Source of the DNA: Vibrio chagasii
GTDB taxonomy: Bacteria; Pseudomonadota; Gammaproteobacteria; Enterobacterales; Vibrionaceae
NCBI RefSeq assembly: GCF_024347355.1
Contig: NZ_AP025466.1
Span: forward strand, 930,001-994,000
Length of the DNA stretch: 64,000 bases
Reading direction: 5' to 3'
Shown: piece after piece, positions 1-64,000 of the stretch
Numbering within the stretch: position 1 is the first letter of the stretch
How the letters are laid out: the number at the start of each line of letters is the position of its first letter
Made by a program: the position numbers and the translations under genes
The notes under the pieces: model-generated
What the model saw: the letters and a program-made list of their open reading frames with translations, nothing else
What the model was told of the DNA's origin: nothing
The model's database searches: none

Positions 1-1
1 T

Positions 2-1315
2 GAAGCTCACATCACTAGCTACCTTTTTAGTAACTTACTACGTTTCAACAAGTCAACTCAGTCGTTTGATGGTGATCTTGCCATTGATTGGTACCAAACA
101 GAGCACCGTTGGCACTTCACGTTACGCAAAGGCTTAGTCTTTCATGACGGTTCACCGATTCTAGCGCAAGACGTCAAAGCACACTTTCAACGTCTGATAG
201 GCAGCAGTCATCACAATAGTCAGCAATTTAAATGCATCTCCGCTATTACTGTTATCGATCCGCTCCACCTCTGTTTCGATATCAATGCCAACACAGGCTA
301 CCTTCCATCACTGCTATCGTGCTCCGCTGCGGGTGTTGCCAAAGAAGTGGGAGGGAAAATCATTGGTAGCGGCAGCTTTAAATTGGTGGAACAGTCCGAA
401 TGGCTAACCAGACTCGAGGTTTTCAGCTCCTACCATGGGCACCGACCTTGGGTAGACGGTATAGAAATTTGGAATGTTGGTGATAAAGCCAAAGACTATG
501 AAATGCACTGCGATATTGTTCACTCACACCCACATTACCAACACTCATCCATCTCAAACGAGCTTGCCGAGATAGAACAGTGGGAAAAGGGGTGCGAGTA
601 CGCTGTGATAAACCCACATCGACACACTTGGCTATCAAACCCACAACACCTTAAATCACTGAGTGAATTACTACGTTTGCTAGGGATCGCAAAAGACATA
701 TCTCTGGACACCGTCGGCTACGCCGAGGGGATGCTATCGACGTCCAATCAATCAACACAGCCAAAGATAGAAACGGCGAATAACCAAAGCCCACTCCAAA
801 TGGCCCGACAATTCGCTGACCAGCTTAGCAAGCCTAAACAACCGTTAAAGATCCTAACCTATCAGCTGTTTGACCACATAAAAATGGCTCGCCACTATTG
901 TGATCGGTTAAATGAACTTGGTTTTATCTGCGAATATCAAGTGCTCGAGTTCCCTGAATTTTGTCAGCCAGATAACCTAAAAGATGCTGACATATTAATT
1001 AGCGGCGAAGTGTTTTCAGATAACCTCGATAACAGTTGGATGGGGTGGCTACAAAGTTCTATCGCATTAGAAGTTTGCCTCACTGATGAGCAAAAACAGT
1101 GGCGAGATGAAAGCCTTGAACGGCTTTGGAAAATCACCGATTACCAACAACGACAACCTGTCTTCCTAGACATAGAAGCGCAATTGATCACATTCGGAAT
1201 CTATCGACCAATTTTCCACGTTAAACAGCAGCTCAATTATGCCAAAACCGTGAACCCTGTGGAGCAGTTGGCGAACGGTTGGATTGATTTTAACCAAATC
1301 ACTATGCGCCGCTAA
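2..1315 (+). CDS. SgrR-like transcriptional regulator with solute-binding domain, 3' part
   Basis: The frame is open from base 2, so the gene starts before the window; the internal GTG at 347 is not the real start. The first visible residues include a stretch reading GLVFHDGSPILAQDVKAHF, the hallmark of periplasmic-binding SBP_bac_5 domains. In cytoplasmic SgrR-family regulators this domain is fused behind an N-terminal winged helix. About 437 residues are visible; SgrR proteins are around 550, so roughly the DNA-binding domain is missing. There is no sign of a lipoprotein signal in what is visible, but a true peptide-binding protein cannot be excluded without the N-terminus. The role would be sensing a small ligand, in SgrR a sugar phosphate, to control nearby transport genes. 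The co-oriented DMT exporter downstream is a plausible target (inference). Confidence 0.7.
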   Translation, partial: EAHITSYLFSNLLRFNKSTQSFDGDLAIDWYQTEHRWHFTLRKGLVFHDGSPILAQDVKAHFQRLIGSSHHNSQQFKCISAITVIDPLHLCFDINANTGYLPSLLSCSAAGVAKEVGGKIIGSGSFKLVEQSEWLTRLEVFSSYHGHRPWVDGIEIWNVGDKAKDYEMHCDIVHSHPHYQHSSISNELAEIEQWEKGCEYAVINPHRHTWLSNPQHLKSLSELLRLLGIAKDISLDTVGYAEGMLSTSNQSTQPKIETANNQSPLQMARQFADQLSKPKQPLKILTYQLFDHIKMARHYCDRLNELGFICEYQVLEFPEFCQPDNLKDADILISGEVFSDNLDNSWMGWLQSSIALEVCLTDEQKQWRDESLERLWKITDYQQRQPVFLDIEAQLITFGIYRPIFHVKQQLNYAKTVNPVEQLANGWIDFNQITMRR

Positions 1316-1549
1316 ATTGGTCAATTCTTAAACTAAAATTAAACCTCACAAAGAACAATGACTTTATTAAAATATCAATTGGTAAAAATATTTACTTCTC
1401 ATTGGTTATATTAGAGATTTAATTTCTACATTTCATTTCAATTAGAGACAAAAAGACAAACTTTTTCTCCGACGACCTCCTTATACTGTGCCACGTCATT
1501 AAGGCGCTACAAGCCTATGATTTAAAATAATTATTAATGAGTAGTCACC

Positions 1550-2467
1550 ATGAATTCGAAGTCGCTAACTATCTTGCTTTTTGTCTCTGTTTGCTTAATT
1601 TGGGGAACCACTTGGTTCGCTATGGAAGTGGCATTGCATTCTATCCCACCAATTTTTGCTACTGGACTGCGCTTTTTACTTGCAGCCCCTCTGCTTGCAG
1701 TATTAGCAAAAGCCTTCAATCAACCTTTACTGTTCCCTAAGGGCAAGCGTCAATGGCTACTTATTGTGGCACTGATGTATTTCGCGATTCCGTTCACTTT
1801 GATGATCTATGGTGAGCAATACATCTCTTCTGGTTTGGCTTCGATTATCTTCGCTAATATGCCTGTTGCTGTGATGCTGATGTCGGGTTTATTCCTTGGT
1901 CTACGCTTAGCGAAACATCAAATATTCGGCCTAGTTACCGCGGTTATCAGCCTGTGTTTAATTCTTGGCAACGAAATGCAAATGGGCGGTGATGACTACT
2001 TTATCGGTACGGTTTGCCTGGGTCTTGCGGTTGCAATTCACGCGGTAATGTACGTGTTAGTTCAAAAACACTGTAAAGGCATCGAAGTACTGACTTACAA
2101 CGCTGTACCAAGCTTTATTGCTGCGATGTTCTTATTTGCTGTATCGGCTGTTGGTGAGAACGTAAACATAGAATCTTTCACTTGGGATTCTATCTCAGCG
2201 GTCGTGTACCTAGGTTTTGTAGCGAGTGTCGGCGGTATTGTGGCTTACTTCAAACTAGGTCAGGTTTCGACACCGTTCCAAGCATCCATTTGTTTCCTTA
2301 TCTTCCCAGTGGTTGCGCTACTGATCTCTTGCTACATCAACGGTGAGGTGCTTTCAGAACAGTCTCTGCTTATGATGATCCCTCTGCTTTGTGGCATCTT
2401 GCTAACTAAAGCACCGAAGAGCACCTTCAAGCTGCGTTCAACGCTTAAAACGGCAAGCACTAACTAA
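1550..2467 (+). CDS. DMT-superfamily (EamA) inner-membrane exporter
   Basis: This 305-residue protein is almost entirely hydrophobic. It has ten predicted membrane helices arranged as two EamA repeats. The first begins with the typical N-terminal helix containing CLIWGTTWFAMEVAL, and the second half begins near residue 150. Family members export amino acids, metabolites or drugs across the inner membrane; the substrate cannot be told from sequence. The ATG at 1550 lies before the first helix, so it is the preferred start, although no strong Shine-Dalgarno is visible. The 234 bases upstream are AT-rich and could hold a promoter, so it need not be in an operon with the SgrR-like gene. A hairpin terminator follows at 2506. 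Confidence 0.88.
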   Translation: MNSKSLTILLFVSVCLIWGTTWFAMEVALHSIPPIFATGLRFLLAAPLLAVLAKAFNQPLLFPKGKRQWLLIVALMYFAIPFTLMIYGEQYISSGLASIIFANMPVAVMLMSGLFLGLRLAKHQIFGLVTAVISLCLILGNEMQMGGDDYFIGTVCLGLAVAIHAVMYVLVQKHCKGIEVLTYNAVPSFIAAMFLFAVSAVGENVNIESFTWDSISAVVYLGFVASVGGIVAYFKLGQVSTPFQASICFLIFPVVALLISCYINGEVLSEQSLLMMIPLLCGILLTKAPKSTFKLRSTLKTASTN

Positions 2468-2505
2468 GTAGCTAAACAACTAAAACCAAAGCCATATTCA
2501 AACTG

Positions 2506-2540
2506 CCCCAGAAACAAAGCGTGTGTTTCTGGGGCCTTGT
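2506..2540 (+). terminator. Hairpin terminator after the DMT gene
   Basis: A perfect 10-bp stem (CCCCAGAAAC pairing with GTTTCTGGGG) with a 9-base loop lies 38 bases after the DMT stop. The following tract is only moderately T-rich (CCTTGTCTATT), so efficiency may be modest. It separates the DMT gene from the convergent GH3-type gene. Confidence 0.6.
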
Positions 2541-2626
2541 CTATTAGTCTATATGTTTAACTGGAGTGAGGATGAACACACTCTCTAACTACGCAAAGTA
2601 GCACTTACTCAGTCATATAAAACTTC

Positions 2627-4168
2627 TCACCCAGCCTCATATATTTCTTCAAGGGTTGTGACTTGAGAAATTGAATCCATTTGACCGAGTAGAAAGTTCG
2701 CAATTTCACGGTTATTGGACACTCTAGGTACCTTTTGTTGATTATCAACTTGTTTTTTATTTTCAGTTAGGTAGTCGCAAAATGAGCGTTCTCTTAGCCT
2801 TGTTACTATGGGTATGCTGAGTTCTCCCTTACTTCGGAATGCTTGATAGAACGCACATTGTGACATTAATGCTTTATCAAGCTCTTCAGCTAAAATCGAT
2901 AAATTAACCTGTTCATTATCAGGTATTTCAATAAACCAATGATGGTAAAATAACTTGGTATCATTGCAAATCGGGCTAGGAGCGACCGTAAACTCATGCA
3001 CACTAATATTTAACTTTTCCGCGACTTGACTCATTACCAACTCAACATGTTCGCTACGGATATGTTCACCCATAATATTTAACTCATGCTGTGTCCTACC
3101 ACATACCACGATACGGTAAGGGTTGATGGAAACAAATCTTACGATATCGCCTACACAATAACGGTATAAGCCCGAAAACGTCGAAATCAACATCACGTAG
3201 GCTTGATCTCTCTCAACCTCTTGTAAAGAGAGACATGTGGGCGTCGCTGTATGAAATTCGCTCAACGGAATGAATTCAAAAAAAACGCCGTTATGAGTGT
3301 CGAGCAACATACCGTCTTCTTTTAAATCTTGCACAGCAAAAAAGGCCTCCGAGGAGCAATAAAACTCTCGAACATTGATTTTATGGCCTAGCATTTTTTC
3401 TATTGCGGGTAAGTAAGGTTGATATCGAGTCCCCGAAGAATAGAAGGTATCAAGATTTGGGAAGATATGATGTAAGCACTCAGAGCCAGAAACTTTTTGG
3501 CAAGCTTGTAACATTACAACTACCCAGGAAGGAAAGCCGACCATAGAACGAATATCCTTGGCATTAATGGCTTCTCGCGCAATTTGTAGCATCATCTCTT
3601 CATGCTCAGGAATGTCTAAAGTTTCTTCAACCGGTACAACTCCTTTAAACAGCCTTTTAGGCAATAGCTTTCGAGTCAGCCCTGATAGTCTACCAATAGG
3701 AAAACCATTCATCGAGACTGTTTTACATGACCCCGTTAGAGCAATACAATTAGCATGAACTAGTGATTTTTGCTGGCTTATTAAAGGGTATAAATGTGCC
3801 AATTGCATTGAGCCTAACAATTGATTTGCCTGACTTTCTTTTGTCACAGGAACATATTTAATTTCTCCCGTGGTACCTGACGTACAAGCAAAGTAACGAG
3901 GCTTGCCCGGCCAAAGCACACTCTCTTCTCCAAGAACAACTCTTCGCATGTAAGGGGCGATCGTTTCGTTAGTCTGAATGGGAACAAGTGATTGAAAATC
4001 TCTAACGGTGCAAATACTAGAAAAATTATTTTGCTTGCCGAATTGGGTCTTCCGCCCCGACTTTATCAGTTTCTTAAATACATTACTTTGTCCAGAGATG
4101 GGGTCTTTAAGTAGTTTTTTATATTTCCTCTTAGTTTGAGCATACCGAAGTGTGTGGATAATTTTCAC
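2627..4168 (-). CDS. GH3-family adenylate-forming enzyme (acyl acid-amido synthetase-like)
   Basis: The 513-residue protein matches the GH3 fold of the ANL-like adenylating enzymes. It has an ATP phosphate-binding loop near residue 105 (CTSGTTGEIKYVPVT), a second nucleotide motif near residue 270 (YCSSEAFFA), and the GH3 hallmark GLYRYCVGDIVRF near residue 340, before a smaller C-terminal cap domain. Plant GH3 enzymes activate carboxylic acids such as auxin or jasmonate with ATP and join them to amino acids. The bacterial branch is widespread but mostly uncharacterised, so the substrate is unknown. The length is slightly below plant enzymes (about 580-610). It stands alone, convergent with the DMT gene and preceded by a long gene-poor stretch. 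No signal peptide is seen, so it should be cytoplasmic. Confidence 0.85.
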   Translation of the reverse strand: MKIIHTLRYAQTKRKYKKLLKDPISGQSNVFKKLIKSGRKTQFGKQNNFSSICTVRDFQSLVPIQTNETIAPYMRRVVLGEESVLWPGKPRYFACTSGTTGEIKYVPVTKESQANQLLGSMQLAHLYPLISQQKSLVHANCIALTGSCKTVSMNGFPIGRLSGLTRKLLPKRLFKGVVPVEETLDIPEHEEMMLQIAREAINAKDIRSMVGFPSWVVVMLQACQKVSGSECLHHIFPNLDTFYSSGTRYQPYLPAIEKMLGHKINVREFYCSSEAFFAVQDLKEDGMLLDTHNGVFFEFIPLSEFHTATPTCLSLQEVERDQAYVMLISTFSGLYRYCVGDIVRFVSINPYRIVVCGRTQHELNIMGEHIRSEHVELVMSQVAEKLNISVHEFTVAPSPICNDTKLFYHHWFIEIPDNEQVNLSILAEELDKALMSQCAFYQAFRSKGELSIPIVTRLRERSFCDYLTENKKQVDNQQKVPRVSNNREIANFLLGQMDSISQVTTLEEIYEAG

Positions 4169-5145
4169 TTTTTAGTCCTTATCATTAGGTGGAGTTTGTT
4201 TACATGAACTGCGTAACAAAAAGGTAAGTAGATAGACGGTATTGAATGCGCATCTTTTTAGTAAAAGGCACTAATATTCAGGCACAACCTATAAAAGCAT
4301 GTAAGCCATTACTATTTGCTCCTTCACGCTCCGCTTGTCTCCGAAAACCAAATTGGTCTTCGCAATTCCAGTCATTACTCCTTTGTTAGCCAACTAACAT
4401 TAGTCAAACAAACTATATTCACACTGTTTTATATTAAAATATTTTAAAGGACTGTATGATTTTTGAATCCAATCACTATTTATAATGCAACAACCATAGT
4501 GTTGCGTAGGGTGGTAAGTTCTATTGACTGAGGACGCATTTACCTACAAAGAGGCTATGCTAATTCTGACACTCGCATTAACAACTTTATGCTCAAATTT
4601 GATAATGAACTACGCGAAAAATGAGGAGGTTACTTTGCATGTTTTTCAACAAACAGGCTGTACTGGTAAGGCTAGGAATCAGGACACCAGCAACTAGCCC
4701 ACAAAATCTTTTCGTTGGCTACTGTTACTAGCACCTTTGCGACTCGACGCTGAGCAATTCCTACAACGCTATTTGCACAGCTATAAAACGTTCTTTCATC
4801 CCAAAGCGTTGAATATTGATAAACATTCTTTTTATAGTAACGCCAGTACTCGGATAAAGCGCGAATAACGCATGAGGCAAGGTGTGAAATGGCGGAAAGT
4901 ATCCAACCGAGTGGTAAGTTTCGATTCCGATTAAACAGTTTAAGCTCACCGTATCTGGTCTCAACCAGAACGCGAAAATGTCGCCTTCTAAGCCTAATTA
5001 GGAAGACCCAGTATGTATTGAGGGTTCTCATTCTGGTATTGGTTATATGGGACTTACCGACTCTTGATCAAAATAAAAGCCGTGCAAGATAAAAGTCATT
5101 CGATTAATAATAAAGCCATCATCTCCAAGAACGGTTGAAAACTTC
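4169..5145. other. Gene-poor stretch between GH3-type and AraC genes
   Basis: 977 bases without a convincing gene. It must hold the promoters of the divergently transcribed GH3-type and AraC genes. Open frames of up to 119 codons exist on the minus strand (4672-5031), but they overlap comparable frames in other phases, show no recognisable motif and have no good ribosome-binding site. The middle part (about 4670-5050) has higher GC than its edges and may be an old decayed gene; I could not assign it. Confidence 0.4.
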
Positions 5146-5997
5146 ATGAGCAATACCACCCTGCCTATTCCAAAAATACCGCTCATTTTAGGAGAACCTT
5201 GCCGAGCGCTGGAATTTTCAGGTATCCAAGAAGCACAGTTCATCGAGCCGCATCGTCACGAGTACTGGGAAATCGTGTGGTGTTTGGATAATAGCGGAAC
5301 GCAAAGCATCGATTTCATCGAATACCAAAACCGCCGCGGCCGTTTATTTACCATTTCACCGGGGCAGGTTCACCATTCTGAGTTCATGGGCAAAAGCGTT
5401 CGCATGTTGATATTCAGCCCCGGCTTCGCTGAAACTAATCCACGTAGCACGCAACTGGTGAATACCGTATTTTCTACGATTGATCGTCCACCGTACCTTG
5501 ATTGCAACGAAGAGGGTTTTCCCTACCTAGAATCAATTTACACACTGCTCCTAGAAGAATGCGAACGAAAGGCGTGCGACTGGGAGCTTGTAGAATCACT
5601 CCTTAACAGTTTTTTACGTTACGTATTGCGCTTTTCTAAAAAGCCATCCCAAAAAGGGAAGCAGAAAGATGCTCGCATTGTTCAATTGATCGAATTGATT
5701 GAACTGCATTATCGCGAAAAAAAGAAATGCCAGTTCTACTCCGATGCCTTAGCTCTCACCAGCAAACGTCTCAACGAATTAGTGAAGGCGGACAGAGGCA
5801 AGACGGTCACGCAACTGATTCATGACCGAATTATATTAGAAGCGAATCGAGAGCTGGTGTTTTCGACCAAATCCGTCAAGACCATCGCCTTTGAATTGGG
5901 CTTTGATGACCCTGCTTATTTCAGCCGCTTCTATCGAAAGCAAAAGAGAGAAACACCTGCAGAATTTCGTCACCGATGTTTAGATAGTACAATATAA
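5146..5997 (+). CDS. AraC-family transcriptional regulator
   Basis: This 283-residue protein has the two-part AraC layout. An N-terminal cupin-like ligand domain carries EPHRHEYWEIVW at about residues 34-45, with the pair of histidines usual for this fold. The C-terminal pair of helix-turn-helix motifs spans about residues 185-280, with the second-helix signature SVKTIAFELGFDDPAYFSRFYRK. It probably binds a small ligand and regulates nearby genes. The MATE pump starts 86 bases downstream in the same direction, so the pump is the most likely target, directly or by operon read-through. The ATG at 5146 is chosen because it lies just before the cupin domain. Two hairpins follow the stop codon. 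Confidence 0.88.
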   Translation: MSNTTLPIPKIPLILGEPCRALEFSGIQEAQFIEPHRHEYWEIVWCLDNSGTQSIDFIEYQNRRGRLFTISPGQVHHSEFMGKSVRMLIFSPGFAETNPRSTQLVNTVFSTIDRPPYLDCNEEGFPYLESIYTLLLEECERKACDWELVESLLNSFLRYVLRFSKKPSQKGKQKDARIVQLIELIELHYREKKKCQFYSDALALTSKRLNELVKADRGKTVTQLIHDRIILEANRELVFSTKSVKTIAFELGFDDPAYFSRFYRKQKRETPAEFRHRCLDSTI

Positions 5998-6001
5998 AGG
6001 G

Positions 6002-6023
6002 TGGATAATCCCTTTTATCCACG
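6002..6023 (+). other. Short hairpin after the AraC gene
   Basis: GTGGAT pairs with ATCCAC around the centre AATCCCTTTT, a few bases after the AraC stop. With no T-tract it is unlikely to terminate by itself. It could stabilise the 3' end or act with the next hairpin. Confidence 0.35.
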
Positions 6024-6038
6024 TTTGAATGTACCAAT

Positions 6039-6077
6039 AATACCCGAAAATAAATTCATCACATTCGGGTATTTTTC
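6039..6077 (+). terminator. Intrinsic terminator immediately before the MATE start codon
   Basis: A 10-bp stem (AATACCCGAA pairing with TTCGGGTATT) is followed by a run of T residues. The MATE start codon lies only 7 bases after this tract. It can terminate AraC transcripts or act as an attenuator of the pump gene, and it overlaps the place where a ribosome-binding site would be expected. Confidence 0.7.
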
Positions 6078-6083
6078 TATTCC

Positions 6084-7421
6084 ATGGCTATCAACTTAAA
6101 CACTGACCCTATTTCAAAATCCTTTTATCAGTATCTATGGCCAGCGCTAACTGGCATGTTAATAAAATCCTTGTTCATAATGGGCGATACACTCATCGTC
6201 GGGATGGGCATCGGCTCCGAGGGAGTTGGTGCAATGGCATTAATTGTTGCGCCATTCTCCATTTTTACCGCCATTGCAATGATGGTTGGGATTGGTGGCG
6301 CCGCCAAAATGTCGATAGAAGTTGGCAAAGGAAAATCCAGAGCCAGTCAAATCTGGTTTAGTCAATCAATCTTGCTCATAGCGCTGCTTTCGAGCATAAC
6401 GGTTGGAGTTGGCATAGTCTGGCTAGATGAAATTATTGCCTTAATTGGAGCCACAGGCTCTATAGCGAAACATGCTCACGATTATCTGTCTGCGATGCTA
6501 CCGTTTTTCGTCATCTATTCACTCGCTTGGGTTCTATCCTGCTTTGTGCGCAACGATACAAACCCTAAACTGGCCACTTATGCCATGTCTTTTGGTGCGA
6601 TAGCTAACCTAGCATGCGATTATTTGTTCATCATGAAAATGGACATGGGAATGGCAGGGGCAGCCTATGGAACGGCAGTCGCACAAACACTAATTGCATT
6701 AATTTTGATCACTCATCTCGCCGGAGAGAAAGGCACGTTGAGGCTTAATTTAAAAGGCATCGGATTAAGTAAAGCGAAAGAAATTTTAAGTATAGGTACA
6801 CCGACTTTCTTTCTTGAACTCACATCAGCAATGACCATTATTTTGTTCAATTATGTCCTACTAAACCAGTTCGGTGAGGGCTACATTATCGCCTACGGTT
6901 TGACCACAAACGTTGGTATATTTGCCCTATTTGTCATGGTAGGCATCGCACAAGCATGTCAGCCAATCCTTAGCTTTAATCACGGAGCAGGACGCCCAGA
7001 ACTCATTGACGAGACTCTAAAACTGGGGGTGAAAGCAGCCATGGGCAGCGGTACGGTCTTTCTGTTAGGTATCTGGCTGTTGGCGCCACTGATTGCCTCA
7101 ATTTACTTAGGTAATGCGAATGACTTAATCCCAATCGCCGCAAGCGCGCTGACGTTTTACTTCTTCGGCGTACCTTTGATGGGGTTAAACATGGTGATTG
7201 CCAACCTGTTCCAAGCCATTGCCAAGCCAAAACAAGCGACGCTTATTTCCTTATGTCGAGGGTTTGTGTTTGTTGCGCTAGGTGTATTACTACTGCCTAA
7301 GCTCTTCCCGCAAGACGGCATTTGGGCAAGCATTGTCTTTGCAGAATCGCTCACCGCGGTGATCAGTTTGAGCATGTTGCTAAACTACAAACGTAAAGCT
7401 CTTTCACCAGCTTATTCTTGA
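6084..7421 (+). CDS. MATE-family multidrug/cation antiporter
   Basis: The 445-residue protein has twelve predicted membrane helices in two MatE halves. The N-terminal part contains FYQYLWPALTGMLIKSLF, then the motif region GDTLIVGMGIGSEGVGA typical of NorM/DinF-like pumps. MATE proteins export cationic drugs or metabolites using Na+ or H+ gradients. The ATG at 6084 is needed to include the first helix, yet it has no visible Shine-Dalgarno and sits against the U-tract of a terminator hairpin. The gene follows an AraC regulator in the same direction. A degraded relative of this gene's 3' end lies at 10,296-10,590 and keeps matching stretches such as LPKLFP, so a second MATE gene once existed nearby. 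Confidence 0.9.
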   Translation: MAINLNTDPISKSFYQYLWPALTGMLIKSLFIMGDTLIVGMGIGSEGVGAMALIVAPFSIFTAIAMMVGIGGAAKMSIEVGKGKSRASQIWFSQSILLIALLSSITVGVGIVWLDEIIALIGATGSIAKHAHDYLSAMLPFFVIYSLAWVLSCFVRNDTNPKLATYAMSFGAIANLACDYLFIMKMDMGMAGAAYGTAVAQTLIALILITHLAGEKGTLRLNLKGIGLSKAKEILSIGTPTFFLELTSAMTIILFNYVLLNQFGEGYIIAYGLTTNVGIFALFVMVGIAQACQPILSFNHGAGRPELIDETLKLGVKAAMGSGTVFLLGIWLLAPLIASIYLGNANDLIPIAASALTFYFFGVPLMGLNMVIANLFQAIAKPKQATLISLCRGFVFVALGVLLLPKLFPQDGIWASIVFAESLTAVISLSMLLNYKRKALSPAYS

Positions 7422-7478
7422 TATCGAATATTCCGGGCCTACAAACAGCCTGTAGACCCGGATAGATTAAAAAACGAC

Positions 7479-8831
7479 TTATTCACGTTCATCAAAGACG
7501 AATTGGCCCTCCACACTGAAGTGATCTGACAAATGCCACTCACCCCACGTCTCTTCGCTCACCCGCTGTCTCAACTTAACGGTATTCGTATTTTCAAAGG
7601 CTCTGCGGTGCTCTGAACTAACGAGTACATAATCGAGGTACTCAGATTGGGAGCCACCAGAGTATTTAGCAGACGCGTATGAGTTTATACTCGGGTCAAA
7701 TGTTGCTTCTCGATATCCAAGGTAAGTTGGCGGATCAACCTCAAGCGTAGCCAACATAAGCAAGTACTCCATAAAATCGCTATTTTTATCGATGTTAAAG
7801 TCACCTGCATAAATGACTGCCTCGTCGGCTGGTATTTGTTTAGTCAACATAAAAGTCCGTAATAACCCAAGCTGCAAGCGACGTAATCTTTTTGCGGCAC
7901 TTGTATTAAACGAAGCTAGGTGTGTATTGAAAATATGGTATATCTGACCATTTTTATCGATTTTAGTGTAAACAATTCCTTTATCAGCATAACAATCTGT
8001 CCCAGAGCAGTGATCAAACACCAAAGCATCCGTCTCTAAAATTGGGTAGCGACTTAACGTAACAACACCACCATCATAAAGTGCAGCGCTATCACCACCG
8101 ACGACGTCGGTTTGGTAAGGGTATTCCAGCTCTAAAGCGTCAAACATTGGATCTCTCGCGCTCGAAAACGCTTCCTGTAAGACCAAAACATCATAGCCGG
8201 ACAAACTGTGTTCCATCAGAGCAGCACGAGCATCAATGTCCGAAGAGACAGAAGGAATCATCCATAGGTTATAAGTAGCGACCGTCAGCACATGATCTCG
8301 GTACTCCATGTCGGCAATATCATGGTCAGCAATCACAAACTCAACGTCATCAAAGCCAGAGGTATAAACCGCTTTTACTCCGAACTCAGTATGACTACCG
8401 TCACCGCGGTTAAGATTGGTCACGTAGGGATTATAATCTGTTTTTAAAACGAACCTTTTATACCCGTAGGAAAGCGTGGTACCTGCCCCATGACCGACTA
8501 AACGCAATTGCGCTACCGGAGTACCGGTTTCCTCTATCCATCCTCCATAACCGTTTGCACGTTCAACATGCATAAAATAATCATAAGTTGCACCGTTGAC
8601 TATCCCGTAATAACGATTAAAGTCAGCTACCTTAACTCGTTGGTAAGCGGGTATGATAATTTGCTCTGAGGTCAAGCGATATTGGTTGCCGTTTTCAACT
8701 GGGGCCGTGGCATCCGCGATAAAGTTAATACGGACAGGTTCATCCGTGCGGTTAATGTAGTAGACAGAAGTAGCTAGTGCTTGGAACGTCATTGCCCACA
8801 ACAAAGCGGCAATAGTCAATGTTCTCATCAT
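7479..8831 (-). CDS. Secreted sphingomyelinase-like phosphodiesterase (EEP superfamily)
   Basis: The 450-residue protein starts with a signal peptide (two Met, Arg, a hydrophobic core, then ALA-T near residue 21) and is expected to be exported. After an N-terminal extension of about 170 residues comes an endonuclease/exonuclease/phosphatase domain with its catalytic motifs in order: TYNLW, LQEAF (metal-binding Glu), FNTHLASF, YAGDFNID, YLDYVL and the terminal LSDHFSV (catalytic His). The combination and order match bacterial neutral sphingomyelinases, which cut sphingomyelin to ceramide and phosphocholine and act as haemolysins in Vibrio, Leptospira and Bacillus. Other phosphodiester substrates remain possible. 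An AAGGA ribosome-binding site stands 7 bases before the start. It is monocistronic and convergent with the MATE gene. Confidence 0.85.
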   Translation of the reverse strand: MMRTLTIAALLWAMTFQALATSVYYINRTDEPVRINFIADATAPVENGNQYRLTSEQIIIPAYQRVKVADFNRYYGIVNGATYDYFMHVERANGYGGWIEETGTPVAQLRLVGHGAGTTLSYGYKRFVLKTDYNPYVTNLNRGDGSHTEFGVKAVYTSGFDDVEFVIADHDIADMEYRDHVLTVATYNLWMIPSVSSDIDARAALMEHSLSGYDVLVLQEAFSSARDPMFDALELEYPYQTDVVGGDSAALYDGGVVTLSRYPILETDALVFDHCSGTDCYADKGIVYTKIDKNGQIYHIFNTHLASFNTSAAKRLRRLQLGLLRTFMLTKQIPADEAVIYAGDFNIDKNSDFMEYLLMLATLEVDPPTYLGYREATFDPSINSYASAKYSGGSQSEYLDYVLVSSEHRRAFENTNTVKLRQRVSEETWGEWHLSDHFSVEGQFVFDERE

Positions 8832-9163
8832 TAATAATCCTTATTCGTTGTTACACGTAGACATGCGGGTTCAAGCTAAACTCCATATGCAACCAAGCGC
8901 AACGAAAAGAAAATCAAAACGTGCAGTGTAACCAAATTGTTACTTTAATGTTAATATTGTGTTCTTTTATTTAAATTTATGATCGATTATTTCCCATAAT
9001 AAGAAGTTTTAATCTCAAGGCTGAAGCACTAAGCATTGCATGCACTAGGTGGTTTTATGACTACCATTAATATCGACCTAAATACACTGCGTTCTCAGAA
9101 CATTTGAAGCCACCGATCTTACCCACTAGAGTCGCGTTAAATGTTCTCGCCTAATACCAATAT
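8832..9163. other. Intergenic region between sphingomyelinase and ohr
   Basis: This stretch must contain the promoter of the sphingomyelinase-like gene, transcribed leftwards from its left part. The segment around 8940-9010 is strongly AT-rich. I see no gene or clear operator in it. Confidence 0.35.
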
Positions 9164-9195
9164 AAAAAGCCTGCGTAATTGCAGGCTTCCTTTTC
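9164..9195 (-). terminator. Intrinsic terminator of ohr
   Basis: AAGCCTGC and GCAGGCTT form a stem around GTAATT. On the minus strand the stem is followed by TTTTTA, placing it about 20-50 bases downstream of the ohr stop codon. T-rich sequence on the other side means it may work in both directions. Confidence 0.75.
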
Positions 9196-9216
9196 TTTGT
9201 GACATGATAGAACGGC

Positions 9217-9639
9217 TTAGATCGCTTCTCCATTTACCATTACTGCGACATTAATGTTGCCACGAACCGCGTTTGAGTACGGGCACACCTGATGCGCGCG
9301 ACGAGTTAGCTTCAACGCTTCTTCTTGTGACATGTTTAGCTCAACCGCTAGGCTCACCGTCAGTGCAAATCCACCGTCATTATTCGGCCCAATACCTATT
9401 TCTGCAGTAACAGGAGCTGGCTCTATATCCATTTGATCTTCTCGCGCTACGTGCTGAATCGCACTAGAAAAGCATGCCGAATAGCCCGCCGCGAAAAGTT
9501 GTTCTGGGTTTGTCGCCGAACCCGTTCCCCCCATCTCCTTAGGATAAGCCAGTTCTAACTCCAAAAGACCGTCATTTGTTTTTACTTGACCATTGCGACC
9601 AGCCACTGCAGTAGCCTGAGTTTTATAGATTGTAGTCAT
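9217..9639 (-). CDS. ohr: Organic hydroperoxide resistance protein Ohr
   Basis: The 140-residue length and sequence match Ohr, a cytoplasmic thiol peroxidase that reduces organic and lipid hydroperoxides to alcohols. The two catalytic cysteines are present: C56 within the AAGYSACF motif and C119 in HQVCPYS. The N-terminal TGSATNPEQLFAAG stretch is also typical. The cysteines normally cycle through an intramolecular disulfide reduced by lipoyl proteins. The gene is divergent from a MarR-type regulator of the OhrR class, 130 bases apart, with repeated TTGCGCAC-like sites between them. This indicates derepression by organic peroxides, as known for this pair in other bacteria. Confidence 0.95.
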   Translation of the reverse strand: MTTIYKTQATAVAGRNGQVKTNDGLLELELAYPKEMGGTGSATNPEQLFAAGYSACFSSAIQHVAREDQMDIEPAPVTAEIGIGPNNDGGFALTVSLAVELNMSQEEALKLTRRAHQVCPYSNAVRGNINVAVMVNGEAI

Positions 9640-9660
9640 ACTAATTTCCTTTTTAATTTA

Positions 9661-9731
9661 AGTTGCGCACTATTTAGTTGCTCACAACCTTATATCGAAT
9701 TAAAGATCGTTGCAACTATATTGCGCACAAT
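9661..9731. promoter_or_regulatory. Candidate OhrR operator cluster between ohr and ohrR
   Basis: Three related words occur in the 130-base divergent promoter region: AGTTGCGCACTAT at 9661, AGTTGCTCACAAC at 9676 and ATTGCGCACAAT at 9720. The second and third are near-palindromic (GTTG/CAAC and ATTG/CAAT arms). An additional GTTGCAAC palindrome lies between them. Their position fits a repressor controlling both genes. Assignment to OhrR is inferred from position and the family, not from a proven consensus in this organism. Confidence 0.55.
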
Positions 9732-9769
9732 TTATTATGTTTTTTTCCATGGATAGCTAGGCAACGCCA

Positions 9770-10228
9770 ATGAGCCAGTGTCACACCGACAACATCATGA
9801 CCGACGACGATAAACTCTTACTCGAAAACCAAATTTGCTTCCCTCTCTATAGCGCAGCGAATGCGGTGATTCGAGCCTACCGTCCGCTGTTGGACGAGCT
9901 TGATCTGACCTACTCACAATATTTAGTGATGATTGTGTTATGGGAGAAAGACGGTGCCAGCGTGAAAGAATTGGGATCACAACTGCATTTAGACTCAGGC
10001 ACACTCACGCCGTTGCTTAAACGATTAGAAACAAAAGGCTACGTAGAGCGTGGTCGCAGTGAAACGGATGAGCGCGTTCGTGTACTCAATCTAACCGAGC
10101 GGGGTCGTGACCTCAGAGAGCACGCCAAGTCAGTGCCAAACGCCATGATGTGCAAAATTTCATTAGAGTTGGATGAAATGATCATGCTGAAGAAACTGTG
10201 CGGCAAAGTGCTCGATAATCTGGGCTAA
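9770..10228 (+). CDS. ohrR: OhrR, MarR-family organic-peroxide-sensing repressor
   Basis: The 152-residue protein has the winged helix of MarR regulators, with the recognition-helix region DSGTLTPLLKRLETKGYVER and the wing with DERVRVLNLT. The sensing cysteine of OhrR proteins is present at C23 in the context ENQICFPLYSA. Its oxidation by organic hydroperoxides releases DNA. The start at 9770 is used; a second ATG at codon 10 gives a protein closer to the usual family length, so the true start may be 9797. It is divergent from ohr, its expected target. It probably also represses itself. Confidence 0.92.
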   Translation: MSQCHTDNIMTDDDKLLLENQICFPLYSAANAVIRAYRPLLDELDLTYSQYLVMIVLWEKDGASVKELGSQLHLDSGTLTPLLKRLETKGYVERGRSETDERVRVLNLTERGRDLREHAKSVPNAMMCKISLELDEMIMLKKLCGKVLDNLG

Positions 10229-10295
10229 CAAAACGGAGCGCATAAAGACGACTTATAAATCAGAAACAAAAAGCGCCTTAGTCAATGGCTTACTG

Positions 10296-10590
10296 TTTAT
10301 AAGCTTTGTGTACCGGCTTGCTCTCAACATTGCTGATCTTTACTTAGGGAGATCACATCATCTGATTGAATTGATTGCTACTTCACTCGCACTAATCTTG
10401 TCATCAGCTCACTAATGGGCATTAACTTAGTGATAGCTAGACTCTTTCAGGCCCCGGCAAGCCCCAAACAAGCAAAACTCATAGCAATTGCTCGCAGTTT
10501 TGTTTTCATGGCATTGGGTATCATCATTTACCGAAGCTATTCCCAGAAAAAGGGGAGAGTCGTCTATTTGTTGAAATCTGATCGACAATC
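10296..10590 (+). pseudogene. 3' remnant of a MATE-family transporter gene
   Basis: Translation in successive frames matches the C-terminal part of the intact MATE protein encoded at 6084-7421. A first piece reads LALNIADLYLG (compare LLAPLIASIYLG). A second piece starting at the ATG at 10415 reads MGINLVIARLFQA (compare MGLNMVIANLFQA). A third reads LPKLFP. At least two frameshifts separate them and the 5' two-thirds is absent. The sequence is diverged from the intact gene, so it is an old paralogue or a foreign relative rather than a fresh copy. It abuts the left copy of the direct repeat bounding the island. Confidence 0.75.
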
Positions 10591-10663
10591 TTCAGCTACA
10601 GTGTGTGGAGCAGCTACAGAAAACACTTTGCTAGTTCTTTAGATCAACAGAGCGTTTAAAAGT
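10583..10663. repeat. Left island-boundary repeat, arm before the IS element
   Basis: This segment matches 21,355-21,438 with few differences, for example GACAATCTTCAGCTACAGT and AAAACACTTTGCTAG. In one frame both copies read as the end of a protein, DNLQLQ-x3-QLQKTLC-stop, suggesting the repeat is a gene 3' end. The segment is cut at 10,663 by an IS903-like element and resumes at 11,718. Confidence 0.8.
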
Positions 10664-11717
10664 GGCTTTGTTGCGTAATTCAGTTTAGAGACAGAGCCAC
10701 CCTGTTTCGCATGCTTTTTAGTCAATACGACAAGTTTCAGGCATACCTAACCCAGTAAGCTTGTTCAACGCTTTTATCATCGCGTAAGTTTCCCCCACCT
10801 GTGCATTGTAATTTCTTAAGCTCAATCGGCCTCCTAGCAACTGTTTAACTCGATACATCGCTGTTTCTGACAATGAACGTCTGTGGTATCCATACCGCTC
10901 TTTCCAATACTTATTTGAACCGTATAGCTTCTGGCAACCCACGGCGAGATTTCGAGGGTGACCACGCTCCCAGAAGGCTGCTCTTTCTCTTGGGGGAATA
11001 AGCGCAACGGCTCGCTTAATCTTAATAGCAGCGTGACACGCTCTTGTGTCATAAGCGCCATCACCAGACACCTCAAGGATACTTCGGCGTGTTTGTTTTA
11101 GTAAATTCGGGAGTACTTCTCCATCTGTAACCGTTGATAAACTTAGCTCGGCGGCAATGATCTCATGAGTGTTGGTATCGACGGCAATATGAAGCTTTCG
11201 CCAGACTCTACGCTTGCCATCCGTCCCATGTTTTTTGACTTTCCATTCACCTTCGCCATAAACCTTAAGGCCAGTAGCATCAATGGCCAGGTGCTGTATC
11301 GCTCCTCTCGTTTTAGTCTTAAATGAGACCTCAACTTGCTTGGCTCTACGACTGATGCAGGTGTAATGCGGACAACTTAACGGTACATGGGCTAACCTAA
11401 ATATCGAGTCGATAAATCCTTGCAGCGCTCTCAATGGCATAGAAAAAACCCGTTTCACCATGAGTGCTGTCGTGATAGCTAAATCACTGAACCGACGTGG
11501 CCTCCCACGCTTATTTTGTTTGCTTTGCGCCCAGCCGCTTATTGCCTCTTCATCAATCCAAAAGGTCAGAGAACCACGGTTAATGAGTGATTGGTTATAT
11601 TGCTTCCAGTTGGTTGTTTTGTAACGAGGTTTAGGCATAGAGCTACGAGAGGTAGTGGACGTAGCTGATCAGATCGTAGGCTCTGGATTTAGTTCCATTG
11701 AATTACGCAACAAAGCC
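10664..11717 (-). mobile_element. IS903-like (IS5 family) insertion sequence, copy 1
   Basis: The element is 1054 bp. It has 19-bp perfect terminal inverted repeats (beginning GGCTTTGTTGCGTAATTCA at the left) and a 9-bp target duplication TTTAAAAGT at 10,655-10,663 and 11,718-11,726. A 9-bp duplication and these tips are characteristic of the IS903 group. It carries one intact transposase gene. It interrupts the ~130-bp boundary repeat that is intact at 21,355. Confidence 0.95.
10718..11638 (-). CDS. IS903-group transposase
   Basis: The 306-residue DDE transposase matches IS903 length (307). It has an N-terminal DUF4372-free IS5/IS903 start (KTTNWKQYNQSL) and the acidic triad in LAIDATGLKVYG, VSGDGAYDT and SLSETAMYRVKQLLGG. 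The Tyr-x2-Arg-x3-Glu-x6-Lys type signature is represented by the HRRSLSETAMYRVKQ region. It acts on the terminal repeats of the element for cut-and-paste or replicative transposition. The reading frame is intact, so the copy may be active. It is roughly 90% identical in protein to the second copy at 20,263, by eye. Confidence 0.95.
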   Translation of the reverse strand: MPKPRYKTTNWKQYNQSLINRGSLTFWIDEEAISGWAQSKQNKRGRPRRFSDLAITTALMVKRVFSMPLRALQGFIDSIFRLAHVPLSCPHYTCISRRAKQVEVSFKTKTRGAIQHLAIDATGLKVYGEGEWKVKKHGTDGKRRVWRKLHIAVDTNTHEIIAAELSLSTVTDGEVLPNLLKQTRRSILEVSGDGAYDTRACHAAIKIKRAVALIPPRERAAFWERGHPRNLAVGCQKLYGSNKYWKERYGYHRRSLSETAMYRVKQLLGGRLSLRNYNAQVGETYAMIKALNKLTGLGMPETCRID

Positions 11718-11780
11718 TTTAAAAGTATCAACCGCAGAAACTAAAAAAGCTCCAATATCGCTATTGGAGCTTTTTTGCTT
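11718..11780. repeat. Left island-boundary repeat, arm after the IS element
   Basis: Starting with the duplicated TTTAAAAGT, the segment continues as ATCAACCGCAGAAACTAAA and a hairpin, matching 21,430-21,484. Together with 10,583-10,663 it forms one ~131-bp copy of the boundary repeat. Confidence 0.8.
11743..11776 (-). terminator. Intrinsic terminator at the 3' end of the island operon
   Basis: The stem AGCTCCAATA/TATTGGAGCT is flanked by six A residues and six T residues, so it can stop transcription from either side. It is the first strong terminator downstream of the minus-strand operon that ends at 11,943. The identical hairpin is part of the right boundary repeat at 21,452. Confidence 0.85.
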
Positions 11781-11811
11781 GATGCCTGTGATATAAAATA
11801 CCAAACTAAAA

Positions 11812-11898
11812 TTTCAATTTCAATTTCAATTTCAATTTCAATTTCAATTTCAATTTCAATTTCAATTTCAATTTCAATTTCAATTTCAATTTCAATTT
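11812..11898. repeat. Hexanucleotide tandem repeat (TTTCAA), about 14.5 copies
   Basis: An uninterrupted perfect TTTCAA array of 87 bases (TTGAAA on the minus strand). It lies between the stop codon of the MATE-type exporter (11,943) and the operon terminator, so it would be in the 3' untranslated part of the operon transcript. Being a multiple of six and outside the gene, length changes would not shift a reading frame. Perfect arrays of this size are prone to slippage. Confidence 0.95.
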
Positions 11899-11942
11899 TA
11901 AAATTAAAAGTTGACTAAGTATAAAAATAACATAGTACAGAC

Positions 11943-13241
11943 CTAAGCGGCTAAGTTGTGGAGCCATTTCCCAGAATTAAAGCGAAAGATAGAAAGGATA
12001 AGTTTTAAAAATTCTTCAATCAAAACAATAGAATATATATAAATCACTGACATTGAGATTGAATTTAAGTACAAAACAAGAGGCAAAGTAAATAGCCATT
12101 GAAAAATAAAATCACACCTCAAGCAAAAAAGACCATCACCGCCAGCTCGTATAACACCATTCATCAGCTGTATTGATAAGCTTTTAATGAATATACTAAA
12201 GATCATAATATAAAAGAAAATATCAGCATCGATAATTAGTTTATTTAAATTAAATAATTTAAAAATTAAATCTTTAGATATTAAAAGTAGCATTGAGATT
12301 AAAAATGACATTAAAAATGAGCTTATAATTGATATTTTAGCATCTTCAAATATATAATCATTACTTCTATTAGGTATATTTTTCCCTATTTCTATACCGG
12401 TTGATACAGAAAGCCCAATAGTAAAAGAGAGAACAACAGCTTCAATTGGACTAATTATTGACATAATATAGAGAACTTCTTGACCTCGACTTCCTACTAA
12501 AATATAAAAAGCGGAAGCACCTACAGCCCATATTACACCTGAAGATGAAGAGAAAAAAGCTTGCTTAAATATTCTAGACATTAAACCTGGTTTGTAACAT
12601 TTTATTCTCAACAAGACAGAAAATCGTCTATAAGATATATAAACGATAATTATAAATTCTATTAAAGAGCTTATAACAGTACCATACGCAGCACCTATTA
12701 CACCAAGTTTGAAATTATATACCAACACAAAACTAATGGTAATATTAATAAAAACAGAAAAAATCGATATATATGACGGAGTCCTATAATCACCTTTAAT
12801 ACGAATTAGACTCGATAATGTTAAGGTTACAGAAATAAATATAAGACTAAAAAGAACAATATCTATATAACTAGAGGATAAGGAAAGTATAATTTTATTT
12901 TCACTTGAAAATGAAATTATATAATCTTTAATATAATATACTAAAATGATAATAAGTAGAGCAACCCCGCAGCCAAACCTAAGGGTAAATTTGCTAGAAT
13001 AGCTTATACATTCAACACTTTCAGAGTTATGAGACATCACATAACTAGCACCTGTTGAGATACCTGATAAAATTATAAAGGCAACAAGAAAAATTTTTGA
13101 TGCTATACCTACGGCAGAAACACTTTCAAAACTGGATAAAGTTAACAAATATGTATCAACAAATGATTTAGATGAAACAATTAAACTCTGAACAGCGATC
13201 GGCAATGCAATAGAGTAAAGATAAAATATTCTTTTTAACAT
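11943..13241 (-). CDS. MATE-type exporter / flippase of the island operon
   Basis: The 432-residue protein is very hydrophobic, with about twelve membrane helices and the MatE-like region near residue 170 (LGVIGAAYGTVISSLIEF). It resembles MATE drug/metabolite exporters more than classic Wzx. It is the last gene of the minus-strand operon, 41 bases after the GalU-like gene. Its base composition is extremely AT-rich, like the rest of the operon and unlike the flanking genes. The expected role is to move the finished product or a lipid-linked intermediate across the inner membrane (inference). It shares the family, but not close sequence, with the MATE gene at 6084. Confidence 0.75.
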   Translation of the reverse strand: MLKRIFYLYSIALPIAVQSLIVSSKSFVDTYLLTLSSFESVSAVGIASKIFLVAFIILSGISTGASYVMSHNSESVECISYSSKFTLRFGCGVALLIIILVYYIKDYIISFSSENKIILSLSSSYIDIVLFSLIFISVTLTLSSLIRIKGDYRTPSYISIFSVFINITISFVLVYNFKLGVIGAAYGTVISSLIEFIIIVYISYRRFSVLLRIKCYKPGLMSRIFKQAFFSSSSGVIWAVGASAFYILVGSRGQEVLYIMSIISPIEAVVLSFTIGLSVSTGIEIGKNIPNRSNDYIFEDAKISIISSFLMSFLISMLLLISKDLIFKLFNLNKLIIDADIFFYIMIFSIFIKSLSIQLMNGVIRAGGDGLFCLRCDFIFQWLFTLPLVLYLNSISMSVIYIYSIVLIEEFLKLILSIFRFNSGKWLHNLAA

Positions 13242-13282
13242 AAAAGTACCAAATGGGAAGCTATTCGCTTCCCATATTAATA

Positions 13283-14065
13283 TTAAGGTGAGATTTCAAT
13301 AGAATGTTTATAATTTTCATTTAATAAGGAAAATTCAATAAATGTATTTATATATCCCACTTTTGATCCACAGTCATAACTTTTCCCAATCATATAGTAA
13401 GCACAAGAGTTATATAGCTCTCTAATTGCTGTTGTTAATTGGACTTCACCTGAAGGGTCTGGAGTTACATTACAAAGTAAATTCCAAATATTTTCTGTAA
13501 AAATATAACGACCGATAGCCGAGAAATTAGAATTTATTTCACCATTGAGAGGTTTTTCAACCATGTTTACAATCTTACTTATAGAACCTGGTGAAAAATA
13601 ATTTTTGTTTTCAACATCTATTATTCCATAAGATGAAACTTGATCCCATGGAACATCTTTTACCATCACTTTGCTTAGGTGATCTTGATAAAAGCTTTCT
13701 TTCATACTTTTAAAAGATCTATTTGACGGTTTCAGCAAGACATCAGGTAAAGCTACTGCAAAAGGTTTATTTCCGATATAAGGGTATGCACACAACACAG
13801 CATGGCCTAAACCCAATGGCTCTTTCTGGTAAATGTATTCAAACTTAATACCTTTATAGCTATCACTTTTTTCAAAATAATCTTTGATAGATTCCTTTCC
13901 TGGACCTAAAACAAAAACTATTTCTTTAAATCCTGAGGCAATACATTCACCAACGACATAATCAATAACTGGTTTATCTGTAACGACTAACATTTCTTTG
14001 GGGATGCTTTTACTAGCAGGGAACATTCTGGTGCCACGACCTGCTGCTGGGATAACTACTTTCAT
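13283..14065 (-). CDS. GalU-like nucleotidyltransferase (NTP:sugar-1-phosphate)
   Basis: This 260-residue protein starts with the nucleotide-binding signature IPAAGRGTRMFPASKSIPKEM of glucose-1-phosphate uridylyltransferases. It also keeps the later motifs EKPLNGE, GRYIFTENIW and SYDCGSKVGYI. GalU enzymes make UDP-glucose from UTP and glucose-1-phosphate. The protein is about 30-40 residues shorter than housekeeping GalU, and as a cluster copy it may use another sugar phosphate. Its start overlaps the stop of the hexapeptide acyltransferase by 4 bases (ATGA), showing translational coupling. It likely supplies the activated sugar for the cluster glycosyltransferases. Confidence 0.85.
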   Translation of the reverse strand: MKVVIPAAGRGTRMFPASKSIPKEMLVVTDKPVIDYVVGECIASGFKEIVFVLGPGKESIKDYFEKSDSYKGIKFEYIYQKEPLGLGHAVLCAYPYIGNKPFAVALPDVLLKPSNRSFKSMKESFYQDHLSKVMVKDVPWDQVSSYGIIDVENKNYFSPGSISKIVNMVEKPLNGEINSNFSAIGRYIFTENIWNLLCNVTPDPSGEVQLTTAIRELYNSCAYYMIGKSYDCGSKVGYINTFIEFSLLNENYKHSIEISP

Positions 14066-14679
14066 ATTGACTTGATATTTTTGACTACTTTAGCGGGATT
14101 ACCCATAACAATTGAGTATGCTGGCACATCACGAGTAACAACACTATTAGTTGATACCACTGCATGCTCTCCTACAGTTACACCTTTAAGAATTGTTGCA
14201 CCTTTTCCTATCCAAGCATGTTCCTTAATTATGACTGGTTTTGATAATATACGTTCGGCTTCATCGCTTTCCCCTCTTCCAAGCAACGGGTGACCATCAG
14301 AGTCCATAATCGTAACACCAGGACCGAAAGTGACATTGTCTTCTACAGTTACAGATTCATAAGAAATAATACACGTACCTTGTAAAACAACATTGTTGGC
14401 GATAGAAATAATACCTGGACTTCCATCGTTTACTTTAACTGATGTTAGTTTTATTTTACTGTTTGGGAATGCAAGGATATCTCTCGACTCCAAATAACAC
14501 CTCTCACCAATACTTATAACATTTTTAAATGTATCTTTATTAACAGGAAGGTGATTGTATTTTTTATCATAACACCAGGTAAAAGTGAGATCAGGGTCAC
14601 CACAGACAGCACTGGTTTGCCCAAGTAACGAGCTAGAGCCATCAAATCCCGTAAGGTAAATGTTTTTATACAAAGGCAT
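14062..14679 (-). CDS. Left-handed beta-helix (hexapeptide) O-acetyltransferase
   Basis: The 205-residue protein has imperfect hexapeptide repeats from about residue 85 onward ([LIV]-G-x4 type, for example ISIANNVVLQGTCIIS). It closes with the classical acyltransferase end IGKGATILKGVTVGEHAVVSTNSVVTRDVPAYSIVMGNPAK. A His within the DSDGHPL region is a likely catalytic base. WbbJ/NodL-like enzymes of this type transfer acetyl groups from acetyl-CoA to sugar hydroxyl or amino groups. Start and stop overlap with both neighbours (TAATG with the GT2 gene, ATGA with the GalU-like gene). The N-terminal ~80 residues are less typical and may bind the acceptor. Confidence 0.82.
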   Translation of the reverse strand: MPLYKNIYLTGFDGSSSLLGQTSAVCGDPDLTFTWCYDKKYNHLPVNKDTFKNVISIGERCYLESRDILAFPNSKIKLTSVKVNDGSPGIISIANNVVLQGTCIISYESVTVEDNVTFGPGVTIMDSDGHPLLGRGESDEAERILSKPVIIKEHAWIGKGATILKGVTVGEHAVVSTNSVVTRDVPAYSIVMGNPAKVVKNIKSI

Positions 14680-15539
14680 TACATATGCTCCGCATTTAAA
14701 AATATTGATTTATTGAGAGAGAAAATTTTATCTTCTATTGGTACACTATAGAAAGATGTTTGCCATATATTATATTTATCATGAATTCTCAATGCTGCAT
14801 TATTTGCTTCTGCTGCTTTATCACTAACTTCTTTTTCATGAGGCCAGTGAACGGAGCATAAACCTCTATCTACAACAAATTTATTGTTATTCATAAATAA
14901 TCTGATACCGAGATCTACATCTTCCCCACCCCATGAATTGAATGACTCATCAAATGCACCAGATTTAATTAATTCCTCTCTTTCTGCTGAAACATGGCAA
15001 GTCCAAAAAAGATCAAATGGCGCTGGCCAAGATGAAATGTTATAGCCAAATTCATCATATAGTGATTGTCTAATATCTAAAGCATTTAAGTCTTCCATCA
15101 TAGAAATTAATTGCTCTGTATTTTTATCTTTAAGGTGAGGCTCTATCTCTTCAAGTTTTTCATTCGAAATCTCAAAGCCATACACATATCCGATACAGAC
15201 AGTAGGGAACTTTGAATTCTCATGAATTTCAATATGTTTATCTATAGCATCTTTTTGTAGAAGCACGCCAGTATCAATAAAAACAATATAATCACCCTCA
15301 GCTGCATATAAACCTAAATTTCGAGCTTTTCCAGCTCGAAAGCCATCGTCTTTTTGCCAAATATACCTTAAATTTAATTTGTCTTTGAATATTTCGCAAA
15401 CTTGTCGTGAATCATCACTACCACCATCATCAACGACAATAACTTCAAAATTACTATTAGATTGAGAAACCAGAGAAGTTAATGTGTAGCTTAGCAATTG
15501 ACTTCTATTATAAGTTGGGATAACAACACTTAATTTCAT
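14679..15539 (-). CDS. Family 2 glycosyltransferase
   Basis: This 286-residue protein has a GT-A fold. The N-terminus is MKLSVVIPTYNRSQLLSYTL, the first acidic nucleotide-binding motif EVIVVDDGGSDDS is near residue 35, and a DTG in place of the common DxD is near residue 110 (IVFIDTGVLL). The later region (FNSWGGEDVDLGIRLF, near residue 215) resembles the galactosyltransferase/chondroitin-synthase-like C-terminal acceptor motif. It would transfer a sugar from a nucleotide sugar in the cytoplasm. It follows the GNAT gene by 12 bases and overlaps the acyltransferase gene as TAATG. The donor could be the product of the GalU-like enzyme (inference). Confidence 0.87.
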   Translation of the reverse strand: MKLSVVIPTYNRSQLLSYTLTSLVSQSNSNFEVIVVDDGGSDDSRQVCEIFKDKLNLRYIWQKDDGFRAGKARNLGLYAAEGDYIVFIDTGVLLQKDAIDKHIEIHENSKFPTVCIGYVYGFEISNEKLEEIEPHLKDKNTEQLISMMEDLNALDIRQSLYDEFGYNISSWPAPFDLFWTCHVSAEREELIKSGAFDESFNSWGGEDVDLGIRLFMNNNKFVVDRGLCSVHWPHEKEVSDKAAEANNAALRIHDKYNIWQTSFYSVPIEDKIFSLNKSIFLNAEHM

Positions 15540-15551
15540 TATTATTTTCTT

Positions 15552-16031
15552 CTATATTGACAAAATCATATATTCAGAATTATCACCATAGGAAAACATG
15601 TTATGAAGTGGTAATTCTTTCTTAAAGTTCATTTTATTCCAAAATTCAGAAGCACCATTAACCGCAACTAGTGAAATAGAGGAAAAATTAAAATCTTTAG
15701 ATTTTTTTTCAAAAAATCTAAAGAGTATACTCGCTAGGCCCGCCCCTCTTTTCTCAGAAGATAAAGCTAAATCATGAATATGTATATTCTTTGATTTATG
15801 AGGTTCGTACTCAATGCTATTTAAAGCAGGGTATGAATTTTTGGGATATGGCAATGCTATAATATAACCACATATAACCCTATCCATCTCGATAACAAAA
15901 CAAGTTTTTTTTGAAAAAAATACTTTTGACTCAAGTGAAACTCTCGGCTCTTCGAATTCAAAGCCATAAGAGTCTCTCTGAATTTTCAATATAAAATCCC
16001 AGTCTCGCTTCTCTATCTCTCTTATAATCAT
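15552..16031 (-). CDS. GNAT-family N-acetyltransferase
   Basis: The 159-residue protein has the four GNAT motifs. The acetyl-CoA pyrophosphate-binding loop is visible as LALSSEKRGAGLASILFRFF near residue 92, with the C-terminal VAVNGASEFWNKMNFKK motif B. Such enzymes acetylate primary amines of small molecules or proteins. In this operon the neighbouring PLP decarboxylase would produce a free amine, giving a natural substrate (inference). It lies 37 bases after the decarboxylase gene and 12 bases before the GT2 gene. The acceptor cannot be predicted. Confidence 0.85.
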   Translation of the reverse strand: MIIREIEKRDWDFILKIQRDSYGFEFEEPRVSLESKVFFSKKTCFVIEMDRVICGYIIALPYPKNSYPALNSIEYEPHKSKNIHIHDLALSSEKRGAGLASILFRFFEKKSKDFNFSSISLVAVNGASEFWNKMNFKKELPLHNMFSYGDNSEYMILSI

Positions 16032-16068
16032 AAGTTAATTCTTATATTTTATAATAAATTAAAAATCA

Positions 16069-17229
16069 TCAATTTACGAACTTATGAGTAAGAGGTTCAA
16101 AACCATTAAAACCCAAAGTTGTATAACTAGCAGAATAAGCACCGCATGATAAAATCCAAACTGGATCTCCTGGTTTTAAATCTTTTGGAATACCAATTAA
16201 CTCTTTTTCACAATTAAATACATCATCGCTATCACATGTCGGACCTGCAATAATCGCCCCAACACGGTCTTCAGATTGGCTGTTAGGAAAAAAAAGTGGG
16301 TAAGTCAGTGCATCTGTTTCATAAAGCCCATTAAACTTACCACAATTTAAAAATAGCCAGTTTTGCTTTTGACCATTAGGTTGTACTCGCTCAGTTAAAC
16401 GCACGACTTGGGTCTTGATTATTCCGAAGTCTGCAACAAGAAATCGTCCAGGCTCCATAATAAATTTTAATGAATATCCAGCAGTTTTTTCTAACTTTTT
16501 AATACCTGTCTTAATAGCTAAAATCAAACTATTAATTGGAGGCGTAAGCTTATTGCCAGATTTATCTAAATAACCTGAAGCTGGCAACCCCCCGCCTAAA
16601 TTTATATATTTTAACTGTATACCTTCATCTTTTATTTTTAAAAGTAATATATCTAACTGATCAAATATTTTATCCCAAGACAAAGGGTTCATTTGCTGTG
16701 AACCTATATGTAGTGAAATACCAGCTGGAATAAGACCGTTAATTTTAGCTTCTTTAAGAATTTTAATTGCCTCACTCAACGAACAACCAAATTTCTTACT
16801 TAACCCCCATACAGCACCTTTGCCATCGGTTGCTATTCGGCAAAAAACATTACTTCCAGGAGCATATTGTGCAATGGCCCTAGTGTCATCGATATTATCG
16901 GTTGCAAAGTCACGTATACCTAAGTTAAAAGCATTCGAAATTTGAACATCTGATTTAATAGTGTTTCCATAATGAATTTTATCGACTTTGGTTCCAGTCT
17001 TTAGTGCTTGAATAATCTCATTAGGACTTGCAGCATCAAACCCAGAACCTTTATTTGATAAAGTGTTTAGGACTTCGTCAAGAGGGCAGGATTTAATAGC
17101 AAATCTTATATCCAAGTTAGGAATTTCTTCCTTAAGTCTGTTGTACTGTCTTTCTATATTTTCTCTATCAAATACAATACAGTCTTCTTTTGTACTTTTA
17201 AGTACTTCTATTTGTTTATTTGAGATCAT
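16069..17229 (-). CDS. Fold-III PLP-dependent amino acid decarboxylase (ornithine/lysine/DAP type)
   Basis: The 386-residue protein matches the alanine-racemase-fold decarboxylases. The PLP-binding lysine is in FAIKSCP (about residue 47). The motif SLHIGSQ, the phosphate-binding YINLGGGLP and MEPGRFLVAD follow, and the C-terminal GPTCDSDDVF supplies the catalytic Cys and substrate-binding Asp of eukaryote-like ornithine decarboxylases. It should release CO2 from a basic amino acid or a related carrier-bound or modified amino acid, giving an amine. Specificity (ornithine, lysine, diaminopimelate or a bespoke substrate) cannot be fixed by eye. Its place in a cluster with transferases and a dioxygenase points to specialised rather than polyamine metabolism. 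It starts 14 bases after the GT-A-like gene. Confidence 0.88.
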   Translation of the reverse strand: MISNKQIEVLKSTKEDCIVFDRENIERQYNRLKEEIPNLDIRFAIKSCPLDEVLNTLSNKGSGFDAASPNEIIQALKTGTKVDKIHYGNTIKSDVQISNAFNLGIRDFATDNIDDTRAIAQYAPGSNVFCRIATDGKGAVWGLSKKFGCSLSEAIKILKEAKINGLIPAGISLHIGSQQMNPLSWDKIFDQLDILLLKIKDEGIQLKYINLGGGLPASGYLDKSGNKLTPPINSLILAIKTGIKKLEKTAGYSLKFIMEPGRFLVADFGIIKTQVVRLTERVQPNGQKQNWLFLNCGKFNGLYETDALTYPLFFPNSQSEDRVGAIIAGPTCDSDDVFNCEKELIGIPKDLKPGDPVWILSCGAYSASYTTLGFNGFEPLTHKFVN

Positions 17230-17243
17230 ACTTACTATATAAA

Positions 17244-18533
17244 TTATCTATTTAAAGCTGTTGAAATTAGATTTGGCCAAATGGAAACCAAGTAAGAGAA
17301 ATTTTTAAAATCTTCCTTTACTTCATTTAACAAGCTAACTTTTTTCTCTTTCAAATCAGTTGCAAATTTTTCATATCGACCTCCGAGCTTTTCATACTCA
17401 TTTATCAAAATTTCTATTTTTTCGTTACAGACATTTTCATTTATCAATATACTCTTATCGATAAAACTTTTAATTAGTTCAACTCTAGGTTCATACTCTT
17501 CATTAATTATATTACTGCCATATTTTTCCATGCTCTCATAAATTGAATATAGATATGGCATAGATATCAGAAACTTACAGAATCTTAATTGAGATTTTTT
17601 AAATCCATCATCTGTTTTTCTTACAGGAGTATAAAAGTTTTCAATATGTCTATTATGAGATATACCTGGTAATGTAGAGCTTTTTACAAAATGTAACAGG
17701 AAGTAATCTGAGCCTGTCGTCTCTTCGCCCGGTGGTAGAGGTATATGTTGGTGAACTTTATAAAAACCAACATTACACATATCTATCTTCATAGGATCAG
17801 ATGTTCCAAGGCATTTATGGTCTTTTGTAAATCGTGTAGTACCTCCACCAGTAAATGAAACATCGACCAAGGACTTTTTCTCTTCTTCGGTCGAACCTGT
17901 AGGAGCCCACAAACCAACCACCTTAGAATAGGCAGACGGTGATAATTCCTTGAGTTCACTTATATCGACTGACATCTCACCAATAAAGGAGCCACCAACT
18001 AAAGAAATAGGCATTAACTCTTGCTTATGAGTTAATGAGCTAGAGTTAACCTTATCAATAATATCTTTAGCTTTTATTCCCAAAGCTATTAGTTCATTTT
18101 CTATAGGAAAGATATAATTGTTAGACAGTTTTTGATAGCGACTGTCAGAATCTCTTCTTAACAATATATCACACCCCATTGCAGAGCTAATTAGGAATGC
18201 TCTATTAGTACATGCTCCATAAGAAACTCCTTTAGGACTCATCAGGTAAATTGCTTTTTCTGGTTTTTCCACTCCGGAAGTTTTTACAATATCAGAAATG
18301 AATTTATCTTGCTCATTTTCATTCAGGTAAATTATTTCTATTGATAATTCATTTTTCAAACGTTGTAAAACTGACTGGTTATCTTGAGCTATTTCTTTTG
18401 GCGAAGTATCCAGAATAAGTAATTTTATATTGATATCAAATTTTTTATTTGCGTATTCTGCTTCATATGCAAGTAGCTTAATCGTCTCTTTACACTCACG
18501 GTTTGTTGGGAGAGATAAACATACATTTCTCAT
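17244..18533 (-). CDS. GT-A-like protein of unknown specificity (possible DUF6271 type)
   Basis: I do not recognise this 429-residue protein with certainty. The N-terminus (NVCLSLPTNRECKETIKLL, followed by INIKLLILDTS) looks like the first beta-alpha units of a GT-A nucleotide-sugar transferase. Near residue 125 a DILLRRDSDSRYQ segment provides a DSD that could be the metal-binding DxD. Further conserved-looking positions are LVGGSFIGEMSVD and FTGGGTTRF. A long helical C-terminal part follows. This suggests a cytosolic sugar or amino-sugar transferase, but a non-catalytic role is possible. The start overlaps the PhyH stop as TAATG, so the two are translationally coupled and probably act in the same step series. 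Confidence 0.6.
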   Translation of the reverse strand: MRNVCLSLPTNRECKETIKLLAYEAEYANKKFDINIKLLILDTSPKEIAQDNQSVLQRLKNELSIEIIYLNENEQDKFISDIVKTSGVEKPEKAIYLMSPKGVSYGACTNRAFLISSAMGCDILLRRDSDSRYQKLSNNYIFPIENELIALGIKAKDIIDKVNSSSLTHKQELMPISLVGGSFIGEMSVDISELKELSPSAYSKVVGLWAPTGSTEEEKKSLVDVSFTGGGTTRFTKDHKCLGTSDPMKIDMCNVGFYKVHQHIPLPPGEETTGSDYFLLHFVKSSTLPGISHNRHIENFYTPVRKTDDGFKKSQLRFCKFLISMPYLYSIYESMEKYGSNIINEEYEPRVELIKSFIDKSILINENVCNEKIEILINEYEKLGGRYEKFATDLKEKKVSLLNEVKEDFKNFSYLVSIWPNLISTALNR

Positions 18534-19546
18534 TACGATTTATCCTCACACCATTTAGCTAAACCCAGTAATTTTTTGCCTAAGTCGTTCAACTTTGCAC
18601 TACCATACCTTTCCGATTCATGCATGACTGCATCACCCAATAGAGTTGGGTTCCAGTCTGGAGTTGAAAGTTTTTCCCAAGACTTGATCCTGGATTCTCT
18701 CAAATTACTGTTATCTTCGAGCGCAGGAGACATAGACAAATACTGAACAGCTCTAACTCCTCTTTCTGACATATTTTCTTTAACTCCATGTGCCAATAGG
18801 CCATTAAAAATCAACATATCACCAGCTTCTAATCGAGGAATAACAATTGGATGCTCCTCTTTATTTACCTTAGGTCTAATAGGGTCACGATCTTTAGGCT
18901 GCTTCACTTTCCAATCGTCAAAATGTCTAAACAAACTCGGGCAACATTGAAACCCTCCGGTTTCCGGGTTCGAGTCATTCAAAGCAATAATACCCTGAAC
19001 TCTTTGTGGTAGATTTTCTAAACTCGTGTCCACATCCCAATGTAACGAAATATCAAAACCTTCATCTGTCCGTTTTATTAAATCTCTTGATCTGTTGAAT
19101 ATATTAGGTGGATTAAGATTCACTCTATCCAAAGTAACCCATAGCTCTTCGCAATCCCATATATCAACAAATGCATTGTATACTTTACTGTCTTGGCGTG
19201 AATCCCATAACAACTGATGGTGATACACTTCAACAAAACCATATACATAAAGGTCTTTATCGAGATCGCTCCGGTACACTTTTTCTGGATACCATGTTTC
19301 TGGTTTCTCCCTATCCATATTTTGAAAATCCCAGGTCATATCAAGTATCTTCTCTGCAAGGTCCTTAGAGATTGCACTCTTTATGATCACAAACCCAAAT
19401 TCTTGCCAATGTTTCCAGTCTTCTTTACTTAAAACCTTAAGTGGTAAATCTTTAGTTATTTTATTAAGATTTTTTTTTGCGAAGTATGATTCTCCGTCTT
19501 CACTTTGGTATCTACCACAGGCCGAATTAAAAAACTTTTCTTTCAT
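18533..19546 (-). CDS. Phytanoyl-CoA dioxygenase (PhyH)-family Fe(II)/2-oxoglutarate oxygenase
   Basis: The 337-residue protein has the PhyH-type double-stranded beta-helix. The N-terminal FGFVIIKSAIS motif is near residue 50. The iron-binding facial triad is visible as H169-x-D171 (LHWDVD) and H253 (LLAHGVKEN), and an arginine about nine to twelve residues after H253 is suited to bind 2-oxoglutarate. It should hydroxylate, or otherwise oxidise, an unactivated carbon of a small substrate. It is the first gene of the eight-gene operon; upstream lies a 600-base AT-rich region that must contain the promoter. Many PhyH enzymes act in secondary metabolism. Confidence 0.87.
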   Translation of the reverse strand: MKEKFFNSACGRYQSEDGESYFAKKNLNKITKDLPLKVLSKEDWKHWQEFGFVIIKSAISKDLAEKILDMTWDFQNMDREKPETWYPEKVYRSDLDKDLYVYGFVEVYHHQLLWDSRQDSKVYNAFVDIWDCEELWVTLDRVNLNPPNIFNRSRDLIKRTDEGFDISLHWDVDTSLENLPQRVQGIIALNDSNPETGGFQCCPSLFRHFDDWKVKQPKDRDPIRPKVNKEEHPIVIPRLEAGDMLIFNGLLAHGVKENMSERGVRAVQYLSMSPALEDNSNLRESRIKSWEKLSTPDWNPTLLGDAVMHESERYGSAKLNDLGKKLLGLAKWCEDKS

Positions 19547-20174
19547 AAAATATTATTAAACTTATTTTTCAGCGGTTAATTTGTTTTCGAGTAATGTACT
19601 TATTTTTATTTTTTATTTAACCCCACAAATTGAAATGTAACTTTTCAAAAATAGACTGCCAACATGACATTTCCATAACAAAAAACATCAAAAACACAAA
19701 ATACCGCTCTCCCACCAACGAATAATGTTAATTGTTGTGAAGAAAATTTAAAAAATATCACCATAAAAAATTTTTTATTGAAAATTTATTTTCAAGCGTA
19801 GACGATTATGTAACGTTTCAACAATATCCTGCCCGCGTAAATCAAGAAGTATTATTAATATATATGATCTTGACATATTTAATTTAAATATTAAGTTTTA
19901 CTTAATTTTAATTATCTTATTTTTTTTCGAATAACCACATAATCAATACACTTAATTATCGGTAATTTAAAAACCACCTGTCTAAAAAAACAACAATAAA
20001 AAAACAGGTACTTAGATAACCCTTATATTTCATAGGATATTTTGTCTAATATTTAGGCAATATTTGAAATCGACAATTTAATCAAAAAAAAATGATTTTT
20101 ATTTAAATCCTATTTTTTTAATTTTTCGAATTACAGTGTGGTGATTAAGTTAGCAATTAAGTGCATTAATAAGA
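19547..20174. other. AT-rich upstream region of the island operon
   Basis: About 630 very AT-rich bases without a gene. The promoter of the minus-strand operon must lie near its left end; many TATAAT-like words occur, so none can be singled out. An ACCTGT/ACAGGT pair flanks an A-rich loop near 19,976-20,010. No JUMPstart/ops element was found. High AT content suggests silencing by H-NS-like proteins (inference). Confidence 0.45.
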
Positions 20175-20183
20175 AAGGAGAAT

Positions 20184-21236
20184 GGCTTTGTTGCGTAAAT
20201 CGATGGAACCAAATCAAGAAGCTACGATCTGATCAGCTACACCTTTTAATCGTCGTAGCCTCATGCCTAAACCTCGTTACAAAACAACTAACTGGAAGCA
20301 GTACAATCAAGCCTTAACCAATCGTGGTTGTCTGACCTTTTGGATTGATGAGGAAGCGATAGCCGAGTGGAAGCAAAACAAACAAGGCAAGCGTGGTAGA
20401 CCTCGCCAGTTCAGCGACTTAGCCATTACTACTGCATTGATGGTGAAACGCGTGTTCTCTATGCCATTGAGAGCGCTGCAAGGATTTCTAGACTCCGTAT
20501 TTAAGCTGGCTAACATCCCACTTGTTTGCCCACACTACACCTGTATAAGCCGCCGAGCTAAGGAAGTTGAGGTTTCATTTAAACCCAAAACCAGAGGAGC
20601 AATACAACATCTGGCAATTGATGCCACTGGCCTCAAGGTTTATGGCGAAGGTGAATGGAAGGTCAAAAAGCATGGTACTGATGGGAAGCGCAGAGTCTGG
20701 CGTAAGCTACATTTAGCCGTTGATACTAGCAGTCACGAAATAGTCGCAGCAGAGCTGAGTTTATCTAACGTTACCGATGGCGAAGTGCTTCCCAACCTAC
20801 TTAAGCAGACACGTCGTAAAATCATTGAGGTATCAGGTGATGGTGCTTATGACACAAGACATTGCCATGATGCAATACGTATAAAGCGAGCGGTTCCGCT
20901 AATCCCGCCACGCGAAGGGGCTGCCTTCTGGGAGCAAGGACACCCTCGCAATTTAGCAGTTGGTTGTCAGAAGCTTTATGGCTCCAACAATAAGTGGAAA
21001 AAGCGGTATGGCTATCACAAGCGGTCGCTATCAGAGACAGCAATGTATCGAGTGAAACAGTTGCTAGGTGGGAAATTAAGCCTGAGAAACTACAACGCTC
21101 AAGTTGGCGAGACTTACGCTATGATCAAAGCGCTGAATAAGCTTACGGGGTTAGGTATGCCTGAAACTCAGTATATTGTTTAAGAGTCAAGCACATGGGA
21201 CAGGCATGTCTTCGCTCTGAATTAAGCAACAAAGCC
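20184..21236 (+). mobile_element. IS903-like (IS5 family) insertion sequence, copy 2
   Basis: The element is 1053 bp, with terminal repeats GGCTTTGTTGCGTAA (left) and its imperfect inverse at the right. A 9-bp target duplication AAGGAGAAT is present at 20,175-20,183 and 21,237-21,245. It is in the opposite orientation to copy 1. Since each copy has its own target duplication, they inserted independently and do not form a composite transposon. The target AAGAAAGGAGAATG resembles a ribosome-binding site plus start codon. Confidence 0.95.
20263..21183 (+). CDS. IS903-group transposase
   Basis: The 306-residue DDE transposase is closely similar to that of copy 1, with the same start (KTTNWKQYNQAL). 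Catalytic segments are LAIDATGLKVYG, VSGDGAYDT and SLSETAMYRVKQLLGG. Differences are scattered (for example IAEWKQNKQGK instead of ISGWAQSKQNK). So the two insertions come from distinct lineages of the same element rather than one local jump. The frame is intact. Confidence 0.95.
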   Translation: MPKPRYKTTNWKQYNQALTNRGCLTFWIDEEAIAEWKQNKQGKRGRPRQFSDLAITTALMVKRVFSMPLRALQGFLDSVFKLANIPLVCPHYTCISRRAKEVEVSFKPKTRGAIQHLAIDATGLKVYGEGEWKVKKHGTDGKRRVWRKLHLAVDTSSHEIVAAELSLSNVTDGEVLPNLLKQTRRKIIEVSGDGAYDTRHCHDAIRIKRAVPLIPPREGAAFWEQGHPRNLAVGCQKLYGSNNKWKKRYGYHKRSLSETAMYRVKQLLGGKLSLRNYNAQVGETYAMIKALNKLTGLGMPETQYIV

Positions 21237-21354
21237 AAGGAGAATGCTAAAGGCAGTACCAATCGAAACAAGTTACGCTCTATTCAAGCCTCAAATTTTA
21301 ATTTGCTAACTGAGGCTTCAGGTGGATCGAAGGGGCTGTTCGCGGAAACTCTAA
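21237..21354 (+). other. Short non-coding stretch right of IS copy 2
   Basis: If the IS and one target copy are removed, AAGAAAGGAG is followed by ATG and an open frame of 21 codons starting MLKAVPIETSYALFKPQ. It then stops. It could be the start of a broken gene whose 3' end is the boundary repeat just downstream. The frame is too short to identify. Confidence 0.3.
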
Positions 21355-21484
21355 CGACAATCTTCAGCTACAGTACATTTCGCAGCTGCAGAAAACACTT
21401 TGCTAGCTCTTTAGATCAACAGGGCATTTAAAAGTATGAACCGCAGAAACTAAAAAAGCTCCAATATCGCTATTGGAGCTTTAT
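21355..21484. repeat. Right island-boundary repeat, intact copy
   Basis: This ~130-bp segment matches the split copy at 10,583-10,663 plus 11,727-11,776, including the terminator. In one frame it encodes a C-terminal tail ending QLQKTLC-stop, extended upstream as IEGAVRGNSNDNLQLQ. The two copies are direct repeats about 10 kb apart and enclose the accessory operon. Confidence 0.8.
21452..21484 (-). terminator. Intrinsic terminator, right copy
   Basis: The same AGCTCCAATA/TATTGGAGCT stem as at 11,743. Reading leftwards it is followed by six T residues, so it terminates the minus-strand MFS gene whose stop is about 30 bases away. Confidence 0.8.
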
Positions 21485-21512
21485 ATTTATCTCACGTTAG
21501 GTGACCGTGGCA

Positions 21513-22694
21513 TTAGCGCCAACTAAACATTCGTACTTCGTTGCCCTCTTCAGGCTTCTTGGGAATATTCAAAGACAGCGCTAAAGAAACCACAGCCATC
21601 GCTGCACCAATGTAGAACACTGTCGCAGGCGAAGATAGCCAAATCACACCGAAGGCAACAGGAATGACAACAGCTGCAATATGATTGATCGTAAAAGAAA
21701 CACCTGCAGTTGAAGCCATATCGGCTGGGTCAGCAATCTTCTGGAAATAGGTTTTAATAGCTAACGCTAAAGCGAAGAATAGGTGATCGACTACGTACAG
21801 AGCTGCGGCCCATTCAGCCGTTTGCACTAAAGCATACCCAACAAACACACCGACCAAACCAACATACTCGAAAATCAATGCCTTGCGTTCACCAATTACA
21901 CCAATTAATCGACCTATACGTTTTGCAAATAAGAAGTTAAACAGGTAATTGATTAAAAACAGTAGAGTGACGTCTGCTGCAGAGTAACCGAACTTTTCAA
22001 CCATCAAAAAGCCTGCGAATACGGTAAATATCTGTCGTCGGGCCCCACTCATGAAGGTCAACGCGTAGTAGAGCCAGTAACGCTTTCTCAGCACCAGTTT
22101 CTTATTTTGTTGAGTCTTGGTTTGAAATTCAGGGAAGCCAAAAGTCATCACCAGTACCAGAACAAAACCTAAGCCGCCAGTAATGCCATATACCCAAACG
22201 AAATCGAGCTTTAACTGCTCCAACATCCCCCAGATAGAGCCGTAAGTAAGCAGAGATGCTAACGCACCAACCGAGATCATTTTACCTAGCATCTCTGGTG
22301 CTTCTTCTTTACTCAGCCATTGTAGGGATAAAGATTGCTTGAGGGTTTCAAAATAATGAAAGCCCGTCGACATCAAAATGGTGGTAAACAAAAGGCCAGT
22401 AAGTGAAGGGAACAAGCCAGTAATCGCCGTCCCGATAGTGAGCATAGCCAGCGATACCAACATGAAGCGCTGCTCGCGGATGAAAGCCAGCACAAACAAC
22501 ACAGTAAAAGCTAAAAAGCCTGGAATTTCACGAACGCTTTGCAGCAAGCCGATATCGGCACCGTCAAAGTTCGCTTTCTCTATCACGAAATTGTTCAACA
22601 GAGCCATCCAGCTCGAAAAAGCGATAGGTACAACAATCGAAATCAATAATAAAAAGTTTTGCGGCGTTTTCCAGCTCGCCTTCGATGCACTCAT
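21513..22694 (-). CDS. MFS transporter
   Basis: The protein has about twelve membrane helices and the layout of a major facilitator transporter. A central cytoplasmic linker near residues 195-210 is rich in Lys and Gln (FQTKTQQNKKLVLRKR). The second half begins at GARRQIFTVFAGFLMVEKFGY. The longest frame begins at a TTG at 22,703, but the ATG at 22,694 (protein start MSASKASWKTP) is preferred. It has AGGA 10 bases upstream and includes all helices, giving 393 residues. The substrate is unknown. It is divergent from the Bcr/CflA-type gene across a 327-base promoter region. Confidence 0.85.
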   Translation of the reverse strand: MSASKASWKTPQNFLLLISIVVPIAFSSWMALLNNFVIEKANFDGADIGLLQSVREIPGFLAFTVLFVLAFIREQRFMLVSLAMLTIGTAITGLFPSLTGLLFTTILMSTGFHYFETLKQSLSLQWLSKEEAPEMLGKMISVGALASLLTYGSIWGMLEQLKLDFVWVYGITGGLGFVLVLVMTFGFPEFQTKTQQNKKLVLRKRYWLYYALTFMSGARRQIFTVFAGFLMVEKFGYSAADVTLLFLINYLFNFLFAKRIGRLIGVIGERKALIFEYVGLVGVFVGYALVQTAEWAAALYVVDHLFFALALAIKTYFQKIADPADMASTAGVSFTINHIAAVVIPVAFGVIWLSSPATVFYIGAAMAVVSLALSLNIPKKPEEGNEVRMFSWR

Positions 22695-23021
22695 AGCAGC
22701 CAAATCCTGAATGATAATGTTACATCATACTCTGCTTTTCTCTTGAGTCACAAATCATTAACACTTCTGGAGAAGTTAAAATGACACGACTTTTATCGTT
22801 TGCGTAGGGGAGCGAAAAAACAGCAATCGACGCCTTGAAATGATGAAACATTATGTTACATTTACACCCTACTTGATCACAACCAAGTGACGGGAATGAC
22901 AACCCTGCGTAACACTCCTCTCTACTACGCGCATCCCAATATCAAAATTTCATTCTAAGCCTACCTGCACTTGCAGAGTTTGCGCTTCTGACTTTTATAA
23001 TAATAACTCATTGGATTAACT
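22695..23021. promoter_or_regulatory. Divergent promoter region of two MFS genes with repeated ATGTTACAT words
   Basis: The word ATGTTACAT, itself near-palindromic, occurs at 22,717-22,725 and 22,853-22,861 within the divergent region. The first is preceded by AATGATA, giving some likeness to a Fur-type hexamer array, but the match is weak. A shared operator for both transporters is possible. No gene is seen here. Confidence 0.35.
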
Positions 23022-24236
23022 ATGTTTCCCATCTCTCATGAGGGGAAGTGGTTTCGATTTTTAATGGTATTCATATTCCTTGGTGCTGCCATGGAGACGG
23101 ATATCTATCTACCCACATTTCCCGATATATTGAACGACTTCAACACTAACGCGGTTATGGTGCAGCGCATTCTGAGCTATAACTTTATCGGCATCTGTCT
23201 TGGTTCCTTACTCTATGGACCACTATCGGACCATTTTGGTCGCCGAAAGATACTAATGTTTGGTTTTAGCGTCTTTCTTGCTGCAAGTATCGGCTGTATT
23301 TATGCTTCGAGTATCGAGCAATTACTGGCGTTTCGACTACTTCAAGGCTTTGGCAGTTCGGCGTGTGTGATCGTTGGTACCGCAATGATCTTTGATCTGT
23401 TTGAAGAAGAACCCGCCGCCAAACTGATTGCCGATCTCAACACTTTAGTGGTCAGCTTGATGGCTTTTGCACCTCTTATTGGCGGCTGGATAAGCCTCCA
23501 TATGGGGTATAAAGCAAACTTTGTCTTTATCGCCATTTTAGTACTGCTTTCTGCGACCAAATGTTTCTTCTTCTTGCCTGAATCTTTGAGTAAAGATAAA
23601 CGGAAGAAGGTCGCGCCAAAGCGAATAGCAAGCGACTACAAAAACCTATTGTCTTCGTCAGCCTTTTGGTACAACACGCTAGTGACGAGCTTAATTCTTG
23701 CCGCCTATATGATTTATGTTTCCAACATGTCGTTATTGTATATAGAGCAATTAGAAGTCAGCCCTGATCAGTTCCCGTTTTTCCAAATGGCAACACTGGG
23801 CACATTCGTCTTGGTGAGTTTGAACAACGCACGCTTAATCGACAGGTTTGGCATTGATAAATTAAAAAGTACTGGGCTTGGCTTAATATTTACCACCACG
23901 CTCATCTTTTTCTTATTGCCGTCTGAACAACTTAACTCACCATTCATCCTAACAGGGACGATGTGCTTGTTTTCAATAGGTGCAGGGTTATCGATTGGAT
24001 TGTTCTTTGCGAAATCGATGCAAGTTTTTCCGGAGCTAACGGGAATCGCAGCATCACTGGTGACAGCTATTCGTCTATTTATCGTTTCTGCAGCGATTGA
24101 TTTAGGCAGTAATGCGTATGAAGGGACGTCGGAGTCAGTCATACATGTGATGACCGCTGTCGTTGCCTTTTTAGCAGCCATCTCATCGCTCAATTACTGG
24201 CGTCAAAGCCGATTGAAGCAGGCTGAAAGCTCTTGA
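23022..24236 (+). CDS. Bcr/CflA-type MFS multidrug exporter
   Basis: The 404-residue protein has twelve membrane helices and typical DHA1 drug:H+ antiporter motifs. DIYLPTFPDI is in helix 1 (Bcr/CflA signature). Motif A is GPLSDHFGRRKILMFG in the loop between helices 2 and 3. RLLQGFGSSACVIVGTAMIFD is in helices 4-5. Bcr/CflA pumps export antibiotics such as bicyclomycin or chloramphenicol, or cellular dipeptides or sulfur compounds. ATG 23,022 is the only start before helix 1. The IS4 element lies about 75 bases downstream. Confidence 0.88.
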   Translation: MFPISHEGKWFRFLMVFIFLGAAMETDIYLPTFPDILNDFNTNAVMVQRILSYNFIGICLGSLLYGPLSDHFGRRKILMFGFSVFLAASIGCIYASSIEQLLAFRLLQGFGSSACVIVGTAMIFDLFEEEPAAKLIADLNTLVVSLMAFAPLIGGWISLHMGYKANFVFIAILVLLSATKCFFFLPESLSKDKRKKVAPKRIASDYKNLLSSSAFWYNTLVTSLILAAYMIYVSNMSLLYIEQLEVSPDQFPFFQMATLGTFVLVSLNNARLIDRFGIDKLKSTGLGLIFTTTLIFFLLPSEQLNSPFILTGTMCLFSIGAGLSIGLFFAKSMQVFPELTGIAASLVTAIRLFIVSAAIDLGSNAYEGTSESVIHVMTAVVAFLAAISSLNYWRQSRLKQAESS

Positions 24237-24294
24237 TTAAACAGCTCAATCAAGAGCATATAGTTTGATAGTTTGTGGATAGTCCATAACGAAA

Positions 24295-24310
24295 AGCCCA
24301 GCAAATGCTG
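24295..24310 (-). terminator. Left part of the array-end terminator split by IS4 insertion
   Basis: AGCCCAGCAAATGCTG is the left three-quarters of the AGCCCAGC-AAAT-GCTGGGCT hairpin that is intact at 40,901 and 55,475. The remaining GGCT lies beyond the IS at 25,753. The preceding CCATAACGAAA is also shared with the two intact copies. It originally ended transcription of the first Rhs unit and its immunity gene. Confidence 0.8.
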
Positions 24311-24361
24311 CAATGTAGATCAGATAAGGATCGGTTGACCGATCCTTCTTCTGAGAGATAA

Positions 24362-24393
24362 TCGGAAGCCTGTTTCTAGGCTTCCGATTTTTT
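24362..24393 (+). terminator. Terminator hairpin guarding the IS4 transposase start
   Basis: TCGGAAGCCT and AGGCTTCCGA form a 10-bp stem around GTTTCT. The stem is followed by a T-run that ends at base 24,393, directly before the ATG at 24,394. Transcription entering from outside would stop here, a way for insertion sequences to limit transposase expression from host promoters. Confidence 0.75.
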
Positions 24394-25731
24394 ATGTCTA
24401 TCCAAAACTATTTTGTCGATTTCCTCGAAGAAAATCCTGTTGATGTAGCTCAACTCACCACTTTCTCTGAACATATCCCAGATGAATGGGTTGTTAAGGC
24501 AGCTAGTCTTTCTGATAAAGCGACTATTCGCCGACGTCGACTACCAAGTGACATGGTCTTGTGGTTAATTGTCGGCATGGCCTTCTTCCGTAATGAACCA
24601 ATTGCCGAAGTCGCACGAAGAATGAATGTCTGTGCGGATGGCTTGGCTGATGAAGAGTTATTAGCAAAAAGTGCTTTAACCCAGGCAAGACAACGTTTAG
24701 GCAGTGCTGCACCAGAGTGGTTGTTTAAACAATGTGGGCGAACGTGGGGTCTTGAACGATACCGTGATGATACGTGGCAAGGATTACAAGTTTTTGCTGT
24801 AGACGGTGCTCTTTTTCGCACCGCGGATACGCCCGAACTTAGAGAGCACTTTGGCTCGGGTAATACCTCGAGTAGCAGGCAGACACCACATCCAATGCTA
24901 AGAGTTGTGACTATGATGAATGTCCGTTCTCATGTCATCGTTGACGCTGCCATAAGCCCTTATCGGCGTGGTGAAATCCCACTTGCTATGCCCTTCATCG
25001 ACTCTTTACCAGATAACTCTGTGACGTTACTAGATAAAGGTTTTTACGGTGCAGACTTACTTCTCTCTCTTCAAAATAGCGGTATTAATAGACATTGGTT
25101 GATACCAGCAAGGAAAGGGTTGAAATACACACTTTTAGATGAAGAAGAAAGCAATGATATGCTCATCGAAATGAACGTCTCACCGCAAGCTCTCAAAAAG
25201 AACCCTAGTTTACCTGAAAAATGGCAAGTCAGAGCGGTGACCTATGAAGTACAAGGTAAGCAGAAAACTGTTTTTACATCCCTTCCAAGAGCAGACTACG
25301 ACGCGAAAGCGGTAGCCGAACTTTATCATGAACGTTGGGAAATCGAATTAGGTTATCGTGATATCAAAAGCTCAATGCAACACAATGCCTTAGTATTACG
25401 CAGTAAAACAGTAAACCTTGTTTATCAAGAACTCTGGGGGCTGTTGCTTGGTTATAATTTGGTAAGACGTGAAGCAAGTCAGGCAGCAGTTGAACATGGA
25501 AGAATGCCGAATGAAATTAGCTTTAAATACGCTTGTCAGTTTATAGCGAGCCAACTGAAGGTGATGAGTAAAGCGATATCGCCAGGCAATACACCTAAGC
25601 GTTTAAAGAGTCTAAGGGGAGACTTATCAGTCCTCTTTATAGACAAACGCCCTAAGCCTAATCGGCCTAGGGCGGTAAAAATATCAAAGACTCGCTACCC
25701 AATTAATCGCAAAGCAGCTCCGCTTAAGTGA
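24394..25731 (+). CDS. IS4-family transposase
   Basis: The 445-residue DDE transposase has an IS4-type N-terminal domain (residues about 20-120) and the catalytic domain with VFAVDGALFRT (first Asp) and VTLLDKGFYGADLL (second Asp). The IS4 YREK signature is YHERWEIELGYRDIKSSM near residue 315, giving the third acidic residue. The frame is intact, suggesting possible activity. Its start codon follows a terminator hairpin directly, with no separate ribosome-binding site seen. Confidence 0.95.
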   Translation: MSIQNYFVDFLEENPVDVAQLTTFSEHIPDEWVVKAASLSDKATIRRRRLPSDMVLWLIVGMAFFRNEPIAEVARRMNVCADGLADEELLAKSALTQARQRLGSAAPEWLFKQCGRTWGLERYRDDTWQGLQVFAVDGALFRTADTPELREHFGSGNTSSSRQTPHPMLRVVTMMNVRSHVIVDAAISPYRRGEIPLAMPFIDSLPDNSVTLLDKGFYGADLLLSLQNSGINRHWLIPARKGLKYTLLDEEESNDMLIEMNVSPQALKKNPSLPEKWQVRAVTYEVQGKQKTVFTSLPRADYDAKAVAELYHERWEIELGYRDIKSSMQHNALVLRSKTVNLVYQELWGLLLGYNLVRREASQAAVEHGRMPNEISFKYACQFIASQLKVMSKAISPGNTPKRLKSLRGDLSVLFIDKRPKPNRPRAVKISKTRYPINRKAAPLK

Positions 25732-25752
25732 ACTACATTGCAGCAAATGCTG

Positions 25753-26048
25753 GGCTTGATATCGCACCATGACCCCTTATCTCGATGAATAAACAAGTTG
25801 GATCTAAATAACAGCAGGACCTTTATCAACATACTCGTATTGAGAAATAATAACGAGGTACTCTACTCCATAAAATTAAAAATCATTCCACTACTTGCGA
25901 ACCTACTGCAAATACTCTCACATTATCTTCAAAAGCAAGGCTGTCATTGGGCAGACACACGACCTCTCACCAAACAGAAGTTTGTGAGCGATATGCTAAT
26001 GAGGCAAGCGGCTAAGGGTAATTAGCCACTCATTAAAGACTAGCTAGC
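25753..26048. repeat. Rhs-array intergenic module, copy 1
   Basis: Beginning GGCTTGATATCGCA, this stretch matches the module at 40,917-41,130 in several blocks, such as AACAGCAGGACCTTTATCAA and TGCGAACCTACTGCAAATAC. It matches 55,491-55,736 in others, such as CACCAAACAGAAGTTTGTGAG. It lies directly downstream of the immunity gene at 26,049. Small open frames exist but are not conserved between copies, so I treat it as non-coding or a decayed gene. Confidence 0.75.
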
Positions 26049-27002
26049 CTAAATTAACCGTTTCAGTTTTTCCAATAAACATTGGCACGCGGCTGACTCT
26101 TCAATAAATTCTTGTTCACTAAGACGTCTTCCTCGCTCTGCATAGTAAACATACCACCGGCCCTCTCTCTCTTGTAAACAATACTTATCATTGGCTAGCT
26201 CACCTGAAAGTGTATATGATTCAGCAGGTACACCTAATGACTTTAGCTCTTTCATTAATTGTTTTCGGTTATTTACCATATTTATTTGATACAAAGAAAA
26301 TCTAGCCCTAACACAGAAAACAAAATCTGCGAGATAGCTAAATGAATAAACGTAAGCGAAACACATACTCAAAATAACCAAAATCAACATATCAACCATT
26401 ATCTCACCGCCGTTATCCTGTATGGAGATGGCAATGGAGGTGCCCACAGCTGACAAAGCCCCCACTTTGCGAAAAGTACTTTGGTGAGTATCGCCTTTTG
26501 TTGTCTTAAAACCAAAGAACAACAGGACTGGATTATTGTCTGAGACAGTGCCTTGCCAGATAGCAGAATTGAATGAAAAAGATGAAGCCTTAAAGCGGCC
26601 CTTCATTAACCCTACTCTAAAGTTTGATTTGGGTTCTAGTACCCTGGTGAGAAACCCACAACAACACATGCCTATTGGCAAGAGCAATAACATTGCGATA
26701 CTAAGCAAACTACCGCTATATGTACTCCACTGATATATTATGATTGATAACACGTAGGCGAAAGATGTCGTAAATAACAAAAACCGCCAGCTTACAAAAG
26801 CAAAAGACAATTTAACTCGCGTTCTAAAATAGGCCGCTCCAATTATAAAGATAGTTAGCATCAATAAAAATATACTGACATAAACGCGTAAAGCTGCTGC
26901 ATCAAAATAGGACCGCAACAGCACAGCTCCTCCCGCTAAAGCCAATATTATAAAAATCCCCCCAAAATCAATCAACTCACTTTCATCCGACATACTCTGC
27001 AT
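26049..27002 (-). CDS. Membrane protein, candidate immunity to the first Rhs toxin
   Basis: The 317-residue protein has about five membrane helices: four in the first 125 residues (for example GGIFIILALAGGAVLL and RVYVSIFLLMLTIFIIGAAYF) and one near residue 210. A soluble region lies between helices 4 and 5, and a charged C-terminal domain of about 85 residues follows. I recognise no family. It starts 52 bases after the Rhs stop on the same strand, with an AAAGGA ribosome-binding site before ATG. The place directly after a Rhs gene is that of cognate immunity genes. A membrane immunity protein suits a membrane-active toxin tip, which the adjacent Rhs tip suggests. Function is inferred from position and topology only. 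Confidence 0.65.
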   Translation of the reverse strand: MQSMSDESELIDFGGIFIILALAGGAVLLRSYFDAAALRVYVSIFLLMLTIFIIGAAYFRTRVKLSFAFVSWRFLLFTTSFAYVLSIIIYQWSTYSGSLLSIAMLLLLPIGMCCCGFLTRVLEPKSNFRVGLMKGRFKASSFSFNSAIWQGTVSDNNPVLLFFGFKTTKGDTHQSTFRKVGALSAVGTSIAISIQDNGGEIMVDMLILVILSMCFAYVYSFSYLADFVFCVRARFSLYQINMVNNRKQLMKELKSLGVPAESYTLSGELANDKYCLQEREGRWYVYYAERGRRLSEQEFIEESAACQCLLEKLKRLI

Positions 27003-27010
27003 AATTATCC

Positions 27011-27034
27011 TTTAAAGGGGCTTAACCAGCCCCT
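27011..27034 (-). other. Hairpin between the first Rhs stop and its immunity gene
   Basis: On the minus strand AGGGGCT-GGTTA-AGCCCCT is followed by TTAAAGG and the immunity start. It has terminator-like shape with a short T-run, so it could reduce read-through from the giant Rhs message or protect the 5' end of a processed immunity transcript. Confidence 0.5.
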
Positions 27035-27054
27035 CTTATCATTCTTTAAGAAAC

Positions 27055-27800
27055 CTACCAGCCCCAGTTTTCGGCACCATACTGGTTAAATGAGTCAAGC
27101 CCACTGCTAATACCCTGAGCGGTATAATCAATGCCTTCAGAAACCAACATCCCTACACCAACACCGGCAGCTATCCCCCCTAAAGCAGCGAGCCAAGCAG
27201 GCGCACTCGCGACAAGAAGTGCTGTCGCAGCGGCACCTGCGGCACCTGCAACATAACCAGATATAACACCTTTACCCGTATTATATACAATCTCATGTGC
27301 AAACTCTGCCGACGCCATATCTTTACTATCGTCCATTACGTAATACAAGACTGTACCGGCAGGCGCCATAACCGCACCGATCACCCCACCCGTTTTCGCC
27401 GACTGTGAAAACTCACCTAAGCCGTGAGCCATTTTCACTGCCGAAGCAGCATTCCACTTTTCAACACCTCTGGAGAGAAGAGCTGGCTCTGTAAAACTTG
27501 GAGTTGGGTTATGTACATGAGTGAACCTAACCTTTTTGTACGGCTCTGAGTAAGAAACATTCCCGATTTTGACCTGAGTTCTCAGCGAACCAACCAGCCC
27601 AGAGGTCGCATCACTTATTATCCCGGTGACCGTTTGGGGTAAAGCTTGCCTACTGAATGCTTGAGCAAGTACAGGATGCTTGCTCTCCTGCTCTGCCCAC
27701 CACTCATTGAGGTTACTGAAAAACTCAAAGGAGGTGTTTGTTCCTGAATTATCAATAGGGGATATTGGTACTGGTGGAGACATTGGAACACGCTCATTAA
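27055..27800 (-). other. Variable C-terminal toxin tip of Rhs A
   Basis: Similarity to Rhs B is lost sharply after the shared RDGYVL, leaving about 248 unique residues. The first half is polar. The second half contains TGGVIGAVMAPAGTVLYYVM and a long Gly/Ala-rich hydrophobic section close to the end. No nuclease or deaminase motif was seen. Confidence 0.75.
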
Positions 27801-30800
27801 GCACATAACCATCACGCCAAGGTCCAGGCGAGCGCTCATGTCCGCTGACTCCCAGTGCTAACTCTCCAAAGTGATGTTCTAACTGCGCATCCCATCCGCT
27901 CACATGCGTCGCGAATGTTAAATCTTCCTCTTGGAAATTCCAGTTACTCGGGTCATCCGCTGCAGAAAGTGGCGTTACAATCGTCGTTGGTTGACCATTT
28001 TTGTTCATTATGTCTTTAAGAGGCTGGGTTCCATATTGTTCAGTAAAAACACGACCCTTTCTAGGTGCCTGAGTGGAAGCAAACGGCTCAGCCCTTGTTT
28101 TCTCATTTGACAATCGCTCTTTCACCAACGCATTGCCCAACGTATTACCAAACGCATCCAAAGCGAAGCGCCCTGCGTTAGCTCGCAGCGACTCTCCTCG
28201 CAACACTGACGCCGCCGCCGCGCCAACCCAACCTGATGTGAAGTGTGACCCACTGCCTTCACCCAAAGAGAAACTCAACTCATGACTCGCCGCATTTCCG
28301 ACCACCGAAGCCGCAAAATTCGTCCAGTTAAATGACATCTCTCCGCCTAACGCCTTAGCCCCCAAATACTGCGTACCATAGGAGGCTGTACTGCGTACCA
28401 AACCGGTACCCAGCCTATCGACAAAGCTCGCCTGTTGAGCTGCGCTCGCCGCTTTCGCCGTCTCCGGTGTCGCCGCCCAGCCTCCACTCAAGTACCGGCC
28501 TACGCCTGCTGCCGCTGCCGCCGCAAAACTGCCCATGGCCACTTGTCCCCATGAGAAATCATCCACCACGCCCATGGCTTTACCAACCAATTGACTCGCA
28601 ACCGAGCCCATGGCGCCTCCGATCGCCGCCGCGCCCATCGCGACCCCAGCACTCATGCCAACGCTCGCACCGCCGGCCAAGGCCGCCATACCTGCTGCCA
28701 TGCCCGTAGCGCTGCCTACCGCCGCTCCCGTAACTCCTGATATCATTGGCGCCGCCGCACCCGCCGTGTAAACGGTGACCACCACGGCAACCACCGTCAT
28801 CACGATCATTGCCACCGGATTACAACTCTTCTTCGGCGGAGGTGGGGCGATCGGATCCGGGCTGATGTTGCCCAGCACCTCACTTTCGTTATAAGGCTTA
28901 AAGCTTTCTGCACCGTTGAACGTCTGCGTATGCTGGTTTGGCACCACCAAACGCTTGCCTTCTACCAGCGGCTCACTCGGAGACACACCATTTGCATCAG
29001 CCAACAAGTACCAGTAACGACTGTCACCGTAGACCCGCTGTGACACTCGCTGTAACGTGTCATTGGCCGACACAACGTAACTGCCCGGTTGTTGCCCCAC
29101 CGTACTCGCTTTCTCATCCATTAAGTCGGCGTCTATCTTATTCGACACATGCGCTAAAGGATTGCCACCACTGCTCAGCTCTGCCGTCAATTGGCCATCA
29201 TTCAGTTGCAGCGCTATCTGCCCCTCAAAATCGCTCAACACTTTACGCTCACTCGACGACTTTGTACTGGTCACGCTCTGCAAATGCCCTGCTGGGTTGT
29301 AGTGATACTCCGTCTTACCATCTTCATACGAACGTCCCCAAGCCCGGCGGGTGGTGCCCACCGTTAATGTAGATTTACGAAACGCATCTTTAGCTTGGTA
29401 AGTGTAAGCTTGCGTATCTACGACACCGCCACTTTTCAAATTGGTGGTGCGCTGCTCACTCAGCTGACCCGAATAGTGGTACGTCATATGCGTGTCGTAT
29501 TGCCCTCGAAACCCACGACTGCGATCACTCCGCCCATCGATATGCTGCGAGGTCAGCTGACCATCCCAATAGAAATAGTCGACCTTCTCATCTTTGACGC
29601 TGCTCTGCTCGGCTCGGGCCGTCGCCCCAGCCTGATGCGTCGCGCTCCAATAACGGTACTCATAACGGCTGCTCTCTTGCTCAATCGCATGCCCCATTCG
29701 TGCGTTGCGCTGCTGCATCTCATACACTTTGACTCGCTGACGCCCCGCATACTCAAACTCGTTGACTTGGTTCAGGTGTCCATTCTCGTCATACCCCGTC
29801 AACGTCTCGGTTTTCACCAACTCATCGCGCTGACTCGACCGCCCTTGACGGTAATACACCTCCCTGGATGTATTGGCCCAGCGCACCTCTTTCACTTTTT
29901 GACCCAGTGCGTTGTAGGTGATGATCCGGCTACCGTCATGCCCACCTATCGCCACCGTCGCCACATCTTGTGTTCGAGTATGAGAGCCGACCATCCGGTT
30001 ATCTCCGTCATAATGGTACCAACGCGTCTGCGTCTCCTCGCCTTTCACGGTCACCACTTTACGACGGTTACCCACCGCATCGTAGTCATAACGTACTTCC
30101 GACGCCGCTAAGCTCTCGCCAAATGCCCGTGCTTCGGTCGCTTTAATCGTGTGAATACGACCCATTGCATCCCACTGCGTGTGAGTATTCAGTCGGTGCT
30201 CTCCCTCTTTCAGCACTCGTTGTGTCTCACGACCATTCACATCATAAACATACGTCTCAGACTTGCCGCCGACCGTCTGCTGAGCCAGTAATCCACCGCG
30301 GTCGTAGACAAAACGTTGGTCTAAATCCCCCCCGTATTTACGCGTAACCCGTCCAAAGTCATCATACTCATAAACGATAACCTGACCATTTAGCCACGTC
30401 TCTTGTGTCACTCGCCCCATCGCGTTGTACGCGGCCCGCTTGGTGGCCTGAATGGCCCCATCTTCCAGCCAGTGCTCCGCCGTTTTTTGTCCCAGCGTGT
30501 TATACTCATAGCGACGATGAGTCCCTTCGCCCTGAGTCTCTGTGATCCGCCCGACCGCATCATATTGCGTATACGTTCGGTAACCCGACTCCCCTTGCCA
30601 CTCTTCCAGGTAACGTTGCCCAACTTGGTCATACGCGTAACGAACGTACAATTCCGCATAAGTTCGGTCGGCACTCAACCGAGAGCGACTGAGAAGTTGC
30701 CCCTGCGCATCAAAGTCAAACATTTCTCCCTGGCCCGCGTTATTGACCCGTGCGACTCTGTTCCCCAGCGCATCATGATAGTAATGACTGGCATCGCCAC

Positions 30801-33800
30801 TGCCATTAACGTCCATCAGTTTCTGCCCCGACATATCGTAGTAGCTCTTTTGCCACTGACCATTAGCGTCTTGCACCGCAATCCGATGCCCCTGCGCGTC
30901 GTAATACATTAAACTCACGCCCGACGAGGACGTCACCTGACCTGCGGAGTCCACCGTTCGAGTTGCCGGTGCCGTGACACGCGTCACTTGACCTGCATGA
31001 TTGTAAGTAAAATGGGTCGTCTGGCCATTGACCACTCGGCTTCGCACCTGACCAAACCGGTCAAACTGCTGGGTCGTCACACTGACCTTCCCACCAAAGG
31101 CGGTGCTCTCTTCTCGAAGCAAGTGACCCAAACGATCGTACTCACGATGTACGCTCTTTTCGCCAGTCACGTCTTGAGTCACCTGACCTTGCCCGTCATA
31201 CTGATATCGTGATTGGATGCCTTGACGCGTCGCTACCGTCACCCGGCCCAAACCGTTGTAGCGATAACGCTCTTGGACCGTGGCGTTATGGTGCTTCTCG
31301 GTCACTTCACCAAAGGCGTTGTACTGCGCCGACTCCGTGATGTCCCCTGACGCCGCTTTCACCGTCGTGCCCGTTTGACGCCCCGTAGCGTCATAAGCGT
31401 ATTCTGTCGTACGCTGATGCGTGTACGCCAAGCCCTCACCCACCTTTACCTGAGTACTTTCTCGAATCACCCGGTTCATCAGGTCGCTCTCCACTTGGGT
31501 GTAGTGACCCAACGCGTTCTCCCTTCCCGTCAGCTGACCTTGAACACTAAAGTATTGAAAGCTCTGGCGCCCTTCCGTCAATGTCGCCACTTGGTTACCT
31601 TGGGCGTCGTACAGATAATCCACGCGTTGATGAGCACGTAAACGTGCCGGACGCTCGGTTTGACCGGCAATCGCCAGCCCTGACACCACGTAATCACGGG
31701 CTTTACCCCAAGTCGACACCAAACGCCCCAGCGCATCATACTCTTGTGTGATCCGATTGGCGGCCGAGCTGTGCGTCGACGCATCCGGAGCCCCCACCTC
31801 CTCAACGGTCATGGTCATCCGACCCGCATAATCGTGATAAGTCGTGGTCACAAGATCATCGGTGTGATGGCTTACCCGATCACCGTCATGCGCACTGAAC
31901 GTCACATTATGACGCGTCACTTGATGGCGATGCCCTCGCGCGTCGTAGCCATAGGTTATTCGGCGCATCGCTTGTGCCGATGTCTGTGTGCTCACCCAGG
32001 CGTCGACGTGACTCAGGCGCCACTCCCCTTGATAACGATGGGTCAAGATTTTCTCTTCCGACAACTCACCCAACCCGTTGTAACCATATAACGTCAAGTA
32101 ATTTTCTTCATTTAGGCTCGCCAACCGCTGCCCTGTGACCGAGTACAAGTGTTTGACCTGTGTGCTTAGCTCACCGTCATAGTGTTTAGACACGCTCACT
32201 CGTTCACCGAAACGGTTGAACTCCGTACGTTCAGTTAAAGTATGCGCATCCACGCTGCTGCTCTGTGTCACAGCAACACGCTCACCGCGAGCATTGTAGG
32301 CCTCGCTGACCTGACGCCAATCGCCTCCTTTCTGAGTAAAGTCACTCAATGCCGATACGCTCAGGCTTTGACCCGGTTGACGCGCTGTGGTGTACGCCTT
32401 GGCGTAACGGCGTTGCTCAATTTTTTCACCATAGCCGTTGTAACGATGCTCGGTGATGTACCCCAATTCATCCACATCAAAACGTAACTGACCCGCCGCG
32501 TCGTATACGCGGTCGCGGCGTGCACCTTCAGCATTAATATTAATGGACGCCAGCCCCTGACCGTTGTACACCACCTGATTGCCCGCCAAGCCCTGGGCTT
32601 GCACTTGATGTCCTTCTACGTCATAAGTGAAGGACTGAGTATTTTGCAGGCGAGTGCCGTCGGCCTTTGTGGTACGCAGTACATTGCCTAAACTGTCGTA
32701 GGCATGACGAGTCGTCAGCCGACCAATGAACTGGGTGACCGCTTGCTCTTTTTGCACGTCAGCGTAGCTGACTATCGCCGAGCGCTCAGTGATTAACCGC
32801 CCGCGCGCGTCATACTCGTAGTCCGTATCGTTGCTGGCAATATCAGCCTTTGCCTGACGAAGCGTGGTATAACGTGCCAGATGCACCTGCTGCTGTGCTT
32901 GCTCAATGGCCTCACTCGCTTGATGTGTCGAGGTGTGAGCCTGAGTTAGGGCAACATTGACCTCCCCGTGCAACGCCACGGCGTCACCAAGGTGCTGTCG
33001 GGCGGTTTGCAATGACTGCGCAGTCCGACTCAGCGATTGGTGCGCTTGACCAAACTTGATGCTCGCTTGGTTTAAGGTCGTTCGCGCCGCAAGCAGCTCT
33101 GTCTCTGTTCGAAGTTTATCAGCCTGAGCTTGTTCCAAATGGGTGCGCGCTTCCGATAACAGCGCTTGTGATGCTTCACGAGCACGCCTAGCCTGAGAGA
33201 GCTGCTCTTCAGCCTCGCGGAACGCTTGATAAGCTGCACTAAGACTTCGCCTAGCCTGAGTTAGTGCGTTAATTGCCTGCTGATGTGCCCGCTGAGCCGC
33301 CTGCACTGCGCGTTCAGCATCATTAACTCGTTGTGACGCCTGTGTGACCAAATTATTTTTCTGGGTCAACGCATTTTGAGAAAGTGACACAACTGTTTTG
33401 GCTTGCGAGCTTCTCTGTTTGGCGTACCTAAAGTTCCGTATCTGGCTGATGATAGTAGACAATACACTAATATCTCTTCTGAACTGTGTCATCTGTCTGG
33501 CATAGCGGTTTGCCTCATCTTCCGCATCTATTGCCCGATCATAAAACACTTCCTCAACCCCGCCAGATGCTTGATAAAACATTTTCCAGTTGTATTCAGC
33601 TTCAGCATCCCACTTTGCTTTTTCAGTCGTAGCTTTTGATAAGCGGGTGGTAAAGGTTTTTTTTAGATTATTCGCTACTCCAATACAGGTATTCAATGCC
33701 GCTATATTCGACGCGCGCGTGCGTAATAAACGGGAACTTAAATCGCGCATTGCACTATCACTATGACTTTTTATGCCTCTGGCACTTGCAGCTAATAACG

Positions 33801-36800
33801 AAAACACCTGCTCCTCTGAGCTTTTGGCGGTAGTCAACTCGCGCTTAGCAGCATCCAACTCACGCTGTTTAACGGCCCTGTCTCGTTCGGCCTGTGACAA
33901 AATCTCTTTCTGAGCTGACAAATGCCTGCTTGCACTTATCAGTCCTTGGGATTTCGCTCGCTCACTCGATTCAGCTCTCCTAACCTTTGTCTGCTGTTCT
34001 TTACCAATTGTTTCAGCAGCTTCAGCCGCGCGTAAAGAGCTGCTCCACGCTACGCTTTTTTGTGAAAATTCGATCGTCCTAGTGTTAAATGCCGCCTGTC
34101 TCGCTTCAACTCGACTTTGATCCTGCGCTAAGGTAACTTGTAACGCGTCATACCCCGCACGCTGCTCACTCAACGCATCAAACTGTGCCTGCATTGCCGC
34201 CGATAAACTCTCCAGCTCTTTACGCAAAGCCTCTACTGTCGCTCGGTTCGCCACCACGCTTTGCTGCGCTTGAACCTGCTTGCCATCAGCGCCTTCGATG
34301 TGCTGCTCCGCACGATCACTCAACCCATCCACATCGTCCAACGTTGCGGTGCCGTCACCCACATCTGGCTTGAATGTTGGATTGTACGCACTCACCTGCA
34401 ATAAGCTTGGCTCAAAGTCAGAGGGCTCGGCCCCCTCAACGGAAGTGAATGGGTTGGCCGCAATCTGAGATTTTAGCGACGATAACCTCGCCTGTGCCGA
34501 CGCTTCATCTTCCGTTGCTTGCGTCAATATCGCTCGAAGCCCTTCATTATTTGGCTCACGAGACAACGCACTCTGCGCTGACTGCTTGGCCGTGCGCGCC
34601 TTACCTAATGCCACCTCATATTTACGAATTAAGGCCTGCTCTTCCTGGCGAATCGCTCCCTGTAAGGAAACGATGTCTCGCGCCAAAGTCTCTTGACGCG
34701 CCGCTTCTAAACTGGCCTCTTGGTATAGACGGTTCAAACGTTGAGTGGCGCCACTTAGCTGATTGCCCAACACACCATTTTCTGCATGAGTGCGCGCGAT
34801 ACCGGAGGACAATTCCGCCAATGACTGCTTCATGTTATCAATGCGGGCTTGTTGATCGCTCAGTGTAGCCAGTTGTTGATTGAGCTTGTCGGATACAATG
34901 TCCGCTGACGCCAGGCGGCTCAGTGCCAATCGAATGGCGGCTCCGTCCTCTAAAGTGCTGTCTTGCTGGCGTACGACCTCCAACGCCACAGACAAAGCCT
35001 CGTTATTGACGTACACTTTCTGTCGAGTTTTCTCCGAGTGCCGATTGTATTGGTACTCCACTAAGTACCCTTCGCCATCCATCTCAAAGACCAAGCGACC
35101 CAGCACATCGAACACACTCAGCTCTGAGCGTACTCGCCCCGCTTGAACTTCTTGTGATAACGCGGCTTTAAATGCCGCCACCTCGGCGTCACTGCGCCCT
35201 TGCAGACTCACCGGTTGGTCGTAACGAATCGTATGCGTTACCCGCCCCATGACATCGTAACCGCGCTCCGTCACCGCCCCCGTTTCACTGATACTGAAGC
35301 GCAATTGCCCTTTCTCGTCGTAAATGGACTCACTGATTCGATTGTTCGGCGAGGCCGCTAACCAATCACTGTCGGTCACCGGTTTGGCGTATCGCGTGGT
35401 GCGTATAACTCGATTCGCCGCGTCATACTCATAACCCGTGGCATAGTGCAAACCATCAATATCAAATGCCAAACGTCCTGATTCATCATAACGATGTTCG
35501 GTGACACGCCCACTGCCCGATAACGCATCATTCACGCTCTCCACCGTCCATGCGTTCATTGGTGCTATAGCCTTGGCATAACGAGTGGTTTGTATTTTTC
35601 GGTTGGCCGCATCGTACTCATACGCCGTCACATAATTCAGCGCATTGATGACGTACTGGACCCGGCCCTGCGCGTCATACACAGTGCGCGAAATACCACC
35701 TTGACCCGTTTGCTTCTCTATTACTTGACCAGCAGCATTATAGCGATAAGACACGCTGCGGTTACTCGCCCGACCAGACCAGCTCTGACCTGAACGCACG
35801 CGCTTTTCAAGGACTGCGCCCATGACGTCTCGCTCATACTCAGTCACACGCTCTTGCTGAATCTGGCCATTCGCTGCCAACGCCCCTTCTACCTGCTCGA
35901 TTATCCGACCATCGAGGTCATAGGTGTACTCGGTGCCTACCCCGCCTTGCTCAGCCCAGATTTTACGGCCCTGACTGTCAAAGCGCAGGGTCGTCACTCG
36001 CCCCTCACGATTTTCACTGATGCGCTGCCCATCGGCGTTGTAGGCGTAAGTGGTGGTTAATTTTTCTCCATCGGCGTCTTGAATCACTTTCCACTGGCGG
36101 CCCAGCGCGTCGTAACGATATTCGGTGCGCGTACCATCAGCATTGGTAGAGAAGGTCAACAGCCCAGTTTGGGCGTGGTATTCGTTGGAAGACAAAGTTT
36201 GAGGTTCGTCGTCGCCTTTGGCGAGGAAGGTGGTGCGGGTCACTTTACCCTGCGCATTGTATTCAAAGCCACGCTGATGACCCAGCCCATCGGTGATGGT
36301 CACTGTTTCACCGTGCGCGTTCTTTTCGGTGACCGTACGAATGCCCCCCGGCGACACCACAGTCACGCGATGGTTCGCATCATCGTACTCATACTCAGTC
36401 TTCTCTCCTGCGCCATTGGTCAGCGATAACGTTCGACCCAGAGCATCCATCTCAATGCGCTCTTGCACAGCTCCCGATAACCTCACCGTTTTTATGCGAC
36501 CACCCGCCACATAATCGGTCACTCGCTCGACGCCTTCACCGTTGGTTTCACTCACCATACGACCTCGATGGTCATATTTACGCTGCCACTGTGAGGCGTA
36601 CTTCACACGCGAAGAGGTCACGGCCTCTCGCGTATCTCCATCCTCAATACGGGTGCCAGCGCGATAATCTTTGGCGACGGACTGATGAATCACGTTCCCT
36701 CGTTCATCGTATTCATACCTCGTGACATGACGCGCGATTTGGCTGCCACTGCGCTCTCCGAAATTCGCGTAAGCCTGTGCCACGTGTTGGCGTACACGAT

Positions 36801-39800
36801 GACTTAGACGACCGTCTTGCTGATATAAGTAAGTGGTGCGCACCCCTTCACCATCCAACTCTCGGCTCAATCGGCCCATTGGGTCATATTCAAACGCCTT
36901 AATGACCTCACCATCGATGCGTGTGCCGCTCACTTCGCCATACGTGTTATACGTCTTGCTCCGCGTATTCCCCAGCGCATCCGTGGTTTGAATTAAGTGC
37001 CCCGCTTTGTCATATTCGTACGTTGTCGTGCCCGTGGCTGGATGATATTGACTCGACTTACGCCCCATGACATCAAACTCAGTGCGGACACCTCGATCCT
37101 CTATCAAGCCAGACAACGCCACACTTTGCCAATCTTGCTGCCCAGCCGCTACCACTTGCCCAGTCAGCTCACCAAAGCCATTGTATGTGCGGTACTCTGA
37201 GCGGCTCACTGACGTGTTGGCCCCCGTGATGGTCTGACGCAGCCTTCCCGTCACATCCTCATACACATAGCGCGTTTCCACTCCGTGTCGGTCTGTTGAC
37301 ACCATCAAGCGACCGGCTTCATCACGACGCTCACGTGAAAGCAGCACTTTTGGATAGCTCGCCCCCAATGCAGGCGATGAACCGGAGTTGATGCCTTCAA
37401 CCACACGAGCGATGTCAACTTGACTCATGTCTTCATCGCCAAATGGATGCCAATACACTTTCTTGTCTCGCCCAGCGTCGAAGTAACAAGTCTCGGTTAA
37501 AGCCCCTTGCTCGTTCATCTGAAAACGCACGCGTCCATGATGGTCATAGACGACTTGAGTGCGATCAAACTCGCCGTCTGGTACTCGAATCGGCGAAGAT
37601 TCCGTAAGGTCAGGGTGATGGTAACGACGCGTTTCTGTCACTTGCCCTCGTGCGTTATACCAATACTGAGTCACGTAACCGCCCTCATCTCGACTCAATA
37701 CCTTGCGCCCGGCCTCATCGTATTCATGCCGAATCGAAATGCTGCCTCGGCTATTACGCTCAACCAATACCCGCCCTTGCGCATCCAATTCCACGCTATT
37801 GACCAGCGCGTCCCTATCGCCAAGAACCACGGTAGTTTTGACCGTCTCTCTGTCATCCTCAAAATAAGACCTCGTCACGCGCGGTTTGATGGTGGTTGAC
37901 AACCCAGACAAGACCGACTCGCCCGTGACGGTCAGCGTACCGCCCCTAACCCAATCGGATGTGTCAACCTCACTGGCGTACTGCGCTTCCACCGCCACTC
38001 GCCCTTGTGGATCTCGTCGGTACTCCGTCACGGCGCCCAATTCCGACACCGTCAACCAAAGCCGACCTTGCGCATCGTAAAACTGAAATTGCTCACTGCC
38101 ATCCGGGTGCTGCGTCGCCACAAGCTGCCCCGCTTCGTTATAAAGGAACTGACGCTCTCGTGACACCAATGTGGGGGCACTGCGTTGCTCTGATATTAAC
38201 TGACCCGCAGTACTGAACGTTTGGGTCACGGTAGCACCACTCGCTTGAGACACCACAACCTGACGGCTTTTGTCTAAATATTCGGTGGTCGTGGTCACCC
38301 CTTGAGCATCCGTTTGGCTAACAACGCGCCCTAACCCATCATAAACTTGAGTCGCGCGGCTCACGACCTTCGCGGTCCCGCTTTCCAGATCCCCCACTAA
38401 GGTATCCGATGCCAATAACTGACCAAACGCATCGTAAGTAAAACGAGTATGCTCGTTCCGACTGTGACGAAGGCTCAACGAGCCTTCGCTCGCTGACTGT
38501 TCATCCAACAATTGAGCGGTTTCGCCTTCCGGGTGAATGTCAAAGGCCACCAACAGTACAGAAGGTAACGCCACAACTGGCTCATCCGGCGCCCCTACGC
38601 TCGATAGATTCAACGCTAAGTCGACATTCAAAATCAACCCCAGGTCACTCTGTAATAAGTCGCTGCTCCACTCACCTTTTGTTGACAAATATATTCGACC
38701 GCCGGCGAGACGGTGACGATTTGTGAGACTCCCTAATTCTCCCAACAGTTGCCCTGACTGCTCTTCGTTCTGGTGAGTATTGAACGTCTTTGAGGACACG
38801 AGCTGACCGTCTGCGTTCAATAATGTCAGTGTTACTCCGGAAGTCGCTCCATCAATACGTTGGCCACCCAGCCAAACTCCCGCAGAAGTGTTCGAAGCCA
38901 CCACCTCAAGGTGAGGCGACGTCAGCCCATCCCCTTGGTCATCAAGCTGTTCATGCCGTGTTTGGGTATGCAATAGACCACGCTGATAACTGAACGTCGT
39001 CAACGCTGTTTGACGTTTATCTTGTGCCTCTGACCACTCCATAAGCGCTTGGATTGATGGGGAACCAGTGCCTTGCGCATCAAACACCGCATTCACATAC
39101 ACTCGAGAATGCGTGCGCTGACCAAAGCCATCGTATGCGTATTCCGTCACTAACCCGCCTTCGTTGATTTCGTAACGCAGGTTTACCCCATCATAGAGGG
39201 CATAACGGTGCCCTTCTCCCGCTCGCCCATTATTGATGTGCGTCGCCACCAAGCGTTGCATGTCATCGTATTCGTAGCGTTCACGCCATTCACCCAACGC
39301 TCGCTTTACCGTGCAATTGCCCATCTCATCATATTGGTAATCGGTGACACGCTCCCCCAATGTCCCTGTCTCAACCGCTGCCACTAAGTTATTCTGACTA
39401 TCGTAATGGTAACGTGTCGCATGAGGCTCACCGTTTGACTCTTTCAAACCATAACCAATATCTTTGTCGTAGCGCACTTCGGGAGACAAGGTGCCCACTA
39501 AACGGCCTTGCTCATCATGCGCGTAATACCACGCCTGCCCTGTGGCATCGGTCACTTTCAACTGGTGCCCATTAGCACGCTCTGGCTGATAATCCAGCAA
39601 GGTGACAATGCCGTTATCATCAATACGACTTAGGTGCGGTTTCCCCGCCACCGTGTCATAGCCGAGTGTCATCACACTGCCATTACTTTTACTGATGCGG
39701 TGAATAAGATGACTGTCGTCATCGTGGTACTCATAACGGGTCGTCAATACTTGACCATCCGTTATTGACTTATCTTCCGGCGAGAGGTCCACCTTCACGC

Positions 39801-40461
39801 TCGATAAACGCCCTTTAGCATCGTAACCATAATGCACTTTACTGTGCGAGTGAGTGAGATTACCTGCGCTGTCCTCTGTCCAGCTATCGATGCGCGTCAA
39901 CTGACCCTTGGCATCGAACACAAAACGCAGCTCTTCGCCGTTTACACTCTGAACCGCTGTCAGCCGCTCACCTTGATACCGATAATGGGTTTGGTTACCA
40001 AATCGGTCTTCTGCGCGCAGCATACGGCCACTGTCGGCATCGTAGTACTCCTTGACGCCTGTGCTGCCTTCTTCATATACCCACTCTTTACTCTGGCGAA
40101 TTAAGCTATCATGGGCCCCTGCACCGGCCGTTGACTCGTAGCCGCTCCCCTTAGCGTGAAACACTGAAGCATGCCCATCACCTGAGACACGTTTAATGAC
40201 TGAGCCTGCCACCTGTATTTCTTGCTCGAATGAGAAGCGCCAGTTATCGCCATTACCATCTTGCTGCTGGCCTTGGCTGTTGTAGGTGCGGACAAGAGAC
40301 AGATCCAGACCTTTACTGACTAAGGTTTGGTCTTGATGATGCAACACCAAGTTGCCGCTCGACGCGTTGATCTGTAGCCCATTGTTACCACCTAGCTTAA
40401 TGCTGGCTTGCCCTTGTGGATCGAAATGGCCTAACCCATTCCCACCGATGATCGTTGCCAT
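27055..40461 (-). CDS. Giant Rhs/YD-repeat toxin A (4468 residues)
   Basis: The protein starts MATIIGGNGLGHF without signal peptide or PAAR domain. A Rhs-type N-terminal domain is followed by dozens of YD repeats (YEYDxxGR type) to about residue 1815. A coiled-coil insertion rich in Ala, Gln, Glu and Arg spans about 1815-2527 and holds a variable cassette at 2193-2366. More YD repeats follow to about 3760. A LysM-like domain is at about 3792-3840 (ANDTLQRVSQRVYGDSRYWY). A proline-rich link (APPPPKKSCNP) leads into Gly/Ala-rich hydrophobic stretches at about 3880-3960, a conserved pre-toxin region ends near 4220, and the unique tip follows. The tip has glycine-rich hydrophobic helices near its end (AAGAAATALLVASAPAWLAAL), suggesting a membrane-active toxin. 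I do not find the canonical DPxG-bounded core end. YD repeats form a shell around the tip in known Rhs proteins. Confidence 0.9.
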   Translation of the reverse strand: MATIIGGNGLGHFDPQGQASIKLGGNNGLQINASSGNLVLHHQDQTLVSKGLDLSLVRTYNSQGQQQDGNGDNWRFSFEQEIQVAGSVIKRVSGDGHASVFHAKGSGYESTAGAGAHDSLIRQSKEWVYEEGSTGVKEYYDADSGRMLRAEDRFGNQTHYRYQGERLTAVQSVNGEELRFVFDAKGQLTRIDSWTEDSAGNLTHSHSKVHYGYDAKGRLSSVKVDLSPEDKSITDGQVLTTRYEYHDDDSHLIHRISKSNGSVMTLGYDTVAGKPHLSRIDDNGIVTLLDYQPERANGHQLKVTDATGQAWYYAHDEQGRLVGTLSPEVRYDKDIGYGLKESNGEPHATRYHYDSQNNLVAAVETGTLGERVTDYQYDEMGNCTVKRALGEWRERYEYDDMQRLVATHINNGRAGEGHRYALYDGVNLRYEINEGGLVTEYAYDGFGQRTHSRVYVNAVFDAQGTGSPSIQALMEWSEAQDKRQTALTTFSYQRGLLHTQTRHEQLDDQGDGLTSPHLEVVASNTSAGVWLGGQRIDGATSGVTLTLLNADGQLVSSKTFNTHQNEEQSGQLLGELGSLTNRHRLAGGRIYLSTKGEWSSDLLQSDLGLILNVDLALNLSSVGAPDEPVVALPSVLLVAFDIHPEGETAQLLDEQSASEGSLSLRHSRNEHTRFTYDAFGQLLASDTLVGDLESGTAKVVSRATQVYDGLGRVVSQTDAQGVTTTTEYLDKSRQVVVSQASGATVTQTFSTAGQLISEQRSAPTLVSRERQFLYNEAGQLVATQHPDGSEQFQFYDAQGRLWLTVSELGAVTEYRRDPQGRVAVEAQYASEVDTSDWVRGGTLTVTGESVLSGLSTTIKPRVTRSYFEDDRETVKTTVVLGDRDALVNSVELDAQGRVLVERNSRGSISIRHEYDEAGRKVLSRDEGGYVTQYWYNARGQVTETRRYHHPDLTESSPIRVPDGEFDRTQVVYDHHGRVRFQMNEQGALTETCYFDAGRDKKVYWHPFGDEDMSQVDIARVVEGINSGSSPALGASYPKVLLSRERRDEAGRLMVSTDRHGVETRYVYEDVTGRLRQTITGANTSVSRSEYRTYNGFGELTGQVVAAGQQDWQSVALSGLIEDRGVRTEFDVMGRKSSQYHPATGTTTYEYDKAGHLIQTTDALGNTRSKTYNTYGEVSGTRIDGEVIKAFEYDPMGRLSRELDGEGVRTTYLYQQDGRLSHRVRQHVAQAYANFGERSGSQIARHVTRYEYDERGNVIHQSVAKDYRAGTRIEDGDTREAVTSSRVKYASQWQRKYDHRGRMVSETNGEGVERVTDYVAGGRIKTVRLSGAVQERIEMDALGRTLSLTNGAGEKTEYEYDDANHRVTVVSPGGIRTVTEKNAHGETVTITDGLGHQRGFEYNAQGKVTRTTFLAKGDDEPQTLSSNEYHAQTGLLTFSTNADGTRTEYRYDALGRQWKVIQDADGEKLTTTYAYNADGQRISENREGRVTTLRFDSQGRKIWAEQGGVGTEYTYDLDGRIIEQVEGALAANGQIQQERVTEYERDVMGAVLEKRVRSGQSWSGRASNRSVSYRYNAAGQVIEKQTGQGGISRTVYDAQGRVQYVINALNYVTAYEYDAANRKIQTTRYAKAIAPMNAWTVESVNDALSGSGRVTEHRYDESGRLAFDIDGLHYATGYEYDAANRVIRTTRYAKPVTDSDWLAASPNNRISESIYDEKGQLRFSISETGAVTERGYDVMGRVTHTIRYDQPVSLQGRSDAEVAAFKAALSQEVQAGRVRSELSVFDVLGRLVFEMDGEGYLVEYQYNRHSEKTRQKVYVNNEALSVALEVVRQQDSTLEDGAAIRLALSRLASADIVSDKLNQQLATLSDQQARIDNMKQSLAELSSGIARTHAENGVLGNQLSGATQRLNRLYQEASLEAARQETLARDIVSLQGAIRQEEQALIRKYEVALGKARTAKQSAQSALSREPNNEGLRAILTQATEDEASAQARLSSLKSQIAANPFTSVEGAEPSDFEPSLLQVSAYNPTFKPDVGDGTATLDDVDGLSDRAEQHIEGADGKQVQAQQSVVANRATVEALRKELESLSAAMQAQFDALSEQRAGYDALQVTLAQDQSRVEARQAAFNTRTIEFSQKSVAWSSSLRAAEAAETIGKEQQTKVRRAESSERAKSQGLISASRHLSAQKEILSQAERDRAVKQRELDAAKRELTTAKSSEEQVFSLLAASARGIKSHSDSAMRDLSSRLLRTRASNIAALNTCIGVANNLKKTFTTRLSKATTEKAKWDAEAEYNWKMFYQASGGVEEVFYDRAIDAEDEANRYARQMTQFRRDISVLSTIISQIRNFRYAKQRSSQAKTVVSLSQNALTQKNNLVTQASQRVNDAERAVQAAQRAHQQAINALTQARRSLSAAYQAFREAEEQLSQARRAREASQALLSEARTHLEQAQADKLRTETELLAARTTLNQASIKFGQAHQSLSRTAQSLQTARQHLGDAVALHGEVNVALTQAHTSTHQASEAIEQAQQQVHLARYTTLRQAKADIASNDTDYEYDARGRLITERSAIVSYADVQKEQAVTQFIGRLTTRHAYDSLGNVLRTTKADGTRLQNTQSFTYDVEGHQVQAQGLAGNQVVYNGQGLASININAEGARRDRVYDAAGQLRFDVDELGYITEHRYNGYGEKIEQRRYAKAYTTARQPGQSLSVSALSDFTQKGGDWRQVSEAYNARGERVAVTQSSSVDAHTLTERTEFNRFGERVSVSKHYDGELSTQVKHLYSVTGQRLASLNEENYLTLYGYNGLGELSEEKILTHRYQGEWRLSHVDAWVSTQTSAQAMRRITYGYDARGHRHQVTRHNVTFSAHDGDRVSHHTDDLVTTTYHDYAGRMTMTVEEVGAPDASTHSSAANRITQEYDALGRLVSTWGKARDYVVSGLAIAGQTERPARLRAHQRVDYLYDAQGNQVATLTEGRQSFQYFSVQGQLTGRENALGHYTQVESDLMNRVIRESTQVKVGEGLAYTHQRTTEYAYDATGRQTGTTVKAASGDITESAQYNAFGEVTEKHHNATVQERYRYNGLGRVTVATRQGIQSRYQYDGQGQVTQDVTGEKSVHREYDRLGHLLREESTAFGGKVSVTTQQFDRFGQVRSRVVNGQTTHFTYNHAGQVTRVTAPATRTVDSAGQVTSSSGVSLMYYDAQGHRIAVQDANGQWQKSYYDMSGQKLMDVNGSGDASHYYHDALGNRVARVNNAGQGEMFDFDAQGQLLSRSRLSADRTYAELYVRYAYDQVGQRYLEEWQGESGYRTYTQYDAVGRITETQGEGTHRRYEYNTLGQKTAEHWLEDGAIQATKRAAYNAMGRVTQETWLNGQVIVYEYDDFGRVTRKYGGDLDQRFVYDRGGLLAQQTVGGKSETYVYDVNGRETQRVLKEGEHRLNTHTQWDAMGRIHTIKATEARAFGESLAASEVRYDYDAVGNRRKVVTVKGEETQTRWYHYDGDNRMVGSHTRTQDVATVAIGGHDGSRIITYNALGQKVKEVRWANTSREVYYRQGRSSQRDELVKTETLTGYDENGHLNQVNEFEYAGRQRVKVYEMQQRNARMGHAIEQESSRYEYRYWSATHQAGATARAEQSSVKDEKVDYFYWDGQLTSQHIDGRSDRSRGFRGQYDTHMTYHYSGQLSEQRTTNLKSGGVVDTQAYTYQAKDAFRKSTLTVGTTRRAWGRSYEDGKTEYHYNPAGHLQSVTSTKSSSERKVLSDFEGQIALQLNDGQLTAELSSGGNPLAHVSNKIDADLMDEKASTVGQQPGSYVVSANDTLQRVSQRVYGDSRYWYLLADANGVSPSEPLVEGKRLVVPNQHTQTFNGAESFKPYNESEVLGNISPDPIAPPPPKKSCNPVAMIVMTVVAVVVTVYTAGAAAPMISGVTGAAVGSATGMAAGMAALAGGASVGMSAGVAMGAAAIGGAMGSVASQLVGKAMGVVDDFSWGQVAMGSFAAAAAAGVGRYLSGGWAATPETAKAASAAQQASFVDRLGTGLVRSTASYGTQYLGAKALGGEMSFNWTNFAASVVGNAASHELSFSLGEGSGSHFTSGWVGAAAASVLRGESLRANAGRFALDAFGNTLGNALVKERLSNEKTRAEPFASTQAPRKGRVFTEQYGTQPLKDIMNKNGQPTTIVTPLSAADDPSNWNFQEEDLTFATHVSGWDAQLEHHFGELALGVSGHERSPGPWRDGYVLNERVPMSPPVPISPIDNSGTNTSFEFFSNLNEWWAEQESKHPVLAQAFSRQALPQTVTGIISDATSGLVGSLRTQVKIGNVSYSEPYKKVRFTHVHNPTPSFTEPALLSRGVEKWNAASAVKMAHGLGEFSQSAKTGGVIGAVMAPAGTVLYYVMDDSKDMASAEFAHEIVYNTGKGVISGYVAGAAGAAATALLVASAPAWLAALGGIAAGVGVGMLVSEGIDYTAQGISSGLDSFNQYGAENWGW
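27801..40461 (-). repeat. Long direct repeat, copy in Rhs A
   Basis: Apart from the internal cassette 33,364-33,884, this part of Rhs A matches 42,219-55,047. The two aligned blocks have exactly equal lengths in both genes (5563 and 6577 bp), meaning no net indels, with only scattered or clustered substitutions, for example around 30,290-30,670. The similarity continues upstream of the start codon. Confidence 0.95.
33364..33884 (-). other. Internal variable cassette of Rhs A (coiled-coil region)
   Basis: About 174 residues (2193-2366) inside the coiled-coil insertion have no visible similarity to the corresponding 230 residues of Rhs B, while both borders are near-identical. The cassette contains AASARGIKSHSDSAMRDLSSR and a Trp/Tyr-rich central part (EYNWKMFYQASGG). 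It appears helical, and is less GC-rich than its borders. It is not recognised as any domain. Confidence 0.85.
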
Positions 40462-40921
40462 GCTGACCCCGTGTTATTGTTTTATAAAATCAGATGTATA
40501 TACATGGCGAAAAATCGAAAAAAGATGAGAAAAAAAATCAAAAAGGGCCGATAAATATGATACATGTCACATATTGTATTTCACCAACCTATTTGTATGG
40601 CAAATGCCAAACAATTGAAAAAAAGGACGTTATCTTCAAATTGTCACTATCGCTCAGTTCTAACACTCTCAAAATACTGGGCGCACCTCATGGTCGGGTT
40701 ACAAAATGGCGAAAGCAAAAAGCATGGAGATAAGACGTTCAGGGGGACACTTCATGAAGGGGGATGGGGCGACTGATTGATAGCGCTTGTTAACGGCTTT
40801 TATTGTCGGCTCTAACAGTGCCCCATGCTTGACTGGACTGAACCGCTCAGACACAAACACAAGCACAGTGTTTAATAATACCAGATGGGCCATAACGAAA
40901 AGCCCAGCAAATGCTGGGCTT
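40462..40921 (-). promoter_or_regulatory. Upstream region of Rhs A, repeated upstream of Rhs B
   Basis: The region matches 55,048-55,494 with a 7-base indel and a few substitutions. It contains a perfect 12-bp palindrome ATGTATATACAT at 40,494-40,505, about 30 bases before the Rhs start codon, next to a TATAAAA word. The likely ribosome-binding site is GGGGTCAGC before ATG. Short open frames on both strands here are not convincing genes. Confidence 0.6.
40897..40921 (-). terminator. Intrinsic terminator between Rhs units B and A
   Basis: AGCCCAGC-AAAT-GCTGGGCT is a perfect 8-bp stem followed on the minus strand by TTTTCGTT. It ends transcription coming from the second Rhs unit before the promoter region of Rhs A. 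Confidence 0.8.
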
Positions 40922-41130
40922 GATATCGCATCATGATTCTTTATCTCGATTGATAAAGAAGTTGGTTCTAAATAACAGCAGGACCTTTATCAAGGTATTT
41001 GCGAACCTACTGCAAATACTCTTACATTATCTTCAAAAACAAGGCTATCATCGGGCAGTCCTCCCCGATTAACCAAAGATTGATGAATGATATGTTGGAT
41101 ACGATAATACAATAGAACACTCATTAAAGG
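40922..41130. repeat. Rhs-array intergenic module, copy 2
   Basis: This block is related to 25,753-26,048. It shares TTCTAAATAACAGCAGG-like and GCGAACCTACTGCAAATAC words and ends with CACTCATTAAAG. It leads into the plus-strand membrane protein gene, whose promoter lies in the right part of the module. Confidence 0.75.
41080..41108 (+). promoter_or_regulatory. Candidate sigma-70 promoter of the plus-strand immunity gene
   Basis: TTGATG at 41,080-41,085 and GATAAT at 41,103-41,108 are separated by exactly 17 bases. They lie about 35 bases upstream of the start codon, which has AAAGGAGA as ribosome-binding site at 41,126-41,133. Confidence 0.6.
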
Positions 41131-41143
41131 AGATAATTTAAAT

Positions 41144-41464
41144 ATGTCTATAATAGCTGTTTTTTCATTTCTAACATTTGTTGTTGCCATAGTGGCACTA
41201 ATTTTGTCTTTTATTCTCGGGATTATTCTTGGACGTATTTTAAAAGTACACGAACCAAGCGCTCGAAATCAACTTTTCGCATTTTACATACCTGTTTCCT
41301 TACTTTTGTTATATGGATACGTTAAAGATAGTGAAAATGCCAATAAAATTCCCAGAGATAAGCTTTGGGTATTGGTTACCTTAAAGTACCTAATACCAAC
41401 AGCACTAATCTCTGGAAGTATGATGTTTATCACTGGCTATTTTGCATTTACTAACCAGCTGTAA
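41144..41464 (+). CDS. Small membrane protein, candidate immunity to Rhs B, convergent with it
   Basis: The 106-residue protein has about three membrane helices: residues about 5-32 (FLTFVVAIVALILSFILGII), about 45-62 and about 82-103. Short charged loops lie between them. No family is recognised. It has a good ribosome-binding site and a candidate promoter of its own. Its stop codon is only two bases from the stop codon of Rhs B on the other strand. The place is where the co-directional immunity gene would be in the other two units, and none is found on the minus strand. Constitutive expression of an immunity protein independent of the toxin would make sense (inference). Confidence 0.65.
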   Translation: MSIIAVFSFLTFVVAIVALILSFILGIILGRILKVHEPSARNQLFAFYIPVSLLLLYGYVKDSENANKIPRDKLWVLVTLKYLIPTALISGSMMFITGYFAFTNQL

Positions 41465-41466
41465 AG

Positions 41467-42218
41467 CTAGTCAGTAAAATCAGCATAGGCTTCTCTCCCT
41501 AAGTCATAAACCCAAGTCAAGCCATTTATGATTGGATCTCGTAAACTCTGTTCGTAAAAGGTATCTATTTCATAATCAACCTTAACCCCTACTCCAACAC
41601 CTGTTGTTACGGCTATAGTTGGTGCTGCTGGCGCGAATACACCTGTTGCTGTTGTTAATGTACCAGCAATACCTCCGGCAACTGTTCCTACATATGTTGA
41701 CGCTGCACCACTTGAAACCATTTGTACAAAATCGACACCAGTAGCAATAAACGCTCTTGAACTAACCCCATACTCATTGATGTTATTGTAGCCATCAACA
41801 CCAAATTCATAAGCATCCCCAACAGTTCCTAAGTATTTACTGTATCTGTACAAAGACGAGCTTTCACTCACAACTTTAGAGGAAGTTGAGTAGGTCTGAT
41901 TATTACCATAAATCCTAATCATTTCGCTGCCATCCGGACCATAAATAGAGGAATGCGGTAGCTCAGTGTTAACTAAATGAGGTGAGCTAACTTTTAAATC
42001 ACCTAATGTATTATAATTAAACATATAACTCGTCGAAATATGTTGTGTCCTTGAGTTAAGCACTCGCCCATATTCATCGACATGTTCAAATAATTTTTTG
42101 GAATTAACGACTGTTGTACCTACTCGTTGGCTAATGTCTGTTAAGCGACTGGCACCACCAAATACATGCCCCTCATTGCCAATTGTGAACTTTGGATCCG
42201 CTACTCTATCTTTACAAA
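41467..42218 (-). other. Variable C-terminal toxin tip of Rhs B
   Basis: About 250 residues unrelated to the tip of Rhs A, with lower GC than the preceding core. The first part is polar with SSIYGPDGSEMIRIYG. The second part holds about two hydrophobic segments and a charged end (IDTFYEQSLRDPIINGL). No catalytic motif is recognised. Confidence 0.75.
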
Positions 42219-45200
42219 GCACATAACCATCACGCCAAGGTCCAGGCAAGCGCTCATGTCCGCTGACTCCCAGTGCTAACTCTCCAAAGTGATGTTCTAA
42301 CTGCGCATCCCATCCGCTCACATGCGTCGCGAATGTTAAATCTTCCTCTTGGAAATTCCAGTTACTCGGGTCATCCGCTGCAGAAAGTGGCGTTACAATC
42401 GTCGTTGGTTGACCATTTTTGTTCATTATGTCTTTAAGAGGCTGGGTTCCATATTGTTCAGTAAAAACACGACCCTTTCTAGGTGCCTGAGTGGAAGCAA
42501 ACGGCTCAGCCCTTGTTTTCTCATTCGACAATCGCTCTTTCACCAACGCATTGCCCAACGTATTACCAAACGCATCCAAAGCGAAGCGCCCTGCGTTAGC
42601 TCGCAGCGACTCTCCTCGCAACACTGACGACGCCGCCGCGCCAACCCAACCTGATGTAAAGTGTGACCCACTGCCTTCACCCAAAGAGAAACTCAACTCA
42701 TGACTCGCCGCATTTCCGACCACCGAAGCCGCAAAATTCGTCCAGTTAAATGACATCTCTCCGCCTAACGCCTTAGCCCCCAAATACTGCGTACCATAGG
42801 AGGCTGTACTTCGTACCAAACCGGTACCCAGCCTATCGACAAAGCTCGCCTGTTGAGCTGCGCTCGCCGCTTTCGCCGTCTCCGGTGTCGCCGCCCAGCC
42901 TCCACTCAAGTACCGGCCTACGCCTGCTGCCGCTGCCGCCGCAAAACTGCCCATGGCCACTTGTCCCCATGAGAAATCATCCACCACGCCCATGGCTTTA
43001 CCAACCAATTGACTCGCAACCGAGCCCATGGCGCCTCCGATCGCCGCCGCGCCCATCGCGACCCCAGCACTCATGCCAACGCTCGCACCGCCAGCCAAGG
43101 CCGCCATACCTGCTGCCATACCCGTAGCGCTGCCTACCGCCGCTCCCGTAACTCCTGATATCATTGGCGCCGCCGCACCCGCCGTGTAAACGGTGACCAC
43201 CACGGCAACCACCGTCATCACGATCATTGCCACCGGATTACAACTCTTCTTCGGCGGAGGTGGGGCGATCGGATCCGGGCTGATGTTGCCCAGCACCTCA
43301 CTTTCGTTATAAGGCTTAAAGCTTTCTGCGCCGTTGAATGTCTGCGTATGCTGGTTTGGCACCACCAAACGCTTGCCTTCTACCAGCGGCTCACTCGGAG
43401 ACACACCATTTGCATCAGCCAACAAGTACCAGTAACGACTGTCACCGTAGACCCGCTGTGACACTCGCTGTAACGTGTCATTGGCCGACACAACGTAACT
43501 GCCCGGTTGTTGCCCCACCGTACTCGCTTTCTCATCCATTAAGTCGGCGTCTATCTTATTCGACACATGCGCTAAAGGATTGCCACCACTGCTCAGCTCT
43601 GCCGTCAATTGGCCATCATTCAGTTGCAGCGCTATCTGCCCCTCAAAATCGCTCAACACTTTACGCTCACTCGACGACTTTGTGCTGATCACGCTCTGCA
43701 AATGCCCTGCTGGGTTGTAGTGATACTCCGTCTTACCATCTTCATACGAACGTCCCCAAGCCCGGCGGGTGGTGCCCACCGTTAATGTAGATTTACGAAA
43801 CGCATCTTTAGCTTGGTAAGTGTAAGCTTGCGTATCTACGACACCGCCACTTTTCAAATTGGTGGTGCGCTGCTCACTCAGCTGACCCGAATAGTGGTAC
43901 GTCATATGCGTGTCGTATTGCCCTCGAAACCCACGACTGCGATCACTCCGCCCATCGATATGCTGCGAGGTCAGCTGACCATCCCAATAGAAATAGTCGA
44001 CCTTCTCATCTTTGACGCTGCTCTGCTCGGCTCGGGCCGTCGCCCCAGCCTGATGCGTCGCGCTCCAATAACGGTACTCATAACGGCTGCTCTCTTGCTC
44101 AATCGCATGCCCCATTCGTGCGTTGCGCTGCTGCATCTCATACACTTTGACTCGCTGACGCCCCGCATACTCAAACTCGTTGACTTGGTTCAGGTGTCCA
44201 TTCTCGTCATACCCCGTCAACGTCTCGGTTTTCACCAACTCATCGCGCTGACTCGACCGCCCTTGACGGTAATACACCTCCCTGGATGTATTGGCCCAGC
44301 GCACCTCTTTCACTTTTTGACCCAGTGCGTTGTAGGTGATGATCCGGCTACCGTCATGCCCACCTATCGCCACCGTCGCCACATCTTGTGTTCGAGTATG
44401 AGAGCCGACCATCCGGTTATCTCCGTCATAATGGTACCAACGCGTCTGCGTCTCCTCGCCTTTCACGGTCACCACTTTACGGCGGTTACCCACCGCATCG
44501 TAGTCATAACGTACTTCCGACGCCGCTAAGCTCTCGCCAAATGCTCGTGCTTCGGTCGCTTTAATCGTGTGAATACGACCCATTGCATCCCACTGCGTGT
44601 GAGTATTCAGTCGGTGCTCTCCCTCTTTCAGCACTCGTTGTGTCTCACGACCATTCACATCATAAACATACGTCTCAGACTTGCCGCCGACCGTCTGCTG
44701 AGCCAGTAACCCACTTCGGTCATAGACAAAACGCTGGTCTAAATCCCCCCCGTATTTACGCGTAACCCGTCCAAAGTCATCATACTCATAAACGATAACC
44801 TGACCATTTAGCCACGTCTCTTGTGTCACTCGCCCCATCGCGTTGTACACGGCCCGCTTGGTGGCCTGAATGGCCCCATCTTCCAGCCAGTGCTCCGCCG
44901 TTTTTTGTCCCAGCGTGTTATACTCATAGCGTCGATGAGTCCCTTCGCCCTGAGTCTCTGTGATCCGTCCGGCCGCATCATATTGCGTATACGTTCGGTA
45001 ACCCGACTCCCCTTGCCACTCTTCCAGGTAACGTTGCCCAACTTGGTCGTACGCGTAACGAACGTACAATTCAGCATAAGTTCGGTCGGCACTCAACCGA
45101 GAGCGACTGAGAAGTTGCCCCTGCGCATCAAAGTCAAACATTTCTCCTTGGCCCGCGTTATTGACCCGTGCGACTCTGTTCCCCAGCGCATCATGATAGT

Positions 45201-48200
45201 AATGACTGGCATCGCCACTGCCATTAACGTCCATCAGTTTCTGCCCCGACATATCGTAGTAGCTCTTTTGCCACTGACCATTAGCGTCTTGCACCGCAAT
45301 CCGATGCCCCTGCGCGTCGTAATACATTAAACTCACGCCCGACGAGGACGTCACCTGACCTGCGGAGTCCACCGTTCGAGTTGCCGGTGCCGTGACACGC
45401 GTCACTTGACCTGCATGGTTGTAAGTAAAATGGGTCGTCTGGCCGTTGACCACTCGGCTTCGCACCTGACCAAACCGGTCAAACTGCTGGGTCGTCACAC
45501 TGACCTTCCCACCAAAGGCGGTGCTCTCTTCTCGAAGCAAGTGACCTAAGCGATCGTACTCACGATGTACGCTCTTTTCGCCAGTCACGTCTTGAGTCAC
45601 CTGACCTTGCCCGTCATACTGATATCGTGATTGGATGCCTTGACGCGTCGCTTCCGTCACCCGGCCCAAACCGTTGTAGCGATAACGCTCTTGGACCGTG
45701 GCGTTATGATGCTTCTCAGTCACTTCACCAAAGGCGTTGTACTGCGCCGACTCCGTGATGTCCCCTGACGCCGCTTTCACCGTCGTGCCCGTTTGACGCC
45801 CCGCAGCGTCATAAGCGTATTCTGTCGTACGCTGATGCGTGTACGCCAAGCCCTCACCCACCTTTACCTGAGTACTTTCTCGAATCACCCGGTTCATCAG
45901 GTCGCTCTCCACTTGGGTGTAGTGACCCAACGCGTTCTCCCTTCCCGTCAGCTGACCTTGAACACTAAAGTATTGAAAGCTCTGGCGCCCTTCCGTCAAT
46001 GTCGCCACTTGGTTACCTTGGGCGTCGTACAGATAATCCACGCGTTGATGAGCACGTAAACGTGCCGGACGCTCGGTTTGACCGGCAATCGCCAGCCCTG
46101 ACACCACGTAATCACGGGCTTTACCCCAAGTCGACACCAAACGCCCCAGCGCATCATACTCTTGTGTGATCCGATTGGCGGCCGAGCTGTGCGTCGACGC
46201 ATCCGGAGCCCCCACCTCCTCAACGGTCATGGTCATCCGACCCGCATAATCGTGATAAGTCGTGGTCACAAGATCATCGGTGTGATGGCTTACCCGATCA
46301 CCGTCATGCGCACTGAACGTCACATTATGACGCGTCACTTGATGGCGATGCCCTCGCGCGTCGTAGCCATAGGTTATTCGGCGCATCGCTTGTGCCGATG
46401 TCTGTGTGCTCACCCAGGCGTCGACGTGACTCAGGCGCCACTCCCCTTGATAACGATGGGTCAAGATTTTCTCTTCCGACAACTCACCCAACCCGTTGTA
46501 ACCATATAACGTCAAGTAATTTTCTTCATTTAGGCTCGCCAACCGCTGCCCTGTGACCGAGTACAAGTGTTTGACCTGTGTGCTTAGCTCACCGTCATAG
46601 TGTTTAGACACGCTCACTCGTTCACCGAAACGGTTGAACTCCGTACGTTCAGTTAAAGTATGCGCATCCACGCTGCTGCTCTGTGTCACAGCAACACGCT
46701 CACCGCGAGCATTGTAGGCCTCGCTGACCTGACGCCAATCGCCTCCTTTCTGAGTAAAGTCACTCAATGCCGATACGCTCAGGCTTTGACCCGGTTGACG
46801 CGCTGTGGTGTACGCCTTGGCGTAACGGCGTTGCTCAATTTTTTCACCATAGCCGTTGTAACGATGCTCGGTGATGTACCCCAATTCATCCACATCAAAA
46901 CGTAACTGACCCGCCGCGTCGTATACGCGGTCGCGGCGTGCACCTTCAGCATTAATATTAATGGACGCCAGCCCCTGACCGTTGTACACCACCTGATTGC
47001 CCGCCAAGCCCTGGGCTTGCACTTGATGTCCTTCTACGTCATAAGTGAAGGACTGAGTATTTTGCAGGCGAGTGCCGTCGGCCTTTGTGGTACGCAGTAC
47101 ATTGCCTAAACTGTCGTAGGCATGACGAGTCGTCAGCCGACCAATGAACTGGGTGACCGCTTGCTCTTTTTGCACGTCAGCGTAGCAGACTATCGCCGAG
47201 CGCTCAGTGATTAACCGCCCGCGCGCGTCATACTCGTAGTCCGTATCGTTGCTGGCAATATCAGCCTTTGCCTGACGAAGCGTCGTATAACGTGCCAGGT
47301 GCACCTGCTGCTGTGCTTGCTCAATGGCCTCACTCGCTTGATGTGTCGAGGTGTGAGCCTGAGTTAGGGCAACATTGACCTCCCCGTGCAACGCCACGGC
47401 GTCACCAAGGTGCTGTCGGGCGGTTTGCAATGACTGCGCAGTCCGACTCAGCGATTGGTGCGCTTGACCAAACTTGATGCTCGCTTGGTTTAAGGTCGTT
47501 CGCGCCGCAAGCAGCTCTGTCTCTGTTCGAAGTTTATCTGCCTGAGCTTGTTCCAAATGGGTGCGCGCTTCCGATAACAGCGCTTGTGATGCTTCACGAG
47601 CACGCCTAGCCTGAGAGAGCTGCTCTTCAGCCTCGCGGAACGCTTGATAAGCTGCACTAAGACTTCGCCTAGCCTGAGTTAGCGCGTTAATTGCCTGCTG
47701 ATGTGCCCGCTGAGCCGCCTGCACTGCGCGTTCAGCATCATTAACTCGTTGTGACGCCTGTGTGACCAAATTATTTTTCTGAGACAACGCACTTTCTAAA
47801 TTATTAATTTGCCTTCGCTTACTAGATATACTTTCGTTGATCCTCTCTATCTCTTGTAGCTTTGTTAATAGAGCGTTAATTTTTGAGATCCCGGTTGACG
47901 CAGAATTCTTGAGTAAATCAAAAGAACCAATGAGCATTGTATTTCTTATGTTCGTAACAACTTGCTGGCCTTGACGCATACCTATATGTTCGTATATGTC
48001 TCTTTCAGCCTCTTGGTAAGTCATCAGTTCACTCGGGATTGGGAAATTTGGCCAATTTGGAAATGTTCTTGGCGCTGCACTTGATACCCGATGAACGTGA
48101 GACAACATAGCTTTGAACTTAGTGAGCTTTGCTTTTGCTACAGAAATCGAACGAGCTTTGGTAAAGTCTTTATTTAACGAACCGTTATTACTAAACATAG

Positions 48201-51200
48201 CTAAATAACTTGATTTGGCTTGCTCTAGCTCAGATTTAGTGAAATTTGCCCCTGACACCCTATTTGTAATGTAGTTTTGAATTCTCGGCCCAAACAGTTC
48301 TCCGGACTGACCTCCGCCAGTCATTGTCAGAGCAAACATGGCTTTACTTCTATTTGAACCATTTCGAACAAAAGCTTTTAATGAGTTAATAGCTGATTTT
48401 TGTGCTTTTAATGACGGACCTAAACTAGTTTTTGTTTCAGCCAATTGTCGCGAAATGCGATCCCTATCTTGTTCGGCCTGTGACAAAATCTCTTTCTGAG
48501 CTGACAAATGCCTGCTTGCACTTATCAGTCCTTGGGATTTCGCTCGCTCACTCGATTCAGCTCTCCTAACCTTTGTCTGCTGTTCTTTACCGATTGTTTC
48601 AGCAGCTTCAGCCACGCGTAAAGAGCTGCTCCACGCTACGCTTTTTTGTGAAAATTCGATCGTCCTAGTGTTAAATGCCGCCTGTCTCGCTTCAACTCGA
48701 CTTTGATTCTGCGCTAAGGTAACTTGTAACGCGTCATACCCCGCACGCTGCTCACTCAACGCATCAAACTGTGCCTGCATTGCCGCCGATAAACTCTCCA
48801 GCTCTTTACGCAAAGCCTCTACTGTCGCTCGGTTCGCCACCACGCTTTGCTGCGCTTGAACCTGCTTGCCATCAGCGCCTTCGATGTGCTGCTCCGCACG
48901 ATCACTCAACCCATCCACATCGTCCAACGTTGCGGTGCCGTCACCCACGTCTGGCTTGAATGTTGGATTGTACGCACTCACCTGCAATAAGCTTGGCTCA
49001 AAGTCAGAGGGCTCGGCCCCCTCAACGGAAGTGAATGGGTTGGCCGCAATCTGAGATTTTAGCGACGATAACCTCGCCTGTGCCGACGCTTCATCTTCCG
49101 TTGCTTGCGTCAATATCGCTCGAAGCCCTTCATTATTTGGCTCACGAGACAACGCACTCTGCGCTGACTGCTTGGCCGTGCGCGCCTTACCTAATGCCAC
49201 CTCATATTTACGAATTAAGGCCTGCTCTTCCTGGCGAATCGCTCCCTGTAAGGAAACGATGTCTCGCGCCAAAGTCTCTTGACGCGCCGCTTCTAAACTG
49301 GCCTCTTGGTATAGACGGTTCAAACGTTGAGTGGCGCCACTTAGCTGATTGCCCAACACACCATTTTCTGCATGAGTGCGCGCGATACCGGAGGACAATT
49401 CCGCCAATGACTGCTTCATGTTATCAATGCGGGCTTGTTGATCGCTCAGTGTAGCCAGTTGTTGATTGAGCTTGTCGGATACAATGTCCGCTGACGCCAG
49501 GCGGCTCAGTGCCAATCGAATGGCGGCTCCGTCCTCTAAAGTGCTGTCTTGCTGGCGTACGACCTCCAACGCCACAGACAAAGCCTCGTTATTGACGTAC
49601 ACTTTCTGTCGAGTTTTCTCCGAGTGCCGATTGTATTGGTACTCCACTAAGTACCCTTCGCCATCCATCTCAAAGACCAAGCGACCCAGCACATCGAACA
49701 CACTCAGCTCTGAGCGTACTCGCCCCGCTTGAACTTCTTGTGATAACGCGGCTTTAAATGCCGCCACCTCGGCGTCACTGCGCCCTTGCAGACTCACCGG
49801 TTGGTCGTAACGAATCGTATGCGTTACCCGCCCCATGACATCGTAACCGCGCTCCGTCACCGCCCCCGTTTCACTGATACTGAAGCGCAATTGCCCTTTC
49901 TCGTCGTAAATGGACTCACTGATTCGATTGTTCGGCGAGGCCGCTAACCAATCACTGTCGGTCACCGGTTTGGCGTATCGCGTGGTGCGTATAACTCGAT
50001 TCGCCGCGTCATACTCATAACCCGTGGCATAGTGCAAACCATCAATATCAAATGCCAAACGTCCTGATTCATCATAACGATGTTCGGTGACACGCCCACT
50101 GCCCGATAACGCATCATTCACGCTCTCCACCGTCCATGCGTTCATTGGTGCTATAGCCTTGGCATAACGAGTGGTTTGTATTTTTCGGTTGGCCGCATCG
50201 TACTCATACGCCGTCACATAATTCAGCGCATTGATGACGTACTGGACCCGGCCCTGCGCGTCATACACAGTGCGCGAAATACCACCTTGACCCGTTTGCT
50301 TCTCTATTACTTGACCAGCAGCATTATAGCGATAAGACACGCTGCGGTTACTCGCCCGACCAGACCAGCTCTGACCTGAACGCACGCGCTTTTCAAGGAC
50401 TGCGCCCATGACGTCTCGCTCATACTCAGTCACACGCTCTTGCTGAATCTGGCCATTCGCTGCCAACGCCCCTTCTACCTGCTCGATTATCCGACCATCG
50501 AGGTCATAGGTGTACTCGGTGCCTACCCCGCCTTGCTCAGCCCAGATTTTACGGCCCTGACTGTCAAAGCGCAGGGTCGTCACTCGCCCCTCACGATTTT
50601 CACTGATGCGCTGCCCATCGGCGTTGTAGGCGTAAGTGGTGGTTAATTTTTCTCCATCGGCGTCTTGAATCACTTTCCACTGGCGGCCCAGCGCGTCGTA
50701 ACGATATTCGGTGCGCGTACCATCAGCATTGGTAGAGAAGGTCAACAGCCCAGTTTGGGCGTGGTATTCGTTGGAAGACAAAGTTTGAGGTTCGTCGTCG
50801 CCTTTGGCGAGGAAGGTGGTGCGGGTCACTTTACCCTGCGCATTGTATTCAAAGCCACGCTGATGACCCAGCCCATCGGTGATGGTCACTGTTTCACCGT
50901 GCGCGTTCTTTTCGGTGACCGTACGAATGCCCCCCGGCGACACCACAGTCACGCGATGGTTCGCATCATCGTACTCATACTCAGTCTTCTCTCCTGCGCC
51001 ATTGGTCAGCGATAACGTTCGACCCAGAGCATCCATCTCAATGCGCTCTTGCACAGCTCCCGATAACCTCACCGTTTTTATGCGACCACCCGCCACATAA
51101 TCGGTCACTCGCTCGACGCCTTCACCGTTGGTTTCACTCACCATACGACCTCGATGGTCATATTTACGCTGCCACTGTGAGGCGTACTTCACACGCGAAG

Positions 51201-54200
51201 AGGTCACGGCCTCTCGCGTATCTCCATCCTCAATACGGGTGCCAGCGCGATAATCTTTGGCGACGGACTGATGAATCACGTTCCCTCGTTCATCGTATTC
51301 ATACCTCGTGACATGACGCGCGATTTGGCTGCCACTGCGCTCTCCGAAATTCGCGTAAGCCTGTGCCACGTGTTGGCGTACACGATGACTTAGACGACCG
51401 TCTTGCTGATATAAGTAAGTGGTGCGCACCCCTTCACCATCCAACTCTCGGCTCAATCGGCCCATTGGGTCATATTCAAACGCCTTAATGACCTCACCAT
51501 CGATGCGTGTGCCGCTCACTTCGCCATACGTGTTATACGTCTTGCTCCGCGTATTCCCCAGCGCATCCGTGGTTTGAATTAAGTGCCCCGCTTTGTCATA
51601 TTCGTACGTTGTCGTGCCCGTGGCTGGATGATATTGACTCGACTTACGCCCCATGACATCAAACTCAGTGCGGACACCTCGATCCTCTATCAAGCCAGAC
51701 AACGCCACACTTTGCCAATCTTGCTGCCCAGCCGCTACCACTTGCCCAGTCAGCTCACCAAAGCCATTGTATGTGCGGTACTCTGAGCGGCTCACTGACG
51801 TGTTGGCCCCCGTGATGGTCTGACGCAGCCTTCCCGTCACATCCTCATACACATAGCGCGTTTCCACTCCGTGTCGGTCTGTTGACACCATCAAGCGACC
51901 GGCTTCATCACGACGCTCACGTGAAAGCAGCACTTTTGGATAGCTCGCCCCCAATGCAGGCGATGAACCGGAGTTGATGCCTTCAACCACACGAGCGATG
52001 TCAACTTGACTCATGTCTTCATCGCCAAATGGATGCCAATACACTTTCTTGTCTCGCCCAGCGTCGAAGTAACAAGTCTCGGTTAAAGCCCCTTGCTCGT
52101 TCATCTGAAAACGCACGCGTCCATGATGGTCATAGACGACTTGAGTGCGATCAAACTCGCCGTCTGGTACTCGAATCGGCGAAGATTCCGTAAGGTCAGG
52201 GTGATGGTAACGACGCGTTTCTGTCACTTGCCCTCGTGCGTTATACCAATACTGAGTCACGTAACCGCCCTCATCTCGACTCAATACCTTGCGCCCGGCC
52301 TCATCGTATTCATGCCGAATCGAAATGCTGCCTCGGCTATTACGCTCAACCAATACCCGCCCTTGCGCATCCAATTCCACGCTATTGACCAGCGCGTCCC
52401 TATCGCCAAGAACCACGGTAGTTTTGACCGTCTCTCTGTCATCCTCAAAATAAGACCTCGTCACGCGCGGTTTGATGGTGGTTGACAACCCAGACAAGAC
52501 CGACTCGCCCGTGACGGTCAGCGTACCGCCCCTAACCCAATCGGATGTGTCAACCTCACTGGCGTACTGCGCTTCCACCGCCACTCGCCCTTGTGGATCT
52601 CGTCGGTACTCCGTCACGGCGCCCAATTCCGACACCGTCAACCAAAGCCGACCTTGCGCATCGTAAAACTGAAATTGCTCACTGCCATCCGGGTGCTGCG
52701 TCGCCACAAGCTGCCCCGCTTCGTTATAAAGGAACTGACGCTCTCGTGACACCAATGTGGGGGCACTGCGTTGCTCTGATATTAACTGACCCGCAGTACT
52801 GAACGTTTGGGTCACGGTAGCACCACTCGCTTGAGACACCACAACCTGACGGCTTTTGTCTAAATATTCGGTGGTCGTGGTCACCCCTTGAGCATCCGTT
52901 TGGCTAACAACGCGCCCTAACCCATCATAAACTTGAGTCGCGCGGCTCACGACCTTCGCGGTCCCGCTTTCCAGATCCCCCACTAAGGTATCCGATGCCA
53001 ATAACTGACCAAACGCATCGTAAGTAAAACGAGTATGCTCGTTCCGACTGTGACGAAGGCTCAACGAGCCTTCGCTCGCTGACTGTTCATCCAACAATTG
53101 AGCGGTTTCGCCTTCCGGGTGAATGTCAAAGGCCACCAACAGTACAGAAGGTAACGCCACAACTGGCTCATCCGGCGCCCCTACGCTCGATAGATTCAAC
53201 GCTAAGTCGACATTCAAAATCAACCCCAGGTCACTCTGTAATAAGTCGCTGCTCCACTCACCTTTTGTTGACAAATATATTCGACCGCCGGCGAGACGGT
53301 GACGATTTGTGAGACTCCCTAATTCTCCCAACAGTTGCCCTGACTGCTCTTCGTTCTGGTGAGTATTGAACGTCTTTGAGGACACGAGCTGACCGTCTGC
53401 GTTCAATAATGTCAGTGTTACTCCGGAAGTCGCTCCATCAATACGTTGGCCACCCAGCCAAACTCCCGCAGAAGTGTTCGAAGCCACCACCTCAAGGTGA
53501 GGCGACGTCAGCCCATCCCCTTGGTCATCAAGCTGTTCATGCCGTGTTTGGGTATGCAATAGACCACGCTGATAACTGAACGTCGTCAACGCTGTTTGAC
53601 GTTTATCTTGTGCCTCTGACCACTCCATAAGCGCTTGGATTGATGGGGAACCAGTGCCTTGCGCATCAAACACCGCATTCACATACACTCGAGAATGCGT
53701 GCGCTGACCAAAGCCATCGTATGCGTATTCCGTCACTAACCCGCCTTCGTTGATTTCGTAACGCAGGTTTACCCCATCATAGAGGGCATAACGGTGCCCT
53801 TCTCCCGCTCGCCCATTATTGATGTGCGTCGCCACCAAGCGTTGCATGTCATCGTATTCGTAGCGTTCACGCCATTCACCCAACGCTCGCTTTACCGTGC
53901 AATTGCCCATCTCATCATATTGGTAATCGGTGACACGCTCCCCCAATGTCCCTGTCTCAACCGCTGCCACTAAGTTATTCTGACTATCGTAATGGTAACG
54001 TGTCGCATGAGGCTCACCGTTTGACTCTTTCAAACCATAACCAATATCTTTGTCGTAGCGCACTTCGGGAGACAAGGTGCCCACTAAACGGCCTTGCTCA
54101 TCATGCGCGTAATACCACGCCTGCCCTGTGGCATCGGTCACTTTCAACTGGTGCCCATTAGCACGCTCTGGCTGATAATCCAGCAAGGTGACAATGCCGT

Positions 54201-55047
54201 TATCATCAATACGACTTAGGTGCGGTTTCCCCGCCACCGTGTCATAACCGAGTGTCATCACACTGCCATTACTTTTACTGATGCGGTGAATAAGATGACT
54301 GTCGTCATCGTGGTACTCATAACGGGTCGTCAATACTTGACCATCCGTTATTGACTTATCTTCCGGCGAGAGGTCCACCTTCACGCTCGATAAACGCCCT
54401 TTAGCATCGTAACCATAATGCACTTTACTGTGCGAGTGAGTGAGGTTGCCTTCGCTGTCCTCTGTCCAGCTATCGATGCGCGTCAACTGACCCTTGGCAT
54501 CGAACACAAAACGCAGCTCTTCGCCGCTTGCACTCTGAACCGCTGTCAACCGCTCACCTTGATACCGATAATGGGTTTGGTTACCAAATCGGTCTTCTGC
54601 GCGCAGCATACGGCCACTGTCGGCATCGTAGTACTCCTTGACGCCTGTGCTGCCTTCTTCATATACCCACTCTTTCCCCTGGCGAATTAAGCTATCATGG
54701 GCCCCTGCACCGGCCGTTGACTCGTAGCCGCTCCCCTTAGCGTGAAACACTGAAGCATGCCCATCACCTGAGACACGTTTAATGACCGAGCCTGCCACCT
54801 GTATTTCTTGCTCGAATGAGAAGCGCCAGTTATCGCCATTACCATCTTGCTGCTGGCCTTGGCTGTTGTAGGTGCGGACAAGAGACAGATCCAGACCTTT
54901 ACTGACTAGGGTTTGGTCTTGATGATGCAACACCAAGTTGCCGCTCGACGCGTTGATCTGTAGCCCATTGTTACCACCTAGCTTAATGCTGACTTGCCCT
55001 TGTGTATCGAAATGGCCTAACCCATTCCCACCGATGATCGTTGCCAT
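41467..55047 (-). CDS. Giant Rhs/YD-repeat toxin B (4526 residues)
   Basis: The architecture equals Rhs A: start MATIIGGNGLGHF, YD-repeat section, coiled-coil insertion from about residue 1815, second YD-repeat section, LysM-like domain, APPPPKKSCNP link, Gly/Ala-rich hydrophobic region, conserved pre-toxin region and unique tip. It is near-identical to Rhs A outside two modules. The internal cassette is residues 2193-2422 (230 residues, 56 longer than in A). The tip begins after RDGYVL near residue 4276 and is about 250 residues, starting CKDRVADPKFTIG. The tip contains a hydrophobic stretch near its end (STYVGTVAGGIAGTLTTATG), suggesting membrane action or insertion. The size makes it one of the largest reading frames expected in a bacterium. 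The route of export is unknown. Confidence 0.9.
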   Translation of the reverse strand: MATIIGGNGLGHFDTQGQVSIKLGGNNGLQINASSGNLVLHHQDQTLVSKGLDLSLVRTYNSQGQQQDGNGDNWRFSFEQEIQVAGSVIKRVSGDGHASVFHAKGSGYESTAGAGAHDSLIRQGKEWVYEEGSTGVKEYYDADSGRMLRAEDRFGNQTHYRYQGERLTAVQSASGEELRFVFDAKGQLTRIDSWTEDSEGNLTHSHSKVHYGYDAKGRLSSVKVDLSPEDKSITDGQVLTTRYEYHDDDSHLIHRISKSNGSVMTLGYDTVAGKPHLSRIDDNGIVTLLDYQPERANGHQLKVTDATGQAWYYAHDEQGRLVGTLSPEVRYDKDIGYGLKESNGEPHATRYHYDSQNNLVAAVETGTLGERVTDYQYDEMGNCTVKRALGEWRERYEYDDMQRLVATHINNGRAGEGHRYALYDGVNLRYEINEGGLVTEYAYDGFGQRTHSRVYVNAVFDAQGTGSPSIQALMEWSEAQDKRQTALTTFSYQRGLLHTQTRHEQLDDQGDGLTSPHLEVVASNTSAGVWLGGQRIDGATSGVTLTLLNADGQLVSSKTFNTHQNEEQSGQLLGELGSLTNRHRLAGGRIYLSTKGEWSSDLLQSDLGLILNVDLALNLSSVGAPDEPVVALPSVLLVAFDIHPEGETAQLLDEQSASEGSLSLRHSRNEHTRFTYDAFGQLLASDTLVGDLESGTAKVVSRATQVYDGLGRVVSQTDAQGVTTTTEYLDKSRQVVVSQASGATVTQTFSTAGQLISEQRSAPTLVSRERQFLYNEAGQLVATQHPDGSEQFQFYDAQGRLWLTVSELGAVTEYRRDPQGRVAVEAQYASEVDTSDWVRGGTLTVTGESVLSGLSTTIKPRVTRSYFEDDRETVKTTVVLGDRDALVNSVELDAQGRVLVERNSRGSISIRHEYDEAGRKVLSRDEGGYVTQYWYNARGQVTETRRYHHPDLTESSPIRVPDGEFDRTQVVYDHHGRVRFQMNEQGALTETCYFDAGRDKKVYWHPFGDEDMSQVDIARVVEGINSGSSPALGASYPKVLLSRERRDEAGRLMVSTDRHGVETRYVYEDVTGRLRQTITGANTSVSRSEYRTYNGFGELTGQVVAAGQQDWQSVALSGLIEDRGVRTEFDVMGRKSSQYHPATGTTTYEYDKAGHLIQTTDALGNTRSKTYNTYGEVSGTRIDGEVIKAFEYDPMGRLSRELDGEGVRTTYLYQQDGRLSHRVRQHVAQAYANFGERSGSQIARHVTRYEYDERGNVIHQSVAKDYRAGTRIEDGDTREAVTSSRVKYASQWQRKYDHRGRMVSETNGEGVERVTDYVAGGRIKTVRLSGAVQERIEMDALGRTLSLTNGAGEKTEYEYDDANHRVTVVSPGGIRTVTEKNAHGETVTITDGLGHQRGFEYNAQGKVTRTTFLAKGDDEPQTLSSNEYHAQTGLLTFSTNADGTRTEYRYDALGRQWKVIQDADGEKLTTTYAYNADGQRISENREGRVTTLRFDSQGRKIWAEQGGVGTEYTYDLDGRIIEQVEGALAANGQIQQERVTEYERDVMGAVLEKRVRSGQSWSGRASNRSVSYRYNAAGQVIEKQTGQGGISRTVYDAQGRVQYVINALNYVTAYEYDAANRKIQTTRYAKAIAPMNAWTVESVNDALSGSGRVTEHRYDESGRLAFDIDGLHYATGYEYDAANRVIRTTRYAKPVTDSDWLAASPNNRISESIYDEKGQLRFSISETGAVTERGYDVMGRVTHTIRYDQPVSLQGRSDAEVAAFKAALSQEVQAGRVRSELSVFDVLGRLVFEMDGEGYLVEYQYNRHSEKTRQKVYVNNEALSVALEVVRQQDSTLEDGAAIRLALSRLASADIVSDKLNQQLATLSDQQARIDNMKQSLAELSSGIARTHAENGVLGNQLSGATQRLNRLYQEASLEAARQETLARDIVSLQGAIRQEEQALIRKYEVALGKARTAKQSAQSALSREPNNEGLRAILTQATEDEASAQARLSSLKSQIAANPFTSVEGAEPSDFEPSLLQVSAYNPTFKPDVGDGTATLDDVDGLSDRAEQHIEGADGKQVQAQQSVVANRATVEALRKELESLSAAMQAQFDALSEQRAGYDALQVTLAQNQSRVEARQAAFNTRTIEFSQKSVAWSSSLRVAEAAETIGKEQQTKVRRAESSERAKSQGLISASRHLSAQKEILSQAEQDRDRISRQLAETKTSLGPSLKAQKSAINSLKAFVRNGSNRSKAMFALTMTGGGQSGELFGPRIQNYITNRVSGANFTKSELEQAKSSYLAMFSNNGSLNKDFTKARSISVAKAKLTKFKAMLSHVHRVSSAAPRTFPNWPNFPIPSELMTYQEAERDIYEHIGMRQGQQVVTNIRNTMLIGSFDLLKNSASTGISKINALLTKLQEIERINESISSKRRQINNLESALSQKNNLVTQASQRVNDAERAVQAAQRAHQQAINALTQARRSLSAAYQAFREAEEQLSQARRAREASQALLSEARTHLEQAQADKLRTETELLAARTTLNQASIKFGQAHQSLSRTAQSLQTARQHLGDAVALHGEVNVALTQAHTSTHQASEAIEQAQQQVHLARYTTLRQAKADIASNDTDYEYDARGRLITERSAIVCYADVQKEQAVTQFIGRLTTRHAYDSLGNVLRTTKADGTRLQNTQSFTYDVEGHQVQAQGLAGNQVVYNGQGLASININAEGARRDRVYDAAGQLRFDVDELGYITEHRYNGYGEKIEQRRYAKAYTTARQPGQSLSVSALSDFTQKGGDWRQVSEAYNARGERVAVTQSSSVDAHTLTERTEFNRFGERVSVSKHYDGELSTQVKHLYSVTGQRLASLNEENYLTLYGYNGLGELSEEKILTHRYQGEWRLSHVDAWVSTQTSAQAMRRITYGYDARGHRHQVTRHNVTFSAHDGDRVSHHTDDLVTTTYHDYAGRMTMTVEEVGAPDASTHSSAANRITQEYDALGRLVSTWGKARDYVVSGLAIAGQTERPARLRAHQRVDYLYDAQGNQVATLTEGRQSFQYFSVQGQLTGRENALGHYTQVESDLMNRVIRESTQVKVGEGLAYTHQRTTEYAYDAAGRQTGTTVKAASGDITESAQYNAFGEVTEKHHNATVQERYRYNGLGRVTEATRQGIQSRYQYDGQGQVTQDVTGEKSVHREYDRLGHLLREESTAFGGKVSVTTQQFDRFGQVRSRVVNGQTTHFTYNHAGQVTRVTAPATRTVDSAGQVTSSSGVSLMYYDAQGHRIAVQDANGQWQKSYYDMSGQKLMDVNGSGDASHYYHDALGNRVARVNNAGQGEMFDFDAQGQLLSRSRLSADRTYAELYVRYAYDQVGQRYLEEWQGESGYRTYTQYDAAGRITETQGEGTHRRYEYNTLGQKTAEHWLEDGAIQATKRAVYNAMGRVTQETWLNGQVIVYEYDDFGRVTRKYGGDLDQRFVYDRSGLLAQQTVGGKSETYVYDVNGRETQRVLKEGEHRLNTHTQWDAMGRIHTIKATEARAFGESLAASEVRYDYDAVGNRRKVVTVKGEETQTRWYHYDGDNRMVGSHTRTQDVATVAIGGHDGSRIITYNALGQKVKEVRWANTSREVYYRQGRSSQRDELVKTETLTGYDENGHLNQVNEFEYAGRQRVKVYEMQQRNARMGHAIEQESSRYEYRYWSATHQAGATARAEQSSVKDEKVDYFYWDGQLTSQHIDGRSDRSRGFRGQYDTHMTYHYSGQLSEQRTTNLKSGGVVDTQAYTYQAKDAFRKSTLTVGTTRRAWGRSYEDGKTEYHYNPAGHLQSVISTKSSSERKVLSDFEGQIALQLNDGQLTAELSSGGNPLAHVSNKIDADLMDEKASTVGQQPGSYVVSANDTLQRVSQRVYGDSRYWYLLADANGVSPSEPLVEGKRLVVPNQHTQTFNGAESFKPYNESEVLGNISPDPIAPPPPKKSCNPVAMIVMTVVAVVVTVYTAGAAAPMISGVTGAAVGSATGMAAGMAALAGGASVGMSAGVAMGAAAIGGAMGSVASQLVGKAMGVVDDFSWGQVAMGSFAAAAAAGVGRYLSGGWAATPETAKAASAAQQASFVDRLGTGLVRSTASYGTQYLGAKALGGEMSFNWTNFAASVVGNAASHELSFSLGEGSGSHFTSGWVGAAASSVLRGESLRANAGRFALDAFGNTLGNALVKERLSNEKTRAEPFASTQAPRKGRVFTEQYGTQPLKDIMNKNGQPTTIVTPLSAADDPSNWNFQEEDLTFATHVSGWDAQLEHHFGELALGVSGHERLPGPWRDGYVLCKDRVADPKFTIGNEGHVFGGASRLTDISQRVGTTVVNSKKLFEHVDEYGRVLNSRTQHISTSYMFNYNTLGDLKVSSPHLVNTELPHSSIYGPDGSEMIRIYGNNQTYSTSSKVVSESSSLYRYSKYLGTVGDAYEFGVDGYNNINEYGVSSRAFIATGVDFVQMVSSGAASTYVGTVAGGIAGTLTTATGVFAPAAPTIAVTTGVGVGVKVDYEIDTFYEQSLRDPIINGLTWVYDLGREAYADFTD
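42219..55047 (-). repeat. Long direct repeat, copy in Rhs B
   Basis: Matches 27,801-40,461, interrupted by the cassette at 47,782-48,470. The aligned blocks are 42,219-47,781 and 48,471-55,047, equal in length to those of Rhs A to the base. Confidence 0.95.
47782..48470 (-). other. Internal variable cassette of Rhs B (coiled-coil region)
   Basis: About 230 residues in place of the 174 of Rhs A. It contains AMFALTMTGGGQSGELFGPR and a proline-rich segment (SSAAPRTFPNWPNFPIPSEL), so it is not a simple coiled coil. Another helical section leads back to the shared KNNLVTQASQRVND. AT content is higher than the flanks. No known domain recognised. Confidence 0.85.
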
Positions 55048-55474
55048 GCTGACCCCGTGTTATTGTTTTATAAAATTAGATGTATATACATGGCGAAAAA
55101 TCGAAAAAAGATGAGAAAAAAAATCAAAAAGGGCCGATAAATATGAGATGTGTCACATATTGTATTTCACCAACCTACTTGTATGCCAAACAATTGAAAA
55201 AAAGGACGTTATCTTCAAATTGTCACTATCGCTCGGTTCTAACGCTCTTAAAATACTGGGCGCACCTCATGGTCGGGTTACAAAATGGCGAAAGCAAAAA
55301 AGCATGGGGGTAAGACGTTCAGGGGGACACTTCATGAAGGGGGATGGGGCGACTGATTGATAGCGCTTGTTAACGACTTTTATTGTCGGCTCTAACAGTG
55401 CCCCATGCTTGACTGGACTGAACCGCTCAGACACAAGCACATTGTTTAATAATACCAGATGGGCCATAACGAAA
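55048..55474 (-). promoter_or_regulatory. Upstream region of Rhs B
   Basis: Second copy of the Rhs promoter region (compare 40,462-40,900), with the palindrome ATGTATATACAT at 55,080-55,091. Its conservation in both copies, while cassettes and tips differ, suggests a common regulator or simply recent duplication. Confidence 0.6.
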
Positions 55475-55494
55475 AGCCCAGCAAATGCTGGGCT
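55475..55494 (-). terminator. Intrinsic terminator between Rhs units C and B
   Basis: The same AGCCCAGC-AAAT-GCTGGGCT stem as at 40,901, again followed by TTTTCGTT on the minus strand. It ends the transcript of the third Rhs gene and its immunity gene. Confidence 0.8.
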
Positions 55495-55736
55495 TGATAT
55501 TACATTATGATTCCTTACCTGGATTGGTACAGGGATAAGGAGTTTAGCTCTTAATATCAACATGTACTGTCTTAACTGTATCAACGTTCTAGTTTTGAGA
55601 AATAGTAACGATCTATAACCTTTCAAACTCTCAACTATCCACACCAAACAGAAGTTTGTGAGCGAGATGCTGGATACGGTGATACAACAAGCAAGCGGCT
55701 AATGGGAATTAGCCGCTAATTAATGCAAGCAAGATA
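55495..55736. repeat. Rhs-array intergenic module, copy 3
   Basis: It shares the outer parts with copy 1 (CACCAAACAGAAGTTTGTGAG and GCAAGCGGCTAA) and GATGCTGGATACG with copy 2; the middle is different. A perfect hairpin AGCGGCTAAT-GGGA-ATTAGCCGCT lies at 55,694-55,717, about 20 bases after the immunity stop codon. Confidence 0.7.
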
Positions 55737-56321
55737 TTAAGACTTCCAGATAGCTCGATAGTTAAAGCCCGTTAGTTGATGCTTTTCAATTTCATTGATA
55801 AAACTTTCTGTAAAGTAAATTCTTGCTTCATTTTTATAGGGAAGCCTAAATAAAGCGTTTTCCCCTAACTTTTTAACATCGAATTCATAATCATCGATAA
55901 CAGGCTGAGGATCTGATAAGTCTAATTCTTCTCTAAACATAATTTCTGACTTATCTAAGTCCAAACAATCAACTACATTAAAGATATTTAATATGTACAG
56001 CTCCTTACCTTCACAATCTAAGGGCAAGAATTGGCCGTATGGCTTAATAAAAGAGCTTAATGCTTCTTTACCTTTTTTATTAAATATCATCATGCCATCG
56101 CAATTAGACGGCACATCTGACTCTATAAACTTCTCTCCTGTATCACTATCTACATAACTGATATAACAAGAAATAGGCAGCCAACTACTCTCATCAACCT
56201 TGTTTTTATCAGCGAACCGAAGCTTTTCCATTTCTTCTGAGTTTCGGCTCCCTACTTCATTTATGCTGCGTAAAAACAGCTCTCCAACCCCAAAAAGGGG
56301 TTTATACATACATATTTTCAT
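55737..56321 (-). CDS. Imm11-like immunity protein of Rhs C
   Basis: The 194-residue soluble protein resembles the Imm11/DUF1629 family of immunity proteins. It has a central CDGMMIFNKKGKEALSSF, a following LYILNIFNVVDCLDLDKS, and the characteristic end LFRLP-x4-EARIYFTESFINEI with GFNYRAIW. It starts three bases after the Rhs C stop (TAG ATT ATG), so translation is coupled. Family members neutralise toxins delivered by neighbouring cells, often nucleases; here the partner tip is an AHH-type nuclease. Without signal peptide or membrane helices it acts in the cytoplasm, consistent with a DNA- or RNA-cleaving toxin. Confidence 0.78.
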   Translation of the reverse strand: MKICMYKPLFGVGELFLRSINEVGSRNSEEMEKLRFADKNKVDESSWLPISCYISYVDSDTGEKFIESDVPSNCDGMMIFNKKGKEALSSFIKPYGQFLPLDCEGKELYILNIFNVVDCLDLDKSEIMFREELDLSDPQPVIDDYEFDVKKLGENALFRLPYKNEARIYFTESFINEIEKHQLTGFNYRAIWKS

Positions 56322-56324
56322 AAT

Positions 56325-56660
56325 CTAATTTTCCCAAGGCTTCTTACCTGACAGTAAATCTTCACGGATTTGGTTGAGAATTCTCGTTGCCTGATCAGGC
56401 GTCGAAGCCCTATCTAGCTTAAAGTTCACATAATCAACATAATCCCTACGGCCTTGACCATACGTGATATCAGAATGCAGAACTTTTCCATATGGGTTAT
56501 TCACTTTCGCATTATTTGGAAGTGCAACCCCGTTAATTGAAGGGTCATTAACATTCAACCCTAAACTATCCAGCTTTTGACGTGCTGAGTTAGCTAACTT
56601 GTCAGTTAATGGGACAGTATGGTGACGCTGCTCTCCTTGTTGAATGATCAACCTAGGATC
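56325..56660 (-). other. AHH-type nuclease domain at the end of Rhs C
   Basis: About 110 residues. The motif RHHTVPL, about 30 residues later GLNVNDPSINGVALP, and then LHSDITYG follow the order of AHH/HNH-type toxins. The short terminal helix segment ends LLSGKKPWEN. Activity on DNA is the usual finding for this superfamily; not shown here. Confidence 0.72.
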
Positions 56661-59600
56661 ATTTTGGTTAGCAGCCCAGTTATCATAATCTTTTCTAAAC
56701 TGTGCCCTTAGTGCTGAGATACTTCTACCCGGGTAACCAGCATTACTTAAGCCTTTAACTAGCCCAGCGGCACCAAGAAGCGCTACTCCCGCTACTGAGA
56801 ACGAGCCTCCTGCACCATGAACAGAGTTAACTTGATTATAACCAGCTGCGTCAAAACGACTTTCAAGAACGTCGAGCGCTTTATCTTGAGCGTTAGTAAT
56901 GAAATCGCCAACAGGCGTAGCCATCACAGCTTCACGAACGACAAACGCTGCTGGACCAGTAGCTACATCAATGGCCATCAAGCCATATTCTAAGTAAGGT
57001 CTCTCAGCAATATTTTGAGCTATATATGATGACAGCTCACCTGCTCCGATTAGCATGTCATCAATAACACCAGAGCCAAAGGCTGCTCTTTTCGAGCCTC
57101 CTGTGATGACTATTTCTAGACGTGTGCTGCCATCACCTAACGATTCTGAGCCTTCACCTAAATACGGAAGTGAAGGGTTCTCTTTAGAAAATATGCTCTG
57201 CTCATACAGACCCATAATCTCTTGAGTTTGAGCATCACTAGCACCAGATAAATTGATTAGATCTCTGGTGGTATCGCGTCTAAGGTCTGTTGAAGAGTCT
57301 TTACTGCCTAAAATACCTAACGCTGTTTCGAGTGTCTTACGGGCATTAGGGTCATCACCGTCTATACCAAAGCGATCAGCTAATTGATCTATCTGATTTT
57401 CATGGTGTTGATGTTTTTGAATACCAGCAACAATAGAGTTACCAAGCGCATTGCCGAAGGAATCGGTTAATATTTGTCCGGCATTGCTTCTCAAAGATTC
57501 ACCATGCATTAGAGACGTCGTTGCCGAGCCTGTGAAACCGGCAATGGTCCCACCTATGATATTGTTTTCACCATTGAGATACTGGTTTACACGACTACTG
57601 ACGAGTGATCCAACCGCTGAAGCTGCAAAGCTCTTCCAACTAAAAGAGACATCCATTCCAACCGCTTTACTTCCCATATAGCGAGTTGCATAGCTAACAG
57701 CGCTACTCGCAAAATTGTTACCATATGAACCTAAGTTAAAGGCCCCAGTTTGCAGCGCAGCTCCAAAACCAGCAGTAGCACCTGCAGCTAACCCTCCTAG
57801 GGCAACTTGTCCCCATGAGAAATCATCCACTACTCCCATGGCTTTACCAACTAATTGACTCGCTATCGAGCCCATAGCGCCCCCAATCGCTGCTGCGCCC
57901 ATTGCCACACCAGCGGACATACCGACGGTGGCACCTCCTGCTAAGGCTGCAGCTCCTGCAGCAGCACCGGTAGCTGTACCCGCAGCGGCCCCAGTAGCCC
58001 CAGCAATCGCTGGAGCGGCTGCCCCAGCAGTATATACAGTAACAACGACAGCAACTACAACCATCACTATCATTGCCACCGGATTACAACTTTTCTTGGG
58101 TGGCGGTGGTGGCATTGGTTCTGGGTTTATATCCCCCAAGACTTCACTTTCATTGTATGGCTTAAAACTCTCCGCCCCATTGAACGTTTGTGTATGAACG
58201 TTAGGGATGACCAACACCTGTCCAGTTGGAGGCTTCTCATTAGGGGATAATCCATTGGCATCGGCAACCAAATACCAATAACGAGAATCACCAAAAACAG
58301 CTTGAGCTATTTGTTGTAGAGTATCGCCAGATTTAACGGTGTAAGAGCTCGGCTCGTTTGAGGCCATAGAGGCGCTATCATCAAGTAAATCGACATCTAA
58401 AGTTTCTCCTGATGAAACTGCGAGTAAATTACCAGCGGCGGTAAGATTTACTTTAGGTAATACAGAGCCACCACTCTGGATTTTAATCTGGCCGTCAAAG
58501 TCACTCAGTACAGAACGTCGACTCTCTGGCTTAGTACTTCCAACTGACAACAGGTTGCCTGCAGAGTCGTAGTTAAATGTACTTTCACCCGTACTCCAAG
58601 TATTGCCCCTTCGTCTAGGCGCTTCATAGGACAATTCCTCCCGTGAATACGTTATCCTAGAGCGTTGACTTGGTTCACGACGACGATAGATACTTCTAAT
58701 CGTATCGTGGTACGCTAACATATTCTTGTCTTCGCTATATATCCAAATATGTTGAGAAGCAATCTGTCCAGTATAGTGATAGGTGAAATCAGTAACTGTC
58801 TCTTTCCTGAATGGTGAGCCATCTCTCCAATTAGTTTGTTTTTCTAACAGCCCATCTTTTTGATATGAATAGGTAATATAGTTATGAGTTTTCTTAGTTT
58901 CTACTGGAGTTCCATAAAGAATAGTAAATTCAGTTCTTATATCTCGTGAAGATAGCGTATGACCTGTAATAGCGCTTGTTCGTACAAAAGAGCGAGTCAT
59001 CACTTCATTGTCACCATAAGTCGTGTACTCTCTAATACCAGACACCTGGCTACTATCATTATCGTAACTTATTATTCTCTCTGTCTTATTATCATCCCTA
59101 TCCCACTCTACCTCATTAATCTTTCTCCCAGCTATATCGTATTCAATTACTCTGCAGCCAGAAAATCCCTTACTCATTACCTCTTCTTTACTGTGTTGCT
59201 CTAGAGACTCATAAGAAGCTACTTCTCTATTTAGAGAATCATAATGATACCAGCGGGTATTTTGATCCCATCCACGTGTTGATGTTACTTTTCTTCGGTT
59301 CCCAACCGCATCATAGTAATACTTAATTTCGGCACCGGGTATAAACTGGCCTTTAAAAAAGTTCTCGTAGTTATTCAAGCGTTTAATTCGCCCTAAACTA
59401 TCCCACTCCGTCCTGGTGATTGTTCGGCCGTATGTACTGAGCCTACCATATCCTTTTAACTGCCTCCATACCTCACGCCCATAGAGATCATAAGAATAGG
59501 TCTCAATTTTGTCTCTGCTCTGGCGCATCCTTAAGCTACCGTTATTATAATAACGATAGGTAATATCTATTCCTGCCCCATTCTTACTAATTAACAACCC

Positions 59601-62600
59601 TGCCTGGTCATAAATATATTTTACCTTAGAGCCATCTGACAATATATCAAACTCTTTATTTCCAGTATAAATATTATATCCATATTCTCTTTTAGACATT
59701 TCTACGCCATCACGAAGCCAAGCCTCTGATAATTTTGAACCTCGGACGTTATATGTATATTTTCGATGTATGCCCTTTCCATGACTTTCTAAAACTTGAC
59801 CTATTTCGTCATATTTTATAAAGCTCTGATATCCAGCACGCCCATGACGGGTTTCGCTAGTTCTTCTGCCCACTTGATCATAGGTGAAACTTTCATAAAC
59901 AACATTCCCTTTTGATCCAGATGAAATTTTAGACCGACTTATTAGTTGGCTTTTTTTATCATAAACATACCTATCGGCTAAGACTCCTGGCTGAAATCTT
60001 ACAAGCGTATCCCCATGTATATTTTTTAAATAAAATACGCCTTGACCTTGATTATTAATATCGATTAACTTTGTTCCAGCACTGTCGAAAACAACTCTTT
60101 GCCAATTTCCATTTGCGTCTTGAGTGCCAATATTATTTCCCATTAAATCATAGTAGTAAAGAGTGGCAGGACGCCTAAAACTAATAGAACCATCCTCATC
60201 AATAACAGTTACCTTAGGGCCAATCTGTTTAATTAGCTGGTTTCTAGAGTTATATTCAAAATTGAACACTTCTCCATTAACCGTTTTCTTTACTACATTA
60301 CCCCATCGATCTAACTCTTGCTCTACAGTTGGCTTTTCAATTGAATAGCTTGGTTTTTTTCCATTTTTCAAATCTTCATATACATTGTTGTATATGTTGA
60401 CCCCTGGTTTCTCCTCATATATCACATTACCTAAAAGATCATATTCTCGATGTATTATTGATGGGGCTAAATATTCATCACTAGTGTTATAATAATATTC
60501 CGATTCATTTATAACCTTTCCAGAAAGGCCATATTGAAAATTTTTCTTTTTGCCATTTTCTACTTTTTCTACGACATTACCCAGCGCATCATAGATATAG
60601 CTCTCAGTAGTAATATCATTGATCTTTTTATTTATAACCTCACCATAAGAGTTGTATACTACAGACTCTTCTATATCCCCAGATGCTAATTTTTTTCTGG
60701 TTAAGACTAAGCGTCCAGTTGCGTCATATTCATATTCCGTTGTAATATCATGGGCGTAGCTAATAACGTTATTAGCAATACGAGAGTCAGCATGTTGAGT
60801 CTCCTTTATCACTCTATTCATACCATCGATACTTACATAAGAAACATTACCCTCAGCATCTTTCTCGCCAACACGTATTCCCTGTGAGCTATAATAGGTA
60901 AATGTTTCTCTGTCTGCAGATTCAACCTTAACTTGGTTTCCCTGCGCGTCATAGAAATAACGACTCTCTAATCGCTGTTTTTTCTGTTTAAAGTTATTAC
61001 CTTTAGGAGGCGTACTAAAATCAACTATCTTTTTTTCAGCAGACCAAGATGAAACAATACGACCAAATGCGTCATATTGATAACTAATGCTCGATTTTGA
61101 ATCCGTAGCCCCAAGGTCATCCGTAATAAAGGTTTTAGTGATCCGACTGCTATAGTCAAAATATGACTTAGAAATAATATCTTTGAAATATTCTTTTAAA
61201 ACACCATTTTCTACACTATGAATTAAAGTGTTCTTTATGATCGTTTCTTTTTTATTACCCTTGTTATCAAAAACAAACGTTGTTTTTCTTATATCTTCGT
61301 CTTTTTCTGATTCTATCCATAAATCAATATCTGACAGATCCCATGGGCCGGTATATTTATTTTTTGCCTCTATTTTTGTGGAGATTTCACCGTAACCATT
61401 ATACCTATAAATAGTTATGTAATTTTCAGCATCTTTTTCGGCGAGCAAATGACCACTCTTCGAATACAGAGATTCTTTAACAGTATAAGACTTGGAACCG
61501 TCACTTCTTTCTGAACGAGTTTTTTCTTTGAAAGCATTAAAAGCAATCGTGTCCAATCGTATATCTGCAGAGGCTGTACCGGAAGCCCTAACCGAAGTTT
61601 GCAAACCACGTTTATCATACCCATACTCAATTGTTCGCTTATTCGCTTGGACTAGAGGATCTTTTACAAAGAGTTCGATTTCGCTGAGCGATGTAAAGCC
61701 TTTTAGGCGGACAAATTTTGTATCTTGCAGATCGTAACGAATACTCATGACACGCTCTCCGAACCCGTTATATTGATGCTCGGTAATGTGTCCTAATTCA
61801 TCAATATCAAACCTCAATTGACCTGCTTCATCATAAATTTTTTCGCGTTGTCCCCCCTCAGAATTAATATTAACCCTCTCATAACCCCCTTTATAAATAA
61901 CTTTATTACTATTTAGGCCCTGAGCCGCTATCTGATTGCCCACAATGTCATAAGTATATGTGTCAATGCGTTGCATATTAGTAGACTTTGCATTGGTAAT
62001 CGCAACAACATTTCCAAAACTATCATATTGATAAGCGCTTTCTATCCTTACACCATCATATTGACGTTCGAATCCTGAAACATCGACTTCAAGAACGTCA
62101 ACCTTCGCTGATAACTCTTCGATTTTGTTGCCCCTAGAATCATAGCGATAAGAAGTGGTCTGAGCATTGAGTTCATCTGGTGACTGATAGTAATCAAAAA
62201 AGACAATATCAGGGTTACTTATCCACCCATTCAGATCCCCACTCGCCATCAGATCTTTCAAAAATTCTTTCAAATGCGTGTTATTAACGAAAACTTGTTT
62301 ACGCCTTATCTCTGAGTGCGAATTATAGGTATATAATGTTGAATATCCTTCGCCGTCGACCTCAAAGACCAAGCGACCCATCGCATCAAACCCATTCAAC
62401 TCTGAGCGCACTCGTCCCGCCTGAACTTCTTGCGATAACGCAGCTTTAAATGCCGCCACCTCCGCGTCACTGCGCCCTTGCAGACTCACCGATTGGTCGT
62501 AACGAATCGTATGCGTTACCCGACCCATGGCATCGTAACCGCGCTCCGTCACCGCCCCCGTTTCACTGATACTGAAGCGCAATTGCCCTTTCTCGTCGTA

Positions 62601-64000
62601 AATAGACTCACTGACTCGGTTGTTCGGCGAGGCCGCTACGGTCCCCGGTTTGGCGTATCGCGTGGTGCGTATGACTCGGTTCGCCGCGTCATACTCATAC
62701 CCCGTGGCATAGCCCAAACCATCAACATCAAATGCCAAACGTCCCGATTCATCATAATGATGTTCGGTGACACGACGAGTGCCCGATAAAGCCTTACTGA
62801 CAGTACTAGTCTGCCAATTAGTAATACCCGATAAGGCGTTAGCATAGCGTATGGTCGCCACTACGCGATTGGCCCCATCATAGTGGTAGGCCGTCACGTA
62901 ATTGAGTGCGTTTATCTCATATTTTACACGCCCCAAACCATCATAGAGTGTGCGCGCAACACCGAAATACCCTGAAGGCTTCTCGATAATCTGACCTGCA
63001 GCATTATAGCGATAAGACACAGTGCGGTTACTCGCCCGACCCGACCAGTTCTGACCTGAACGCACGCGCTTTTCAAGGACTGCGCCCAGGACATCTCGCT
63101 CATACTCAGTCACACGCTCTTGCTGAATCTGGCCATTCGCTGCCAACGCCCCTTCTACCTGCTCGATTATCCGACCATCGAGGTCATAGGTGTACTCGGT
63201 GCCTACCCCGCCTTGCTCAACCCAGATTTTACGGCCCTGACTGTCAAAGCGCAGGGTCGTCACGCGCCCCTCACGATTTTCACTGATACGCTGACCCTGA
63301 GCGTTGTAAGCGTACGTCGTCTCAAGCTTTTCACCGTAGGCATCTTGAATCACTTTCCACTGGCGACCCAGCGCGTCGTAACGATACTCAGTGCAAGTAC
63401 CTTCGGCATTGATGATGAACCTCAACAGGCCCGTTTTGGTATCGTACTCTTTACTGGAGAGGATCTCTGGCTGGTCTGCCCCTTTTGCAAGGAAAGTCGT
63501 ACCAATAACCTGACCATGTTCATTGTATTCAAAGCCACGCTGATGACCCAGCCCATCGGTGATGGTCACCGTTTCACCGTGCGCGTTCTTTTCGGTGACC
63601 GTACGAATGCCCCCCGGCGACACCACAGTCACGCGATGGTTCGCATCATCGTACTCATACTCAGTCTTCTCTCCTGCGCCATTGGTCAGCGATAACGTTC
63701 GACCCAGAGCATCCATCTCAATGCGCTCTTGCACAGCTCCCGATAACCTCACCGTTTTTATGCGACCACCCGCCACATAATCGGTCACTCGCTCGACGCC
63801 TTCACCGTTGGTTTCACTCACCATACGACCTCGATGGTCATATTTACGCTGCCACTGTGAGGCGTACTTCACACGCGAAGAGGTCACGGCCTCTCGCGTA
63901 TCTCCATCCTCAATACGGGTGCCAGCGCGATAATCTTTGGCGACGGACTGATGAATCACGTTCCCTCGTTCATCGTATTCATACCTCGTGACATGACGCG
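56325..64000 (-). CDS. Rhs/YD-repeat toxin C with AHH-type nuclease tip, 3' part
   Basis: The frame is open to the right edge, so the 5' end is outside; about 2558 codons are visible. The right part (62,340-64,000) is close to Rhs A and B, and further left the similarity drops. The YD repeats run on from VNNTHLKEF to DPDELN-type sequence without the ~700-residue coiled-coil insertion. A LysM-like domain (SGDTLQQIAQAVFGDSRYWY), the PPPPKKSCNP link and the Gly/Ala hydrophobic region are kept. The tip ends in GEQRHHTVPLTDKL, later INGVALPNN and VLHSDITYG, matching the AHH branch of HNH/EndoVII nucleases with paired histidines as metal and catalytic residues. Its immunity gene follows directly. 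Confidence 0.88.
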   Translation of the reverse strand, partial: RHVTRYEYDERGNVIHQSVAKDYRAGTRIEDGDTREAVTSSRVKYASQWQRKYDHRGRMVSETNGEGVERVTDYVAGGRIKTVRLSGAVQERIEMDALGRTLSLTNGAGEKTEYEYDDANHRVTVVSPGGIRTVTEKNAHGETVTITDGLGHQRGFEYNEHGQVIGTTFLAKGADQPEILSSKEYDTKTGLLRFIINAEGTCTEYRYDALGRQWKVIQDAYGEKLETTYAYNAQGQRISENREGRVTTLRFDSQGRKIWVEQGGVGTEYTYDLDGRIIEQVEGALAANGQIQQERVTEYERDVLGAVLEKRVRSGQNWSGRASNRTVSYRYNAAGQIIEKPSGYFGVARTLYDGLGRVKYEINALNYVTAYHYDGANRVVATIRYANALSGITNWQTSTVSKALSGTRRVTEHHYDESGRLAFDVDGLGYATGYEYDAANRVIRTTRYAKPGTVAASPNNRVSESIYDEKGQLRFSISETGAVTERGYDAMGRVTHTIRYDQSVSLQGRSDAEVAAFKAALSQEVQAGRVRSELNGFDAMGRLVFEVDGEGYSTLYTYNSHSEIRRKQVFVNNTHLKEFLKDLMASGDLNGWISNPDIVFFDYYQSPDELNAQTTSYRYDSRGNKIEELSAKVDVLEVDVSGFERQYDGVRIESAYQYDSFGNVVAITNAKSTNMQRIDTYTYDIVGNQIAAQGLNSNKVIYKGGYERVNINSEGGQREKIYDEAGQLRFDIDELGHITEHQYNGFGERVMSIRYDLQDTKFVRLKGFTSLSEIELFVKDPLVQANKRTIEYGYDKRGLQTSVRASGTASADIRLDTIAFNAFKEKTRSERSDGSKSYTVKESLYSKSGHLLAEKDAENYITIYRYNGYGEISTKIEAKNKYTGPWDLSDIDLWIESEKDEDIRKTTFVFDNKGNKKETIIKNTLIHSVENGVLKEYFKDIISKSYFDYSSRITKTFITDDLGATDSKSSISYQYDAFGRIVSSWSAEKKIVDFSTPPKGNNFKQKKQRLESRYFYDAQGNQVKVESADRETFTYYSSQGIRVGEKDAEGNVSYVSIDGMNRVIKETQHADSRIANNVISYAHDITTEYEYDATGRLVLTRKKLASGDIEESVVYNSYGEVINKKINDITTESYIYDALGNVVEKVENGKKKNFQYGLSGKVINESEYYYNTSDEYLAPSIIHREYDLLGNVIYEEKPGVNIYNNVYEDLKNGKKPSYSIEKPTVEQELDRWGNVVKKTVNGEVFNFEYNSRNQLIKQIGPKVTVIDEDGSISFRRPATLYYYDLMGNNIGTQDANGNWQRVVFDSAGTKLIDINNQGQGVFYLKNIHGDTLVRFQPGVLADRYVYDKKSQLISRSKISSGSKGNVVYESFTYDQVGRRTSETRHGRAGYQSFIKYDEIGQVLESHGKGIHRKYTYNVRGSKLSEAWLRDGVEMSKREYGYNIYTGNKEFDILSDGSKVKYIYDQAGLLISKNGAGIDITYRYYNNGSLRMRQSRDKIETYSYDLYGREVWRQLKGYGRLSTYGRTITRTEWDSLGRIKRLNNYENFFKGQFIPGAEIKYYYDAVGNRRKVTSTRGWDQNTRWYHYDSLNREVASYESLEQHSKEEVMSKGFSGCRVIEYDIAGRKINEVEWDRDDNKTERIISYDNDSSQVSGIREYTTYGDNEVMTRSFVRTSAITGHTLSSRDIRTEFTILYGTPVETKKTHNYITYSYQKDGLLEKQTNWRDGSPFRKETVTDFTYHYTGQIASQHIWIYSEDKNMLAYHDTIRSIYRRREPSQRSRITYSREELSYEAPRRRGNTWSTGESTFNYDSAGNLLSVGSTKPESRRSVLSDFDGQIKIQSGGSVLPKVNLTAAGNLLAVSSGETLDVDLLDDSASMASNEPSSYTVKSGDTLQQIAQAVFGDSRYWYLVADANGLSPNEKPPTGQVLVIPNVHTQTFNGAESFKPYNESEVLGDINPEPMPPPPPKKSCNPVAMIVMVVVAVVVTVYTAGAAAPAIAGATGAAAGTATGAAAGAAALAGGATVGMSAGVAMGAAAIGGAMGSIASQLVGKAMGVVDDFSWGQVALGGLAAGATAGFGAALQTGAFNLGSYGNNFASSAVSYATRYMGSKAVGMDVSFSWKSFAASAVGSLVSSRVNQYLNGENNIIGGTIAGFTGSATTSLMHGESLRSNAGQILTDSFGNALGNSIVAGIQKHQHHENQIDQLADRFGIDGDDPNARKTLETALGILGSKDSSTDLRRDTTRDLINLSGASDAQTQEIMGLYEQSIFSKENPSLPYLGEGSESLGDGSTRLEIVITGGSKRAAFGSGVIDDMLIGAGELSSYIAQNIAERPYLEYGLMAIDVATGPAAFVVREAVMATPVGDFITNAQDKALDVLESRFDAAGYNQVNSVHGAGGSFSVAGVALLGAAGLVKGLSNAGYPGRSISALRAQFRKDYDNWAANQNDPRLIIQQGEQRHHTVPLTDKLANSARQKLDSLGLNVNDPSINGVALPNNAKVNNPYGKVLHSDITYGQGRRDYVDYVNFKLDRASTPDQATRILNQIREDLLSGKKPWEN

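What the first reader, a model, noticed from the sequence alone, without database searches (positions are those of the whole stretch)
33364..48470. Giant Rhs paralogues with two separate variable modules: toxin tip and an internal coiled-coil cassette
Rhs A and Rhs B are near-identical for more than 12 kb, yet differ completely at two places: the expected C-terminal tip, and a sharply bounded cassette at 33,364-33,884 (174 residues) versus 47,782-48,470 (230 residues). Tip swapping is known for Rhs proteins; a second, internal swap site is not part of the models I know. The cassette sits in a long coiled-coil insertion, so it could be a receptor-binding or translocation head, a second effector, or a specificity module matched to the tip. 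The arithmetic is exact: 56 + 2 extra residues explain the whole length difference.
Basis: partly seen in the sequence, partly recalled or inferred. Interest (0 to 1): 0.88.

Follow-up and report, generated by a model that had tools for sequence, protein, structure and literature searches.

The report
Rhs toxins with exchangeable coiled-coil heads
Two giant, almost identical bacterial Rhs toxins differ only in their toxic tail and in a small head on a long coiled-coil arm, which suggests that these weapons can exchange their probable target-finding part separately from their poison.

Summary
Observation confirmed. Rhs A (27055-40461) and Rhs B (41467-55047) are 99.7% and 99.3% identical in DNA except for a block of 166 vs 222 codons (33378-33875 / 47796-48461) and the C-terminal tip (247 vs 249 aa). 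The blocks are no more alike than shuffled sequence, low in G+C, with borders about 30 bases wide.

A relative, P0001, carries B's block with A's tip. Over the part it covers, A/P0001 have a replaced stretch only at the block and B/P0001 only at the tip: the modules move independently, and 'matched to the tip' is refuted.

The block is the predicted apex of a long helical hairpin at one fixed place of the YD-repeat shell. A, B and 16 relatives have an insertion there. Its last 205 residues are related in 153 of 153 pairs, while the apexes fall into 5-6 unrelated families. Apexes mostly follow clade, tips do not. Paralogue C lacks the arm.

Best reading: antibacterial Rhs toxins presenting an exchangeable head, most likely for target-cell binding, as in CdiA. 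Modularity is shown; function is inferred. Eight literature searches listed no such Rhs module.

The parts
27055..40461 (-). Rhs A, 4468 aa giant YD-repeat protein
   Evidence: ORF; Pfam RHS_repeat 2.8e-109, DUF6531 1.4e-9
41467..55047 (-). Rhs B, 4526 aa paralogue of A
32749..34941 (-). coiled-coil insertion of A (residues about 1841-2571) at a fixed site of the YD shell
47167..49527 (-). coiled-coil insertion of B (residues about 1841-2627)
   Evidence: NCBIfam SMC match (coil) at 2393-2586
33378..33875 (-). variable apex block of A (166 codons, 44.6% G+C); phmmer finds it only in A among the 124 proteins compared
47796..48461 (-). variable apex block of B (222 codons, 38.4% G+C); among the 124 proteins found also in P0001 and P0002
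27055..27798 (-). C-terminal tip of A (247 aa) with two hydrophobic segments; possibly membrane-active
   Evidence: shared with P0001, 10 of 247 residues differ
41467..42216 (-). C-terminal tip of B (249 aa); no segment reached the hydropathy threshold; 61% identical over 297 residues to the tip region of P0022, which has no coil
26049..27002 (-). candidate immunity gene for tip A: 317 aa protein with 4 hydrophobic segments, 52 nt downstream of A
   Evidence: no Pfam hit; function inferred
41144..41464 (+). candidate immunity gene for tip B: 106 aa hydrophobic ORF, convergent, 2 nt from B's stop codon (layout as in pore-forming colicins, recalled)
   Evidence: function inferred
56325..64000 (-). 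Rhs C, third paralogue (runs off the window); 48 residues at the coil site instead of 731/787; AHH nuclease tip
55737..56321 (-). Imm11 immunity gene, 3 nt downstream of C
   Evidence: E 3.4e-10

Best explanation
A and B are antibacterial giant Rhs (YD-repeat) polymorphic toxins with two independently exchangeable modules on a shared chassis. The chassis is the YD-repeat shell, from which a long coiled-coil hairpin projects at one fixed position. Module 1 is the C-terminal toxic tip with its own immunity gene. Module 2 is the apex of the hairpin, replaced as a unit between conserved arms. Most likely the arm holds the apex away from the shell to bind a surface structure of the target cell, so that exchanging the apex changes what is recognised and exchanging the tip changes the poison. 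Shown: chassis, both modules, their independence. Predicted by model: the hairpin. Inferred: that the hairpin points outwards, that the apex is a binding head, that it binds target cells, that A and B act on bacteria, and that exchange goes by homologous recombination.
For: Sharp replacement in near-identical genes. Of A, B and P0001 one pair has a low-identity stretch only at the apex (A/P0001) and one only at the tip (B/P0001). In B against P0002 the block core is 81% identical while the coil just before and after it is 47%: the head is kept as a unit. At the site in 18 proteins the last 205 residues of the arm are linked in 153 of 153 pairs and the 150 residues before the apex in 109 of 136, but the apexes in only 46 of 153, with HHalign probability at most 4.2% between apex families A, B, P4-type, P7-type, P14 and P16. 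A second clade repeats it: P0014/P0016 arms 93-94%, apex 23%. AlphaFold2 gives long helices with pLDDT about 90 on both sides of the apex and an apex of low-confidence helices. C's AHH nuclease tip with Imm11 beside it points to bacterial targets for the locus. Tips scatter on the tree and also occur on coil-less proteins. Precedent: in CdiA a central variable region sets receptor specificity (PMC5371414, abstract and section 7 read).
Against: No domain is recognised in either block and the B block has no PDB sequence match; the models are poor (pTM 0.34, 5 and 4 sequences). Apex families mostly follow clade: 7 label changes, the minimum for 8 labels; the P4-type apex is kept in nine proteins of Vibrio, Photobacterium, Enterovibrio and unnamed sources, which looks less like an arms race than the tips do. 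P0007/P0015 show faster divergence at the apex, not replacement. P0014 and P0016 apexes may be distant homologues (phmmer 2.6e-4). Coiled coils can look related by composition, which may inflate the arm counts. Paralogue C, P0012 and P0022 have no arm, so these toxins can do without it. P0001 lacks the first 1176 residues and its source is not shown. The delivery route is unknown.
Confidence: 0.6

Rival explanations
1. The apex docks the toxin on the producer's own export or display machinery, and apex families reflect which machine is used.
For: Pfam shows no PAAR or other delivery domain and no N-terminal hydrophobic segment was found, so an export handle is missing; apex families follow clade more than tips do.
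Against: A and B sit side by side in one genome with near-identical N-termini, upstream DNA and arms but unrelated apexes; one cell would need two machines.
Confidence: 0.15
2. The apex varies because it is exposed to attack (phage, protease or a target's defence), not because it chooses a target; diversity is escape.
For: Predicted end of a long hairpin; full replacement in otherwise near-unchanged genes.
Against: One apex type is kept in nine proteins of at least three genera, and the B-type core is 81% conserved where the adjacent coil is 47%.
Confidence: 0.1
3. Length and sequence turnover is a by-product of recombination in repetitive coiled-coil DNA, with no separate function of the apex.
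For: Other indels occur in the arms: P0008/P0010 differ by about 30-40 vs 200 residues of coil-like sequence.
Against: The apexes of A, B, P0007, P0014-P0016 contain stretches rich in G/P/aromatic/C/H/M residues (such stretches also occur in the arms, mostly shorter); A and B blocks have unusual G+C; the B block is kept as a unit in P0002.
Confidence: 0.1
4. The cassette is a second effector carried on the arm.
For: It varies independently, like a toxin tip.
Against: No Pfam hit above cut-off and, for B, no PDB sequence hit; no additional immunity gene seen beside A or B; internal position between two long helices.
Confidence: 0.05

Closest known systems
T6SS Rhs effectors (P. protegens RhsA, PMC8765631; Tse5, a pore-forming Rhs, PMC10684867; passages seen of both)
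   Same: YD-repeat shell, polymorphic C-terminal toxin
   Different: About three times longer; no PAAR match; no DPxG motif at the core end; large coiled-coil insertion with variable apex ('coiled' occurs 0 times in the main text of PMC8765631)
CdiA of contact-dependent inhibition (PMC5371414, abstract and section 7 read)
   Same: Two separate variable modules, a central receptor-binding region and the C-terminal toxin, which can be exchanged
   Different: Different scaffold (haemagglutinin repeats, two-partner secretion, recalled); here the module is the apex of a coiled coil in an Rhs shell; binding untested
Streptomyces umbrella toxins, UmbC (PMC11062931, passages seen; PMC13274773, start of abstract in a listing)
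   Same: Polymorphic toxin with a long coiled-coil stalk; Foldseek lists 8w20 among weak coil matches (E 0.025)
   Different: There the toxin is placed at the stalk's end and separate lectin subunits do the aiming; no homology shown
Stalked polymorphic toxins with adhesion domains (PMC3482391, passages seen)
   Same: That survey already notes LysM and lectin-type adhesion domains in long repeat-bearing toxins and suggests RHS stalks may adhere
   Different: 'coiled-coil' and 'coiled coil' occur 0 times in the held part of its text; no exchangeable internal module in the passages seen
Tc toxin TcB/TcC cocoon (PMC8765631 passages and recall)
   Same: YD-repeat shell around a variable C-terminal effector
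   Different: Immunity-type genes beside the tips point to bacterial targets; a TcA-like partner was not searched for

Membership tests
Rhs/YD-repeat polymorphic toxins | array of RHS/YD repeats | tested here: met
   PF05593 E 2.8e-109 (A) and 2.3e-111 (B)
Rhs/YD-repeat polymorphic toxins | variable C-terminal tip on a conserved core | tested here: met
   low-identity tip in 9 of the 10 close pairs compared
Rhs/YD-repeat polymorphic toxins | immunity gene next to the tip | tested here: inconclusive
   met for C (Imm11); for A and B only unnamed hydrophobic ORFs in the right place
T6SS Rhs effectors | N-terminal PAAR domain | tested here: not met
   Pfam reports only RHS_repeat and DUF6531 at E <= 0.01
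T6SS Rhs effectors | DPxG autoprotease motif at the C-terminal end of the core (motif recalled) | tested here: not met
   DPxG only at residues 14, 817, 1193 (A) and 817, 1193 (B)
CdiA-type toxins with receptor-binding region | internal variable region independent of the toxin tip | tested here: met
   (works like; not a member)
CdiA-type toxins with receptor-binding region | variable region binds a receptor | not testable with these tools
   needs a binding experiment
CdiA-type toxins with receptor-binding region | two-partner secretion domain and haemagglutinin repeats (recalled) | tested here: not met
   no such Pfam match at E <= 0.01

The most novel reading that the evidence does not exclude
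A family of giant Rhs toxins, mostly of Vibrionaceae among those with names, carries its targeting specificity in an exchangeable head on a coiled-coil arm. Payload and target recognition therefore recombine independently, in the manner of CdiA, on an Rhs chassis for which my searches found no receptor-binding module described.
Probability: 0.5. Interest if true: 0.8.

Novelty: new variant of a known kind. Interest (0 to 1): 0.66.

Why it matters
How Rhs toxins without a recognisable secretion domain find and enter their targets is open. A defined arm with a replaceable apex gives a concrete candidate for the recognition part, and natural proteins that differ almost only there (A/P0001) or almost only in the tip (B/P0001) form a ready-made comparison. 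It would extend the two-module logic known from CdiA to a different scaffold.

Tried and rejected
Searches for the arm, shell or block in other collections found nothing: genome contigs with the N-arm of A and with a three-sequence arm alignment; viral contigs with the alignment; plasmids with the arm, the shell and the B block; phages with the B block. Two searches of 227 genomes of one genus gave 0 of 227 for the arm and 0 of 227 for the shell beside it. The tool warns that an empty answer without a positive control shows nothing, so I draw no conclusion on frequency. A search with the 701-aa coil alone gave one fragment, P0003, with a related N-arm at 54%.

PDB by sequence for the B block: no hit; the A block was not searched there. 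Foldseek with the B model: 18 matches at E <= 0.001, long coiled coils and their complexes (SMC, MukB, Rad50, PrgA, cilia proteins), TM-scores at most 0.27; used only to say 'long coiled coil'. The A model was not searched.

Rejected: cassette matched to the tip (P0001, P0002). Rejected: gradual divergence in A/B. Weakened: membrane-inserting head.

Rows dropped before counts. The apex and arm counts use A, B and 16 of the 121 returned proteins. P0003 is a fragment; for P0018-P0020 and P0023 the anchor before the coil could not be placed; proteins beyond P0023 have only about 25-33% identity in YD repeats and the site is unreliable, although many rows were printed. P0012, P0022 and C have 45-48 residues there and count as coil-less. 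P0004 was left out of the tip clustering because its tail looks truncated. One search listed 120 of 766 hits. Apex borders were set by eye from the composition scan. Tip labels were set by me for 13 of 21 rows; tips A, B, P0001, P0006, P0011 and P0022 chain into one cluster through weak matches, but I labelled tips A, B and P0006/P0011 apart.

Full report
Observation. A and B are uninterrupted ORFs of 4468 and 4526 aa on the minus strand. They are 99.7% identical over nt 1-6586 and 99.3% over 5579 nt after the block, with no match in the block or the tip. The blocks are 166 and 222 codons, the tips 247 and 249 aa, which explains the 58-residue length difference exactly. The similarity extends upstream: window 33876-40958 matches 48462-55532 at 99.3%, so nearly 500 bases before the start codons are shared. 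Between nt 801 and 6099 there is no mismatch; mismatches gather near the block (6099, 6340, 6434, 6456, 6578, 6582 on the left; 7088, 7096, 7098, 7197 on the right). This fits exchange by recombination, although other histories are possible. The blocks have 44.6% and 38.4% G+C against 53-55% around them.

What the locus is. The proteins are YD-repeat giants with an N-terminal DUF6531 region. The third gene, C, ends in an AHH nuclease (1.5e-6), followed after 3 nt by an Imm11 immunity gene (3.4e-10), so the locus looks antibacterial. A is followed by a 317-aa protein with four hydrophobic segments, and B by a convergent 106-aa hydrophobic ORF. Tip A has two hydrophobic segments, tip B none at the threshold used; that they act on membranes is inference. 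Tips A and B are 21% identical, within the range of shuffles (maximum 24.5%), but weak phmmer links through P0006, P0011 and P0022 (about 1e-3 to 1e-6) leave a distant relation or shared composition open.

The arm. A protein search with shell residues 2545-2900 of A gave 766 relatives, of which 120 were listed. Measured between the two anchors around the site, A, B and 16 relatives have an insertion at this place: 731 aa (A), 787 (B, P0001, P0002), 1595 (P0004-P0006), 2248 and 2237 (P0007, P0015), 1306 (P0008, P0009), 1464, 1589, 1591, 982, 1206, 999 and 363. Eleven of the 16 have an organism name: Vibrio, Photobacterium, Enterovibrio, Grimontia and, outside Vibrionaceae (recalled), Motilimonas. 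C, P0012 and P0022 have 45-48 residues there, although just before the site they are 74-80% identical to A. AlphaFold2 of both insertions gives long helices on both sides of the apex with pLDDT about 90, roughly symmetric about low-confidence helices (B: helices 2041-2228 and 2357-2599, apex about 2230-2356). The antiparallel pairing is inferred from this symmetry; I had no coordinates, pTM is 0.34 and the alignments held only 5 and 4 sequences.

Two independent modules. P0001 starts at residue 1177 of A, so it covers about three quarters of the protein, and its source is not shown; it may come from the same genome or another. It carries B's block (2 of 228 residues differ) and A's tip (10 of 247 differ); the rest differs from A at 16 of 1019 residues before the block and 15 of 1860 after it. 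In 25-residue windows A/P0001 has one low stretch, the apex; B/P0001 one, the tip; A/B both. Ten close pairs were examined. Low stretches in the coil occur in six (A/B, A/P0001, P0008/P0010, P0009/P0010, P0014/P0016, B/P0002; the last is two short dips in the arm, not a swap) and in the tip in nine. Elsewhere there were only five short ones: three shortly before the tip in pairs with P0010 and two in P0014/P0016. P0002 has a B-type block (72%) and a tip resembling that of P0008 (67% over 213 residues), whose arm and apex differ.

Many heads at one site. In the 18 insertion-bearing proteins the last 205 residues are linked in 153 of 153 pairs, the first 125 in 136 of 153 (P0021 is the exception), the 150 residues before the apex in 109 of 136, and the apexes in only 46 of 153, in five clusters. 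HHalign separates P0014 from P0016 as well (4.2%, though phmmer gives 2.6e-4), so I count 5-6 families. P0014/P0016 repeat the A/B picture in another clade: arms 93-94%, apex 23%; at a second place P0016 has about 210-225 residues of globular composition where P0014 has about 20. P0008/P0010 differ by about 30-40 vs 200 residues at a further place, but that insert is coil-like.

Counter-evidence. On a tree of the shell segment after the coil, apex labels need 7 changes, the minimum for 8 labels, whereas tip labels (13 of 21 rows) need 9, as in shuffles (mean 9.1; as low in 138 of 200). Apexes are thus mostly clade-specific, with change inside a clade seen for A within the B group and for P0014/P0016. 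P0007/P0015 show an apex that is only more diverged (46% against 82-86% in the arms), and P0008/P0009, P0004/P0005 and B/P0001 show no coil replacement. The tree has long branches (P0017, C, P0021). The site is exchangeable but swaps less often than the tip.

Function. The apex is predicted to be distal, is exchangeable, kept as a unit in B/P0002 (core 81%, flanking coil 47%), not hydrophobic and not linked to the tip. The simplest reading is a binding head. CdiA is the precedent: its central region differs between classes and sets receptor specificity (PMC5371414, abstract and section 7). I searched the held paper library eight times, with terms on Rhs, coiled coils, receptor binding, central or internal variable regions, YD-repeats, LysM, DUF6531, Vibrio, Vibrionaceae and Photobacterium and on umbrella toxins. 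I saw listings, and passages of PMC8765631, PMC10684867, PMC3482391 and PMC11062931. None of what I saw described a second internal variable module in an Rhs protein; PMC3482391 does note adhesion domains in stalked toxins. Two of the searches listed no paper at all, and the library lacks most subscription papers, so this is not proof of absence.

Verdict. A real and well-defined feature: a new variant of the Rhs polymorphic toxins with a second exchangeable module. Modularity is close to certain for A, B and P0001; the receptor-binding function I put at about 0.6.

Noticed in passing
window 11943-19546 (-), flanked by 10718-11638 (-) and 20263-21183 (+): Run of genes with MatE, nucleotidyltransferase, hexapeptide transferase, GT2, GNAT, PLP decarboxylase, DUF6271 and PhyH domains, between two inverted stretches 77.6% identical; the ORF at 20263 is a DDE transposase, the one at 10718 was not scanned. 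Looks like a small-molecule cluster in a composite-transposon-like frame.
   Followed up: partly
window 56325-64000: Rhs C is about 74% identical to A up to the coil site and 39% after it, so the coil site is also a mosaic boundary between shell types.
   Followed up: partly
insertions of P0004, P0006, P0008, P0010, P0011, P0013, P0017, P0021: A recurring motif resembling 'LNNKYR..SEEQGGG..YTQ.QI' and 'TNEEG.S..Y(T/S)Q.QI', or parts of it, is seen by eye in the printed stretches; possible turn or ion-binding element.
   Followed up: no
A residues about 540-620; P0021 543-617: ILEI-like domain (PF15711) in the N-terminal shell, above cut-off in P0021 and a weak sub-threshold match in A; a fixed candidate binding element.
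   Followed up: no
window 40905-41058 and 25741-25954: Short repeats, 91-92% identical, between A and B and beside the IS4-type transposase at 24394-25731; possibly traces of an element that spread or duplicated the locus.
   Followed up: no
tips of B and P0022: Tip B is 61% identical over 297 residues to the tip region of a coil-less Rhs named Vibrio caribbeanicus: tips occur on arm-bearing and arm-less chassis.
   Followed up: yes
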